DNA of 64,000 bases from Prostheceraeus crozeri. Taxonomy: Eukaryota; Platyhelminthes; Polycladida; Euryleptidae. This document shows positions 1 to 64,000 of the stretch, in pieces. The stretch is taken from NCBI GenBank assembly GCA_907163375.1, contig CAJQUW010001866.1, positions 62,001-126,000 on the forward strand. Reading direction: 5' to 3'. The notes below the pieces were generated by a model that worked only from the letters and a program-made list of their open reading frames with translations, made no database searches and was not told where the DNA came from. A program made the position numbers and the translations under genes. Position 1 is the first letter of the stretch; every line of letters begins with the position of its first letter.

Positions 1-2893
1 CAGAAAGATGTCACAATTCTCCAAAAAAACACACTGGTGAATCGATTTTCGCAAGCAAATCTTTTTGCAATAAGCCTGCTAATTGCACAAAAAAGAAACA
101 TGTATAAAATGTTCAGAATCCACACCAAAAGCCATTGATGCTACGTACCGCAGGTGAACAATTTTAATCACTGACAGTTGCCGTTGCAGCTGTTATTGAC
201 AGTTGCTTATTCTTGTGGGAGTTTTATAATTCTTTAGTCTCTCCTTGACTGGGTCCAGAATCTTCTTTCAACAGATTCCCTATATGAATGCGCGTATTAG
301 AGTATTGGATAATTGTTTACAACTTGTTTCACGGTTTTATCCAGATGTGCAAAAACTACCGTCATTAATCAAATCTACCAAAGTCACTGGCCTCCAGTCC
401 AGCACATGCTTTGGGAGTTGAACGTCCCTTAGATATCTTATATTAATCATAGATGTCCCTGGGAGACTCCCGATCTTCTGGAGAAAATGCAGCGTCAATG
501 AACCCATCGAGCCTGAGGTTTCCACCGCGAAAATGAACCGATCAGCTAGAAAGTAATACTTATGTGTCTTACGTCTCTCTGCTGATGAGGCTACGGAACC
601 GGCTTGGGTGGCCGATGCATTCAGTGCTGTTGAGAAGGTATCTCTGCATATTGCGTCCCACACTAAACACTTGCCTCTAGCGAATGGAAAAGTGACACCA
701 TCTGGCCGCTTCCCATCGCCACGGTCCAGACCAGCTGGTTCCATTACTGGCGATAATCCGCACTTTGCCAGTGCTCGTCGAACAGTTTCATTCAGTGCCG
801 AGTGTCTGGCAAAGTGTCCTACACTATATCGACAAGATAAGGTGTGCAGTCCATATTTGTCGACTACTTCTCCACATCTGCACGGAAATTCTCGGCAAAC
901 TGCAGCACCTACATGAAGTGAAACTGCGGTTCGAAGAGTGTCGTTGTCTAACATTGTACCAATGCTTGACACTGGAATCACGTGTAGCCAAGACCCACTA
1001 TACGTAGATTGTGCACCTATGAGCCTGGCTCGTTCAAGAGTATTTGCATTTGAAAGCCATTCTTGCTGTTGAAGGCAACACAGAAGTTCATCCCAGTCAC
1101 GTTAACAGCCATTCATGTCATCATGTGGATTGCTATCATCTCCATGAAGTTCTGTCCATCGTGAAGCTGCCACTTCAAACTCATTGACACAAAGGGATCC
1201 AGAAAGATTCACAAGGATTTTTGTGGCCAATGTTTTCGACGAAGTAATTGACGACAGATAAGCAGTGAGAGCAACGTCGGATGGTTGTCGGATGCCAATA
1301 CCACCAAAACGAATTGGCTGCTTTGCTTGTGCCCATGGTCGATCATTAAAGTTGACATTGATGATCTCTTCCAGACCGGATTTTATGGTTGAGTCCAGAC
1401 GATTAAGGGCTTCTTCACGTTCAAAGCAAGGTGCTGAACAAAGGAGATAACTTAATCTGGGAATGAGTGAGATCCGACTAAGTAGGTAAAATGCAGCATG
1501 AGAATTGACAGACTCAAGTCTTTCGCAGGCTAAAGTGATCGAGGCTTCCTTTTCCTGGAGTGCATCATTAATTGCAAGATTTGACAGTGGAGAGCCTAGT
1601 AATGTCAGTTCACCCTCTGATGGGCTCTTCAGAGTTGGAAGTAAATCTTGAAAACGTACTATCACTTGCTGAAAGTCATTATCATCAAGACCAACATTTA
1701 TCAGTTCGCATTTTGATGCATTGATAGCCAGACCAAGGGATCGCAAACCATCAGCAGCTCTCTGAACGTCCTAGAAAACTTTTTCTGATGGGCTTGCAAT
1801 AGTCGCGTCGTCGAGATACCACAGATTGAATGGGCACTGCAATGAACGGGCTACAGAATCAATATTAAGAGAAAAGAAAAGAGGACCGGCTACGTCTCCT
1901 TGATAAACATCCCTTTCTGAAAGTATAATCTTTTCACCGAAGCACAATACCGATGGTGACTTGTAGGCCTGGTAGGCCATAGGTAATAATTCTGGAGTTC
2001 TGTCAGCAATTGCTTTAATCTTCTTATCACGTCGTAGTGAATTGAATGCATTCCGAACGTCCAAATTTGACAGCAACATATTTACTTGCTTCGTCATTAT
2101 TGAGTAAACCTCGAAAAGCATTAGGAGCAGCTTCACAGCCGGATCGGATGCCGACACCCAACTGAACAGGCTCTAACTGAGGGCTAACTCGGCGGGTGGC
2201 CTTCAAAACTGCAATTTTGCAAGCAAGGCGACGGAGAACTGGACCTGTAGCAATGGGACGTATGCCGCCGGTTTTTTTCTTCAGCGCGATAAGTCTCCTT
2301 GAATATATTAATTCCCGTGCGAAGAGTGGCAAAGATCCGGGAATCACTGCTACAGCCAGATTTCTTAAGGATGAAAGCAACCGTTCGGCAGCTTGTCCAA
2401 CATTCTCAGTTGTCAGATCTTTCAAATGCAATGGTAGAATGCCATCTATACCACTTGCTGAGGCGCCTGAGAAAGATTTGATCGCGGCTCGCACTTCAGG
2501 GATCGTTACGTTCATATTAATGTCTGTTACAATCTCTGGAAAATGTTTGTCTTCCGCAGCACTTGGATGTTTATCTCTTAATTCAATTTCGGCTTCATCG
2601 ATCAAGTCAGGAGTGTCGGTTGAACATACCATTCCTATTGCTGCCCGCATGTCGTGAGCTGCCAACTTTGCTTGTATGATGCGATTCAGCTTCCTTGAGT
2701 TCATTTTTTCAATTCCAAACTTTTTGTGATCTTTGTTACTTACTTTAGTAGTCGTTGAAGGCTCTACACCAGCTAAAAAGTCATCTGTCTGTTGTTTCAC
2801 CCTGAATTTCTTTCCTGGAGAACTTTCATTGGGTTAACTGAAACCACTTCGACAAGTCCATTATCCATTCTTTGTAGGGGAGACGGACATTCT
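1..2893 (-). mobile_element. LINE retrotransposon with restriction-like endonuclease (truncated by window and by piggyBac)
   Basis: The minus strand reads as a non-LTR retrotransposon. Its coding part lies at about 2890 to 337 and its 3' untranslated tail fills 336 to 1 and probably continues left of the window. The same tail occurs again at 58679-59095 in the opposite orientation, which shows that it is a dispersed repeat and fixes the 3' part of the element. The 5' end is interrupted at 2893 by the terminal repeat of a piggyBac element. The sequence beyond that element (5454 onward) looks like a different LINE, so the missing 5' part is not recovered here. Confidence 0.85.
337..2890 (-). 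pseudogene. LINE reverse transcriptase plus CCHC/restriction-like endonuclease, broken
   Basis: This is the polyprotein of the LINE. The reverse transcriptase copies element RNA at a nick made by the endonuclease. Visible parts in order are an RT N-terminal region (2800-2090), the palm with NLDVRNAFNSL and the catalytic motif YLDD (about 2040-1800), a thumb/linker region (1746-1102), and a C-terminal domain (981-337). That domain carries a CxC...H...C cluster followed by KRPDG and an Asp 15 residues after the PD aspartate, the pattern of R2-type restriction-like endonucleases. One frameshift near 2085 and in-frame stops at 1771-1773 and 1102-1104 break it; otherwise the frame is continuous. 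The 2797-2890 stretch continues the frame upstream after another shift. I infer an R2/NeSL/Hero-like clade but cannot place it more exactly. Confidence 0.85.
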
Positions 2894-5449
2894 CCCTTAT
2901 CAGGCCGGCCTTCGAAAAAGCCGTTGTTGGCCAACGTGTTACAAAATGCAACAAATATTATTTCCAATAAATACTGCTTCATGGGTGTCATGTGTCAATT
3001 CTGGATGATTTGAAAGCATATTTATGTTGAATACTTGCAGTGGGAGGCATAAATGACTAATATACATACATGTTGGCTTATAACTTACAGATAGCAGTGA
3101 GATACCGTCAAATAATGACATCACGCGTAATCGAAGTCTCTTGCGAATATAATGTATGCTTTCATGTGAGTGATGTAGCATAGATTTCATTATTGCTGTC
3201 AATGCGCGAACGGTGCATGTACATGTAGATATCTATGTACGTGCAATAATGAGCTCAATATTCAAATATTTCAAACCATGCTATTATATACACAATGTTA
3301 TGCATGGTATTGTGCGTTTGTTATTGATTGATTCAGACATCAATAGCTATCATTTTTTGAATTTATTTGAAAGCAGCTAAAATATCTTGCTTGATTTACT
3401 CCATTGCTATAATCATGTCAGCGCAACAACGAAATCGACGATTAACTTTCCAACAAGCAGTCCAAGCTATACTAGAACACTCCGATGATAGTGACGACAA
3501 CGATAATTATACTGTAGAAGAATTGATTCCAACGACGACTGATGATGACTTCCATCCGCATGCAAGTGAGGCCGGCGATCAAATCAAAGTTGAAGGTGAC
3601 GGAGAAATTGAAGTATTTGAAGAAGAAGAAGAGCAAGACTATGAAAGTGCTTCCTCGGATGGTGATAGTGATGACGACGACGAAATACCTATCACAGCAA
3701 ATGGAATATCATATTCACGCATTCCTCCTGCTGATCGCAGATGGGCTAGAAATGTTATCGAATATCACGACCGTCCCCGCAATTTGGCTCATGTCATTTC
3801 CGAAATCGAAGCTTTCCTCTTATTTATGCCCGAACGATTGTTGCGAACTGTTCTCCGATATACAAAGAAAGTGTACCGACCTAGCGCGCGAACGAAATAA
3901 GAGAATTCCTGCATTTTCTTACGAAGAGTTTCTTGCCTGCATAGGAGTGCTGATTCGCCTTGGTAGTGACAGAGACAATTTTACTTCTCTTGATGACATT
4001 TGGTCACTCCAAGATAGTCGTCCCTTTTACCGGGCTGTAATTTCGCGCAACCGATTCAAAACTTTTCTGTGCGTGTTCCGATTTGATAATTATCGATCGA
4101 GGAAACAGCGAATACCAAATGATCGACTGGCTGCTATTTCGGAAGTGTGGAATATCTTTCTCGATTCACTTCGTCGAGTATACGTTCCAGGTCCAGTTCT
4201 CACAGTTGATGAACAGCTCTTAGGATATAGAGGACGAGTGCCAGGTCGTACGTATATGCCCTCAAAACCGAAGAAGTACGGCTTGAAGTTCTTTTGGTTA
4301 TGTGAAGGGGGATCTGGATTTGCACTCAATGGAAGTATTTACACTGGAAGGTCTGCAAATGAACCGGTCCATCGCAATTTGGGAGGAGACGTAGTATTGG
4401 AGTTGGTGCAGCCATATAGGAACAGTCATCGACAGATAGTGACTGATAACTTTTTTACTTCGCATTATCTAGCCGTGACTCTCATAAACCAAGGTCTGAC
4501 GCTACTTGGTACTATTCGCAAGCATCGCAAAGAAGTTCCTTCACTTTTACGAGAGAAAAAGCCGCAGTTTGACAGTACCTTCCTATACGACCATGAAAAC
4601 AAAATTACTCTTGTCTCATATTCGCCAACCAGAAATCGTGTTGTGATTTTACTAAGTTCTTCGCATGGTCGTGGTACCGTTGATGAACAAAGTGATCTTC
4701 GTCGACCGAACATGATATTGGATTACAACCATGGCAAAGGTGGTGTCGATCAAATGGATGAGAATGCTGAGGAGTTTTCATGTGTAAGAAAGACAGTTCG
4801 TTGGCCCTTGCTTGTTTTCTACAATATCATCAATGACGCCAGTAACAACGCCTTTGTTTTCTACAAGCGTGATGGCTATGGTTAGAGCAGAAAGGAATTT
4901 CTTCGCGCTTTATCGTTGCAACTCGCAGCCCCTTTTGCGAAACAACGACATCAACAGAACCGAAGCTTGCATCGACACATTGTCAATGCTGCACAGATAT
5001 TCGGTTTTGTATCAGATGAAGCCGCTCCTTCCAATCTCAGAAGGCAAGTTGGTCGCTGTTACCTGTGCTCGACACCATCTCGTGGTTTGTGTGATAAGTG
5101 TGGACACCGCATTTCCCCACGTCACAAAAGTGTCAAAAATCAATTGTATGCTCAACCTGTTCATGAAATCATCATGCGTTTTATCAATAAAATGTGTTTT
5201 TTACTGAGTATTGATGGTTCTATAAGCTAATCGCTCTGTTACACTTTGTAACACCTTGGCCGACAAGTAGTAGTAACATTACTCTGCAAAAGATTTGGTT
5301 CAATTCAATGATTTTTATAGCTAATTAGTTGAAATCAGTAATTTCAACCATCATTCTACAGCTTTGTTGGAATCGTAGTTTTAGAAATTAAAAAAAATCA
5401 AAATTAAAATTTTCTTGTTACACTTTGTAACACGTTGGCCTGATAAGGG
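2894..5449 (+). mobile_element. piggyBac-family DNA transposon, 2556 bp
   Basis: The left end reads CCCTTATCAGGCC at 2894-2906, and the right end is its inverse, GGCCTGATAAGGG, at 5437-5449. Further inward both ends share an AACGTGTTACAAA-type block (right 5421-5437, left near 2922-2936), and a second internal copy lies near 5239-5262. The right end is followed by TTAA (5450-5453), the known piggyBac target. The left flank reads TTCT instead, so one copy of the target site has mutated or the left junction was rearranged. The element encloses a piggyBac transposase. It is inserted at the edge of the LINE remnant. Confidence 0.88.
3415..5230 (+). pseudogene. piggyBac transposase (DDE_Tnp_1_7, PGBD-like), one frameshift and one stop
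   Basis: This is a cut-and-paste transposase acting in the nucleus at TTAA sites. The start chosen is the ATG at 3415 (MSAQQRNRR), which gives an acidic Asp/Glu-rich N-terminus typical of the family. The frame shifts near 3866, just before RKCTDLARERNK. The catalytic core then runs to 4885 with the three expected acids visible in VDEQLL, TDNFFTS and GVDQMD. An in-frame TAG at 4883-4885 is followed at once by family-like sequence (RKEFLRALSLQL) and a C-terminal Cys/His-rich zinc-finger-like segment (CYLCS...CDKCGH) ending at 5230. Every diagnostic residue is present, so the copy was probably active until recently; these two lesions inactivate it. Confidence 0.88.
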
Positions 5450-5453
5450 TTAA
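5450..5453. other. TTAA target site of the piggyBac insertion
   Basis: The tetranucleotide TTAA directly abuts the right terminal GATAAGGG. The corresponding left tetranucleotide, 2890-2893, is TTCT. Confidence 0.75.
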
Positions 5454-5830
5454 TGGATTTCACTATCCTTCAAGCTAATCTCCTTGCAATCTGCAAACAC
5501 CGTTTCGCACCACGTCTTCTTAAGATGGTTTCTCGGCGTTCGCCACGGTATGTCCATGCCATGCGTCTTCCTGACCTAATTACTTTTTAGCTTCCGGAGA
5601 ACATGCTCAAACAATCTTAGACGGTTCGCTTTCAAGACAGTCTTGATTTCTTCTATTCCAAGATGCTGGAGAAGCATGATGGAGGCGAACCTGTCCTTCA
5701 AAGACACACTATCATGCTGCTGTCACCATCCTCTGTTGATCCTCGACTTTCATGGGCCATGTTTCACTGTCGCATGTTATGCGCCTTCTCACCCACGGGT
5801 ATACACTTGACCTTTCATCCATAAAGGAGT
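5454..5830 (-). pseudogene. decayed LINE ORF C-terminal region
   Basis: Read on the minus strand, short pieces in different frames match the C-terminal part of RTE/CR1-type LINE proteins. There is an (C)DSETWPMKVED stretch near 5750, an LRLFEHVLRK stretch near 5610 (family form RLRWFGHVLR) and a piece around 5530-5470 resembling the GRPRKTW...D.K tail. Several frameshifts and stops separate them. It is older than the neighbouring elements. It lies directly beyond the piggyBac right end, so piggyBac now separates two unrelated LINE remnants. Confidence 0.55.
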
Positions 5831-6480
5831 CGTCCTCGATGTCAGAAATTGTGACAACTCACGAAACTTTCGCCAACCAGATTGTGCTCGTGCAGATAAT
5901 AATGCAGCCAGTGAACAACCACCGGAGTCCATCAAAACACCATGGTAATAGAGGTGGGCTATACAGGGTCGAAAAAGGTCACATTTTTCAAATCCATTTG
6001 AACACCAGCTTATTTCAATGAGTAGCGTCTCCTGATCATTATTGTAATCCGTACGAAATTGAGTAGATGCGGACCAAAATAAACATGGTACGTCACTCTG
6101 TCAAAATTTTCGCGGTTGATGTATTCTGCGACAGTTCGCAACAAGCAATGGCTTCAACAGGAAGGAGCTGCGACTTTGATTTGGTTGACTATTAAAAATC
6201 TGCGGATTCCTATCGCATAAATTAGTATCATTCGTCTTTTCTTTGAATAATTACATGAATAGGTTCCAGAATTCCTACAATTTCGTCCGGCGGGTTACCA
6301 TTTTCATTTTCTTTAGATGCCTCAGCTAATACTTGTGTACATGTCAGTGTCTGAAATTCTTCCAACCCCCTACAATATTTATCAAAATTACTACATCGTA
6401 GTTTTTAAAATTTAGTTTCTGAAATCACAAGTACTTATAATTACGTGAGGATATATGCATAAATAGGCCTATTCAGGGCA
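5831..6480. other. no gene seen
   Basis: AT-rich sequence with short open frames only. No domain, splice pair or repeat boundary was recognised. A TAGGCCTA palindrome lies at 6464-6471. Confidence 0.5.
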
Positions 6481-6500
6481 TTTGAACGGTCATATTTTCG

Positions 6501-6548
6501 CCGTTCGTTCGATCTTCCGTTCATTAGCCTTTCAGACCCATTCGTTCG
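6501..6548 (+). repeat. CGTTC-rich direct repeat, left copy
   Basis: The block CCGTTCGTTCGATC...CCGTTCATTAGCCTTTCAGAC is repeated in the same orientation at 7943-7990 with scattered differences. The surrounding 6485-6600 is dense in GTTC/GAAC words. The pair flanks about 1.4 kb of DNA with no recognisable coding capacity. Confidence 0.5.
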
Positions 6549-7942
6549 TTCACCGCTCAAATGAGTAATCACCACCGTTCCGTTCGTTCATGGCATAAAG
6601 CACCCTTTCAATAGCTCTTTTTAAGTCAAAACGATGCTAAATTTTGATGGATCCGTCGTTGTCCATGTGATGCTGTCGTTTATAGCTAACATTGGTTTTT
6701 TCAGAGAAACGTGGAAGTCGGCAATGCAGGATGTTCTCACATCTCACATCATATAATACAAACTGCACTATCGGGAAATTTGTCTTCCTTATCGCCCCGC
6801 AATGACAACGCGAAGCATAAGTTGACGTTGAACGTTACACTACATGTCACCCACGCCTTTTGTATCAAACCCAATCGAACTAGAGAATATAGAAATCCAC
6901 AGAGGAAGTCAAAATCCTAATGTCGTGATTATTAGCCTATAACAAGCTTTAGCAGCATTATGCTGCACGAAATTGCTAGGTGAATAATGCCATCGCTCAC
7001 AACAGGATAACTAGGCCTATATGTAGAATGCTAACATAGGCCTAGGTCTAGCCTTCATAAAAAGAGACTAAATAATACGTTGCGACAATTCGATAGTGAC
7101 TAGATTCAATTACTTCAAAATAATAAGATTAGTCTACATTGGGCCTACGTCATGCTTGCCGCCATGAATCCCTACCAGCATATCCACCGACCCGGTATCA
7201 ATTCGGAGATTAAGCCAATATTGTACCGCTTCCCGCAAAAATCGAGATGCCCGCAGCGGGCCCCACACCGGCTTATGACAACTTGATGCAAAAGCAACAT
7301 ATTACATGCTATTTTTAAAAAGTAAAATCAAACTGACACTCACAGTATAAGTAGGCCTACTTCATAACAACTTTTGAATTGAAACGGTTCAATGTTTTGT
7401 GACCAAGTGATGGATTAAATGATAATCTAGTGCATATCATGACAGCAGCTTTAGTTGCTTCATGGAAGGACTTGAAACTTCTTGAGTGCTGCTTCTTCAG
7501 TTTCAACACTGCTAAACAGAATTAATAGTAATATGCGTAGATGTTTTAGCAGTTTATGAGTACTACATGTATTTACGGGATACTAAATCGATAGCAAGAG
7601 GTGGAAGCATTTTGTAATAGCAAGTCACTTGTCACTTTATTCACGAAATGTCATTGAACTGAAGTCTTATTGCTTAAACAAGCAATTTCGGAGAGCATCA
7701 ATAGATTTTTCTTTTATCGAAATTTCCGAGGTTTCAATAGCACAAAAGTCAAATGGGACACGGGTGACCCATACCCAAATTGGCACTTCAATATTTTCAA
7801 GTTTCAAAATACTACTTTATTGAAGTTAGACTGTGTAAATAAGCAATTTTGGAAAATATCAAGAGTATTCTACCATTATTTCTTATACCGGGTTTTCCGG
7901 GGTTAAATTACCGTTCAATCACGTTCAATCAAACAAAAAAAG
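6549..7942. other. no gene seen; segment between two direct repeats
   Basis: Short open frames only, without recognisable motifs. It contains TAGGCCTA palindromes at 7012, 7037 and 7352. It could be the body of an unidentified repeat bounded by the CGTTC-rich direct repeats. Confidence 0.4.
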
Positions 7943-7990
7943 CCGTTCATTCCGATCACCGTTCATCGGCTTCTCAGACATGCCGTTCGA
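7943..7990 (+). repeat. CGTTC-rich direct repeat, right copy
   Basis: Same-orientation partner of 6501-6548, sharing CCGTTCATTCCGATC, CCGTTCAT and TCAGACATGCCGTTCG in register. Confidence 0.5.
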
Positions 7991-8020
7991 TAATTCGTTC
8001 ATCAGAAAAATGAAAAAAAA

Positions 8021-8188
8021 ATGGTCCCGAAACTTTGTCCAAGGGAAAGACTAGAGCTGATATTCGAATGGCAGGAACGCGTGCAGCAACATTTAAAACG
8101 TATGTTTCTGCTACAAAAAATCAACCGGGAAATCGATTGCCTCTTGCAGATCATCGAAGTAGATAATCCAGAAGAATTCGATCTGTGA
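8021..8188 (+). CDS. small ORF or terminal exon, 55 residues, function unknown
   Basis: An ATG at 8021 opens a 55-codon frame (starting MVPKLCPRERLELIFEWQE and ending NPEEFDL, stop 8186-8188). It is charged, Leu-rich and strongly helical, with an acidic C-terminus, and reads more like protein than the surrounding DNA. An AATAAA follows only 20 bases after the stop (8209-8214), which is the layout of a terminal exon or a short processed copy. The preceding sequence is an A-rich stretch with no clear AG acceptor. I do not recognise the family. It may be the tail of an unidentified transposon protein. Confidence 0.3.
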   Translation: MVPKLCPRERLELIFEWQERVQQHLKRMFLLQKINREIDCLLQIIEVDNPEEFDL

Positions 8189-8208
8189 ATTTTTACTCGG
8201 TGTAGAGT

Positions 8209-8214
8209 AATAAA
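8209..8214 (+). terminator. candidate polyadenylation signal AATAAA
   Basis: AATAAA lies 20 bases downstream of the stop of the small ORF at 8021-8188. On its own such a hexamer is common in AT-rich DNA. Confidence 0.3.
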
Positions 8215-10651
8215 TTTACAAATGACCATCTTATATTCTTATCAAAATTTTAAAGATGCTAGATGAGCTCTCGTACGAGTACCGATCTGGAGTGCAGAAG
8301 AAGCGGAAGGCAAGAATAAATCCCTAGAATTGGCGATTCAGACACTTAATTTTCCTAGGCTTTTTAAAGAAAATGACTGATCGCAACATCTTCGATTTGT
8401 TATCCTGCGTGTTCGGTTCTATCACTATCCACGACTCCCTCAATAATTCCTTTGTTGACTCTGTGTGCCAGCTCCACATGGTTTTGCCCTCCATCTTTTA
8501 AACCTCGCTCTGTTTCCTCACCATCTCATTATACTATTTCTGTTTCAAAGAGGCAATCTCTTACAGATGCTGATCATAAACAACTGAAGCAAACCTTAAC
8601 ATGTCCGAGGATTCTCATCAATGATCATAGATCTCGGCCCAAAATGATGCGCCTTACCACCAAAAGCTGTCAATGAACAGTATTGCAATTGCTTGTGATC
8701 ATGTCCTGAACATATCTTCCCTATGCATTGCCAAGGGAGGGGTACCGTAGACTCCTGATGTGAGCTGCAATGCTAGTTTCTCAAAACATTGCGGGCGACA
8801 TCACCAATAATCGAGTTATTCATGTTAATCTGGTGCTCTATGGAAGCTCATCGGTCCTCATCAGCTTCTCCATCAATTCGATGATTGAAGGCCGAACACG
8901 CGAGCGCAAAACGTATTATATTTATTTATGTTATTTCAGTGTCCCTATTTTACATGAAAAGGGGTAGGGGGAAATGTCACATATAAATATAACACGATAT
9001 TCATATGCAGGTGAAAAGCAGTCAGTAATCAATTCATGCCTTCTCCATCACACTCTTTGACCGGGGATGCAAGTGCAAATTGATGAAAAATCCGGAAAAT
9101 GAGCTAGGATGCGCCTTTTACTTACTACTAACTTAAAAATTTCAATGATTTAGATTGACCAAACGAACACCTGCTCCAATGACACGTAAACTTGTAAAAC
9201 AAAGGTCGCAATAATTTCAGTGTACGGTAGATGTCTCATACCTTCACACCTCAGCATTTGAAGTGACAAGATAATATCTTCAGAGGTGACTATACCGGCA
9301 TACGTACATGTACGCTGCACATTTTGTGTCCTAAACAATTTACCGACATTTCAAACTGTCCTTCACCTTCTCCACCCAAGTTCTCCAATCTTACGTGTTC
9401 TCCAGATCTCTCTTGAAACAGTCTTGAAACGCATGTGAAAAGATATTTTGTGGAGAAGTGCAACAAATAATTTTCATCACTTTCCATGTAATATAAAAGC
9501 GCTTCTGAAATTTTTTTTTGTTTACTGATACACACGAAATTTTAACGCAGAACTAACGATTTCTAAAATCCCCGCAAAATGCTGTATGCAATTAATAAGT
9601 GTTCATGTTTCGGTGGTAAGATGGCTCAGTTTATTAAGGGCATCGATTCGGTGTGGGAGTGCGTACAAGTGTTTTCAATTAGTGTAGTCTGACGAATCTA
9701 ACGACAGCAATCCGCTCGCTCTGAACAATAATACTTGTATGTCCTGGAGGAACTCCACCTATCATTTTGAAAAATATGAAAGTGAAATGGTATTCAATGG
9801 ATTCTAAGGTCTACCAGAAACACATCTTATATAGTTTTGTACTTTAAACCATATTTTTGAGACATGATATTTTTCAGACATTTCACAAAGCAATTAAGAT
9901 AAAGCTGCATAGGCCTACTGGTATTATATCGGCTGTCAAGCATTTAACAGAAACTATTGACTGAAATTTTCCAAGAAAAATTAAAAAACAGAAAATCTCA
10001 CACAAAAAATAAAAAACAGAATAATTCACACATTATTGAGAAAAACATGCTCTGTGATCCAGCTGTCGTTAAAATTTGATGAAACTTACACATAAAATTT
10101 ACAATTAATAATCGACACTTGCATGAAAATATCTAAAATTTCTCATTTTTACTTTGTTGCTATAAAGGAGCGTATTTCTAAAAAGCCTAATAAGGTTCCG
10201 TTCATGGTCAAAGTATATTCATGTCATTATGGTGTGGTTGAAGAAATAAATGCGTGAGAAATTTATTAGGAAGCAAAAAATTAACAACCTCTACGAGTAT
10301 TAGGAAAAAAATCAGCATCTGTCACTCAAAAGCCACAACGACATCAACGTGCGCAACAGCAAAAAATCTAGGTGAAGTATAGATGTCAGAGTAACAAAAC
10401 AAAATGTCAAAAATTCTCTAAGTAGTCTGCTTTTTCACAGATTTTACTGTTTATGCTCGCTTTTTTTCTTCGTAAAATTTGATTTCCTTCTTCAGCCCAT
10501 AACTTCCCTTCTATATGACTAACTTCAATTAACCTTCAGCACTTTTCAACAATTCATTTGATAGCCTATCTCTGTCATGTTGTTTTTTTAATAAAAAATT
10601 GCTTGCTAATTACGTGATGCCGCATCTACATGTAGTAGCCCTCCAGCTGCT
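8215..10651. other. no gene seen
   Basis: Apart from short open frames, nothing with a recognisable domain. TAGGCCTA lies at 9910-9917. The stretch around 9613-9660 contains a tRNA box-A-like word but no matching box B. Confidence 0.5.
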
Positions 10652-10960
10652 TCAGTTTTCATTCTCATCCTTCTCATCTTCAATGATTTTCTTCTCTTTC
10701 TCGTCCAATGCCTCATACCTCCTTTGTACAGATTCAACAGCCTCAATTGCTGCCGTCTTCTTAATCACCTTATTTATTTCTCTTTAATCGGCAAGCAGTT
10801 GTTCCCTTTTTTCTTTCCTAATGCTGACAATGAGCACCCCAGAACAATCCAGCATGTGTATAGAAAGACTATGAGCCTCAACATCTCCCAAAAAGGCGAG
10901 CACACTTTTGATGGCAATCATTGCGGAGTTCCAATGGATAAAACATTTTTTTTTTTATGA
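10652..10960 (-). pseudogene. decayed coding fragment with charged C-terminal tail, family uncertain
   Basis: On the minus strand a coding-like stretch runs down to a stop at 10652-10654. It ends in a Lys/Glu-rich helix (ESVQRRYEALDEKEKK...) and is preceded, after a stop near 10780, by IRKEKREQLL and FLGDVEAHSLSIHMLD. The charged tail resembles those following the dimerisation region in the two hAT transposases of this window, so a hAT-derived fragment is one reading. No diagnostic motif confirms it. Confidence 0.3.
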
Positions 10961-10973
10961 TGTCACAATATTT

Positions 10974-11231
10974 TCATTGTCGACTGGCTTCTATCAAGAG
11001 GAGCATTCCCTTTGTGGACGCATGTGAAAGTTTTGGCAACTCTTTTTGTGTTGACATTGATTTGTTGTCATATCGCCGGCTGCCTTTGAGAGAGCATCGC
11101 TCTAAATATAGCCAAGACAAATAATCGGAGAGTGTACCTCCGATGATTTCACTGTTTTTTAAGTTGGCCCTCAGCATGACAAAATCGTCTCTGACCACAG
11201 AAACACCTCTCGTCGGTCGTAAATTAGACGA
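10974..11231 (-). CDS. open frame, unknown, possibly part of the same decayed element
   Basis: The longest frame reads VVRDDFVMLRANLK... and continues open for about 85 codons on the minus strand, immediately upstream of the 10652-10960 fragment. No domain was recognised. It could be chance or a decayed transposon coding region. Confidence 0.2.
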   Translation of the reverse strand, partial: SSNLRPTRGVSVVRDDFVMLRANLKNSEIIGGTLSDYLSWLYLERCSLKGSRRYDNKSMSTQKELPKLSHASTKGMLLLIEASRQ

Positions 11232-11551
11232 AGTAGCGCAGGCGAGTTCTCCATGACGCCAGTTGTCCCCTTATCTCCACAATCGAATCTTAGACAGGTG
11301 GGATCTCTCAAGCAATTGGAAGTCCAAAAGAAGTTTCTTTGCTTGCACGACGCTATTTCACACAGCGATTCTTTTATGGCGCTTCTTCTATCTACAACAT
11401 GCTTGAAATCTTCAACCAGGATAGAAGAGTGAAATACTCACAATTGATTTACTCACACCCACAGATGCGATAGAGTCAGAATTTATCCCACAGATACATG
11501 TTCAAAGCACAATTGATTACTTTTGTAGTATAGGCCTATATAAATGTGTGC

Positions 11552-12120
11552 TTAGGAGAACCAAGTAAGTGCAATCAAACTGACCTGAAGCCAAATCAGA
11601 CAAGCATCAGCACGATACAAATGAAAGGTAGCTGTGCCACCGGAATTTCGTAAAAAGGCACCAATTGGAGAAATGGTCAATTGCCCCAAAGTCGCAGAAT
11701 GGAAAGTCATAAGTCTCATCCTACACAGTGTCTCGCAAGAAGAACCCGTCCGGCAGCGTAGACGATTTAGCAGCATCCATGGGCCGCGAGGGAGCTTCGC
11801 ACCAGGCAGATCACGGGTCGTATACGGATACGGGATGCCGTTAAGAAGGGGTGGGCTTTAAACTTCAGCAGAATTCGGTACGTGCACAGTTGCTGCTTCC
11901 CTTCTGAGGTCATGAGGAACAATATTGGCGAGTGCGGGAAGCCAGTCGGTTTTCATTATTTGGATGCATCGGACATAGTCCGCATGGTTTCATTTAGTTG
12001 GACTTCGAATTGCTTGCAATGTGCGGAGTTATTCCAAACAGGACAGCAATATTCAGCTGTTGAGTAATATAGTGCCAGTCCTGCTTCACGTAGTACATTA
12101 GCATCAAGGCGCAAGGTTTA
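11552..12120 (-). pseudogene. LINE ORF2 C-terminal fragment
   Basis: Minus-strand reading starts with ALRLDANVLREAGLALYY, STAEYCCPVWNNSAHCKQ and LNETMRTMS. This is the post-RT region common to Jockey/CR1-type LINEs, where the family pattern is EY-cys-x-VW-x-NS-x-H-x(n)-LN-x(2)-MR. Further on come LPALANIVPHDLRRE and LLNRLRCRTGSSCETL, with the family's LNRLR...G core. At least two frameshifts or stops interrupt it, near 11960 and 11840. Neither RT nor endonuclease is present, so it is a 5'-truncated remnant unrelated to the restriction-like-endonuclease LINE at the start of the window. Confidence 0.7.
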
Positions 12121-12249
12121 GCCACCACATTCATCATATTCACACATCATATTCAGAAAATTATTTATTTTCTGTATTTTACAGCTCAGCTTTGTCATAA
12201 TGTTCATTGCAGGATGACGTACGATCCAAAGCGTGCAGGCTTGTCCCGA

Positions 12250-12949
12250 CTGGAATCTTTGCATGTTTTGCTGGATTAATCCGGCGCGCCGGCGCGCTCG
12301 ATAAGCGAGATTTTCTAAAAATAGAACATATCCCGGCGCGCTTTGGCCTTTGATGAAGTACATTTTAGGATACTAAAAGGAGTAGTAACAAACAGTATAC
12401 TGTAGAGAGTACTCAATAATAATGATCAAAAAATATTAATACTACTGTTAAGTAACGAACACGGTTAAGTATGAGATATCATATAAATATCGTTACATTT
12501 TAACGATAGTTTCGGAAATAAATGAAAAATTTCCTTTTTTGACATCTAGTGACAAAAATCGTCAGCCGTATATCATAAACACTATCTACTCAGACAAACT
12601 CCATGAAAGAGACACGTTTCTATAGATACGGCGTAAATCAGTTCTGTGGAAATATGGTCTGTATCCTATTCGTTCGTGCAAATATAACGCAAAAAATATT
12701 GCGAATGAAAGGATGAAAACGTGCTCGTTCAAGTTAAATTACTGTGTTCGGTTACGGCGCGCATTAAACTCATCATGCGGATTTTTATTGAGTAGAATCT
12801 ATAAATAGAATTTGGTGCCGGCGCGCTTTAATCCGGAAGGATCTATAAAATGATTTTGCTCCCGGCGCGCCTTAGTCTGGGATAATCTATAAATAGAATT
12901 TGATGCCGGCGCACAATCCGGCGCGCTTGATGTAAAGATTCCAGTCAGG
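12250..12949. mobile_element. possible MITE-like block rich in GGCGCGC motifs
   Basis: The block is bounded by an inverted pair: GACTGGAATCTTTGCAT at 12250-12266 and its inverse, ATGTAAAGATTCCAGTC, near 12930-12946. Inside, GGCGCGC occurs at least six times in otherwise AT-rich DNA (near 12281, 12288, 12333, 12757, 12820, 12863, 12917). One further copy lies outside, near 13304. No target duplication is clear, so element status is an inference. Confidence 0.45.
12797..12928 (+). repeat. 44-bp tandem repeat, three units, ATCTATAAAT...CCGGCGCGC
   Basis: ATCTATAAA starts at 12797, 12841 and 12885, giving an exact period of 44. Each unit joins a TATAAA-like AT-rich half to a CCGGCGCGC half. Confidence 0.8.
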
Positions 12950-15900
12950 AGGCTTATCTTCTTGGGATGCACGAAATTTGGTAATGTGCAAGTCATATAG
13001 ATGGCCGCTTTGGCAGTTGTCTAGTTGTCTATCACACGGTAGAATATCTTTTGAGTGTCTTGGTTCTAGCATGGATTACATCACACATCGCATACAAGTG
13101 GCTGTGCAAATAGTGACATTTCATACATATGGAGATGCCAAAACGTAGAACACTTCTGTGACACGTGGCAGTGGCGCGATCCAAATTGTAGGGATAAAAA
13201 GTAATCCTCCGGAGCGCCCAACTGGACGAATCTCATAATACAGCACCACGCGCAGCGCTCCAAAAATAGAAACTGCTTCGGGAGTGAATCAACTGCCGCA
13301 ACATCCGGCGCGCTGTACGCAAAAATTCTAACTGAATGAGAGAGTTGATTTGATATTCGTTTCCGATGCACTTGAGGAGAGACAAAAGTCTCTGAAATTG
13401 TGTTGGTTGGATTACACTTCTTTATATTCAACAACTAAATTTGGAAACAATGATTTGTTGAACTTGATATTATGTAGGAAGTTTCATAGTTATTGGAACT
13501 TTCAGTGAAATCACACGTGATTTAAGTCCTAAACGACATCACTTCATCATTTCGCATTCTCGTCCTTTCCTTCCAGTCCGGCTTCAACACTCCATGCGTT
13601 GAAAATCTATCAAAGAATATACTAAATTTCTAGTAAATACAGTAGAATTAAGTTACTGAGTAAAGATGAACAGCTGATGCGTGATATGTTTACTCATTAA
13701 ATCCATGATGAGCTGTTGATATAGTGACATCACATAGGTCGGATGAGCAAAGACTTACACATGCAAAACACAATTAATTCTGATTATGTATCGACAAGAT
13801 ATCTCAACACAATTGGGGTTAACCTCAGCAGGCATATGCTAAGTGCAAATTAAAACACCAGGAATTTGCCAAGAACCTTTCATCAAAATGAACATGAGTT
13901 TAAGATCTATCCATCAATTATTGCGACTTTTGCTTCTCAAAAATCGTGTTGCTCTCTACGAATAAAAGAAAACACGAGGAAGGGGAAATTTTAAGAATCA
14001 CATGGCAAATCGAAAATTACTGTTTAACATATTAACACAGTTGAATTATATTATATTTGGAACAGATAAACAACCAGGAATGAAAAGATGAATGGAACAT
14101 GAATGACAGGAATAAAAGTACGTTGACATCGAACTCAGAATACACAGGACGCCAAAGACCAGTCGTGATTTCTACAATGGATTTTGCAACAGATTTACAA
14201 CAAATTTGGACCGACATTTCCCGTTTTCCCGTGCACTTTCAGTCAAAATGACTTTCATTGGAAATCTTTTCTATCGATGACAAATTCAAATACTATAGAA
14301 TCAAATTACTACAAGAATGTAAAAGCCTAGATAACCTTTACCACTGTTCAAGTTGATGTCATGAACTGGAAGCTTGTCGGCGTCCCCATTTTCTTCCTCC
14401 AGACCATTTTCTTCACCTCCCAAACATTGCTGCATTTTCACGAGTCGATTAATCGACCTGCCAACGAAAATGAAAGAATCAACCGTGCTCGTGTGACAAT
14501 CGGTCACATATACAGAAGTTGCTCATATTTTGCGTTTTCCGTCATATTTGTCACAATAGCAGGCTATAATTTCGTTGGTAAATATTACATTTTCCTGACA
14601 TGTCTCGCCGTACAGGAACTCCAATTTAGCAGAAACCATAGAGTACTCTATGGCAGAAGCAAGATGTAATTAAATGGTTTTTGTGTTTGCGACCTAATAA
14701 TGTTATCCGATGTCTATGTTTGCGACTTTCATGTAACGTGGCATGGAGTAAGACAGTGATACATCGTCTTCAAATCATGCAAATGCATGTATAGAGTAGG
14801 TGCAACTCTATGAATGCATTATCTGGTCCTCACCATGGTCCTCACACATGAAAATCACAAAAATCATTTTATGATTCGATTCGCGAATTGCGACACGACT
14901 ATTCTTATATATATCCTTTTGATTCTACCACTCAAATTTACCAATTTACTCAAATACGGTGCAGAAACAAGACTGCAAAGGCAAGGTGAATTATTAGAAA
15001 TTCAATCAAGTTCGAATAACCAAATGCGCGGTTTATCTACAAACACACAAATGCCAGACTGCCAATAGGGCAGGGGGAAATCCTGCCCTAAAATTGCTTT
15101 GTACGTACTTAATTTAGCCTAATGTGTGGGATAATGAGAAATCCTTTTGTGCAACACTAAACTGGTGTGCTCTCCCGCACAGTGTAAATCTTCGGTGAAA
15201 ATAGTTTTATGTAGGATCTTTGTGACTTAATTCTGCCGTTATTTTCAAAGTCGCGTTTCATATTCTTGATTATGAGCCGAATTTTGACGTCAAATCAGTG
15301 GCAATCATCTGTACTTGTGTTCCAGCGATCAGGATCAATCGATTAATTCGCACTTTCTTTATAATTCTAATTGTTTAATTAAGATTCCACTGAATCTCAG
15401 TCGAGAGACTGTCCACCATTTACTGTCATGTTCCCTTCCTCTACATATGTCTATTATCATCCGCCCTATCTAGAGCATAGAGTATGGTAAAGTGTCGACT
15501 CAAAAAGCATCTGTAAAAATCATTTTTTGTGGAGATTACGTTCCCGTGGTCCAAAAAATTATTTGAGCAGTTTTTAGAAAAGACAAAATTTTGCAAATTT
15601 ATATTATCGAGATGACGCCCCAATAAAAGTAGTATGAAATATGTTGTATATCAATAGGTATGAATATTTGCTAATAATCATCCTAACGAATCAGAAATCA
15701 AGCTGATTATCAAGGGAATTTCATGATCCGCATTATAATGGAAGTCTTCATGAAAAAATCGCGATATTATTCTTGCTTTCTTACTTACTCTATGCTATGA
15801 AGCAGGTAACTGTGAAAATTCTCCTGTGTCACGGTTTAAGAAATTTATGAAAATAAGTTTTCGATGCTTAATAAAATCTGTGATCGAATTCATTGCGCTG

Positions 15901-16300
15901 AAATGCTCTTGCATATGAATCAAGCGTCCGATTCATATTGTACAGGCTACATTGTCCCTTTTTGTATCGAAAGTGCACTAATTTTAACCTGGATGAGCAC
16001 CCACTGCACTTTCATATAAATCCATAATTTTGTTGAAAACACGATTTGTCAAATTATAAGTTTTAATTATGATGTCATCCTCACGCAATGACGGAATGAA
16101 AAAGTAGAATTACAAAGATTAATAATGTAAAAACATAATATCTGTCTTCATCACGCAAATAGCACACCGTAGCTCTCAGATGTCATGGCAGGACCAAAAG
16201 ATAACCTCAAGCCATATACACGTATCAGACGAACAAAGACCCAATATTTCCCAAATTGATCAGTCTCTAAGCAACACAGCTGTTTACAATGTCAAAAATA
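12950..16300. other. no gene seen
   Basis: Open frames up to about 115 codons occur (13081-13434 minus, 14361-14669 plus) but lack domains or convincing codon structure. One isolated CCGGCGCGC lies near 13304. Nothing else recognised. Confidence 0.5.
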
Positions 16301-16365
16301 TATATCCATCTTATCAACATACACTGACGATGAAGTCAGCAGTATAAACTTGAGCAGGAATATAT

Positions 16366-16721
16366 TTACGATGGTGGAGAGGCCACCCAGAAGACGAATT
16401 TCGTGGGGGTCAATACTTCAGTGGGAGATACACTTCTCAAATGAGTTGGTGAGACAATGCTTATTGTCGTTAGAGGCATAATATCAGTTATAAGAGTTGA
16501 TGCATCAGCTGCTAGTTCAGCAACAGGTAGAAGATTGAGTGCGCCAGACTCGATCGCCCCTAAAGGTGGCCATAGGAATGACGATAACATTCCAAAAAAC
16601 GACATGGACATGTCCCGATAGATGGGAGATAAAGCTGTAGCTGTAAACAGCAGCAGCGGTATCTTGTAGGAGCGCTTTTGATTGTCAGCAGATTCAGAAG
16701 GTTGAAATAGTTTCCCCAGCG
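16366..16721 (-). CDS. possible exon or open frame of unknown function
   Basis: A minus-strand frame is open here without stops (ALGKLFQPSES..., ending VFWVASPPS). It is preceded by CTATTTTCAG near 16730, a fair 3' splice site. It ends at a TAA next to a GTAAAT that could be a donor. It is Ser/Thr/Pro- and Leu-rich. No family was recognised. The upstream part of the open frame (to 16944) runs into the arm of the inverted duplication at 16870-18210, so it may be chance. Confidence 0.2.
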
Positions 16722-16869
16722 CGACTGAAAATAGATAGAAAATGTTGTGAGACTGATAATTAAGAGTAGACAAGTAAGCAGAGAGGCTACACTGCAAGCA
16801 GATCAACGGCGGTAATGAGTTGGCAACGAGTGCATTGTGATAAAATGACACTTTCATTCTTCTAGAGAA

Positions 16870-17053
16870 ACTATGATCGATAATTTGAGAATATCTTGAA
16901 TTTATCTTGAGCATCTTGAATTTTAAGGCATAACCATCAGACATAGAGAAGGCTGTCTGATATTTCTGCCCGCAAAATGCGCGCTATAATGCCATTGCAT
17001 GTTACTTTTTTTTTTTTTTTTTGTTTTTTTTGTGTGGTTTAAGGATAAAGTCT

Positions 17054-17101
<48 letters not shown>

Positions 17102-18210
17102 ATTTTTTTATTTTTTTTTTTTTTTTTTTTTTTTTTATTTGTATTGTTTTTTTTTTTTTATTTTGAATTTTTTTGCAGGAGAGATGAGAGGAAAGTAAGT
17201 GGAGGTTGGGGAGGAGTCCATGAATTACTAACAGATAATGGAGCGATAAGGAAATCTTTGATAGACATTCACTGTAGTCTATGAATGCCTACAGTCTCAA
17301 TAGTGGTAATTCATCAAAAGCTTGAAAGTTTATAAATGCTAACAATCCAAATAGATTTGAAATTCGGATTTCTAAATTCTATTCGGAAAAATCTAAATTC
17401 TACCTCGGTAATACAATTGCTGACAGCAGGCAGCAATGTAGGAATACCATGAGATTTCAAGGTAGGTGATGTACAAATCAGAGGCCGCGTTTGCAGTCGA
17501 CGATTAGTTCATTACTTGCCATATATCATGTGGTATATTTATTGTCTACTTATACATCTAGATCTATACATAGACTTCCTGCAAAATAACATCCGTCTAC
17601 AAATTTCTATGCTACAAGTATGTGAAAATGATGACTGCAATGTAATTGTTCCTGCTGACATCAACTATTATGACTTACTTTACTTTTTCTGCAAGACGTT
17701 TATTACTCTTTCTGCACCTTCACTTTTTTCTTGCTGTTCTAAATGTACATCAGTATCGCAGAGAAATGTGATTATTAAATATTATTGCACCACAGATTTA
17801 AAAATATAAGTAGACAATGTGTAGTTTGTCATTATACGACATTAGTCAACCGAAGATTTTGAAATATAAGTAGTTGATGGATATTTCAAATCTTTTTGAG
17901 ATGATGGAAATCCGAATTTCAGATATATTTGGATCACAAACATTCATAAACTTTCAAGGTTCGTTAATAGACTTCAGTGACTGTCCATAAAAGATTTCCG
18001 CATCTCCCCTTTTATCTGTTACTATAGTGATCAAAAATTCCAATATTCATAGACTTCTCACGAGTAACATGCAATGGCATTATAATGTAGATTTTGCGGA
18101 TAGAATTATCAGACAGCATCGGCTGCGTCTATGTCTGATGTTTCCGCTCTTGAAATCCATAATATGATGCTACATTCACCCATTCATTCATTTATGGATT
18201 CTCTAGCTAG
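16870..18210. repeat. large imperfect inverted duplication around a poly-T tract
   Basis: The arms are roughly 16870-17420 and 17870-18210. Read outward, both contain AGTAACATGCAATGGCATTA, then TTTTGCGG, ATATCAGACAGC-type sequence and CTATGTCTGATG. Read inward, both contain AACAGATAA, GGAAATCTTT, CACTG(A/T)AGTCTAT, CTTGAAAGTTTAT and GAAATTCGGATTTC in the same order. Identity looks moderate, so it is old or diverged. No target duplication was found. It may be a fold-back element or an inverted duplication of host DNA. Confidence 0.75.
17007..17173 (+). repeat. poly-T low-complexity tract
   Basis: Almost uninterrupted T runs lie inside the left arm of the inverted duplication. The matching place in the right arm has no equivalent tract, so it arose or expanded after the duplication. 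Confidence 0.95.
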
Positions 18211-18526
18211 AATGATGGACGACGGTTCATGGCCGGCTATCTGGTGCGATGAGAAAGCTATACGAAATTGGTGGGCAAGAAATGGTGCATCATGGGTATA
18301 CAATGGCGGGCAGAAATGCATTTCAACTTATTTCAATAATTTCTAGGATCTCAATAGCCATCGAGAGTAACATACAATAACACATCATAATTCATTCTTT
18401 ATGAAACCATGTACATGCATGCACACTTGTATAACTTGTGAAACTGTAGAATTGTTTCCGCACGGCAAAACATAAAAAGTCTGCATAAATCGCAAAAAAA
18501 TAATTGAAGCATATCAGGACTTCTAT

Positions 18527-18650
18527 CTACACTTTTTTCATGTCTATTTCAGATAGTTCCAAATCGATTTCAGATCTTTCCAACTGAATTTCAGACATTT
18601 CCAGATGGATTTCAAATTTCTCCAATTGAATTTCAACTATCTATTAACAA
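18527..18650 (-). repeat. 21-bp tandem repeat that reads as coiled-coil heptads on the minus strand
   Basis: ATTTC recurs at 18546, 18567, 18588, 18609 and 18630, an exact 21-base period over five units. On the minus strand one frame stays open for 37 codons between stops at 18641-18643 and 18527-18529. It reads VEIQLEKFEIHLEM... with a strict seven-residue period of the EIxLExx type. The plus-strand frames contain stops. The repeat could be an exon or decayed exon of a coiled-coil protein. No start codon or convincing splice pair is visible. Confidence 0.7.
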
Positions 18651-19399
18651 TCTCAACTTAGAAGATATCTGAAAAAGGTGTAGTTCTGATAAACTTCACT
18701 AGGTATTATGTCCATGTTATCTTTTTGAAGAAATGAAAGTGCCATTTTTCGTTATGACAAAAACTCAGAGGTAATCCGAAGAATTTAAACAACTTATCCA
18801 ATTAATGCGCATCCTTCGAGTTAGCACAGAGAAGCAGCGCCACACTGATGTGCGTGCAAATCGAATATGTAAATTTCACACATCCCCATATCCTTAATTA
18901 CGGTGACAATCTATGATCATAATGAACTGTGAGAGAATTAGAACAAAACATTTTCTACTGATTGGACAACATAATAATTCTAAAAAAGTCCTCTGTCAAG
19001 TCAGTCCACCAAACCCCAAAGTAAGTTTAATTTCTGAGCAATCTGCTTAGAAATCATGTGCAGCAAAATCAACAACTTAGGTAGCAAAATGCTAGCATAG
19101 TATGAACAATACACAGAAAGCGCATTGAAGTTCCATTTTCTCAATTGCAAGTATTGTTATTCAAGGATGTATGTTGAAATATATTCAGCATAATTAATAG
19201 ATAGCGAATCTTTTTTCAGAGATGGTTGGACTATCTTGACCGAGGTAAGAACAACAACAATGGGTCTTAACACGTCTTACTTCCTGTGCTTGTGGCTATC
19301 AACCACGTATTTGAGAGTATTCCGGTACTGACAGATAACACTGCAAACGGGAGAGTAAATGGTGCAAATGTCCTAACCAGTGAAAAATCACAATGTCTA
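18651..19399. other. 3' flank of the TIR-like gene
   Basis: AT-rich sequence downstream of the stop at 19400 (minus strand). An ATTAAA (TTTAAT on the plus strand, near 19026) about 370 bases past the stop is the only candidate polyadenylation signal noted. No other gene seen. Confidence 0.35.
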
Positions 19400-21777
19400 C
19401 TAACGCGATCGAGGAATCCTGACAGCCATATTCACCATCGACACATTTGTCTCCTTCCTCTCCTCTTCAAATACAGGAACTTCCAAAGAATCGTCTCTTC
19501 TATAAATACGCAATCCATCCTCAGAAGAAGTAAGGCTAGCATACGAAATTTCATCGAGAAGACAATTATCTCGACTCTCTGTTCGAAGAACGGATCCGCC
19601 TGAATCTCTAGTCTTCCCTAAGGCATTATTTTCACTGTCTGACGAAGGTCTGTTGGAAACATTATTTTTAATTATTTTTGATTTCGGAGAAGGTGCAACA
19701 GTGGCTGTAGGAAGACGGGAAATGGTGTGCGAAGGAAAAGCCTCATTACGAAGCGAGGATGATGCGATTTCAGAAGAGTTGACATCGAGTTCTACTTGAG
19801 GGTTATCGATGTTGGCAGTTCCTCCTATTGTCCTGTTAAGAGCATCGACCGGTGTAGCTGGTTGGAGATTGATATCGGGAATACCAGCCGCTTTCTTCCC
19901 TTCCATAATTTGTGTCATACGCATACTTGGTGTGTCGGTTGAGTTCTTGACTGTTTCATTAGGGGCATCATGTCTAGAACGTCTACTCCATTGTCCATTA
20001 GTGGATGTTCCCACCGCAACTGGTACTTCACTAACTTCTTCCATAGCTTCATTTCCTGTCTTGTTCGTCTCGATGAACGCTGAAGAGAGAACTAGCGAGC
20101 TTTCGGGATCATCAAACCCACATTTCTCTTTGTTATACTTCTTATCAGAGTCAGACACATTTTCTCGGCTTTGTTGTACCTGCTTCACGCTTTCGGCAAT
20201 TAGAAGTTCCTCTTGATTTTGACTTTCTTCCATCATGTTTCCTACGTCTTCTCCACTTATTTGAATGGGCTTTCCTGTGTTTTCCTTCGCTTTCACATTA
20301 AGAGAAGCCTCTAGCAGAGGCAGAGTAATTTTGCCTGAGGTTGCACTTTCCTGAGCAGCCTTTCCGGAGCTAGGAATAACTTTTACAGCACTTGGACCAT
20401 CTAGATCAGCTTTTCTAGCGGTTAGAATAACCTTTCCAGAATTTGGACTGTTCTGGTCAGCTTTCCTTGCAGTAAGAATGACCTTTCCCGAATTTGGACC
20501 GTCTTTATCGCCTTTTCTAGCAGTTAGAACGACTTTATCTGCAGATGCACTATCTTGAGCCGATTTCTCTGTTGCTGGAATGTTTGTCCGACTGAATTTT
20601 GTATCCCCTAATGCTTCCGGAAATTCACTTGCTTGTCCAGCTCCCAAGAGAGGAATTCCCTGCTCTGTGAAAGAGGGTTCAAGCAAAGATGTCTTTGGGG
20701 AAGATACTGTTTCTCCAACTGGGCTCTTACTTCTTCTTGGTGATTTACCAAATGATCTTCTTGAATTTCTCTTAGGATCTGCGGTGGGTTTACTAATATG
20801 CGGCACAATTTCACTATTAGCATCTTCATCACCAATAGTCAAATTTATCGTTGTCTTCTCCTTCACTTTCGGCTCATTTCCTGATGTCGTAAGCTCCACC
20901 TTTGTTGTCACTCGTGACTCCTTCACTTCTGGCACTGACACTTCTATGCCTGAAACTACTCGTGGCTCCTGGAGTGCACTGATTTTCTTACTTCGTTCCT
21001 GAGAAACTTCAATTACACCAACTGTGTGCGTCAACAACTCCTTGCTGCTTTTTACTGTGAATTCTCTCCTGGTCGGAGTACTTGCTCCGATACTTATGTC
21101 TGGGGGAGTGTCGGGAGTAGCAGGTATTACGGCTAAAGATTTAGGCCGCACGATCTGAACATCCGGCGTTTGTGAAGCAACAATATACGCCTCGGGCGCA
21201 CGAAAAGGCTCAATCCTTTCCCTCAGCATTGATTCGACACTTCTGGCGGGTCGAGGTGGGGAAAAGAGACTGAGATCAGGATGCAAAGAGGTCAAGGAGA
21301 CACTTTTCTCTTTCGTATCAGTAGCTAAGGACTTTGATACTGTCATGGCGGCCCTGTATCTAGCATGAGGTTCATCTTTGTCCGATGACACAGTAATTGA
21401 CGAAGAAGAAAGAGGTCTGTCTGCATCGTTACCGGAAAATAATCGTCTCCGAAGCTTCACATCCTCCTTGTTTTCTTGTTCTTCAAAAGCTGTCTCAAGC
21501 AGTCGGAGATTATGGCGCAAACGAGAGACAGCTTCATCGTTTCCTGAGAGAGTTTTGGCTTGAGAAGGCGGAGTGCTGAACATTTCGTCGAATTCAGTGG
21601 AATAGAAATAAGTTTCTTCATCGTCCCCACCCTCAACGTCGATCTCTATAGATTTAGAAACGACAACGGCACCAGTGAGTGGATGGTTGGCATTTTCGGA
21701 AGATATTTTCAATTTCACTATGCGTCCATCATCCTCTTCGAACTGTTTCTGCACCACCTGCCCAGGTTGATGTGGAC
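19400..21777 (-). CDS. TIR-like gene, exon 7 (terminal): disordered tail with 17-residue repeats
   Basis: From the acceptor GGTTGCAG at 21779-21778 an open frame of 791 codons runs to TAG at 19400-19402. It is by far the longest open frame in the window. It is acidic near the start (VEGGDDEETYFYSTEFDEMF), then has a short helical stretch (RLRHNLRLLETAFEEQ), long Ser/Pro/Thr-rich parts, a basic Ser-Pro patch (RRSFGKSPRRSKSP) and, near 20565-20290, tandem 17-residue units of the form KVxLTARKxDxxxPNSG with a matching 51-bp DNA period. The frame is open upstream to 21856, but that extension is intron if the acceptor is right. The C-terminus ends MAVRIPRSR. The function is unknown. Confidence 0.82.
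20290..20565 (-). repeat. 51-bp coding tandem repeat (17 residues, about 5 units)
   Basis: KVVLTARK, KVILTARK, KVILTARK, KVIPSSGK and KITLPLLE follow one another at 17-residue spacing, each trailed by a D/G/P/N/S-rich half. The first three units are nearly identical and the outer ones have decayed, which points to expansion inside the gene. Confidence 0.8.
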
Positions 21778-22974
21778 CTGCAACCGCGAGTGAGTGAGTG
21801 AGACACGACACGCGTGAGCTGAAATTCAAAACATCACGCTTTTCCCACGAATACATGTAGGCCTACGTTGATGATAGATTATACTCACAGAATACATGCA
21901 AATGAAATGTCGAAAAAAGTAAGCTAGGATATTTTCCCATTAAAGTTCTGTAACATTTAGGCAACTAGAAATGTCTTGATGATATGATGCTAACTTTCCA
22001 GTATTTACAAGCACCTAATTTGATTGAGAATCCAGAAATTTGGTAATGAATGCAAAAAGCCATTCATCTCCCGAAATAGCATAATTTTAAGAAAAATATT
22101 TTAAACACATACAAATGGCCGCCTGATATCTCGGGTACAAACCTTTGCCAATAGTAGAATGCTTCATAGATGTTTAATAGCATTCCTTCATTGACAAGGG
22201 TCTGAACCCGAAACGTCCGTGTCATTTTTATGCGTAAATACATTTTGCTTTTGCTTGGCATTGCAATTTCAGGAGTTTGTTAGTTTCTTTTGTCTTTATT
22301 ACGAAATGATGGACCTCCCGCTCTCTGCCAAATCATGAATTTAAGCAAACATTTTCAGTCAACTTATTTTCGTTCCAATACCTGGTTTCGAGGTCTTATT
22401 ATTCTACCATTGATATCTTACACGTTCTAAGTGTACTACCTTGCTGTACTTGCAAATTCTGTTTATTGTATTCTTCATATCATATAAAATGATAGGTCAT
22501 CAACGAATTGCTCGACAAGTTTCTTTACTCGTCAGAGCAAGCTTAATTTCCTGCATTGACAACTCTGTTAAGATCCGAGCTTGAGATAAAATACTTTGGT
22601 GTCAAGGTTTGTGGCTTCTAAGAGATTTTACCAAGTTTGCACTTACTTACGACACTTTTTAGATTCAAAGTGAAAACTGAATCAGAATGCGTGATAAACA
22701 AGAGTGAAGCATGAATAAGTATTGTCCAGACTACATGACATCACCATCATTTAGTTGTTTCCGAAATATACAAGTCGTTGCTTTTCACATTTCAAAATTC
22801 GCCGTTTATTATACTCTATTTTGATACTCTTATCTGCGTCTTCCCTATGATTTTCTCTCACTCCATTCCGTTCTATTGTCGATCCTCTTTCTGTCTTCGC
22901 AGCGTTGATGACCGCAAATGAGAACTATAATTACTACCATCACGCGAAGAACAATTACCATCTTTTGTACATAC
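21778..22974 (-). other. intron 6 of the TIR-like gene
   Basis: About 1.2 kb between GTATGT and CGCGGTTGCAG. It contains a TAGGCCTA at 21858. No other feature recognised. Confidence 0.5.
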
Positions 22975-23034
22975 CTGCAATCTCAACGGCGGATCTTCCC
23001 AATGACACTGGAGATATCTGTGTCGCTCTCATGT
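22975..23034 (-). CDS. TIR-like gene, exon 6 (60 nt)
   Basis: TTTTCATTTCCAG|ACATG... to ATTGCAG|GTATGT gives 60 nt, phase 1 in and out. It reads NMRATQISPVSLGRSAVEIA and joins exon 7 as G-PHQPGQVVQKQF. Both splice sites are good. Confidence 0.65.
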
Positions 23035-26000
23035 CTGGAAATGAAAACAGGGAATCACGTTAATCTTTCATTGCTATAAATATTCATCAACTAAAGCAAT
23101 TATTTAATCTAATAACTATATTCAATAGATAAAAGCAACATAATTTCCCCTTAGATGCATATGGTGGCAATCCAAAAGTTGCGAGCCGTATCTAGATGCT
23201 GTTCTAGCAGGAAGGATAAATTAAACGTCAAGTATGGTGTCCTGATCTGAATGCATATAATGCCACATAATTCTTCAGACGGATTTTAACCTAACTATCA
23301 AACAGCTCTGCGGGAATAATCAAGCAATATTCTGTTTGAGAAAAGTAATTAATTCTTACACCTGATGATTGGCAAAGATGATACAAACGCTGAACATGTC
23401 CTTCATTTCTTCAATTGCATTTAAATTTCATTATTATACTGCTATAATTGATTACCAATCATTATTGTCACATAAGGGCGAATAAGGCATTCGCTTACCA
23501 TCCTTTTAATGGATGTGTGCAGCCAGACATGGGAATCCAGAATGCACGGTAAAATGCTATCTGTGTACAATGCCTTATTTTGTAGCCAACAACATTGCAG
23601 CAAGTACAGACGTTATATGTAATAAACCACATTATCTGTTTGAGGTTTGCTGCGTCAATATATTCGCATATTTAGATATTTTAAATTATTAGTAATGCTT
23701 TAAAATCATCACATCATTTCGATAACAAAAATATTTAACCTTTTATTGTAATCAGAGAGATTGTGTTGAGGTCGGTCATATTTCAGGTTTTCATCGCATA
23801 CAGAATACTTCAACTGTAAAATAGCAGTTATTTTTAAATCGACGTTCATAGGGCATTAATTGAAATTTCGGAAGCAAAGAGATATTACGAAAAAATAGTT
23901 ACATTTGATAGCCAATTGCACGTTTCTGTCCCTGAATCATTGAAGCTAAAAAAATTGAACGCAAATTGAACGTTCAAAGCATCGTGTGAGGCTGCTATTA
24001 TTATTTATAAAAAGCTTGTTTCTTTGCTTGAAATGAGGTTTTTGACAACGTCTGACAATAATTTTCTCAACGTTTCTCGAAAAAATATTTAAAAGAAATG
24101 TGTCAGCTATGATACGATCGGGACAAAATGGATCGATATAGAAAGGAATTTTCATAGAACCCGTCCAAGCAAAGTCAGTAAATGACAAAGGATATTGCAG
24201 TAACATACAATGCCACGATATGTATTATGCAATTGTTTGTTGAGAACTTATCGAGTCAACATTCCGCTGACTAGTTCAATGAACAATTGATTATGGGAAA
24301 ACTAGAAGTAAATCGACAAATAAATGGAATATCTCTTACACTGTTTATAGCTTATCAATTCCAGGTTATCGTGACTTAGTAGCTCAATCAGCCAGCCTAG
24401 GAGTCCGACTGAAATTTAGTTCATTTGGATCTACTGTTGGTAGCTTATATTCCCAGTAATGTGATTTCTTTACTTATCACATATTATAAATTCTGAAGCA
24501 TTTTTTCACATTGCGCATTAATTGTGCATTGTAATATTTTACTTTGCATACCAGTATAAGTATTAGCAGCACTGCGATTTACACATGAGTTGATGTACGG
24601 TATATTAGTGAATCACAGAAATTAGTCTTAATAGAGCGGCAGAGCTGACTCGGCAGACCTTCGGATATGCTATCATTGCGTCCTACTTGATATCATGGTA
24701 TGCTTGTATATTGGTACCTCGTTCGTTTGATCAAAATGCTCTGGGCTGCCGGTCTATAATATCTATTTGTCTGAGAAAGAAAGCCTTTCTGTTTATTTAA
24801 AAGACATTCAAAAATTATTAAGAAGACAAACTTCAGTTCAGCTTTCGTCAACACCGGTCTTGTCAAAGGTATGAGGTTTTTACACATGTAAACATATATT
24901 GCATCAAATTTACATGTAACATGCTAGCATGTACAATTGTACATTGTATGTAAAGCCTCTTACACTCTTGACAAGGCGGGTATTGACGAAAGTTCATGTT
25001 CACGAAAACACAAAACAACAGCAGTAAAGTTCATTTTATTACAAAATGATTAAGCAATCTGCTGAGATCCAACCAAAAGCAATTTTCAATTTGCCTAAAA
25101 TGATTGCAGCCAACAAATTTGAATAACGAGACAAACTAATCGTAATAAGGGCACTACACGCATCTTTCATTATATTGACATTCAACAACTTGAGAAGCGG
25201 AATTTATGCACAGCTGACAACAAAGGCCTCAAACTTATTCAAATTAAATGAATTATTCATTTCTTCTTTCTGTTATCATGCGGTTTCCCCATAACGTGTT
25301 GTCGCAACTTGTAACTACACTAATGGAACAATACATCACTTGTTGCTCAGGTAAACATGAGATTAAAACGATTTCCAGCTAGAGATGGCATTCATATAAC
25401 TACTAAATCGATTGACAGTGACCGGATTACTTCAACGGACGTCTGGTTAATCTTTGCATAGACGACATTAAAGCAAACTTAGCAGACTCCTTCAGGAAGT
25501 GGCACACATGTTTACTAGCTTCATTTCGTAAATTAATAAATGAATAAGAGCATATGGCTTAATTTCAATTTCTTCAGATGAAGTGTACGAAAATACATGC
25601 CTACTATTTTTCGGACACACGATTGCAACACCGATACAGCACGAAACCTAACATACATTGAAGAAATTCATGTAATTCAAAATTTCGTGGGAGGAACATC
25701 AATCGCACCGAATAAGTGTCTTGAAAGTGTGACGTGGAGCTGACTAGAAAACTTCTCCTGGTATTGCAAAGACTACGCAGTTTGAAATAGGGAAATTAGG
25801 AGACGATAATGACGAGCTAAATCAATGGAAGGAATCTTGAGACTCAGTGACGAGGGATATGTCGAGAATATTCTTCTATTCTGTCACACAGTAGCAATGA
25901 AAGTCACCTACCAAATAGAATGACCTATGCTTTGTACATATAGACCTGTAATTTCTCTAAATATCAAACTAATTATTATCTTTGGTTCGCAATTGTGTAA

Positions 26001-28754
26001 TTGTGAATCATGAGCATTATAACCGCAAAGTATGAAATAATCAATGATTGAAATAAGAACTTTGTTTAAGTGACATATGGTCGAAGACTTCTAGGACACT
26101 AAACAGATGAAAATGTGCACAATGGGCAGCCAAAGAAGGTGTAGAATGAGGCAATCAAAGAAATGACAAAAAGTCACAAGAGATGATTCGATAAGAACTG
26201 CGCTTTTAAAAATCTATCTTCGCTGTGACGTCTGTAAGTATAAGAAGTTTATTTTGAAACTTGATACTCCAACATTTCAAAATTCTACATATTACATTTC
26301 TAAAGAAATGTATTACAACGTATTCACAATACAGCACATACCGCCGACATAACGAATATTCACTTTGACATTTGATTATGGCATATATAGCAAAGGCTAC
26401 GAAACTGACTCGACGTAAGACGCTTCTCGTGGACAAAAACGTGATCCTTAGCGAATTCGCGAATAAGTAAATCATGAAGATTCAGCAATTACAATCAATT
26501 GCATAATACACAACAAACAGCATTATTCTTCTATTACTTAATATGTTGTGAACATAATCGTACGACTCCAAATGTACGCCAACCCTTTCAGTCAACAGTT
26601 AAATGCCAACAGATGGAACGCAACCCACCAAAACGTTCCAAAGTTACTGTATGTATACGACAGTAAGAAGGAAAGACGAAGTCTACTAAAGCTTGAAAAT
26701 TTCATGGCTAATTCTATTCGTGAACATATTGATAGCATAAAGATCTCCTAAAAACAGACGATTAGAATATAGTGAAAATCGTAGGTATAGGCTAATAACG
26801 CACAGAAGTCATTGAATGATGGCGGATGTGAGACAGTACAAGTAGAACAAAATTCAAAAATATGAACGTATGTATTTCGGTATGAGTCTGAAACCCACCA
26901 CATATAAATTAGGTTTTTGGTATGAATGTCTACCATAGTGTCTACCATTTAACTTGCAAGGTGTGTGAGTCCATAAAAATCAATATTTAGGTGCTGTGTA
27001 TTTCCATTATAACTATGCATATCACTTTCAAATATGGTAGACATTCAATAATATAATCTATTTCATTTGTCACAACCTATCAACCCTGATGATGGGATGT
27101 ACGTGTAGACTCATGACGAGAGCTGGTTTGTATTTTTGAATTTTATTCTACTTGACTTTTCGGAAATCCTCAAATATAAAATGTCTAGCTAAGGTATTAT
27201 TGCAAGACAAAAAGTCATTTCTTAAATTGCAAACTTGTCCCAAATGTTCATTCTCTTGCGATAGACTGAAAATTGAAAAGGTTCATACTTGAAAAATATA
27301 ATGCATGAAAGTTTTTTTTCTTCTTTTGTTACGAAAAGTGTTATAAGAAGTGTCATTATCGTTATTTTGAGCATTTATGTGTAACGGAATAGCAAACTAA
27401 AAGCATCAGTGAGTTTGTTAGTTTATAAAGTATTGAAGACTTTTACATGAGACTTTCATAATTACTTTCAAAATCAGAGAACACTTAATGATGTCTTGCG
27501 GAGCGAAATCTACTGCATCGTTAAGTGCGTATTAGGTCAACTCTCAACCCTTGTAAAAATGTCAGCGATATGTCAGCTACATAGTACAGGATAAACATCA
27601 CATCTGCTTCCCGCTAACTTGCTGAAATATGGTTAGTTAAAAGATCGACTTTTCGATGAAAGAGGTGAATGTACTTTTAAAGATTACAGTCGCCTTTAAC
27701 AAGTTAAGGACACAAACTTATCAAGCCTCATAACTTTGGAAATAGATGTCAATTTGATTTGGAAAGGCAAAACTGATAATTTTGCTGACAAAGAGACGAA
27801 TAACAGCAAAAGTGTTGCTGGCAAACATTTGTGTACTTCAAAAATAAAATTAAAAAATGCATCAAGTAGAAGTTGATGAGCAAAAACTGAAAGTTCGATG
27901 TCTCCCCTTCTTTCATTGATCAGATTGTTTCACATGTTATTACGGTTAAACATCTAGCTGCATCAATAACCGAGCGCAACTATGAAAGTTGGTAGTTTTC
28001 ACTGAAACATACTTCTAAAAGATTGCCGATAACAAATACAGGGCTAGTCGACATTGCATGTGGATTGATTATTTAGAGAAAGTGTACCACGGATGTGCTG
28101 AGTTAATTGGACTTCAAAAGTTTAAATCGAAAATTAAACTTGATAATTACTGAAAATCGCATCTGCTCAAACATGACCAATTGCACATTGAATCTCTTCT
28201 CTCCACAACAAATTTCACATTTAGGCTAAGACCTAACAATTTCTGAAATAGTCTACTATTCATTTACATTATTATGTCAAGGTCACCATTCTGCAAAAAG
28301 CATCAGTGGACTTGCACTTGTTTAGTCTGAGATCTATTAAGACGGAGACAAAGTTAGTAAACTATTGTTATTTCCGAAATTGATCCTGCAATTAGGCGTG
28401 ACAATACTGCAAACGTACACAAAATCATTTCAAGAGCAAAATATTTCAAGTTCAGGAAAATCTAGAACGTAGACGTCATGTCGCGCATGAAAATTAGTTC
28501 ACCTATGGAAATTAACGAAATTTGCAAGAATTGTTCTGTGCATTGATACTAGTAAGCGAGATAGCTTTATAAATTTTATATTGATCGAACACGCGAATAC
28601 CTCGTACTTCAAATTATCCAGATATTGTGAAGTGCATGCATGTTTATAAATAAGGACGATTGTCAGTCCTCATTAGCTATTCATCAACTATGTCATGAGT
28701 GCGACAGAGTAAAAGTGTGTAAGTTGTAGCAGGCTAAATTCGCAGCTTTTTTTT

Positions 28755-28805
28755 TTTTTACGGATTTTACGTCACTTTTTACCCCTACTGGGGCCTTGGA
28801 CTTTA
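28755..28805 (-). repeat. SINE tail fragment
   Basis: GTCCAAGGCCCCAGTAGGGG on the minus strand matches the tail of the SINE at 30470-30650 (GTCCAAGACCCCAGTAAGGGG) in the same orientation. A poly-T/A run lies just beyond it at 28747-28759. No tRNA-like head is preserved. Confidence 0.5.
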
Positions 28806-30469
28806 TTAAAATTAATCCTCTCTTGTTTTCAAAATATAATTCCATGTGATCTCCACTACAGGAATATAACGCCATGATTTCCTATACAAAAGCGTACACA
28901 TCTCACAGTCAAACTAGTCCTATATCTTCGAATTTTCAAATCTCAATAGCATCGAGGCTTATTGGCGAAGCACATCCGAAGTTCGTTCGCGATTTGGCAA
29001 TTTCCGTTAATAAAAAATGCAAAGTACATCGAATTTTAGTCCTAGGTGTAAGCCGAACACGGTTTGAAAGCCAGTCCCTCGGACGCAGAATGAACACCAC
29101 TACAAGGCCAAAACCTGCCTACTGTGGCAGGTTATTCTCAACTATATGTATGACTTTAATTAATACAAAATTGCTTTTAACATTTCAAAGCCAGTAGTAT
29201 TTTCAGATTCCAATGATTAGTGGCAGCGTAATATGATTTACCTCGAAATATCACGCATGACTGAAATTGCTCTCCTATGCGTGCTGGCTGTTTATTTTCA
29301 AACATCTGTTGAACTAATTGATTAACCGACCGCATTCCATCATCGTTCATTGTTAAGTCAAGAATGATTGTCGAACAGAAATCGGAGGTACTATTCCAAA
29401 GTGATGTTTAGTTGTGACAATCTTTTAATTCTCGCTAGCAGAGTGACAACATAGAAGGTAACGAAGCGGAAAGTTTGAGCTTTCCTTTAAATCAATTCTT
29501 GTCACGAATGCAATCGACAATGAAGTTAACAGCTTTTTATATCTGTCAGAATGCATAGGACTAAGATACGCAAGCTACTTGCAAGGTCTATGATGGTGGC
29601 GTGATTTCTGATCGCAAAATCTAAAAATAACTCTCAATTGAAACCACCGTGTGTAATTATCTTTTATATGATATTGTTGTCCAAAAGCAGTACCTACAGT
29701 TAATGGAAATTAGTCGATCACACAAGAGACAAATCACTTCTTTCTTCAATCATATTTGACCTACACGTATAAGTAACAATCGTGGCTAAATTTCAAGTAT
29801 TCAAATGCATTGTTGATCGAAAATTACTTAGCGCATTTCCACACGACGAAAACCAAATAATAGCATTTCGATTTATACGTACCTCGAATTTAATAATCAA
29901 TATCAGTTGATATTCAATGACCAAATATTCAATTTGCAAGAAACATTAACGATTGCATCTCGCCAGACATAATCAATGAAGTCTTCTCAATATATTCCAC
30001 AGTATACTGTGTGCATTCAAACCTTTTACCGGAATCTACTTTACCATTTTGAATGGCAAGCGGACGAATAGCTTAACATGGAATAAGCGACAATCGGGCC
30101 TGTACATCAAACAAAATATAATCTGCCTTTTAACTCCCGATGGTGAGGTGCGCATTGTAAATGAGCTGTCCAAACTTTTGAACAGCGTCAACAGAGCAGG
30201 TACTGCTCTCGGATCACGTGATACTCTTCAAGATGATATATTTCGGATATTGGTGAGGCTTATATAGTATCTAAAACTCATCATCATATCGCGGTCTTTC
30301 TTTTTATTTGTAGAAACAAGTAATGCAGATGAAATATTCTGTTCCGAACCTACTAAATTCGCACGAATAAAAATCGTTCAGCATGAGAAAATAAAAGTGC
30401 GCACCAGAAAACATCGAATTCTAAATAAACATTTATGTTCCTTCAATTTCAAAAAAATAAATGTTTAAC

Positions 30470-30650
30470 GTAACTACCCTCCCCTTACTGGGGTCTTGGA
30501 CGGGCTGGAACAGTCAGACTTTAATCTGGAGCGTTGTGATCTTTCAGTCCGCATACACTTCCTGACGACTTCCATTGACACTTTTGTGGCTCGACCTCTG
30601 CACCGAAAGATCGCTAGGCCAAGCACTTTACCACTCTGCCACGGAGACCA
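30470..30650 (-). mobile_element. tRNA-derived SINE
   Basis: The minus strand begins GGTCTCCGTGGCAGAGTGG. Box A (TGGCAGAGTGG) is at 30641-30631 and box B (GAGGTCGAGCC) at 30598-30588, with tRNA-like spacing. The head resembles class II (Leu/Ser-type) tRNA. The tail contains GGACGGGCTGG-type sequence and CCAAGACCCCAGTAAGGGG. The tail is shared with 28755-28805, which argues for a dispersed family rather than a tRNA gene. No intact cloverleaf can be drawn. Confidence 0.75.
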
Positions 30651-31371
30651 CCAAAACTCTTTCAATTAAATCGATGAATAATATATTGTAAGCGATCTAC
30701 CAGAAATTATCGTGCCAATTTGTGTAAATGGGAACTCAAGTGTCTTTCTAGTACAATATGTAGTTCAGTAAATTCATGTTCAGCACTTTGTGAGATAAAT
30801 GAGCGATATGATTTTAGGCTAAAGGTGGAGGCCGCTTCAAAGTTGAATATTGAATAAATATACATTTAATGACCAAGGCATGATTATTATTTCGTGTATA
30901 GCTTTAGCCCAAAAGTAACCCATTAAAGCTCGACACTGATTAATTAATCTGTGAACTTCAAGATTGCAATCTTTACGACAATTCGGTTAAATATTACATA
31001 AATTCCATCAACATTGAACAGAAAATTGAAAAGCAAAATGCTTCGGTAAGTTACTATTAACATGAAATTCTTTAAGTCAAAGATTTTGAACTCCGTTCCC
31101 TGTACGAACCAGACGCCTCTGTCGAGATAGTAGTGAACGGTGAAGTGTCTAATGTTGTGTCGAGGAGTTAATGTGTCTGAGAAGCGGAATGACCATCAGT
31201 TAGCTAAAGGCCATGCAGGCCTAAGTGTGACGGTAATCCGCTTTACTTATAAACTGCGACATGTTACTTCTTTTTCCCCCTCGTCTTATAATTATACATG
31301 CATCTTGTTGAGACGGTATTGAATAATATTCTAATCTACTGTCAGTTGAAGTCAATAGCAACTCAACTCAC

Positions 31372-32577
31372 TTGGCTTTGTCACTTGAGTTTCAGGCTTT
31401 TCCACATTCTCCGAGGCTAAACTGGTCAATTCACTGTTATCCGGACTGTCCATTTCCTTTGCTGCTGCAGCAGTCGGTGACAAGGAAACCACTTGTGGAG
31501 TTGGCAGGGACAATGTCTCAGGAGCGGTGACATAGGAGACATCAGTTGATGATTCGTCTTCAGCTGGAGACAATTTAAGAGAAGCTGGGGGACTCTGGAC
31601 AGCGGAGCGCGTGCTCATTGATGAATTCAAAGATGAGTATCCGGAAGTTTGTACACTGTCCTGCGAAATCTCTGCTTCTCGCTTGCTCTGCGTGTCATCA
31701 CCTGCTTCCGTTGACGATTTACCGCCACGCGATGCCATCAGTGTTCGACCTTTGGACGCGACAATACTTTCCTCCGCAGCTGCATGGAATACATCATCGT
31801 CTTTCTTATCTTCAACTTTTCTCTTTATCTGTGAGTCGCTCAGCTTGTCTTTCGGTTTCCTCGTGCGAACTTCACTGGCAAATTTCCATGAGTCGCGCTT
31901 GTCTGATAGTCTCCCTTTCACTTTTTCAGTCTCGTCCATTTTCATCGCACCGAGCTCCTTAGGATCACTTTGTCTCGCAGATTCTTCATTGGATCTCAAC
32001 GTCTCCCCTGGACTTAGCGCCTCACCTCTTTTCAAGTCATTCGTTATCAGCTGCTTCGGTCGGGATTTTTCTCCAGGAGATATTTTTCCTTCACTTACTT
32101 CTTGTACATTTTCTGCCTTCTGCTTTTCTCTGTCATTCATATTTTGGGATTTAGATGCTGCCCCAACATTGTCCGGTCGTTCTATCACTACTTGAGGTCG
32201 ATCTCTGGATGTCTGCTCACTGCTGGACGGTGGAGGCGATTCATGAATCACAGGACGTGTGGCTTCCACTTCTGGACGACCTCCAAAGTGCCGTCTGCCA
32301 CCTGGCATTTCTTCCACAATATTAGGTTTTTCAAGAGATGGAGAGACAATATGCAAGTCTGCGTCACCGGTTGGGGAAAGCAACTTCCGGGAGGCACCGG
32401 GAAAGGGGCTGAGTGTAGCAGGAGTTGATGAACCGTTGTCGCTATTTCTCGAGCTCGACCGCCGCCTGGTTCGGACTTCTTGAACTTCTGTCTCGACGAC
32501 AGTTCGCTGGATGATTGAGACAACTTCCCCACGGCGTGTAGGAGATGGCTCGTCGTCTTTGTAAGGTGTCCACTCGA
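31372..32577 (-). CDS. TIR-like gene, exon 5 (1206 nt): disordered Ser/Lys-rich segment
   Basis: The acceptor CTCTACTTTCAG at 32579-32578 and donor CCAA|GTGAGT at 31371-31370 bound 402 codons with no stop, phase 1 in and out. It opens with EWTPYKDDEPSPTRRGEVV and an Arg/Ser-rich patch (RTRRRSSSRNSD). It continues as low-complexity Ser, Glu, Lys and Pro, with a KRKVEDKKDDD basic-acidic stretch and an SGYSSLNSSMSTRS stretch. No folded domain is recognisable. It is likely a long flexible scaffold with many phosphorylation-type Ser-Pro sites (inference). Confidence 0.8.
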
Positions 32578-34601
32578 CTGAAAGTAGAGCAGAAATTTAA
32601 GAAATGATGAAGAAAGGAAGATTGAGTGACAACAAAATTGGTATAAAGAATATGGAACAAATGAATATACCACCAAAAACGAAGTAGTATCTCTAATGAA
32701 CATGTTGACATGATGCCGTTTTCATTGAGCAAAAACGTTTCTGCAGAAAGCACAAAACAGCGACGACGATATGACAGTAAGTTAGTAGGAAAATATTTAG
32801 TCATATCCAATGAAGCATGATGGGATTCCGAGTAGATAATACCATGAAGTTAGGACAGATAACAAGTGTTACAATGAATAACTAGGTTTTCCAAGACATA
32901 CTGTACATCATCATGATGAGTTTAAAGATGAACACCTTCAATAGAAATTCATACCACATACATTATTTAATCATTCTATTGTGATTTAAGCAGGGAGCTT
33001 TTATGATGGAATACGCATGAATACTTTTCCAAGTATATCTTTCAGGTGCGATGGGAAGTATTCCCACACCTCTTTTCCAGAAGAGGCGAATTCTAATCAT
33101 AAATATTGCAGAGTGCCAGTTCTCCGGGGCATGACCACGAACTTGAACAATTTAAACACAAAGCTTCCTTGGCAACCATGGACGCTTCGCCCTTCAAGGG
33201 CTCGTCAGCACGGCTAGGAATGGCCCAAACAAGCGAAAAGTATACATAATGGTTGAACGAGCTGAATGACTGTATAACATGCTGCTCTACGTTTGCTTAT
33301 CCGGTTTTGCCGTCCGGCGGATAATCATGAAGGCATGAAAATTAGCATATTTTAAATAATAGCTGAAGCCAGTATGGATCATTCTGAACCGCACTGACAA
33401 GTTATTGTAGGGCGAAACGCAGCGTCTACTGCTGCCAAGGAGGCTTTGTGCGTAAATTGTGACATAACAGGCGTCATTAGCAAAATTGGAAATCAAAGTA
33501 TCTAAAGCCAATGTGTACAAGCCAAACCAAAGTGGGCGTAGTGGCATTGCATAAATATCGTGATGCACTGACCTGCTCCATCGTCACATTGCGTTACATC
33601 TCTTATTATTGCTCTGTTATAACCTACAGGTTCCATTTTGAGGTTGAAAAGAGTACCGCTACACTGCCCATGCATGATATGTATAAGACGTTCATTAAGT
33701 TTCATAAGTTTAAAGCTGATTCTGTCAACACATTTGGTGATAAAGATAAATTCCAAAAAGCCCTTTTCTGACTCAATCGGTTTCATCATTCGCTTTGAGA
33801 GTTGCTGGAAAAATATATAACGAAATAAAATTTTTGAAAAAACTTTGAGAATAATCTTAGTTAGATAGTCACGATTAATTTCATTCCAGACATAATGCAT
33901 CTCAAGAATTACGCGATTCATCCTAATGCATTCACCTAACGCATGGAACTGGATTGCGTTGGTTACTTGCTGAACTAGTACGAGTATTTCACAGCATAGT
34001 GGAATCACCTAATCAGTCGTTCTATGTTGTAATCTGCTTTTGGAAGTTAACTAAATTCAAAAGGAATACCCATCAGTCGAAAGCTTTAACAATAATAATG
34101 AATGCTTTATTGTTTCATTTCAATGCAGATTCGGTGAGCACAAAAAATTAATTATAAACAATTCGAGGTCAAGTAATCAGCGGGATAGCAATCGTTGAAT
34201 CCCTCTACAAGTAGGTACACAAGCATAATTCAAGTGAGCTTTTCACAAACGGAATGATTACAAACAATTTTCGAAGTAACTATTGTGATTATTATTATTA
34301 TAAACTATGCCAAAACGGTGACATGGTGAAGACATCAATGATACCATACATTGATTACATCTGTGAATGTTGAATGACTATTCATTTGTCAAGTTGCAGT
34401 ATTCGGTATAAAATGCTGGAACAGACTTCAATGCTCTTGTTCCTACTGATGACAATTTTACCATGGTATTGATGATTGCTTTTTGAAGATTCTCGAAGCA
34501 TTAACAAATAGTGTCTCACGCAAAGAGCAGTCTTCAACAATAAATCAAAGATGATGATTATTGTAGTAATGGTTGAGTTATTTATAAAAACTTTTTTTTT
34601 T

Positions 34602-34665
34602 AAATATTTAGAATGATACCACTTTTATCGAGGTGCTCCAACGCTTGCGTCTCAATAAAATGAAT
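34602..34665 (-). repeat. 64-bp inverted copy of Penelope RT sequence
   Basis: It is the reverse complement of 34854-34917 with two mismatches, in the 189-bp-spaced inverted position expected of a Penelope 5' inversion. Confidence 0.92.
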
Positions 34666-34667
34666 GT

Positions 34668-35843
34668 GTGATCAACTTTGTCGAAAACAATTGGAATAAA
34701 ATTGAAAACTTTGGTCTCACCTTAGATCAATTAAAAAATTGCCTTACTTTTATAGCTTTTAACTATGAAATAAGTTTCAAAAATGAGACCTACCTCCAAA
34801 TACACGGCTGTCCGATGGGCTCCCACTTCGCTCCTCCATTTGCGATCATCGCAATTCATTTTATTGAGACGCAAGCGTTGGAGCACCTCGATAAAAGTGG
34901 TATCTTTCTGAATATTTTTTTACGGTATGTCGACGACATAATTATGGGTCCGTTTTCCCGTAACATAGAAACTTTTGAAAAAATACTAGAAGTATTCAAT
35001 TCCATTAATAAAAGTATACAGTTTACTATCGAAGTTCCAGATCTGAATACCGCCCTAAATTTCCTCGATATATCTATTAGAATAAAAAATAATGATATTA
35101 GCTATCAGTGGTACTCGAAACCTACCCACTCCGACATCACTCTGAAAAAAGATAGTTGGGTGCCTCGTCACATTAAGGATAATTTCGTGAAGAGTACTGA
35201 ACAGCGGGTTGCATCCAGATGTTCGAATCCGGCCTTGAAAGACGAGTCTTTAAAAAAGGCACAAAACCGACTTCGTAAGAATGGGTTTAGCAACCGAGAT
35301 TTCAATAAAAACAAGAGTAAGAAAGAGAAAACAAATAATAATAACGTAAAATTTACTGTAGACTATGTGAGCGATAGCTGTAATAGAAAACTTAAATCAC
35401 TCGTGAAAAAATACAACTTACCCATCACCCTAGTTAACAAACCGAATAAAACTTTAAAACACTGCTTAAATAATAAGAAAAATAGTCGTAAACATGAAAA
35501 TTGCGAAATATATACTGGTTTGAACGGTAGCTATGCGTGCGATGATCGATACGTGGTATATCAATTTACATGTAGTCTTTGTAACCAATCGTACATTGGG
35601 CAAACTAGCCGTCCTTTTGTCACTCGCCTTAAGGAGCACGCCAGTAGTTTAAGGAGTCTTAATAATACCAGCGCTCTTACTGAGCATGCCAAGACCGTCC
35701 ACAATCGTAACATGTCCATTAACGATTTCAGGTATTGTATTTTAGACAAACTAAGTTCACCTATTGAAAGCCGTATTGCTGAAGCGAGGCACATCAACAA
35801 TAAGTCACCGGGTCTGAATAGGAAGCACGAGCTGGTTGGCTGA
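34668..35843 (+). pseudogene. Penelope-like RT C-terminal part plus GIY-YIG endonuclease, 5'-truncated
   Basis: An open frame of 391 codons. The RT part starts inside the domain and shows HGCPMGSHFAPPFA and the catalytic RYVDDII motif (about residues 85-91). A Lys/Asn-rich linker follows (about 190-260). The C-terminal GIY-YIG nuclease is recognised by YVVYQFTCSLCNQSYIGQTSRP (about 296-318), then the Arg and His (TRLKEHASSL) and a Glu (IESRIAEARHI) near 375. It makes DNA nicks used to prime reverse transcription. There are no internal stops, but the N-terminal third of the RT is missing, so the copy cannot be autonomous. It is inserted in intron 4 of the TIR-like gene, in antisense orientation to it. 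Confidence 0.9.
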
Positions 35844-35930
35844 TGAATACTCGCGTCTAAGCAATCGATCCGTACCTATTTAAGTCCACACACAGTGTTC
35901 TGTCACCTTCCGTTTTAGTTTTATTTGGCA

Positions 35931-35956
35931 CTGAGGCAGCGACTGGGTCGCGAAAC
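35931..35956 (+). ncRNA. hammerhead-like motif in the Penelope tail
   Basis: CTGAGGCA is followed by a 5-bp hairpin GCGAC-TGG-GTCGC and then GAAAC. Apart from the CTGANGA core, which is altered here (GGC for NGA), this is the order of the hammerhead ribozyme core: CUGANGA, stem II, GAAA. Hammerhead motifs are known from Penelope-like elements. Stems I and III were not established. Confidence 0.4.
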
Positions 35957-38470
35957 GTATGCCACTGTACAAAGTTTTAGCTATTTATCTTATTACAATA
36001 TATCGTGGTTTACTCAAGAAGGGAGTGATCTTTTCTGTTTCGAATCATGAATATCATATTCATTGACATTGAATCAATATGCACGTATGTCAATACCTAA
36101 TTTCCTATTTTGTGATTTAGTTGTTGAGTGGTAAATCGGTTGTGACTTTGTTTGTCCTCATCATGTGAGCTGCCCTCTGAAACTAATTGATAAATATTAT
36201 CTGTATACATGCTGCGCCACAATAGACGAAGTGGTGCTCGCTGACCAATGCATATGATGCTTCTAAAACGCTGACATATTTCATGCAGTTGCAAGGGCGT
36301 CTACAATATTGCTCTACGGATGTTGACTTATTTATCTAACCGTACAAGATAGAAGAATTAATTGCATTATGGCCAAGATTTTTAACGCAATTAGTTCTGT
36401 GATATATATTGGAAATCGAATTGCTAAATATTTCTCTTATAAGCGAAATACAGCATTCTTCCGTGCACTTGCAATGCTACGCTTGGATTTGTACAATTAA
36501 GGCTTGACTCGTGAAAACTTTATCAATTACTAAATGACTTAAGAAGATATTCGTTCGCCATTTTTGAAACATCATCAGCGTAGAAGTTCTTGGAGAACAA
36601 ATGATATTGAAATACAAATTAATCTAATGTACTGTAAAAGTTCAATTTCGTCTTATCATAACCAATAGATAAAATTCAATCATGTTAAGCAAGCTTTGAT
36701 GATTTTCCGCCTAGGTATATCCGTTTAGGTGAAATAATTCATATCATGTACGACCACATAAGCCGTCTGTGAATTTGAATAAAATCAACTTAATACTCGA
36801 ATTTCACATTGCTGAAATGCAATATTATCTGCTAGTTAAGACAGGACCAAAGAGGCCCCAGTTTTTATATGGAAATAGATCCATACACTATCCAGTATCA
36901 GCAAAAATGCTCATCAATAAATTAAGGAAACGTGAAGTATTCCAGAACTCTATTAATGTGAAATGTGTAATCAGGACAAGAATATGTTCTTGTCACATTT
37001 TATGATCTTCAGTTTATTGCTGCAAGATTGTCAACACTGGTAGGTCGGAAGTAAAGATACCGTAATTACAAATTTTGTGAAAGATTTTGTAAAAGATCTA
37101 TATTTCGTATTTGCAAATACATGAAATGTGCGATTCCCTTCTCAAGCGTCAACAAGACTCTGCATGTGTTTACTTAGTTCCTCTCAGCAATCTGAAGATA
37201 GTCTGTATTCTATATCACTCAAGTAAAGCATAGCAAAACATTGTACTCCTGAGGACTCTGTCGAAAGCATGCATGTGTGTTTGATTCCGGATGGCAATTC
37301 TTAAACATTTTGGTAACTAACTTCATTATAGAGTACAGAATAATTAACAAAATGAAACGCAAGAAAATGCATCACATATAGCACATCACTAACACATATT
37401 TCGTACATCAAAAGCTATCATCATCAGTGCAAGGAAACTCTAATGCGCAATATGCTCACTTGAATAATTTGACAAAGAAATACTTCCAAGGGTTGGTCAC
37501 AGTAGATAGTCATATTAGGCTATATTTATAGCTCTATGAAAAGAAAATTTCCTTTAACACATGCACTCTTTATGAAATAGCATGATTAAATTTATAAAAA
37601 TGTGCAGCTATTTTTTCATATTCAAAAGCAAAGCTCAATGGCACTTATGTACTCTCTCATGGTATGTTACCTACCTAAGTTTCTTATGAACTATATAGTA
37701 ACAACGCTTGCAGTCTAAGTACAAGTATGTTAAGTATATGAAAAAATGTGATATTCATGCCGCAACATTTTACACCGTGCCACATACTATTAATTTTGTT
37801 CATTTGTTATTTGGGAATTGAAAATCACATCATTCGCACATTTTCCGCATTAGACAGCTTGTCAGGTAAGTTTACCCTCGGAGGGTCTGGAATCAATAAA
37901 ATATGCTGCTCTACAAAGTTCTACGCCATGATAAATTCTGAAAACAGAAGCATTGTACATGCCATCAACTAGTCAATCTTCGTTGATTCATCTATTGACT
38001 CAATTTTAGATCAAATTTGTGAATTGTCTTAAGACAATCTACAGCGACCAATTTTTACGAGAATTGTTTCAACCCAGCACTGTGCGCGTTATGTATATAA
38101 AACTTCCACCTATGGACGTATTTCTATTTCCCCACTAATCAACATGTCTCATCTACGCTTCCTTGCACTCATAATAAGTGTGTGCTAAATGACACATGTT
38201 TGCAACAAATGCAAACTATAATTATAGAATAAATGAAAAAATGTTTCTCTGAGTTGCGAAAAGACGGTTTAGTCATCATTTCAATGAGTCATCTGATACA
38301 TATAGTGAATAAATATCAAACAAATTCTAATGAAAACTAATCACTATGGGAAGGCTTTATCCAAATCACATACCAAACTTAACACAAAATGTGATGAAGG
38401 AAGTCAAAATCTACTCAAGGGGAAATGAATATTTCACAGACAACAAATAGTAAAACATCAACATACCTAC

Positions 38471-38497
38471 CTGTATTCAGGAAGCTTGTATGAAAGG
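38471..38497 (-). CDS. TIR-like gene, candidate 27-nt microexon
   Basis: GTCTCTCTTTACCAG|CC...ACAG|GTAGGT gives 27 nt with a good pyrimidine tract and donor. Phase 1 in and out lets it sit between exons 4 and 5 without shifting the frame (adds S-FHTSFLNT). A segment this short could be chance. Confidence 0.35.
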
Positions 38498-39905
38498 CTG
38501 GTAAAGAGAGACAGACTCAGAAGATAGACTCTCAGAGATGTCTCTCAGAAGACTCAGAGACTGACTGTTGAAATAAATGTAACAGCAGGCTCACCATGCG
38601 CTGTGAATCACACAATGGAGAAATGTTTGCAACTAATATTCAGTTTCAAGCAAAAATATCTTCCTTCTAAAGAATCTGTCAGCTCTTGAGATTCTCAGCG
38701 TTATCACCTTGTCAACATGAGACAAACAATAATCATCATGCTTATGAGGTCTTCTTTAATAAAATAAATCTGATGAAATTTAGGACATAAACTTGTGTAT
38801 CACTCAAAAAATCTTTTATGGAGTAAAAAGAATGAAGAGGAAACACATGCCGGTAAGAGGACCCCAGCGAGTAACTAAAGTAAGCAGCACGTCAACAGTC
38901 ATTGATTTAAGTTTGCTCACAGCCAAATAAAAGCAAAATACTTCAATCTAGTAACAAAGAGCAACATGTACACAACATACGTTTTCAAAATGCCCTCTAC
39001 AAAGTGGTCACAATTTGAATTGAAATTCCAAAAGTTGCTGTTAACGTCGAGTTACTTACAAGAGCTTGTACAGCAAATATAACCACGAATTATTCCTTAA
39101 TAAATCGAGAGATAATAATTTTTGCTTGATCATCTACGAGTAGAACCCATCGTTGACCGATTATAACAGTTTTCTTATCGACAGTTCAAAATTCACTTTC
39201 TACTCTGGCTATCAATGAAGGCTTGAGAGAGGCAAACACCACATGATAGATGAATGTGCTCCACCAAGATTTGCGAATGTAGATCTATGGATGCACCACT
39301 GCAAGCCCTGGGAAAAAAGATTTACCGGCTGTGTTGCGTGAAAGCCGCTTAAGATGATTCGGGAACTTAGAGCGCATGCTTAACTCGAACAGGCTGAAGA
39401 AGACACGGCTTCTAATAGTCCGGGAGCTACTGACGCTTTCTTCCCAAATTCGCGCACAAAGGGCTTAATTTCATGGATTTGTAGATCTTGAAACGCTGAA
39501 TACAAAAATCAAATTCTTAAGTGTCACAGCCAGTCGCTTTCGGTTATAGGCAAGTTTAAGGGATTCCCATTGGAATCCAATGGTAAAATTCAAGAAATAT
39601 CTATGGATTGTGAAACACTTAGCAATTTTCGTACATTTTCTTTTGCAGAAAGGAAACTATTTATTAGAATGCCATGAAATTTGAAACATGATTGAGTTCA
39701 GAACATCAACATCTGTATAAAAGTTGAAGTGAGTCACATGATTCAGTATTTGATATCTGAGAGCCTCTACAAAATGGGTGAAATCGCCAAAATTAAGTCA
39801 AAACATGAAATGTACTATCCATGGAATCCATACTATACATTTCCCCAGTTAGCAGAATGTTCACTAAGTAGGATCTATTTCGAGAATGACACTAGACCCC
39901 TGAGG

Positions 39906-39913
39906 GACGTTTC
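39906..39913. other. left 8-bp target duplication of hAT element, GACGTTTC
   Basis: Identical to 44338-44345, immediately outside the right terminal repeat. Confidence 0.9.
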
Positions 39914-39941
39914 CAGTGGTCGGATTTCGAAATTTCGCCAA

Positions 39942-40020
39942 TTTCGCGTATCGGCTCTGATTTCGCGTATAGGTCTGATTTCGCGTATTAGCGCTGATTT
40001 CGCGTATCAGCACTGATTTC
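39942..40020 (+). repeat. subterminal TTTCGCGTAT repeats of the hAT element
   Basis: Four tandem copies spaced about 18-20 bases, with three related copies near the opposite end (44255-44300). Such repeats are the usual transposase binding sites of hAT elements. Confidence 0.7.
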
Positions 40021-40464
40021 GTTTACTTTTGTTTTATGTACCCTAAGAGCAAGTATATATTTATGTGGCAACACAAGTTTACGTACTATAAGTTTACAGG
40101 AACAAGTCCACTTACAGCGAACAAAAATAGATGATAGAGAGAATTTCGTCTTCTATCAGATGACATACATCTTATGGAGGACGCAGATAGGCATTTCAGT
40201 GATTTTCATGCTTTGTCAATACATCACACACAGAGCAATTTTATATAAATTTTGTAATCTCACTTAGCTAATTTGTTAGGGATGTGATTGACCAAGCGAA
40301 AAAAATCAGGAAACCAATTTTTGAAGGGGGCCCAATTACAGTCACTACTACATTAATAATAGAACCATTGGTTTGGGACATTCACACTGCCTGGTATATT
40401 TCGATTATAAGGAAGAAATGAAGGGGAACAAAATAAAAGCAAAAGCAACGCGCTAAGTAATGTA

Positions 40465-41862
40465 TACTCAGTGACAAAAAGAATGAAACAAGTCCTGATA
40501 TGAATACTTATGACTTAAACTTGGTTGTACTGTACGTTTGTTTGTTGTTTGTAAAAGGAGAACTCGAATGCTTTACTCAAAAACATTTCATTTGATACTC
40601 ATGAATTTAAAAACTTAAGTTAGAAACGGGTGTGACCACCGCGAGCATCCAAACAGGCATCGATGCGTGAGGGCATGGATGAGCACAGTCGCTGGATGAA
40701 TGCCAGGTCTAAGAGGTTCCACTGCTCGATCAGTCTGTCGGCCAACATCTTCAAAGACACTGGTGGGTGGTTGTACCTCTCCCTTACTCTGCGACCAAGT
40801 TCATCCCAGCAGTGCTCGATGTGGGAGAGGTCTGGAGAACGTGAGGGCCATTCCAAGGTTGGGATTCCACTGCTTGCTATCCTGTTAGAGACCACTGAAG
40901 CGCGATGGGGCCTTGCGTTGTCATCCTGAAAAATCAATTGATTCGATGTCACTGCTGAAACCACGACAGGTGTCACGATCTCGTCGGCATATCGCTGTCC
41001 TGTCAATGTTCCTTTCACTACGATTGCTGGTGTTTTTCCATCGTGCCAGATACCGGCCCAAACCATGACAACCGCCGCCGTACCGATCGTGTTCTTTGAT
41101 GCAACATGGAGCAAATCGTTCACTTGGCAAGCGATGAACACGGATCCGACCATCGTTGAAATCGAGAGTAAACCTCGATTCATCAGTCCAGAGCACACGT
41201 TCCCATTGACTGTCACTCCATGACTGATGACCTTGACACCACGTCACTCGTCTCCTTCGATGTTCCAGGCTCAGCGGAATTCTCACAGAGGGTCGTCGAG
41301 ACTGTATACCAGCTTCTCGCAATGTTCGATATGCAGTTCGAATGCTACAGGCAACGTTCCCAGCAACCTTCCAGTACACAATTAGCTTCGGGACGGACAC
41401 AAATCTGTTTCTTTTAGCAGCTAAAACTAAGCGTGCATCTGTCCGCTTGGATGATACCCTTGGTCTTCCTGATCCGTTCTTCTTTTCCACATTTCCTTCT
41501 GCTTTCCAACGACACCACCACCTCCATATAACGACCCTTGAAATGTTCAATTTTTTCGCAACAGTTGTAGAACTTTGCCCACAACGCATCATCCCAATTG
41601 CCATTCCTCTGGTAAAGTTATCGTGCGCCATTTCATAAGTCAAATCTGGTCAGCAGTAGGTGGTGATTCTGTTCAACTTCTATCTGTTACTGTGATCAAT
41701 ATCAAATTTTGAAATTTGATGGTCCTATATCATTTCCCTTATCATATGGAGTTCAATGGTGATACATAGAAAGCGAGATATCATCTCAAACCATAGAAAA
41801 GAATGAAACAAACTTCCATTCAAGTCAATGATAGTTGGTTTCATTATTTATGTCAGTGATTA
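40465..41862 (-). mobile_element. Tc1-family transposon, about 1.4 kb
   Basis: The ends read TACTCAGTGACAAAAAGAATG on the left and the inverse TAATCACTGACATAAATAATG on the right, next to TA dinucleotides (40463-40464 and 41863-41864). It encloses a nearly intact Tc1 transposase on the minus strand. It sits inside the MITE. Confidence 0.85.
40620..41643 (-). pseudogene. Tc1 transposase (DD34E), one frameshift
   Basis: A TA-targeting cut-and-paste transposase. The N-terminal half (41643-about 41075) has the paired helix-turn-helix (QSSTTVAKKLNISRVVIWRW) and a second DNA-binding part ending in KNGSGRPRVSS. The first catalytic Asp is in WTDESRFTL. After a frameshift near 41070, at the conserved GGG-MVW region, the rest reads in another frame with the second Asp in FQDDNARPHRA and the Glu in SPDLSHIEHCWDELGRR, 34 residues apart. 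It ends DARGGHTRF at 40620. Only the one lesion was seen. Confidence 0.9.
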
Positions 41863-42142
41863 TATGCAGCCCATATAGTCTACGTGTATATTTAGTGTAT
41901 AGGCCTATTAATCTGTCCTGTACCAAAAATGACCGAAATCAACCAAAAAAAATCAGGATTTCCTGATAAATCAGGAAAAATCACATCCCTAATTTGTATT
42001 TGCAGTCTTTTTATCGTGTAAACAAACTTCTTTCATTCAAACAGGAAAATCAAGAAAGTTAATTCCTTTTGTTCACTTCAAAGGACATGCCGCATGTTAT
42101 AGGTGTGTAGATCTGAAGATTGATATCAACAAAAATATTAAC

Positions 42143-42318
42143 GATAAAGAAAAATTAACGTAGTCTCAAAATGCATCAGTTTATTGACAAATTTTCGTCA
42201 CAGACTTCATCAGGTGCACGATGCAAATGAACATTTGCATCGCGCACCTGATGAAGTCTGTGACAAAAATTTGTCAATAAACTGATGCATTTTGAGACTA
42301 CGTTAATTTTTCTTTATC
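42143..42318. repeat. 176-bp near-perfect palindrome
   Basis: Arms 42143-42229 and 42232-42318 (87 bases each) are inverted copies with two mismatches and only a 2-base spacer (ATGCAAATG-AA-CATTTGCAT at the centre). Each arm carries a CTGATGAAGTCTGTGAC motif. It would form a long hairpin in RNA or cruciform in DNA. Confidence 0.95.
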
Positions 42319-42833
42319 ATTTCCTAAGTCTCACGGCGATTACTTTTGAATAATAATAACATGTATAAATGGACAGTGACAGTGAAATACAGGATTTGAT
42401 ATGTAGCTACGTATCTGTAAAATTACTGATTGCGTTTTACCTGGAGATTTTATTAGCTTAATTTGTATTCGCAATATTCACGTGTCATTTGTTTGGCGTG
42501 TTCTGTTCATTCTTATGGAAAGGAAATTTTTCAGGAAAATAGAAACACCCAACCTTTCTTGATAAAATAAAATAGCATACAAAACCATATAATAAGAACA
42601 TATAAGATATTGTAGAATATAGAACATGTGTTTCCCACCATACTTGATTGTGATCATGGATCTTCCATAATTAGTATTTTATTGTTTACATGCACGATCT
42701 AGGTAAGAAAACTTGCGACTTCAACTTATGCGCCATCTACTTTATAACTTTATACAAATAGTAACACACACAAAAGTTTGCTTTATACGCCTATGCAACT
42801 AATAATGGCAAGCAATCCATTGAATTACACAGA

Positions 42834-43890
42834 TTAGTCTTTTTTGTCGAAGCGCGAATATTTGTTACTCGGCATAGAAGAATCTGAGAATTGGTGTACA
42901 TGTCTTTTTAGAATCACATCGAGTGCTCTACTGCGCGCGGCTTCTGTTTTCATTTCTAATGCATTCTTTTCTTGTCGAAGATCCATCAGGTCTTTCTCGG
43001 CTTTTCTGGCCTGCTGCAATGCATTCTCTGCAAGAGATGTTAGTCGCCGTTGCTCATCTTCCTTTTTCTTAAGAGGAGTTGCGATGTCTTCCATCTCAGT
43101 CGCGTGCTTTCGAATACTTTCGTTTCTGTTCATTTCCTCGTTCAATTCTTTTCGTAGACGCTCTTCTAATTTCTGTTTTTTTTCTTCCCGTTCTTTTCGT
43201 TGCTCCTGCTTCCATGCTTCATATTTCGAATGCGATGCCGTGTATGAATCTCTGAGTTGACGATCTATTTTCAATGTAGAGCTGTCCAATTTTTTGCTGT
43301 TGAGAACAGACTTACTGACGGACAACGCCTTTATGGTTTCAGAACCCAGCGATCGACGTTTCTTAGTTATTACATCGGATAGACCCGAAAAAATACGTTC
43401 GACCTCCGCGTTTCCATGTGGTAAAATAAAAATCGCTTTGGCGACTTTTACGAGGGTTGGTGTCTTTCCCACCTTGTCGACTTTCGACCAAAATTCTCCT
43501 ACATCGTTTTCATAGGCGTTTTTACCAGACTCTGATGAAGCCTAATCTCGACTTGCAATGTCGATTGGTCGATATCTCCTAAAATGTTAGGGATGGCTTT
43601 GACGAATTTAAAAACCCATTTCTCATAATGGTCACTCTGTTGGTACAGAGGACTTAAAAATCGTGAAGCCCTCAGTAGCTCGTTCCCGAAAGGCAAATAG
43701 TCGCTCAATCTTTTTGTAATTTCCATGAAAAAGGCTTTCATGATCTTGAAGGCGATTGCCTGGTTGGGCCTGATAAATCTGAGAAGATTTTTCGAGCTTT
43801 TTCACCAATGATGATGTTGTAGGCGTTGTGTATATGATCAAAGTTGGATACATCAATTTTCCAGCATCGGGAAGGGATCTGATCAATTGA
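42834..43890 (-). pseudogene. hAT transposase C-terminal part with long coiled-coil tail, broken
   Basis: Reading right to left, a helical region (NYKKIERLFAFRE, then FGNELLRASRFLSPLYQQS) leads into the hAT dimerisation domain: GEFWSKVDK, TLVKVAKAIFILPHGNAEVE, RIFSGLSDVITKKRRSL. Frameshifts near 43700 and 43490 separate the pieces. Beyond the dimerisation domain the frame continues for about 150 residues of charged heptad-like sequence (EQRKEREEKKQKLEERL and so on) and ends NKYSRFDKKD. The N-terminal zinc finger and most of the catalytic core are missing or beyond recognition. The tail is longer than in textbook hAT proteins. Confidence 0.75.
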
Positions 43891-44337
43891 TATATTTCTG
43901 AAAATCATATTCTCAGAATGAAGTACTAACATAATTCTTATGTTAACCTCAGCATATTCACAAGCAACATACATTCGTGTGTAAAATGGATCTGGAAAAG
44001 GTAAAAATATTAATAAATCCATCGCATATCATATGGAACATCGCAGTTCAAACTTAATTCAGATAGAGTTACAAACTTAATGATAAGATGTTAAATAATG
44101 CCTAGTTAGTCACAAGTATAAAACACATAAAGCAGTTCATAAACTCTATCGAAGATTGATATTATGAATGAGAATTAGAATATCAATATCAAGTTATCTA
44201 GTGACAAGAGCATTAGCTCGCGGTATATATTATAATATATCTAAGTGCATAATTTCGTTCGCGTATGAATCCTCAATTTCGCGTATTCGCGTATTTCCAG
44301 TCAAATTCGCGAAATTCGCGTCAGAATCCGACCACTG

Positions 44338-44345
44338 GACGTTTC
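44338..44345. other. right 8-bp target duplication of hAT element, GACGTTTC
   Basis: Perfect match to 39906-39913. Confidence 0.9.
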
Positions 44346-44873
44346 TTGATGACTAATTTTACTTGATTCATGATGTTCAATGAAATTCACGCTTCACATT
44401 GAAATTCGCGCTCAATGGCAGCTCCCTAGTCTAAAGAAAAGCTGTTCACAGAGCACTTATAGTAGTTGTTGATCTAAGTACTGTAATAAAAATTGGAAGA
44501 TTTTATAGGCCTTCAAGCACTGCCATCCAGAAATGATTAATTCAGAAACCGACCACCGGCCGGCCGCCTCGGAAAAATAAATAATTCGCCGGGTTTTTTC
44601 GCCAGTACAGTACTTTACGTCGCTGCTAACTTCAGCAAATTCCCTTTAATGTGCAATTGAGATCTAGAATTCTACAGGAGTGCTGTTCTGTCTAAAAAAT
44701 TGAGAGCCGCTGCAAGCAAATGCTTTTACTCGGAAATTCTGCGTTAGTACCTAACCTGCTTCATGTTGTTTGCGTTTCATCTAGGGCGAAGCCTTGATAC
44801 AGGAGAATTTTCTATGATGAATCGCCATTTGCGAGACAGTAAATTGTTTTACAGAATTGGTAATATGTAAGAT

Positions 44874-45520
44874 CAGAGATGGAAACCGGCCGAGATTTTC
44901 GGGCCGGTCCGGTCCGGCGGCCGGCAACTTCCAGGCACAGGCCGACAACAGGCCGGCAACACTCCAACCCCAGGCCGGTCTGGTCCAGCAACCTCCAGGA
45001 ACAGGCCGGCAACAGTACCACTTTAGGTCAGTTTCGCACCAGTAACGTAACCCGTTGACACACAATAGCATTCACATGTAGAACTGGCTGGAATGCCAGA
45101 TTTTAATTAGATGTTTCAGCGGGAGTCTTAATTAAATGCACATCATAATCCGTAATAATCTGGATTTCAATGAATAATAATGTAGGTAGTGAATAAGAGG
45201 GAAGGGATAAGATGTTTCTTTTCGGAAGCCTCAATTATACCATTACCATTAAACGAGGTTTGACCGTAGATATTTTCAAAATCACCATAAATGTACAAAG
45301 TAATTGTTAACTAAAATCATTTCCAATATGCTGAAAGATGTAAACTAATAAATCAAATAATAGTAAAGTTAAATTGGCTTAACAAAGTGATCAAAAGACA
45401 TTTCTCAAACAAAGAAATATCTTGCTTGGTGATAAATTTGGTGATTACTTAAAAAAGTAAAAGTCGGCTTGAAAGACAGGCCGGGGTGGCCTAGGCCGGT
45501 AAGGCCGGCTTCCATCCCTG
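44874..45520. mobile_element. hAT-type MITE, 647 bp, GGCCGGC-rich
   Basis: The ends are CAGAGATGGAAACCGGCC and, inverted, CAGGGATGGAAGCCGGCC. Perfect 8-bp target duplications TGTAAGAT flank it (44866-44873 and 45521-45528). The left 140 bases hold repeated CAGGCCGGCAAC units (near 44930-45015). The rest is AT-rich and non-coding. Confidence 0.88.
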
Positions 45521-45896
45521 TGTAAGATATAACTAAATAATAACCAATCACACTTTTCAGATCGGAAACTATTACAATATTATTTTTTCTGATATGCATA
45601 TTCTTCTCTTAAATACGTAGTCGATCTCGCAATGTGATGAGTATGTCTCTTATTCAATATGTTACTTTAGCGACATGACGTCAGTATAGCTGATGCATAA
45701 AATGAACGAAAATTCAACATCACTATCAATGCATCGAACACTGCGCAATAAACATAAACAGCTGTGATCGATTAGCTAGAACAATTCATATACCAGACTT
45801 CTCATCGTAAAATCAATTATTCGAAAATTGCAATGTGTAGCGAGAATTAAACCTAGTAGTTTTGAGATTAAAACATACTTGGTCTATGCATGGTGG

Positions 45897-47676
45897 CAGG
45901 GTTGCCAACTCCGAAGGACAAAAAAAACAGACTAATTGACTAGTTGCTACAGCAATCCAATAACAGATCTAAAGCCTTCGTAAGCTTTATGATGAACCCA
46001 GTCTGTATCACGGAAAACCACGATTGCATGATTTTCACCCGAAACGAAAACACTGCGATACAACTGAAGTGAGAAGCAGCCCGTTGATCAAATCAATCTA
46101 TACAGAAGCCACCTTAAATTGATCACTGTACTTATCTTGATCCTTGCCACAATCATAAACACTAAGATTAAATTAATTCAATGTTTATTCAATATTATTG
46201 TTTTGTTCAAAACTTTTTCCGTAATGCTATGTACATTACAATGTACAAGAACTTTTTCCTAATATATTTCGCGGGTTCAGCCGCAATATAACTTGGTTCT
46301 TCATTATAGCGTTATTTCGAGTTATTTGTTACCTCGAAGATGAGTTGTGCCGTGGGGGCAAGGCTTAAGATAAAATAACTTTGGGTAGCTTTGACTTCAG
46401 ATTTCTCTTCTTCAGACTCGAATATAACTGATCTACATTGATAAGTTATTTTCTTATAAATTTCACGGATTTCCCAGGAAATTGCAAAATGTATTTCTTG
46501 TAAAACAGCAAATTCTCTTTCTGAAGAATAAGAGAAACGAGTAAGGAGATTCATCAAGCATACTGAAAGAACTAAGACAAATTTGCTGATGAAGCTGAGC
46601 TAGTGTACAGCACGCGAATTGATCAATATTCAGCAATAGCTTAGTCTATGTTGAGTTGTATCGCATCGCACAGGTAAGCCTATCGCGATGATACCGTGAA
46701 TTTACTGTTGGAATCAACAGGTTGAACATCTTAGAAAAAATACTTACAGTTTGGTCTGCATAAGAGTGGTGGTTTTGGAGCGGAGATTTCCTCTCGCTTT
46801 ATTTCCCACTTGAGACAAGTAATAGGGTCTGAGTTAATTTAAACATAAATAACTGCGATATTGACCATGCTTCCGTTTTAATTAATCTTCTTAATTGTTG
46901 CAGTTTTTCGAAACTTCTTTGATTTGAATGCAAAATCTTTACATCAAAAATGCTCAATCGCATCGGCAAATTCATGACTACACTACTTACATAGGCCTAC
47001 ATGTGTCGACATAAATTTTTTTAAAAAAACATCGTCATGCATTGTGTGCACTGGTTGGATGAAGGGAAACTGATGTTTATTTGAGGAATTTGTTCCTCAT
47101 TCGCATTCAATACATGACTTACTCGTACTATGATGCGCGCATTTATAAAGGCATCAAGGAGGTGTATAGCCCATTTTTTCTAGCATCAAAACTCATTGGC
47201 GACATGAAGTTCGGAATAATTCTTACCACACAGCTAGAATACATGAAATCTAAATAAACAAATGGAAACAGATTGTAAATATTGACAGTCTTTCACTTGG
47301 AGCGTAGACAACTGACACCATGGAAATAAGGTAAAATTATTTATGCATTTACAATAGAAAAATTTTGCATGTCATGTTACTGGTCCCGTTTATCCATAGT
47401 ACAATGGATACAGAAATTCTTTACATTCTTTAGTCATCTATCTGTTCAGCTTCATTGCAATAAAACGAAATATTTTTGATCTACCGCAATGTTTGACTTA
47501 TAAAGAGAATAATTCCGGCTGTTATCGTGAAACATCTTGTGTGATGCGTTACATTATACATTTTCTTGGTTACTAAAAATATTTGTTGATTAAAAAATAC
47601 AGACTTTAGTGAAAAATACAGACCATCTACACACTTAACAGACTAGTCTGTAAATACAGGCCAAGTGGCAACCCTA
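45897..47676. mobile_element. hAT-type element, 1.78 kb, non-autonomous
   Basis: The ends are CAGGGTTGCCAACT and, inverted, TAGGGTTGCCACTT. Perfect 8-bp duplications CATGGTGG flank it (45889-45896 and 47677-47684). The right subterminal region repeats TACAGACTAGTCTGTAAATA-type words. No transposase was recognised inside. It contains the candidate exon 4 of the TIR-like gene (46748-46828). Confidence 0.88.
46748..46828 (-). CDS. TIR-like gene, exon 4 (81 nt), inside a hAT element
   Basis: AACTCAG|ACCC... to CAAACT|GTAAGTATTTT gives 81 nt, phase 1 in and phase 1 out. It can therefore be included or skipped without breaking the frame. The peptide (PITCLKWEIKREEISAPKPP, then LLCRPN) leads into FEWTPYKDDEP of the next exon. 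The donor is strong and the acceptor has a weak pyrimidine tract. The whole exon lies within the hAT element at 45897-47676. It is therefore either exonised transposon sequence or a chance open segment, and its use needs RNA evidence. Confidence 0.45.
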
Positions 47677-49780
47677 CATGGTGGAGTAGAAATCTAATAC
47701 AGCTTCACTTATAGATAAGAAAATTTCTCACTCGTTTTGTGAAATTTTAAATTTAATTGGAAGGAGAAGCAGTTGTAAACAACTTCTAAACAAATAGGGC
47801 GCAACCAGGTGCATTGAGTGAGGCTAAGACAAATCGTGTAAGTAAGGTAGATAAACACCAACTACAAACTTAATTAAACTTATTGTGTTAGCACAATGAG
47901 CTGAATAAAAAAATGTTTTCATCATCTCATCAATGATTCCACTTGCACATCTAAGAGCTCAGCATTCATACTAAAACTGATCAGTGAACAGGACGGCTAC
48001 ATCTCTGAAGAAAATATTAAAATTAAGGTAAATCTTTGAGAAATATTGAACATCATTTCTTCGCTGACTTTGAAGCTCTGACGAATTGATCATCCAACTC
48101 CTTATAATCTTGCTAAAAGGTTTCAAATTTCATGAGTCTCAGTATCATTCGCAGCGTCTCATCTGAAGACAAAATCTCTATATTAGCTCCCTGTGTTTAT
48201 TACTTGCCATCTTATATAATGATATCATTAAACTTCACGTATCTATCGCAGCTCTAATTTCGTCACTTACATACAACAATCCGAATTTCTCTTTTCATCG
48301 CACACATTCACAAAGAGTAGCTGAAGATCATGCATGTCCCAGTGAAAACAAAATAAAAAGAGGGTGCATTCAAAGCCGTCTTAGCTCCATAGATAGATAA
48401 TGAAAATGCCATCACCATTACTATATTTTTATGGAGTAGAGATGTTAAAACTTGATATTCACTTCCATTTTATTTAGAAGAAATGCGATTTGCAAGGAAG
48501 ATAAAGTGTAATGTAGATAACCAGTGACTTGCTATCGAGATTCAAACAATTAAGGTGATGCATGTGACCATCGAGAAGTCAAATTTCCATTAACAGGACG
48601 ATTAATTGATTAATTAACGATTAAGTAATTCCAATTCCAGGACGAAATCTGGAAAAAACATGCAAAATACAATGTGAAGTCATGGATAAAAGGTGATTGA
48701 TATGCAGCTGGTAATATTCGATTGACCACAAATACTCAACGATCGCATTTAGATTGAGAGAACAAGAAGCGATGAATCAATGAGAAAGTTGTTGCCACTT
48801 CTTAGCAAGATGAATAAAAAAATGAAATCCACATCTAGATTGATCACGACTTGACGAATTAATGATAAATCAAATTTCAAATTATCAATATCACATAATC
48901 ACGGCGATCCAAGATAATCATTTTCGCAGCAAATGTATCTGTTGTGGTGGATGCAGATGACAGAAATACACACCTTTATTGACAAAATGTACTGCTTTCG
49001 GCGGCAAGGCTGGAGCATAAATGTAACTTGATTCAGTGAATGATTTTTCAGTAGCAAACATAGATTTAGTTGATCATTTCTAGGTAAGATTGACACTGCA
49101 TTTTATAGTCCGGCAGCCAGAATGAAACAAGGAAACAAGGTCGAAAATTAAACTTTCGCAGAATGATGTACATCCCATTCCTACTGCGAATCTGCGCATC
49201 TGCCGAGCTCTATTTAATTCCTCTTCTTGTCAGACACGAATAAAGAAAAACAGATATCAATCCAATGGGACGCAGATAGCAGATTTTGGTTAAAATGAAA
49301 TTTTCCATGTTTTCTCTGATTAAGCGAAAAGTACATGTACTAGGCCCAGAGTCATAATTTTTGACATGGAGTGTCTTCAGGACATTTCCTATCATGTTTA
49401 TGTACCCCTGTGTATGACGATAAACACATTCAAATTTGGCAAGCCTCCTAATGTTGGCAAATGCAATCATTTCGAGCAATTAAATCCACATTTAACCACA
49501 TTCTCGCATACCTTACCCATCAGAAGCATGATAATAACACATACACATTGTAGGAAATGACCTGTAGACTTTGGGCTTAGCACTTTTCGCTTAATAAAAG
49601 AAAACATAGAAAATTTCATTTTAGCCAAAAACCACAATAGCGTCCCAGTGGATTAACGTGTGCTTTCTTTTATCATGTGTGATAAGAAGAGGAAACAGCC
49701 ATGACTCAGCAGACGCACAGATTCGTGGTAGGCAGAAGGTGTACATCTTTCTGTGAAAGTTTCATTTTCGGCCTCGTTAC
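46829..49780 (-). other. intron 3 of the TIR-like gene
   Basis: It contains the left-over 3' half of the hAT element 45897-47676 (positions 46829-47676). Nothing else recognised between 47685 and 49780. Confidence 0.45.
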
Positions 49781-49874
49781 CTGCAGAAACTAGTCCTCCC
49801 TGCCGGATTATTTCAGGCAATTCTACGTTCGTATCTTTCGAATATTCGTGTATGTCGGTGCTTTCAGTCTGATC
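49781..49874 (-). CDS. TIR-like gene, exon 3 (94 nt)
   Basis: Acceptor GGTATTTCCCAG and donor CTGCAG|GTAACG bound 31 codons plus one base. The peptide is acidic and polar (DQTESTDIHEYSKDTNVELP, then EIIRQGGLVSA) and fits the disordered linker of the protein. It enters in phase 0 and leaves phase 1, matching both neighbours. Confidence 0.65.
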
Positions 49875-51320
49875 CTGGGAAATACCAATGCAAGCGAAAA
49901 GTTAGGAATTTACTTAACGAAATTTACGTAGGTTATGAATGAGATATTTTAAGGAATATCCTCATGTCTATACATCTTTACTCCACTTGATTGAAAACAA
50001 CACGCAACTAATGACAATGAGACTTCAGACAATACAGAGACTTACAAGTAGTGTGTTGGCCTGGAGACTCACCCACGCCCCAAATGGAGGTATAGCGACA
50101 GATGCCTGATTCCTCGTACTCCGATACTGTTCAGCAGATAGAAAACAATATTCATTTCTTACATATCCAATGAAATTAAACTCCTGGCTATTAAAAGACC
50201 CTGTATAGGCGAAATTGACGTGGTTCATTGCTACGGTATTGGTTAACATCAAAACGATTCCTAACTGACATTTTTGGATATTAATACCTCGTAGCACTCA
50301 CACTGACAAGTGAATTGACACCTGAAAATAGACTAAAAAATTGACAGCAAGTTGAACGACTGGAGAAAATGATTACGAACTTCAAGCCCTTGAAATCAAT
50401 CAAGTCAAAGCTCATCGCCCAAGATCTGTTTAGAAAAAATTATGTCTAGCGAAAGGAGTAATTGGCTATCTTTCACACAAATATGGCTATGGGGTAGAGC
50501 AATGTAATTTCCAAGGGGGAGGGGTCTCATTAAACGATAGCGAGACCAATTACGGGGAAGAAAGGGGTAAACGAAAACGATAAAGCAATCGCCGAAAATT
50601 TACCGGAAAATCAAGTCTTATAAGTGCTACAGAACATCAACGAATATTAATTGTGATACATGTACAAATTGCTGAATTTATTAACTGGAGTAATTTTGAG
50701 GCATTTTAAGTGAACAGTTGCAAAGAGGAGGAAACTCAAATCTCCCCGTCCCCAGATTTGAAAGTAGTTTTGACCTCTTTTAAAAGCGCAGCTGATTTTT
50801 TACAAGCTTGACTGAGTCAGATTTTTCATATTTATATCATTATCATTTGTTTTTTTACTATCTATGCACTTGTTTTGTTAGCAATGGTTCTACATATGAT
50901 ACTTCGCTAGGTTCCTTGCAGCCTTCAGATTTTGGCGATTTGTTGTATACTGACTGTATACTGCATAAAGCAGTAAATGATTTCATGTTTTGGTACTTCT
51001 ATTCTTCCCGCCACATTTTTCAAGTTTTCCACATTCATCAAATTTCGACAAAGTTCGTCACTTTGGATTTAGAATAGACTTGATTTGTCACTGAGTGACA
51101 CTGCAACACGACTGAGAAGTCTTACTTGAACCCTGGGATAAAGGACTGGTACCTTGGATACTCAGTTAGAATACAAGGTACAGCTGTGATCATGAACTTC
51201 GTGTGATTGTTGTCTACAGACAAATGACGAGCAGTTGTCTAATTCTGAGGCTACAAATGTTCTGCAAGCCAGATAAGAGAAATTTTACATAAGTAATGGC
51301 AGTGGGCGGGAGGACCATAT

Positions 51321-51546
51321 CCAAGAAATTTTCAGAACTAAAGTATTCTCTCCCGAAGTATTTATGCCACAATAAAAGAAAGATTAAGTATAGATACAGG
51401 AGTTGCCAACGTTTCGGGTCCTGACCCTTTCTCAATGCAGTTAACTATATAGTAATAGTACAGTTAACTGTATCTATACTTTACCTTTCTATTATTGTGG
51501 CTTAAATACTTCGGGAGAGAATACTTTAGTTATGAAAATATCTTGG
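51321..51546. repeat. fold-back repeat, 79-bp arms
   Basis: 51321-51399 and 51468-51546 are inverted copies with scattered mismatches, both containing AGTATTCTCTCCCGAAGTAT and GCCACAATAA. The spacer carries, on the minus strand, TTGAGAAA-GGGTC-AG-GACCC-GAAAC (51435-51411), similar in layout to the Penelope tail motif. Confidence 0.85.
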
Positions 51547-52084
51547 AATTTTACACACTCAACGCTTTTGCGATGGTACTGAGACTGCACTAAGGAGCAA
51601 GAGAAGATCACTGAAGATGCAACACTCCCGGGTTACAACAGAATGTTGACGATGCAGCAACAGAAATGTGGGAGGAGGGAAAGAATAAAAGTATCCATGT
51701 TTTTTAAATTTAACATTCCTTGTGCTAGACAAACCTCATTAGTTTGGAAGAATCTTTGTCTAACCACCAAGAATTTGGTAGATACTCCAAGGCCGTGATA
51801 GAAGTCAATGTAATCGACGCTATCAAATGCATGAAAATGAAGATTGCTGGAAATTATACAACGTGTACCGTATAATGTTGGTTGACATGCATTGATTACA
51901 AAACCAACTTGTGAGAGGAAACGAGGGCGATTGCTTTATCGGTAGGAGTCTGAGGCGATTACGGACTTATGTGGGGAGGAAGGGGACCAAAAGTAAAATG
52001 AACGATTTTGATAAATTTTTGATAGGAAGTGCGACAAACCGACAATAAAATGCCTTCACATGCATTTTTCGGCCACTGTCGTAG

Positions 52085-52150
52085 TGTCAGCGTGCCTAGC
52101 GTAGTAAACACAAGCTAGTCTCCACCGCGGATTTCGGTTCGATTCTTAAA
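52085..52150 (+). repeat. tRNA-like sequence, possible SINE head
   Basis: TAGCGTAGTAAA at 52097 fits box A, and GGTTCGATTC at 52136-52145 is a perfect box B, about 39 bases apart. That is slightly short for a tRNA, and no clean cloverleaf is evident. It is more likely a SINE head or pseudo-tRNA than a tRNA gene. Confidence 0.35.
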
Positions 52151-55100
52151 TCAGTCAAGTGAAGAAGTAGTCTGAGTTGTTTTCTTTTAAAAACTTAAGA
52201 TAAACAGTAATAATCAGATATCAAAATAGACTGAACGTGAAATACATTGAGCAACAAAAATAAGTTTATTGTAATTACAAAAGTTGTACAATAACTTTAA
52301 ATTTCTTAAGTGAATTCCGATATTCTAGTGTACAGGCAATCATGAAGATGAACAATATCAAGTATGCTATCAGTTCATGACGTCAATCGATTTAAGGAAA
52401 TTCATCACGCTTACCCTTGAAATCAATCACTATTTGAAAGCTGCTTCCTTATACTCGAACGCAGCAAGTCTTGAAATCAGATCTCAATTTACAAGCGCAT
52501 ACTGGATTCAGAATAACTTCGCAAATGTCTGTCACCATCTAAGAATTTATCCCATGGGTCTCAAATCAACTGCGTACCACTGTCTTTCCCTACCCGAATC
52601 AATCGCTCACCTGCACAAGTTTCAGTGAAGACTTATTATGAACAGAACTTCGATGACATTTCTCGCATTAGCATACATTGGCAAACAAATCAACATAAAC
52701 ACAGTCATTGTGTTGTCTATTATGAACCAATACCATTTGGAGATCAGTTGTGAGCAAGTGTATATACGTATTATGAGCTGAATATGACATTTTCATGATT
52801 AGGCGAATGATTTTTGAAGCCAAAAAATAATTGATGATAATGAAAAGGTTAAATTCTCGGATGTAAAATTGTTGAAAAAAGTATCTAAACAAGCACAGTC
52901 AAATGAAATTTGTCTGAAAATAGGGAATGCAATCAAACTTCATAGCGCATTAATTCAGGCAAGTATGAATGTCATCACGAAATTTACGGCCAAGCTATTC
53001 AACGTTGGTTCTTTTTCATTCTTGCAAATCTCACGACTTGTAAGAGTTTACACCATGCATTACAGCTTGAGGACATAAAAAGGGAACCATTTGTAGACAA
53101 TAAGACAATTTTATCGATGCTTAGTTTGATTTACAGGGGTTGATTTCCAAACTCCAGGAAGCTGTATTAACCAAAATCTTCAAAAGTGGTGTTAAAATCG
53201 GTGCCAGCAACTTTGATATAATTTGAAATACTCCTTAAGATCCAAGTACGGTAATCCGTCTTGGCGAGAACTATTTGCAAAAAATTTCTCAACTTACTTA
53301 TCATACTTTCCGTGAGTTAGTCGGAAAATGAAAATCTCAATTTTATTGACAAGTGGAAAATCGCGCAACAAATTTATTTGACCTGAATTTCGACAATAAT
53401 TGTTCATCAGACACAATGCGGTTCTTTGAATCCATGTATGCATGGGAAAACAGCATTCCATACTAAAATCACAATTCTACAAGTTATAGGATATGCACGA
53501 ACAAATGCGCATGCATATTATACGCTGTCGAATAGATAAGCAAGATCTTTCGATCTTTTGGCTTTTAATTTGTAGTTTTTGTAAATGTATATGCACTAAC
53601 AATTTATAGTCTTGGAGCTTAAAGACAATCATTTATTTATTATTTTTCCTAACAATGCGACTCAGTCATTTCAAATATGCGTTTCGAAGAAGTCGAAAAT
53701 CTTCGATTGACCACCTGTAAAGCTATAACGACCTCCAAATAAAGATATTCTCCTTATTTTGATGGCTTAACTCTGGCAAGGGTGTCTCATTTAACTCTCA
53801 CTTTAAGAACAAAATGGTTACAACTTAAAGGTCACCAAATCTTATTCATATATCATGAAAATTTAGTGATGAGCAAACGAGACTATCCAGTATGTTGACT
53901 TCCGAAATGCGTTAAAGTGAGCATAGCATCAGATTACACGGACAACATAGTGAGGATTAAGATCCGGGTTCGTTGGGTGTCCTTAATATTAAGCCGAAAT
54001 ATATTTGATGAAATATACTATTCTAGTTCTGCATGATGTCTTTAACTAAGCTGTGCTTTAAGAATTCTTCATAGCAAAACTTTGTACTTTTTAAGTTATA
54101 TAGACAAGCTTTTAAGTTTAACCTTTTAGTATTTTCTGTTGCGTTGTACACGGTATTTCATTATATGACATTCACCTACATCATCCTTCCCTGTTCAAAG
54201 GCAACTGAGCAACTGACAGATGTGCGTAATCAATCAAAAGTTTCCGGTGCCCTGATTAATCCTATTTCGAAATTTTTCAAATTATGCAATACTTTTCTTA
54301 CAAGTGGCAATTGCCATTTTTGATTCTTGAAATGAGTCATGAACGCCACCGCTTCCTCACCCGTAATTAGATTGCTATCGATATGGTCAAACTTTGCTGG
54401 AGCGCTGTAATACGTTTACTCCGAATGCTCTTCATGGAGATTTCGAATAACTTTCAGGCGACTCGATCACAGGACTAAAAGTCATGAGGCCAAGCTCCAA
54501 GTCATTGCACCGCAACATGGGTCAGCTACCTTAAAACGAGAGTTAACTGAGAGCGCCTGTGAAAGGCGCATAACAGCTCATACGCTGAAAATTTGCGATT
54601 TTTATTGCATGTTCGACATGTAGAACCATTCTTAAACAGGAAACGGCATACACACACTGTGCAGTTACGCAGGCGAAAGTAAAGCATGAAATAGAATTAT
54701 CTCAAAAGATACTCATTCTTGTAGTCATCGAATCATCAGTAAAAACAGACTCGGCTGAACGTTTTTCCACATGAGGATATTGAACAGCCTCGTTTAAATA
54801 GATCAAACAAATTTATAGCATTGGCTAAACGATTTTACCGATTAAACTCATTTTCCTAATCGGAAAATATCAAATTTCAAATTTACTTATGATTCTCATA
54901 ACTCATGGTCATATGTCAATCACTACCGCATGAAGCAACTCTATGGATTTACGATTTAACACGCTAAGATCCGCATGAACCTCCGTAACGACAGAACCAA
55001 ACCCACTCGTGACAAATTCGTGACTTCCTGCCGGGGAAATTTCATAGCCTGCATAAATGACAGTTCAATTATTCTGCTGTCATGAGAGGAGTGCTACATT

Positions 55101-56605
55101 CAGAACCATAGAGAGAAATAGAACACACATAAAATGTGTGTATATCTTTAGATCCTTGGGTATGCGAGGATATTCTCCATCAAAAAAGAATGCGTATGTA
55201 TGGACTAAGTACAGACAACGTGCATGGTACATTAAGAATTCAGCATTTCATGAGACAATTGAATAAAACTAATGGAATTCAAATGCTTCCGTGGTCTTCG
55301 TGAAAGCAAGAATAATTAATTATCCCTTCTCACAACCCACACTGTGTGACGTGTGACAGTTCATGAAAATTGCGTAATACTCAGCAATTTGATGTTGATT
55401 GAGAACTTTAAAATCGATTTTTATCATATTTCGGGTTCAGCTAACTACACAATTTAGTGAACTTAATCTCTCTGATAGTTGTTAATAATAGATCCAATCT
55501 CAGATATAATACACATTTAAGTCAAATTAAATTTATTTTCTTTGCTTTCAAACTTCTCAATTTTTTGCCAATTAGTAATGACTACGGATGACTTGGATCA
55601 TGTCAATTACCTAAAAGGAAACTGTGAATAATTCAAAAATAGTTTTAAGCCTTAATTAAGATAGGTTTGTACTTTTTATGGAACCCGAAACAAAAAATGT
55701 TCCTACTGATGAGGGTTTAGAAATTCGATCGATCTGTCAATCAGATGTGTTGATTGGTCATTGGTCACAGAGTAGGCTTCATCACAGGTCGGATCGTCCC
55801 AAATCTGCTAAGACCGCCTCAAAAGTAGTCATCTCAGGGTGAGGATGCTAATTGTGTACATCATCATCTGATTACAATATCTCCTTATAGCTGCTTTTAG
55901 CTTCTTTCATCCTGATCCCACTCCTATTCTACGTGACTTCAGGACCCTTCATAGTGTGGGAAACGCTAACTTCTCTTTTCTTCTCCAAACCATTTCCTTC
56001 TCAGTGGTCAATGCCAGTGGCGGCCCATGACTCGAGGCTTAGGTGGGTCACGAAAAGGTCTATTCCTTTTCTTGCAACACAACACATACTTTGATAAAAC
56101 AAAACCATCAAAGAGGATGTGTACCTAATTTTAATTCGCTTGTAACTTCTTGAATTCGACTGACTTAAACCTATACCATATCATTGCATTTAGATTTAAT
56201 TTATTTTTGATCAACATGTTAATTAACATTACATGTCTAGTTCCACGTGGCTCTAGTTGAAGGGATTAGTAATTCCATGCATTTTTATCCGTTAATTTTA
56301 GATTTACATGAATGACAAGGCTACTTGAGACGCAAGAGGTAGCTTTCTCAATGGAATTCATTACACAATAGCAGCAGATCAAAGTAATGTCTGCTCTAAG
56401 AAATTTGATTCATTGTAGTAAGAAACTGAACAGCGAAAGTCTGTCATCACAAAATGTCATCTGCACAGCATCCTCACATACCGCAATACACTTAAGGCTT
56501 TGCATGGAATTGGAAAGAGTCTATATTGAAATCTTTTTCGCTATTTGTAACAATTAATTTCAGTTAACATCCGTTAACTATCTTCAGGTAGAAAGGTGAG
56601 TTTAC

Positions 56606-56655
56606 CTTTCCTTTTTCGGTTTGACAAGCGGGAAATTTTAGAACTTCTACAAATT
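56606..56655 (-). CDS. TIR-like gene, exon 2 (50 nt)
   Basis: A 50-nt exon between TTCCTATTTGAAG and the donor AAAG|GTAAAC. The single base left by exon 1 plus AA gives Glu, and the helix of exon 1 then continues smoothly (RLLK-EFVEVLKFPACQTEKGK). It leaves phase 0, which is exactly what exon 3 needs. The phase fit and the natural continuation are the evidence; the acceptor is only moderate. Confidence 0.55.
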
Positions 56656-57310
56656 CTTCAAATAGGAAACTGACGAATCAACGCTGTTTTAGGTGTACCA
56701 ACTTCCTGAAGTACAAAAACTTGAAGCCAATTTAGTCACAATCATTCTGCTCTCATGTATTTATTCCTCAGCGTTGGTCACATTGGATGACCAGGTTCGC
56801 TGCTTTGGAGTTCCGCTTCCATTTTGCACGGTCGATGGCCTGGTCCAAATGATGCATATTTATCACTACAAATCCATAAGTGAATAAAAACCACATTCGA
56901 ACTTCTTACAGGAAGCAAGAATACAAATGCATTGTAGAAAGCAAGATGTTAGCCTACATAGGAGTGGAATTACTACAAATAATGTAACTATGGCATAGAA
57001 ATTGATAAGATTCGCAACATGAGATAATGTAGACATAATTAATAACATTCATGATCAATAATCAATTGTCATAACAGCCTTGATAAAATCAGGCAATAAA
57101 TTGTGCGATATTGGAATTCATAATTTGTAATTATGCTTTCCATCATCGTGCTCAGCACTACATACAATATGTTTCAGATTCATCCACATCCAAAATGTCT
57201 GATGAAAATGGCACAAACTTTTCTTACCGGCTTATGCAAATATCTTTCTCACGTTCTCTGTGTGACTGAAAATTTTATTGAATACAAGTACCACATAAAA
57301 AAGGACTTAC
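56656..57310 (-). other. intron 1 of the TIR-like gene
   Basis: Bounded by GTAAGT after exon 1 and a CCTATTTGAAG acceptor before exon 2. Nothing else recognised inside. Confidence 0.5.
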
Positions 57311-57830
57311 CTTTCAAAAGCCTATGAAGAGCTTTCCATGTCTCAAGATCAGCTTCCCAATCGGATTCCTTGAAGGTAACCGGTTGATGAATGAGCACGC
57401 TGAAATCTATTGACGGATCCAAGGCCACATCTCCGACGAAAACCAGAATAAATCGATTCACCCATTCTGGACGAACAGTAACGAAGACTAGCAGACGTGG
57501 ATAAAACTTTTTGAGGGCGAGGACTGACTTTTCTGTCACTATAATAACTACGTATTCAGAATCTACGAGAAAACGACGCTCAAACTGGTCAAAGTCTCCA
57601 ATGAAAGCTGCTCCGGCTTCCATAGGCAATGAACATCTCATTCCAAAATGAGATTCAAATTTACTTTTAAGGAAGTTACAGAATCGGTAGGATTTATCAG
57701 TTGTTGGTGAATACTCGATGGTAACAGGCGCGTAGACATCGGGTGGCAAGATTGTAAATTTGTATCTGGGTGATCTGGGTGACGGAGATCTTCTCCCGAT
57801 TCTCGGCGACTTCGAAATTGGCGACGCCAT
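57311..57830 (-). CDS. TIR-like gene, exon 1: TIR/SEFIR-like domain
   Basis: This exon encodes 173 residues plus one base, ending CTTTTGAAAG|GTAAGT, a strong donor. It starts with a basic Ser-Pro-rich stretch (MASPISKSPRIGRRSPSP). The rest follows the order of a TIR or SEFIR fold: strand TIEYSP, an amphipathic helix FCNFLKSKFES, strand MRCSL, helix FDQFERRFL, the hydrophobic strand SEYVVIIVT with a helix after it, strands RLLVFVTV and FILVFVG, and a final helix WKALHRLL with a conserved-type Trp. This assignment rests on topology and short patterns, not on a database match. I cannot tell whether it is a scaffold TIR or an NAD-cleaving one. A strong Kozak context supports the chosen ATG. Confidence 0.75.
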
Positions 57831-58003
57831 CCTCAGCGGATGTCAGAAGAAGCAAACGAAAAGTGAGGACACAGCGTCGAACCCACCAAAATTTCTTGAT
57901 CTTCTCACCTGGCGCTTCGTCCGTATGACACTAACCCATTTACTTAAATCTTCACAACATTGAACAACGTGTAGTCAGTTGACGAACACTTTCTTCTTTT
58001 AGT
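57831..58003 (-). promoter_or_regulatory. probable 5' UTR of the TIR-like gene with two minimal upstream ORFs
   Basis: The minus strand upstream of the ATG at 57830 has a good 3' splice site, CTCCCCTTTCAG, ending at 58004, so a UTR exon 58003-57831 is likely. It holds two minimal upstream ORFs, ATG-TTG-TGA (57960-57952) and ATG-GGT-TAG (57939-57931), which could damp translation. The main ATG has A at -3 and G at +4, a strong context. No TATA box was identified. Confidence 0.4.
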
Positions 58004-58678
58004 CTGAAAGGGGAGAAATTGAAGTGAATCCGCAAGTTGAATCCGTCCCTCGTTCAGGTCACCCTAACTGCGTCAACGGAATCGATGTACTACTCTGCTG
58101 CGATTCCCGGAGTTAATTTCTCGCCTGTATTGGCTTGCATTAATAGAAAGCGACGCTATGACGACAACGAGGGTGATTAATGACGTCATCAGAACAAAAC
58201 ATTTATAACCAATACAGCAAACGACTGGAATTAAATCAACTATCATTCCATTGTGATAATAGGCAATAATAGTGATTCAACAACGTCATAGAGACATCGA
58301 TAGAGATTAATGTGTTGGCAGTGTCTCATATGCAGATATGTCGACTTAATCATGTGAATTGCATCATGGATGAGGACTTGTTGTCGAAGACGTTGGAAAT
58401 GCACAATCAAAAAGCGAGGCCAATTACAGAAGCGCCATTGTTGAGGTCCAAGTCATTATATTGTTATTTCGAGAATTAACTGTTGAACACAGTGACGTGC
58501 TAGCTATGGTTTACGTGTTGACATTATTCAAAATCTGAATCCATGCGAAACATGCACGACACAACAGCATTCACTGAATATGTTGGCTACAAGTTGAAAG
58601 GATATAACAAACCTGTTTTCATCTATTTGTCATAGAAATGTTTCATCTGTAATCAAGAAAAAGACATTAAAGCCAGCG
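58004..58678. other. upstream region of the TIR-like gene
   Basis: No coding sequence recognised. It probably contains the promoter and first non-coding exon of the minus-strand gene, but no core promoter motif was identified. Confidence 0.4.
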
Positions 58679-59095
58679 ACATCTATGATTAGTATAAGAT
58701 ATCTAAGGGACGTTCAACTCCCATACCATGTGATGGACTGGAGGCCAGTGACTGGTAGATTTGATTAATGAGATCACTAAATTGTGCACATTAAAACCGC
58801 GAAACAAGTTGTAGACAATTATCCAGTACTATAATGATCTCATTCATACAGGGAATCTGTTGAAAGAAGAATCTAGACCCAGTCAAGAAGAGGCTAAAGA
58901 ATTACTAAACTCTCACATGAATAAGCAACTGTCAATAACAGCTGCAATATCAACTGCTAGTGATTGAATTGTTCACCTACGACACCTAACATCAATGGTT
59001 ATTGGTGAGGATTCTGTACATTTTATACATGCTTTGCGAAAATCGGTTCAGTCGTGTTTTTTCGGAGAATTGTGAACTTTTTCTGGAAAATTTTT
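58679..59095 (+). mobile_element. 5'-truncated copy of the restriction-like-endonuclease LINE
   Basis: This 417-bp segment matches the reverse complement of 1-448 through almost its whole length, with roughly one difference in seven and small indels. It starts at the end of the coding region (VQLPYHVMDWRPVTG versus VQLPKHVLDWRPVT), followed by the shared 3' UTR. Truncation at the 5' end is the usual result of LINE insertion. Confidence 0.9.
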
Positions 59096-59649
59096 GATAT
59101 TCTATTTCCTATGATTTCACTTGCTATTACAATCATTGCAGGAATATGTCCCATGCCTTATTCATTGTTATACTGTACAAGTAAAAGACATGATTAAAAT
59201 GTAAAGAAAATCTACCGATGATGCAATCAGAAACAAACAAAGAGCAAAACGTCAAAAATTAATGATAATTTGTTTGGTATACAACTAGTGTAATGAAAAT
59301 GATAACTGTTAAGCAAGAATCGTTTGAATACCGGTATCCATTCTTTCGGAAGATCTTTTAGTTCATTTGAAATGAGAGAAAACATGCCTGATATACAAAA
59401 CTATGCATTTATTTATTAGATATATGACTGTAGCGGAAGGAAGACTACTTTATAACTTCAAAGAAATACTAATGGGAATGTCACTTAAGAGGTTGTCTTT
59501 CATTAAAGAATCTGCAATTTGAACAGCTTTCCGGCATCTCTCTCAGAACGTCCGTTCATCTCATCCAGAAAATTTTTTATCATGCAATTGATATTTGTAA
59601 TTTGATAAGACTACTGACAAAAAATCTAAAACCTAAAAATAGAAACAAG
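59096..59649. other. no gene seen
   Basis: AT-rich, without recognised features. The exact 3' end of the LINE copy is not marked by a clear tail. Confidence 0.4.
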
Positions 59650-60790
59650 TTATTCCAGTTGTTCTTTCAAATCGAAAATTTGCTTTTTAATAATCAGTAA
59701 TTCGCTTGGTGCGGTCTTTTGCAGTTTCTCCTTTGACTGTTCCAATTTGCTGATTTCGAGGGACAAACGTTTTCTCTCTTCCCACTTCTTTTCTCCATCT
59801 GTCTCCCTCTTCTTCTCTTCGTCGAGCGCTTCCCGATGTTTTCGTCTAGCATAACGAACAGACCGCATCATTTCGTCTGTAACAGTGATGTTTTGAGAGC
59901 CACCTGCATGCTGAATGACATCATATACTATTCGCTGATTAACAATCGTGCCTTCTTTCAGGTTTGGCAACAATAGTGATTGATTGATGAAGAAGATGCC
60001 GGACTCCACTCCTGCATTTCCATGTGAAAGAGTCATAATTATCTGAGAAACAGTCCACAGCTCTTGCATCACATTTGCTTCGAAATGCTTTTATACCAAA
60101 AAACATTCACACGAGATGTCACGGTGAATTCCGCTTACCTATTTTGAAAATCATATTTGATGAGTAATTCTGAATACTGCCGCTTTGCTGCATCAGCAAC
60201 TGATGTTGAATTATGAGCACTTTCATGAAGAATTGATAAAATATCTGACATTCGCCTCTTTGAAAACGAGGCATTTTTCGCAATAAGAAGTGGCGAAAAA
60301 GATGAAATGGCTTTTGTAAGTGGAAAATTCAAAGGAGACTATTCCTGAAGTTTTTTCAGCAAGATCACTGTCATCATACTACAGGCTGTTCTAAAATCTA
60401 TCATTTTGGCCTCTTGCGCATGCACCTGGAGAATATGAAGAAGGCAATTTCTCAACTTCAAGAAAGCCAAAAGCTGCGGAGAGTTAAAGTATTTTTCTTT
60501 TTATGCTCTTGCATCTCTTCCATCAAAGCCCACTTTACTTTTGGGCCATCCATGCTCATCTGTAACAACCTGTTTGTCACATCCAATTTGCCAAGGACAT
60601 TGAGCAAGCCTTTCTTTAGGTCGGAAGCTTTAGAATGTCCGAGAGAAGCAGAACCTAGGAATTGGCGGACAATTTTCTCCTGTTTAATATATAAATGCAA
60701 AACATGAACATCAAATTGACCCTTGTGTGTCACTTTATTGAAGCATTCATCAAAACAGACAGTAAACTTTATGCCATCTGTGGTCAAGGT
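59650..60790 (-). pseudogene. hAT-like transposase, decayed
   Basis: Minus-strand pieces run in order. First comes KFTVCFDECFNKVTHKGQFD, then RQFLGSASLGHSKASDLKKG and LLQMSMDGPKVKW (60787-60458), the catalytic-core region of this hAT subfamily. Then RMSDILSILHESAHNS (60332-60135), then MTLSHGNAGVESG, LLLPNLKEGTIVNQRIVYD and a charged helical tail ARRKHREALDEEKKRE (60072-59650). Frameshifts near 60450, 60340 and 60110 break it. HGNA(G)VE matches the HGNAEVER of the hAT at 43 kb, and both have long charged tails, but the two are clearly different families. No terminal repeats were found. Confidence 0.7.
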
Positions 60791-61041
60791 ATCACATTTC
60801 AGGACCTTTATCTTTTGAAATGATGAATTCTAAAACTTTTCTAGGATTTCCAGGACCTGTATAATTTATTTGTATGTGTATGTATCTGTATGTGTATTTT
60901 ATTTGTGACATTTTCCAGGTTATACAAGCTAAAAAAGTCACTTTACAAAACAGAGAAAAATTCTAGCTAGATAACTTACGAACTATAAAACAGATCCTAT
61001 GAAAGAAAATGTCGGCCTAAATCCGATCTAGAAATTAAAGC

Positions 61042-61500
61042 TCAGACCTTAGTTTGCATAAGCGTAATGCCGAGTCTAGTCAAAATAGCTGACTTAGATT
61101 CCCCATACGACGAATTCGATTGTGTCGCCATACGAGTCGCTATCCGGCCAACTGTTTCATTAGCATGCTCCCCTAACTCGCCAAAGACGGAAATAGCGAA
61201 GGGGACGCATGACAAACCTAAACTGTCGCATGTACGCACGTAGGTCCGTTATCCTGTATTTTTCTCGTTTCAGCCGAAGCTACTGCCGATCCTTCAGTTG
61301 TGCTTGCATCAGCAATATGCGTGATGTTTTACGGATGCACAACCGCCAAATTGACAGCGGCTGGCCGACCCAAAAAAACACACGGGAATTAAAATGTCAG
61401 CAGGTCGATTGTTTGTGCCGTCTAAACCTGCACCGGACTCCAATTTCGGATTCAACAGAGCTTGTCAACAAAAACCGGCGAGGGCATTGCGTAGATTGCT
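61042..61500 (-). pseudogene. retroelement C-terminal fragment (RT-associated domain)
   Basis: The minus frame 61239-61042 reads DSLGLSCVPFAISVFGELGE, then GRIATRMATQSNSSYGESKS and LTRLGITLMQTK. Upstream, GLDGTNNRPADILIPVCFFG precedes it after stops. The order RPAD-L-P..., then a GL-FVP-E-FG-block, then an arginine-rich helix is the pattern of a C-terminal domain often found downstream of RT in invertebrate retroelements. It is short and interrupted, and the family is uncertain. Confidence 0.45.
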
Positions 61501-61886
61501 ATGTTAGGCTGTAACATCAGATCCATTTCGACAAGTCAAAGCATGATGACCGTCGGTATCTAGTACAGCTGTAGGGCAGCCTACACAAGGGCTGTCAGCA
61601 ACATATAGACTCAGACCAAGTCACCATTTAATAAGAATGGACATTTCATTTGGCTTCAAATTGTAGCCAAGGCCAGGAGAAGAATTAGTACGTAGGCAAT
61701 ATGAACTGGTTGGAGACGTCAAACAGCGCACCCCTGCCTGGTTAAGCTCTACAGCCATGTTATTTATGGTGTTTACATTGAATCAGGGCCCGGTTGCATA
61801 AAACTATTAACAGGGCCGTTAGTTTAACGTAGCTGTCAGAATATATCATAACAGGGCCGCTTGAATTGACAGTAGTTGCATATAAT

Positions 61887-61918
61887 TAACAGGGCAGTTA
61901 ATTTTTACTGCCCTGTTA
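61887..61918. repeat. subterminal hairpin of Harbinger element
   Basis: TAACAGGGCAGT (61887-61898) and ACTGCCCTGTTA (61907-61918) are perfect inverses with an 8-base loop. Two more AACAGGGCCG copies lie at about 61810 and 61849. They probably act as transposase or partner-protein binding sites. Confidence 0.8.
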
Positions 61919-62039
61919 GATTTAACAGGTCGATTTTAAAGGTGATGTGAACTTACTTTAACATGATGTATCTGTTAAAGTTGTCATTATAACTTTAGTC
62001 CCGTACATACGCATGCGGAGTGAGTGAAAAGAAATAGAA

Positions 62040-63080
62040 ATGGTATTTATTCCTATCTTTAACGTTGATAGTGCAAACAGAAACCCGAGAAGATTCTCAG
62101 ATTGAGTGGATTGTTTTGAAAAGTATAACGATGGAGAATTCAGGCAACGTTTCCGCTTTACAGAAAGTACATTCAACTACATCCATAATTTGATTGATGA
62201 AGATTTGGACCATGCTTCAAGAAGGAATTATGCACTAACTTCTGAGTTACAATTACTATGTGCATTGAGATATTATGCTACCGGAGACAAATTGAAAACA
62301 ATCGGCGATACATTTGGCATACATATTTCAAGTGTTAGTCGCATTATATTTAATGTTTCCTTGTGCCTCTCAAGTTTGTTGAAAGACGTTATTTATTTTC
62401 CAACCAGTGACTATGATATACGCAATATCAAATCAGGATTTTCCCAGAAATTTGGAATTCCAGGCATTATTGGTGCCGTTGATGGGACACATATCCGAAT
62501 TCAAGCCCCAATAGGAAATCAAGAACCACATTATGTTAACAGAAAAGGATACCATAGTATTGCAGTTCAGTGTATTTGTGATCACACGGGACGATTCATA
62601 AACGTTGTGGCAGATTGGCCAGGTTCCACACACGATTCTCGAATCCTACGTTTCAGCAAACTCGGCATTGATTTTGAACAGGGAAGGGTACATGGGATAC
62701 TTCTAGGTGATAACAGATATTCCTGTAGTACATGGTTGCTTACTCCATTATTGAATCCACTATCCGCAGCGGAAAAACGTTACAACGCCAAGCACATGAC
62801 GGCAAGGTGTACCATTGAAAGAGCGTTTGGAATATTGGAGAGACGATTTGGCGTTTTACATTGTGAGATACGGATGTGTCCCAAGCGAGTTTGCAGAATT
62901 GTTCCTGCTTGCTGCATTCTACACAACATCGCACTTTCTTTTAATGAAAGAAATGATTTTGCAGATTCATCATACATTGTGCAGACGACTGAAGAACCAT
63001 GTACCCACGATGTTGGGAATTATGGGGCTGGGCATGTTTTTCGTAGTCATTATATCGACCAATACTTTAATGGTATATAA
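62040..63080 (+). pseudogene. HARBI1-like Harbinger transposase (DDE_Tnp_4), single premature stop
   Basis: The ATG at 62040 gives MVFIPIFNVDSANRNPRRFS and then an in-frame TGA at 62103-62105. From 62106 the frame runs 324 codons to 63080. It has the helical N-terminal region (FRQRFRFTESTFNYIHNLID), the HTH-like LKTIGDTFGIHISSVSRII, and the nuclease with its acids visible in GAVDGTHI, VADWPGSTHDSRI and TIERAFGILERRFG. LLGD and ACCILHNI are also present. The TGA may have come from a CpG transition of an Arg codon. Apart from that stop the protein looks complete. An AATAAA lies at 63119-63124. Confidence 0.88.
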
Positions 63081-63118
63081 AATGCTGACAGATTTACTGA
63101 TTGTTTAGAATTCTTCAG

Positions 63119-63124
63119 AATAAA
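63119..63124 (+). terminator. candidate polyadenylation signal AATAAA of the Harbinger transposase
   Basis: It is placed 38 bases after the stop at 63078-63080, a usual distance. Confidence 0.45.
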
Positions 63125-63226
63125 TTGTTTGTTTTTCAACCAAAATATTTTGTTTTTAGTAATATTTACGTGCAATATATAATATGCACGTACAAAAGAA
63201 AGTGTAATATCCAGCTTATGATCACG

Positions 63227-63243
63227 CTGAAGATTAGCGAAAC
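63227..63243 (+). repeat. CTGAAGA...GAAAC tail-like motif
   Basis: CTGAAGATTAGCGAAAC resembles the recurring retroelement-tail motif at 35931 and 51411 but lacks a clear stem II. It lies inside the Harbinger element, between the two ORFs. Confidence 0.3.
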
Positions 63244-63755
63244 GTCGATGTAATAGTTTTCAATTTCTTAGAAGTAAAAACTCTGACTTTATATGCATAT
63301 CATAATATTCTAATGATATAACTACAGCAGCTCGGATTATATGCTTTCTAATTTCTTCTTCCATAAAAATAAAATAAAATCTCCCATAAAAAATAAACTT
63401 CTTGCGACAGCAATCGTCATGTCGTGGATGGTGCATTGTGTCGTCAAACTGACAATGATATTGGACGTTATTGTCCTTGGTGAAACTTTCTCGGACATTC
63501 ATCGAATATTTCGTCATCTTTTAGTTTCATTGATGACCGCGTTATTAAATGTTGCAGCAAGTCGCTGATTGATGACCTATGTTCAAATGAATAATTGATT
63601 GTCTCTGATTTGTATATAAACATTGTCTTTACCTTAATACAACACACTCATCTCGGAATCCAAACTGGTTTTCTATAACACTTCTATATTATATAAAGCA
63701 TGCACATTATAATATTATTTCAATTGAAACATAATTGTAAAACACAAGAATATGT

Positions 63756-63983
63756 CTATGTACACAAACTTAAAGAATCACTGATCAGCGTGTCCTCTGA
63801 AAATCGTCCGTTACTTGGTGGATCAATTCCCATTGTACGCATCTCCTGTTTAATTTTTAAAACTTCTAGCTCCAATTTATACGTCTCTAGGTGTACTTTC
63901 TTTCTTTGCTCTGCAATAAGAATTCTGTTTTCTTTCACCATTGCTAACTGTTCAGTCAGTAGATCTGAATTGCTTTCAGACAA
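63756..63983 (-). CDS. Harbinger accessory protein C-terminus (Myb/SANT-like partner), partial
   Basis: The minus frame reads SNSDLLTEQLAMVKENRILI, then AEQRKKVHLETYKLELEVLK and IKQEMRTMGIDPP, a charged coiled coil. Myb/SANT-like partner proteins of Harbinger elements commonly end in such a helix, and convergent orientation to the nuclease gene fits. The DNA-binding part would lie to the right of the window (or in an upstream exon), so this is an inference from position and sequence type. Confidence 0.5.
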   Translation of the reverse strand: MSESNSDLLTEQLAMVKENRILIAEQRKKVHLETYKLELEVLKIKQEMRTMGIDPPSNGRFSEDTLISDSLSLCT

Positions 63984-64000
63984 GACGTAATTTCAGACAA

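Follow-up and report, generated by a model that had tools for sequence, protein, structure and literature searches.

A predicted gene of the flatworm Prostheceraeus crozieri joining a putative alpha/beta domain, possibly TIR-like, to a long low-hydrophobicity tail

A gene on the minus strand of a P. crozieri contig most likely encodes a lineage-restricted scaffold, in which an N-terminal alpha/beta docking domain would be followed by a long phosphorylatable tail. It was found in a stretch of 64,000 nucleotides (C1532:62001-126000), referred to here as the window. The more specific reading, in which a nuclear gene encodes a cytoplasmic scaffold of ~1,390 residues composed of a diverged TIR-type docking domain and a disordered tail, is put forward tentatively, as one that could well prove wrong.

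Exon structure and genomic surroundings

The preliminary description proposed seven minus-strand exons with GT-AG borders joined in perfect phase, and this chain was rebuilt exactly, amounting to 4,389 nt (1,462 codons and one stop). Its backbone comprises three long open frames on the minus strand: exon 1 (57830-57311; 520 nt, from the ATG to an AAAG/GTAAGT donor in phase 1), exon 5 (32577-31372; 1,206 nt, phase 1 to 1), which encodes a low-hydrophobicity tail, and exon 7 (21777-19400; 2,378 nt to the stop TAG), which encodes the remainder of this tail. Their inner borders are GT-AG, every join is in phase 1, and the three exons read through as 1,367 codons. An in-frame stop is located at 57845-57843, 12 nt 5′ of the ATG of exon 1, and an ATTAAA is found ~369 nt beyond the stop codon of exon 7.

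The coordinates of the small exons were absent from that description; the four considered here, also on the minus strand, are taken to be the same ones because their sum gives its total of 1,462 codons. They correspond to exon 2 (56655-56606; 50 nt), exon 3 (49874-49781; 94 nt, phase 0 to 1), exon 4 (46828-46748; 81 nt), and exon 6 (23034-22975; 60 nt, phase 1 to 1), the frame being maintained with or without the last of these. Candidate exons, defined as acceptor-donor pairs in the two gaps, were scored by splice consensus, with weights set by hand, and by agreement with the codon usage of exons 1, 5, and 7; as a control, each gap was dinucleotide-shuffled 100 times and scored in the same way. 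Exon 6 reached a score of 19.1, the highest among the 41 candidates of its gap, and none of the 100 shuffles matched it. Exon 3 (14.2) led 155 candidates and was matched by 6 of 100 shuffles; its inclusion would require a partner running from phase 1 to 0, such as exon 2. However, the score of exon 2 (7.1) was exceeded by the best candidate of any phase in 99 of 100 shuffles, and that of exon 4 in the phase previously assigned to it (3.6) was lower still. Exons 2 and 4 are therefore indistinguishable from chance and amount to guesses; exon 3 is a marginal case. Since exons 1, 5, and 7 are in phase even without the small exons, the perfect phase of the original chain gives no evidence for exons 2 to 4. 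The safe gene model consists of exons 1, 5, 6, and 7 and encodes 1,387 aa, the join between exons 1 and 5, which are 24.7 kb apart, being a prediction from the sequence.

The mean intron length of P. crozieri was given as 5,263 bp and the genomic GC content as 37.64% in its genome description (PMC9469890), so that long introns are usual in this species. The GC content of the window (34-44% per 2 kb) and its long introns fit this published genome.

Several sequences resembling mobile elements were observed in and near the window. The long intron harbors Tc1-like (PF13358, PF01498) and hAT (PF05699) transposase pieces at 40620-43904 on the minus strand. At 34659-35843 on the plus strand, a Penelope-like frame with an end resembling GIY-YIG was recognized by eye and had no Pfam match. 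Outside the gene, piggyBac-like transposase frames occupy 3361-5230 on the plus strand (PF13843, E 4.3e-59 on 3527-4882), and a 324-aa DDE transposase frame (PF13359, E 9.9e-37), of the Harbinger type by eye, occupies 62106-63080 on the same strand. Beyond the window, at ~150-165 kb of the same contig (loci L015-L016), a cluster of polymerase, integrase, ATPase, and capsid-like frames had, by eye, the appearance of a Polinton/Maverick. Elsewhere in the assembly, a 100-kb contig carrying COX1 contains repeated, degenerate COX3 copies (L008, G000:C6227:5651-12097), which could stem either from the assembly or from a mitochondrial repeat of large size. The mitochondrial COX1 reads with TGA as Trp and AGR as Ser, and AAA and ATA occur at positions that we take to be conserved Asn and Ile. 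A mitochondrial code with TGA as Trp, AGR as Ser, AAA as Asn, and ATA as Ile is common to flatworms and echinoderms.

The N-terminal domain and its possible kinship with TIR

The protein encoded by exon 1 starts with a basic, Ser/Pro-containing leader of ~25 residues, followed by a putative alpha/beta domain of ~149 residues. When the whole genome assembly was searched (2,048,925,868 bases in 14,165 contigs), this domain matched one other place, C13440:141080-141406 (locus L006; E 1.2e-6, 23% identity over residues 47-154), and the reverse search from L006 returned exon 1 (E 2.4e-6), with an identity of 23-24% across both directions. This distant paralogue is a frame of 204 codons, with 170 residues from its first Met. 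A tail comparable to that of the gene under study was sought downstream of it, and no plus-strand frame longer than 113 aa was found in the 13.8 kb that precede a V-ATPase A-like frame, named by eye. A phase-1 GTGAGT is located close to where the L006 domain ends; the conservation of this intron position between both genes is not claimed, since a better alignment of the last helix extends past the GTGAGT.

A fold of the TIR or SEFIR type had been proposed for exon 1 in the preliminary description. No Pfam cut-off was reached by exons 1, 5, and 7, by L006, or by the first 923 residues of the joined chain, and neither TIR family (PF01582, PF13676) returned a row up to E 10 for L006 or for exon 1, whole or trimmed, a negative limited by the HMMER filters, which remove most weak rows. 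Likewise, phmmer and profile searches yielded no sequence match in the PDB. A PF24798 row on exon 1 (E 0.24) was below the cut-off and was set aside as chance.

A hint of kinship came from profile comparison. Exon 1 and L006 were compared by hhalign with an alignment of five TIRs (two from this genome and three PDB fragments), resulting in a match over 53 columns with a score of 21.6, E 0.012, and a probability of 3.7%, whose register was taken to be that of betaC-alphaC-betaD, namely the right one for a TIR. None of 200 column shuffles reached this score (maximum of 19.0), and the reversed alignment gave 16.3. Of 76 other frames also scored, one (517) proved to be L006 under another locus name and was excluded; among the other 75, the highest score was 20.7. 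Moreover, the five-TIR alignment scored 20.5 with an unrelated frame, and exon 1 with L006 scored 10.2-15.0 against each TIR singly. The TIR profile match thus leads the other frames, yet is barely separated from them. The AF2 models of exon 1 and L006 had a mean pLDDT of 42.0 and 35.6, respectively, and are of insufficient quality to argue for or against a TIR. In the model of exon 1, neither the first nor the second strand expected for a TIR was present, and its Foldseek search returned 148 matches with the limit at E 10 and none at E 0.001, TIR being absent among the 50 matches listed.

Altogether, kinship of the exon 1 domain with TIR appears possible but falls somewhat short of probable, so that this part of the proposed fold persists as a hint. 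Kinship with SEFIR is rated much lower, and this alternative was abandoned, since the only PF08357 row in the genome (E 4.39) lay on another contig, with none up to E 10 on exon 1 or L006. An enzymatic reading was likewise considered improbable. The catalytic Glu of TIR NADases sits in a W-C-x-x-E stretch, and no such stretch was seen by eye in exon 1 or L006, in a register that is itself uncertain.

The PF01582 search of this genome returned at least three matches at E 0.001, of which one contained two stops and one was a MyD88-like frame combining Death and TIR domains. A 280-aa frame at L001:1435-2277 on the minus strand contains a TIR domain (PF13676, E 1.8e-11), nearest in the PDB to that of TLR2 (E 4.4e-10), and a receptor part was not seen in this frame.

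The tail, the proposed role, and alternative readings

The tail presents a composition distinct from that of the domain. In exons 1, 5, and 7, disorder-promoting residues (A, R, G, Q, S, P, E, K) account for 59% of the tail versus 40% of the domain, and the tail carries 28 Ser/Thr-Pro sites. Bulky hydrophobic residues make up 44-52% of the domain core, measured in its two blocks of 50 residues, in contrast to 16-28% of the 23 complete blocks starting at residue 201. However, 515 of 1,316 windows of 51 residues along the whole chain fell on the folded side of the charge-hydropathy boundary, so that parts of the tail may fold, and the disorder previously assigned to it holds as a statement on composition. 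Within exon 7, a 51-bp tandem repeat (20374-20529, minus strand) encodes 17 residues per unit, in frame, in 3.1 copies. The pairwise mismatches among its three copies numbered 10, 8, and 25 at codon positions 1, 2, and 3, respectively, and this third-position excess is that expected under selection on the protein, supporting the coding nature of the region. The composition, frames, and repeat support a coding gene, as had been proposed; its N-terminal domain is compact and hydrophobic, and its long, repeat-bearing tail is rich in Ser, Glu, Pro, and Lys. A genome search for paralogues of exon 7 at E 0.01 returned exon 7 alone (14 candidates scored). Rows for PF02843 on exon 5 (E 0.01, or 0.029 when the joined chain was scanned) and for the NCBIfam TraV on exon 7 (E 0.12) were below the cut-off and set aside as chance.

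A plausible role for this gene is that of a signalling scaffold. The N-terminal domain of ~150 residues would be a strongly diverged, probably non-catalytic TIR-type domain that docks to a partner, perhaps the MyD88-like protein of this genome or another TIR-like domain. The tail of ~1,200 residues, by composition largely disordered and with many Ser-Pro/Thr-Pro sites, would be phosphorylated and recruit further proteins. The Death and TIR frame found in the genome was counted in favor of this scaffold. A narrower version, rather improbable, would be a TIR-like scaffold specific to flatworms, with a sister gene consisting of the domain alone; this scaffold would either have taken over the docking role of the Dof/BCAP adaptors or serve the MyD88 pathway.

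The strongest competitor, a serious possibility although still under the mark of a probable one, retains the gene and its scaffold role and assigns to the N-terminal domain another alpha/beta fold unrelated to TIR/SEFIR, shared by a lineage-restricted family with two members in this genome. Such a fold would agree with the absence of TIR rows up to E 10, with best E values of 4.39 elsewhere for PF08357 and 0.58 for PF18567, and with the small lead of the hhalign score over other frames; nevertheless, it leaves aside that a match in the TIR register exceeded all 200 shuffles. The unity of the gene could also be questioned, as exon 1 may open one transcription unit and exons 5 to 7 may be part of a second one with unrecognized 5′ exons. 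The distance between exons 1 and 5 and the Tc1-like and hAT pieces (by Pfam) and Penelope-like frame (by eye) lying there would suit this division, phases would agree at two joins by chance in 1 of 9 cases, and the gap contains several unexplained frames of 90-168 aa on the minus strand. We consider it unlikely, given that a strong phase-1 donor ends exon 1 and a phase-1 acceptor opens exon 5, that, among the minus-strand gap frames of at least 90 aa, none of seven scanned for their lack of transposon appearance passed a Pfam cut-off, and that long introns are usual in this species judging from its published mean (PMC9469890).

It is very improbable that the gene is a highly diverged adaptor of the Dof/BCAP/BANK type that lost its DBB and ankyrin parts. 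An N-terminal TIR is present in most bilaterian proteins of this type (PMC7260276, PMC5241739), and, as they were reported as not found in the parasitic flatworms Clonorchis and Echinococcus (PMC7260276), a diverged member of the group might have escaped notice. However, TIR_3 (PF18567) gave four rows in the genome, none over the cut-off and none at this locus; neither DBB (PF14545) nor ankyrin repeats matched exons 1, 5, and 7 or the first 923 residues of the joined chain; and the YxxM motif is absent from exons 1, 5, and 7. Because neither DBB nor ankyrin parts were detected, the gene is not classed in this group.

Relation to known TIR and SEFIR proteins

Planarians are reported to lack Toll-like receptors and to have kept MyD88 and SARM, and Schmidtea has 20 TIR proteins, more than were found in this genome (PMC7958881), while a survey of TIR proteins gives the receptor type as absent from flatworms (PMC7075850). 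The N-terminal domain of BCAP was firmly established as a TIR through its structure (PMC5241739). A comparable polyclad protein was not found in the open-licence literature. If the exon 1 domain is TIR-like, the gene would be a candidate missing link in the wiring of such pathways in flatworms, for which Toll-like receptors and, in the two parasitic species above, Dof were reported absent, and of which planarians kept MyD88; if it is not, the gene would add to the lineage-restricted disordered proteins and be of modest interest.

The SEFIR proteins (Act1 and the IL-17 receptors; PF08357) have at most a general order of alpha/beta elements in common with exon 1, which had no match to them; the SEFIR of Act1 is placed toward the C terminus. 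The TIR adaptors MyD88, TIRAP, and SARM1 (PF01582, PF13676) resemble it in domain size and in the possible betaC-alphaC-betaD register, but exon 1 has no family match, and none of the three is known to carry a low-complexity tail of ~1,200 residues after the domain. Although TIR_3, DBB, and ankyrin matches and YxxM are missing from the frames scanned here, the closest architecture is that of Dof/BCAP/BANK, in which an N-terminal TIR-type domain precedes a long remainder and the protein plays a docking role.
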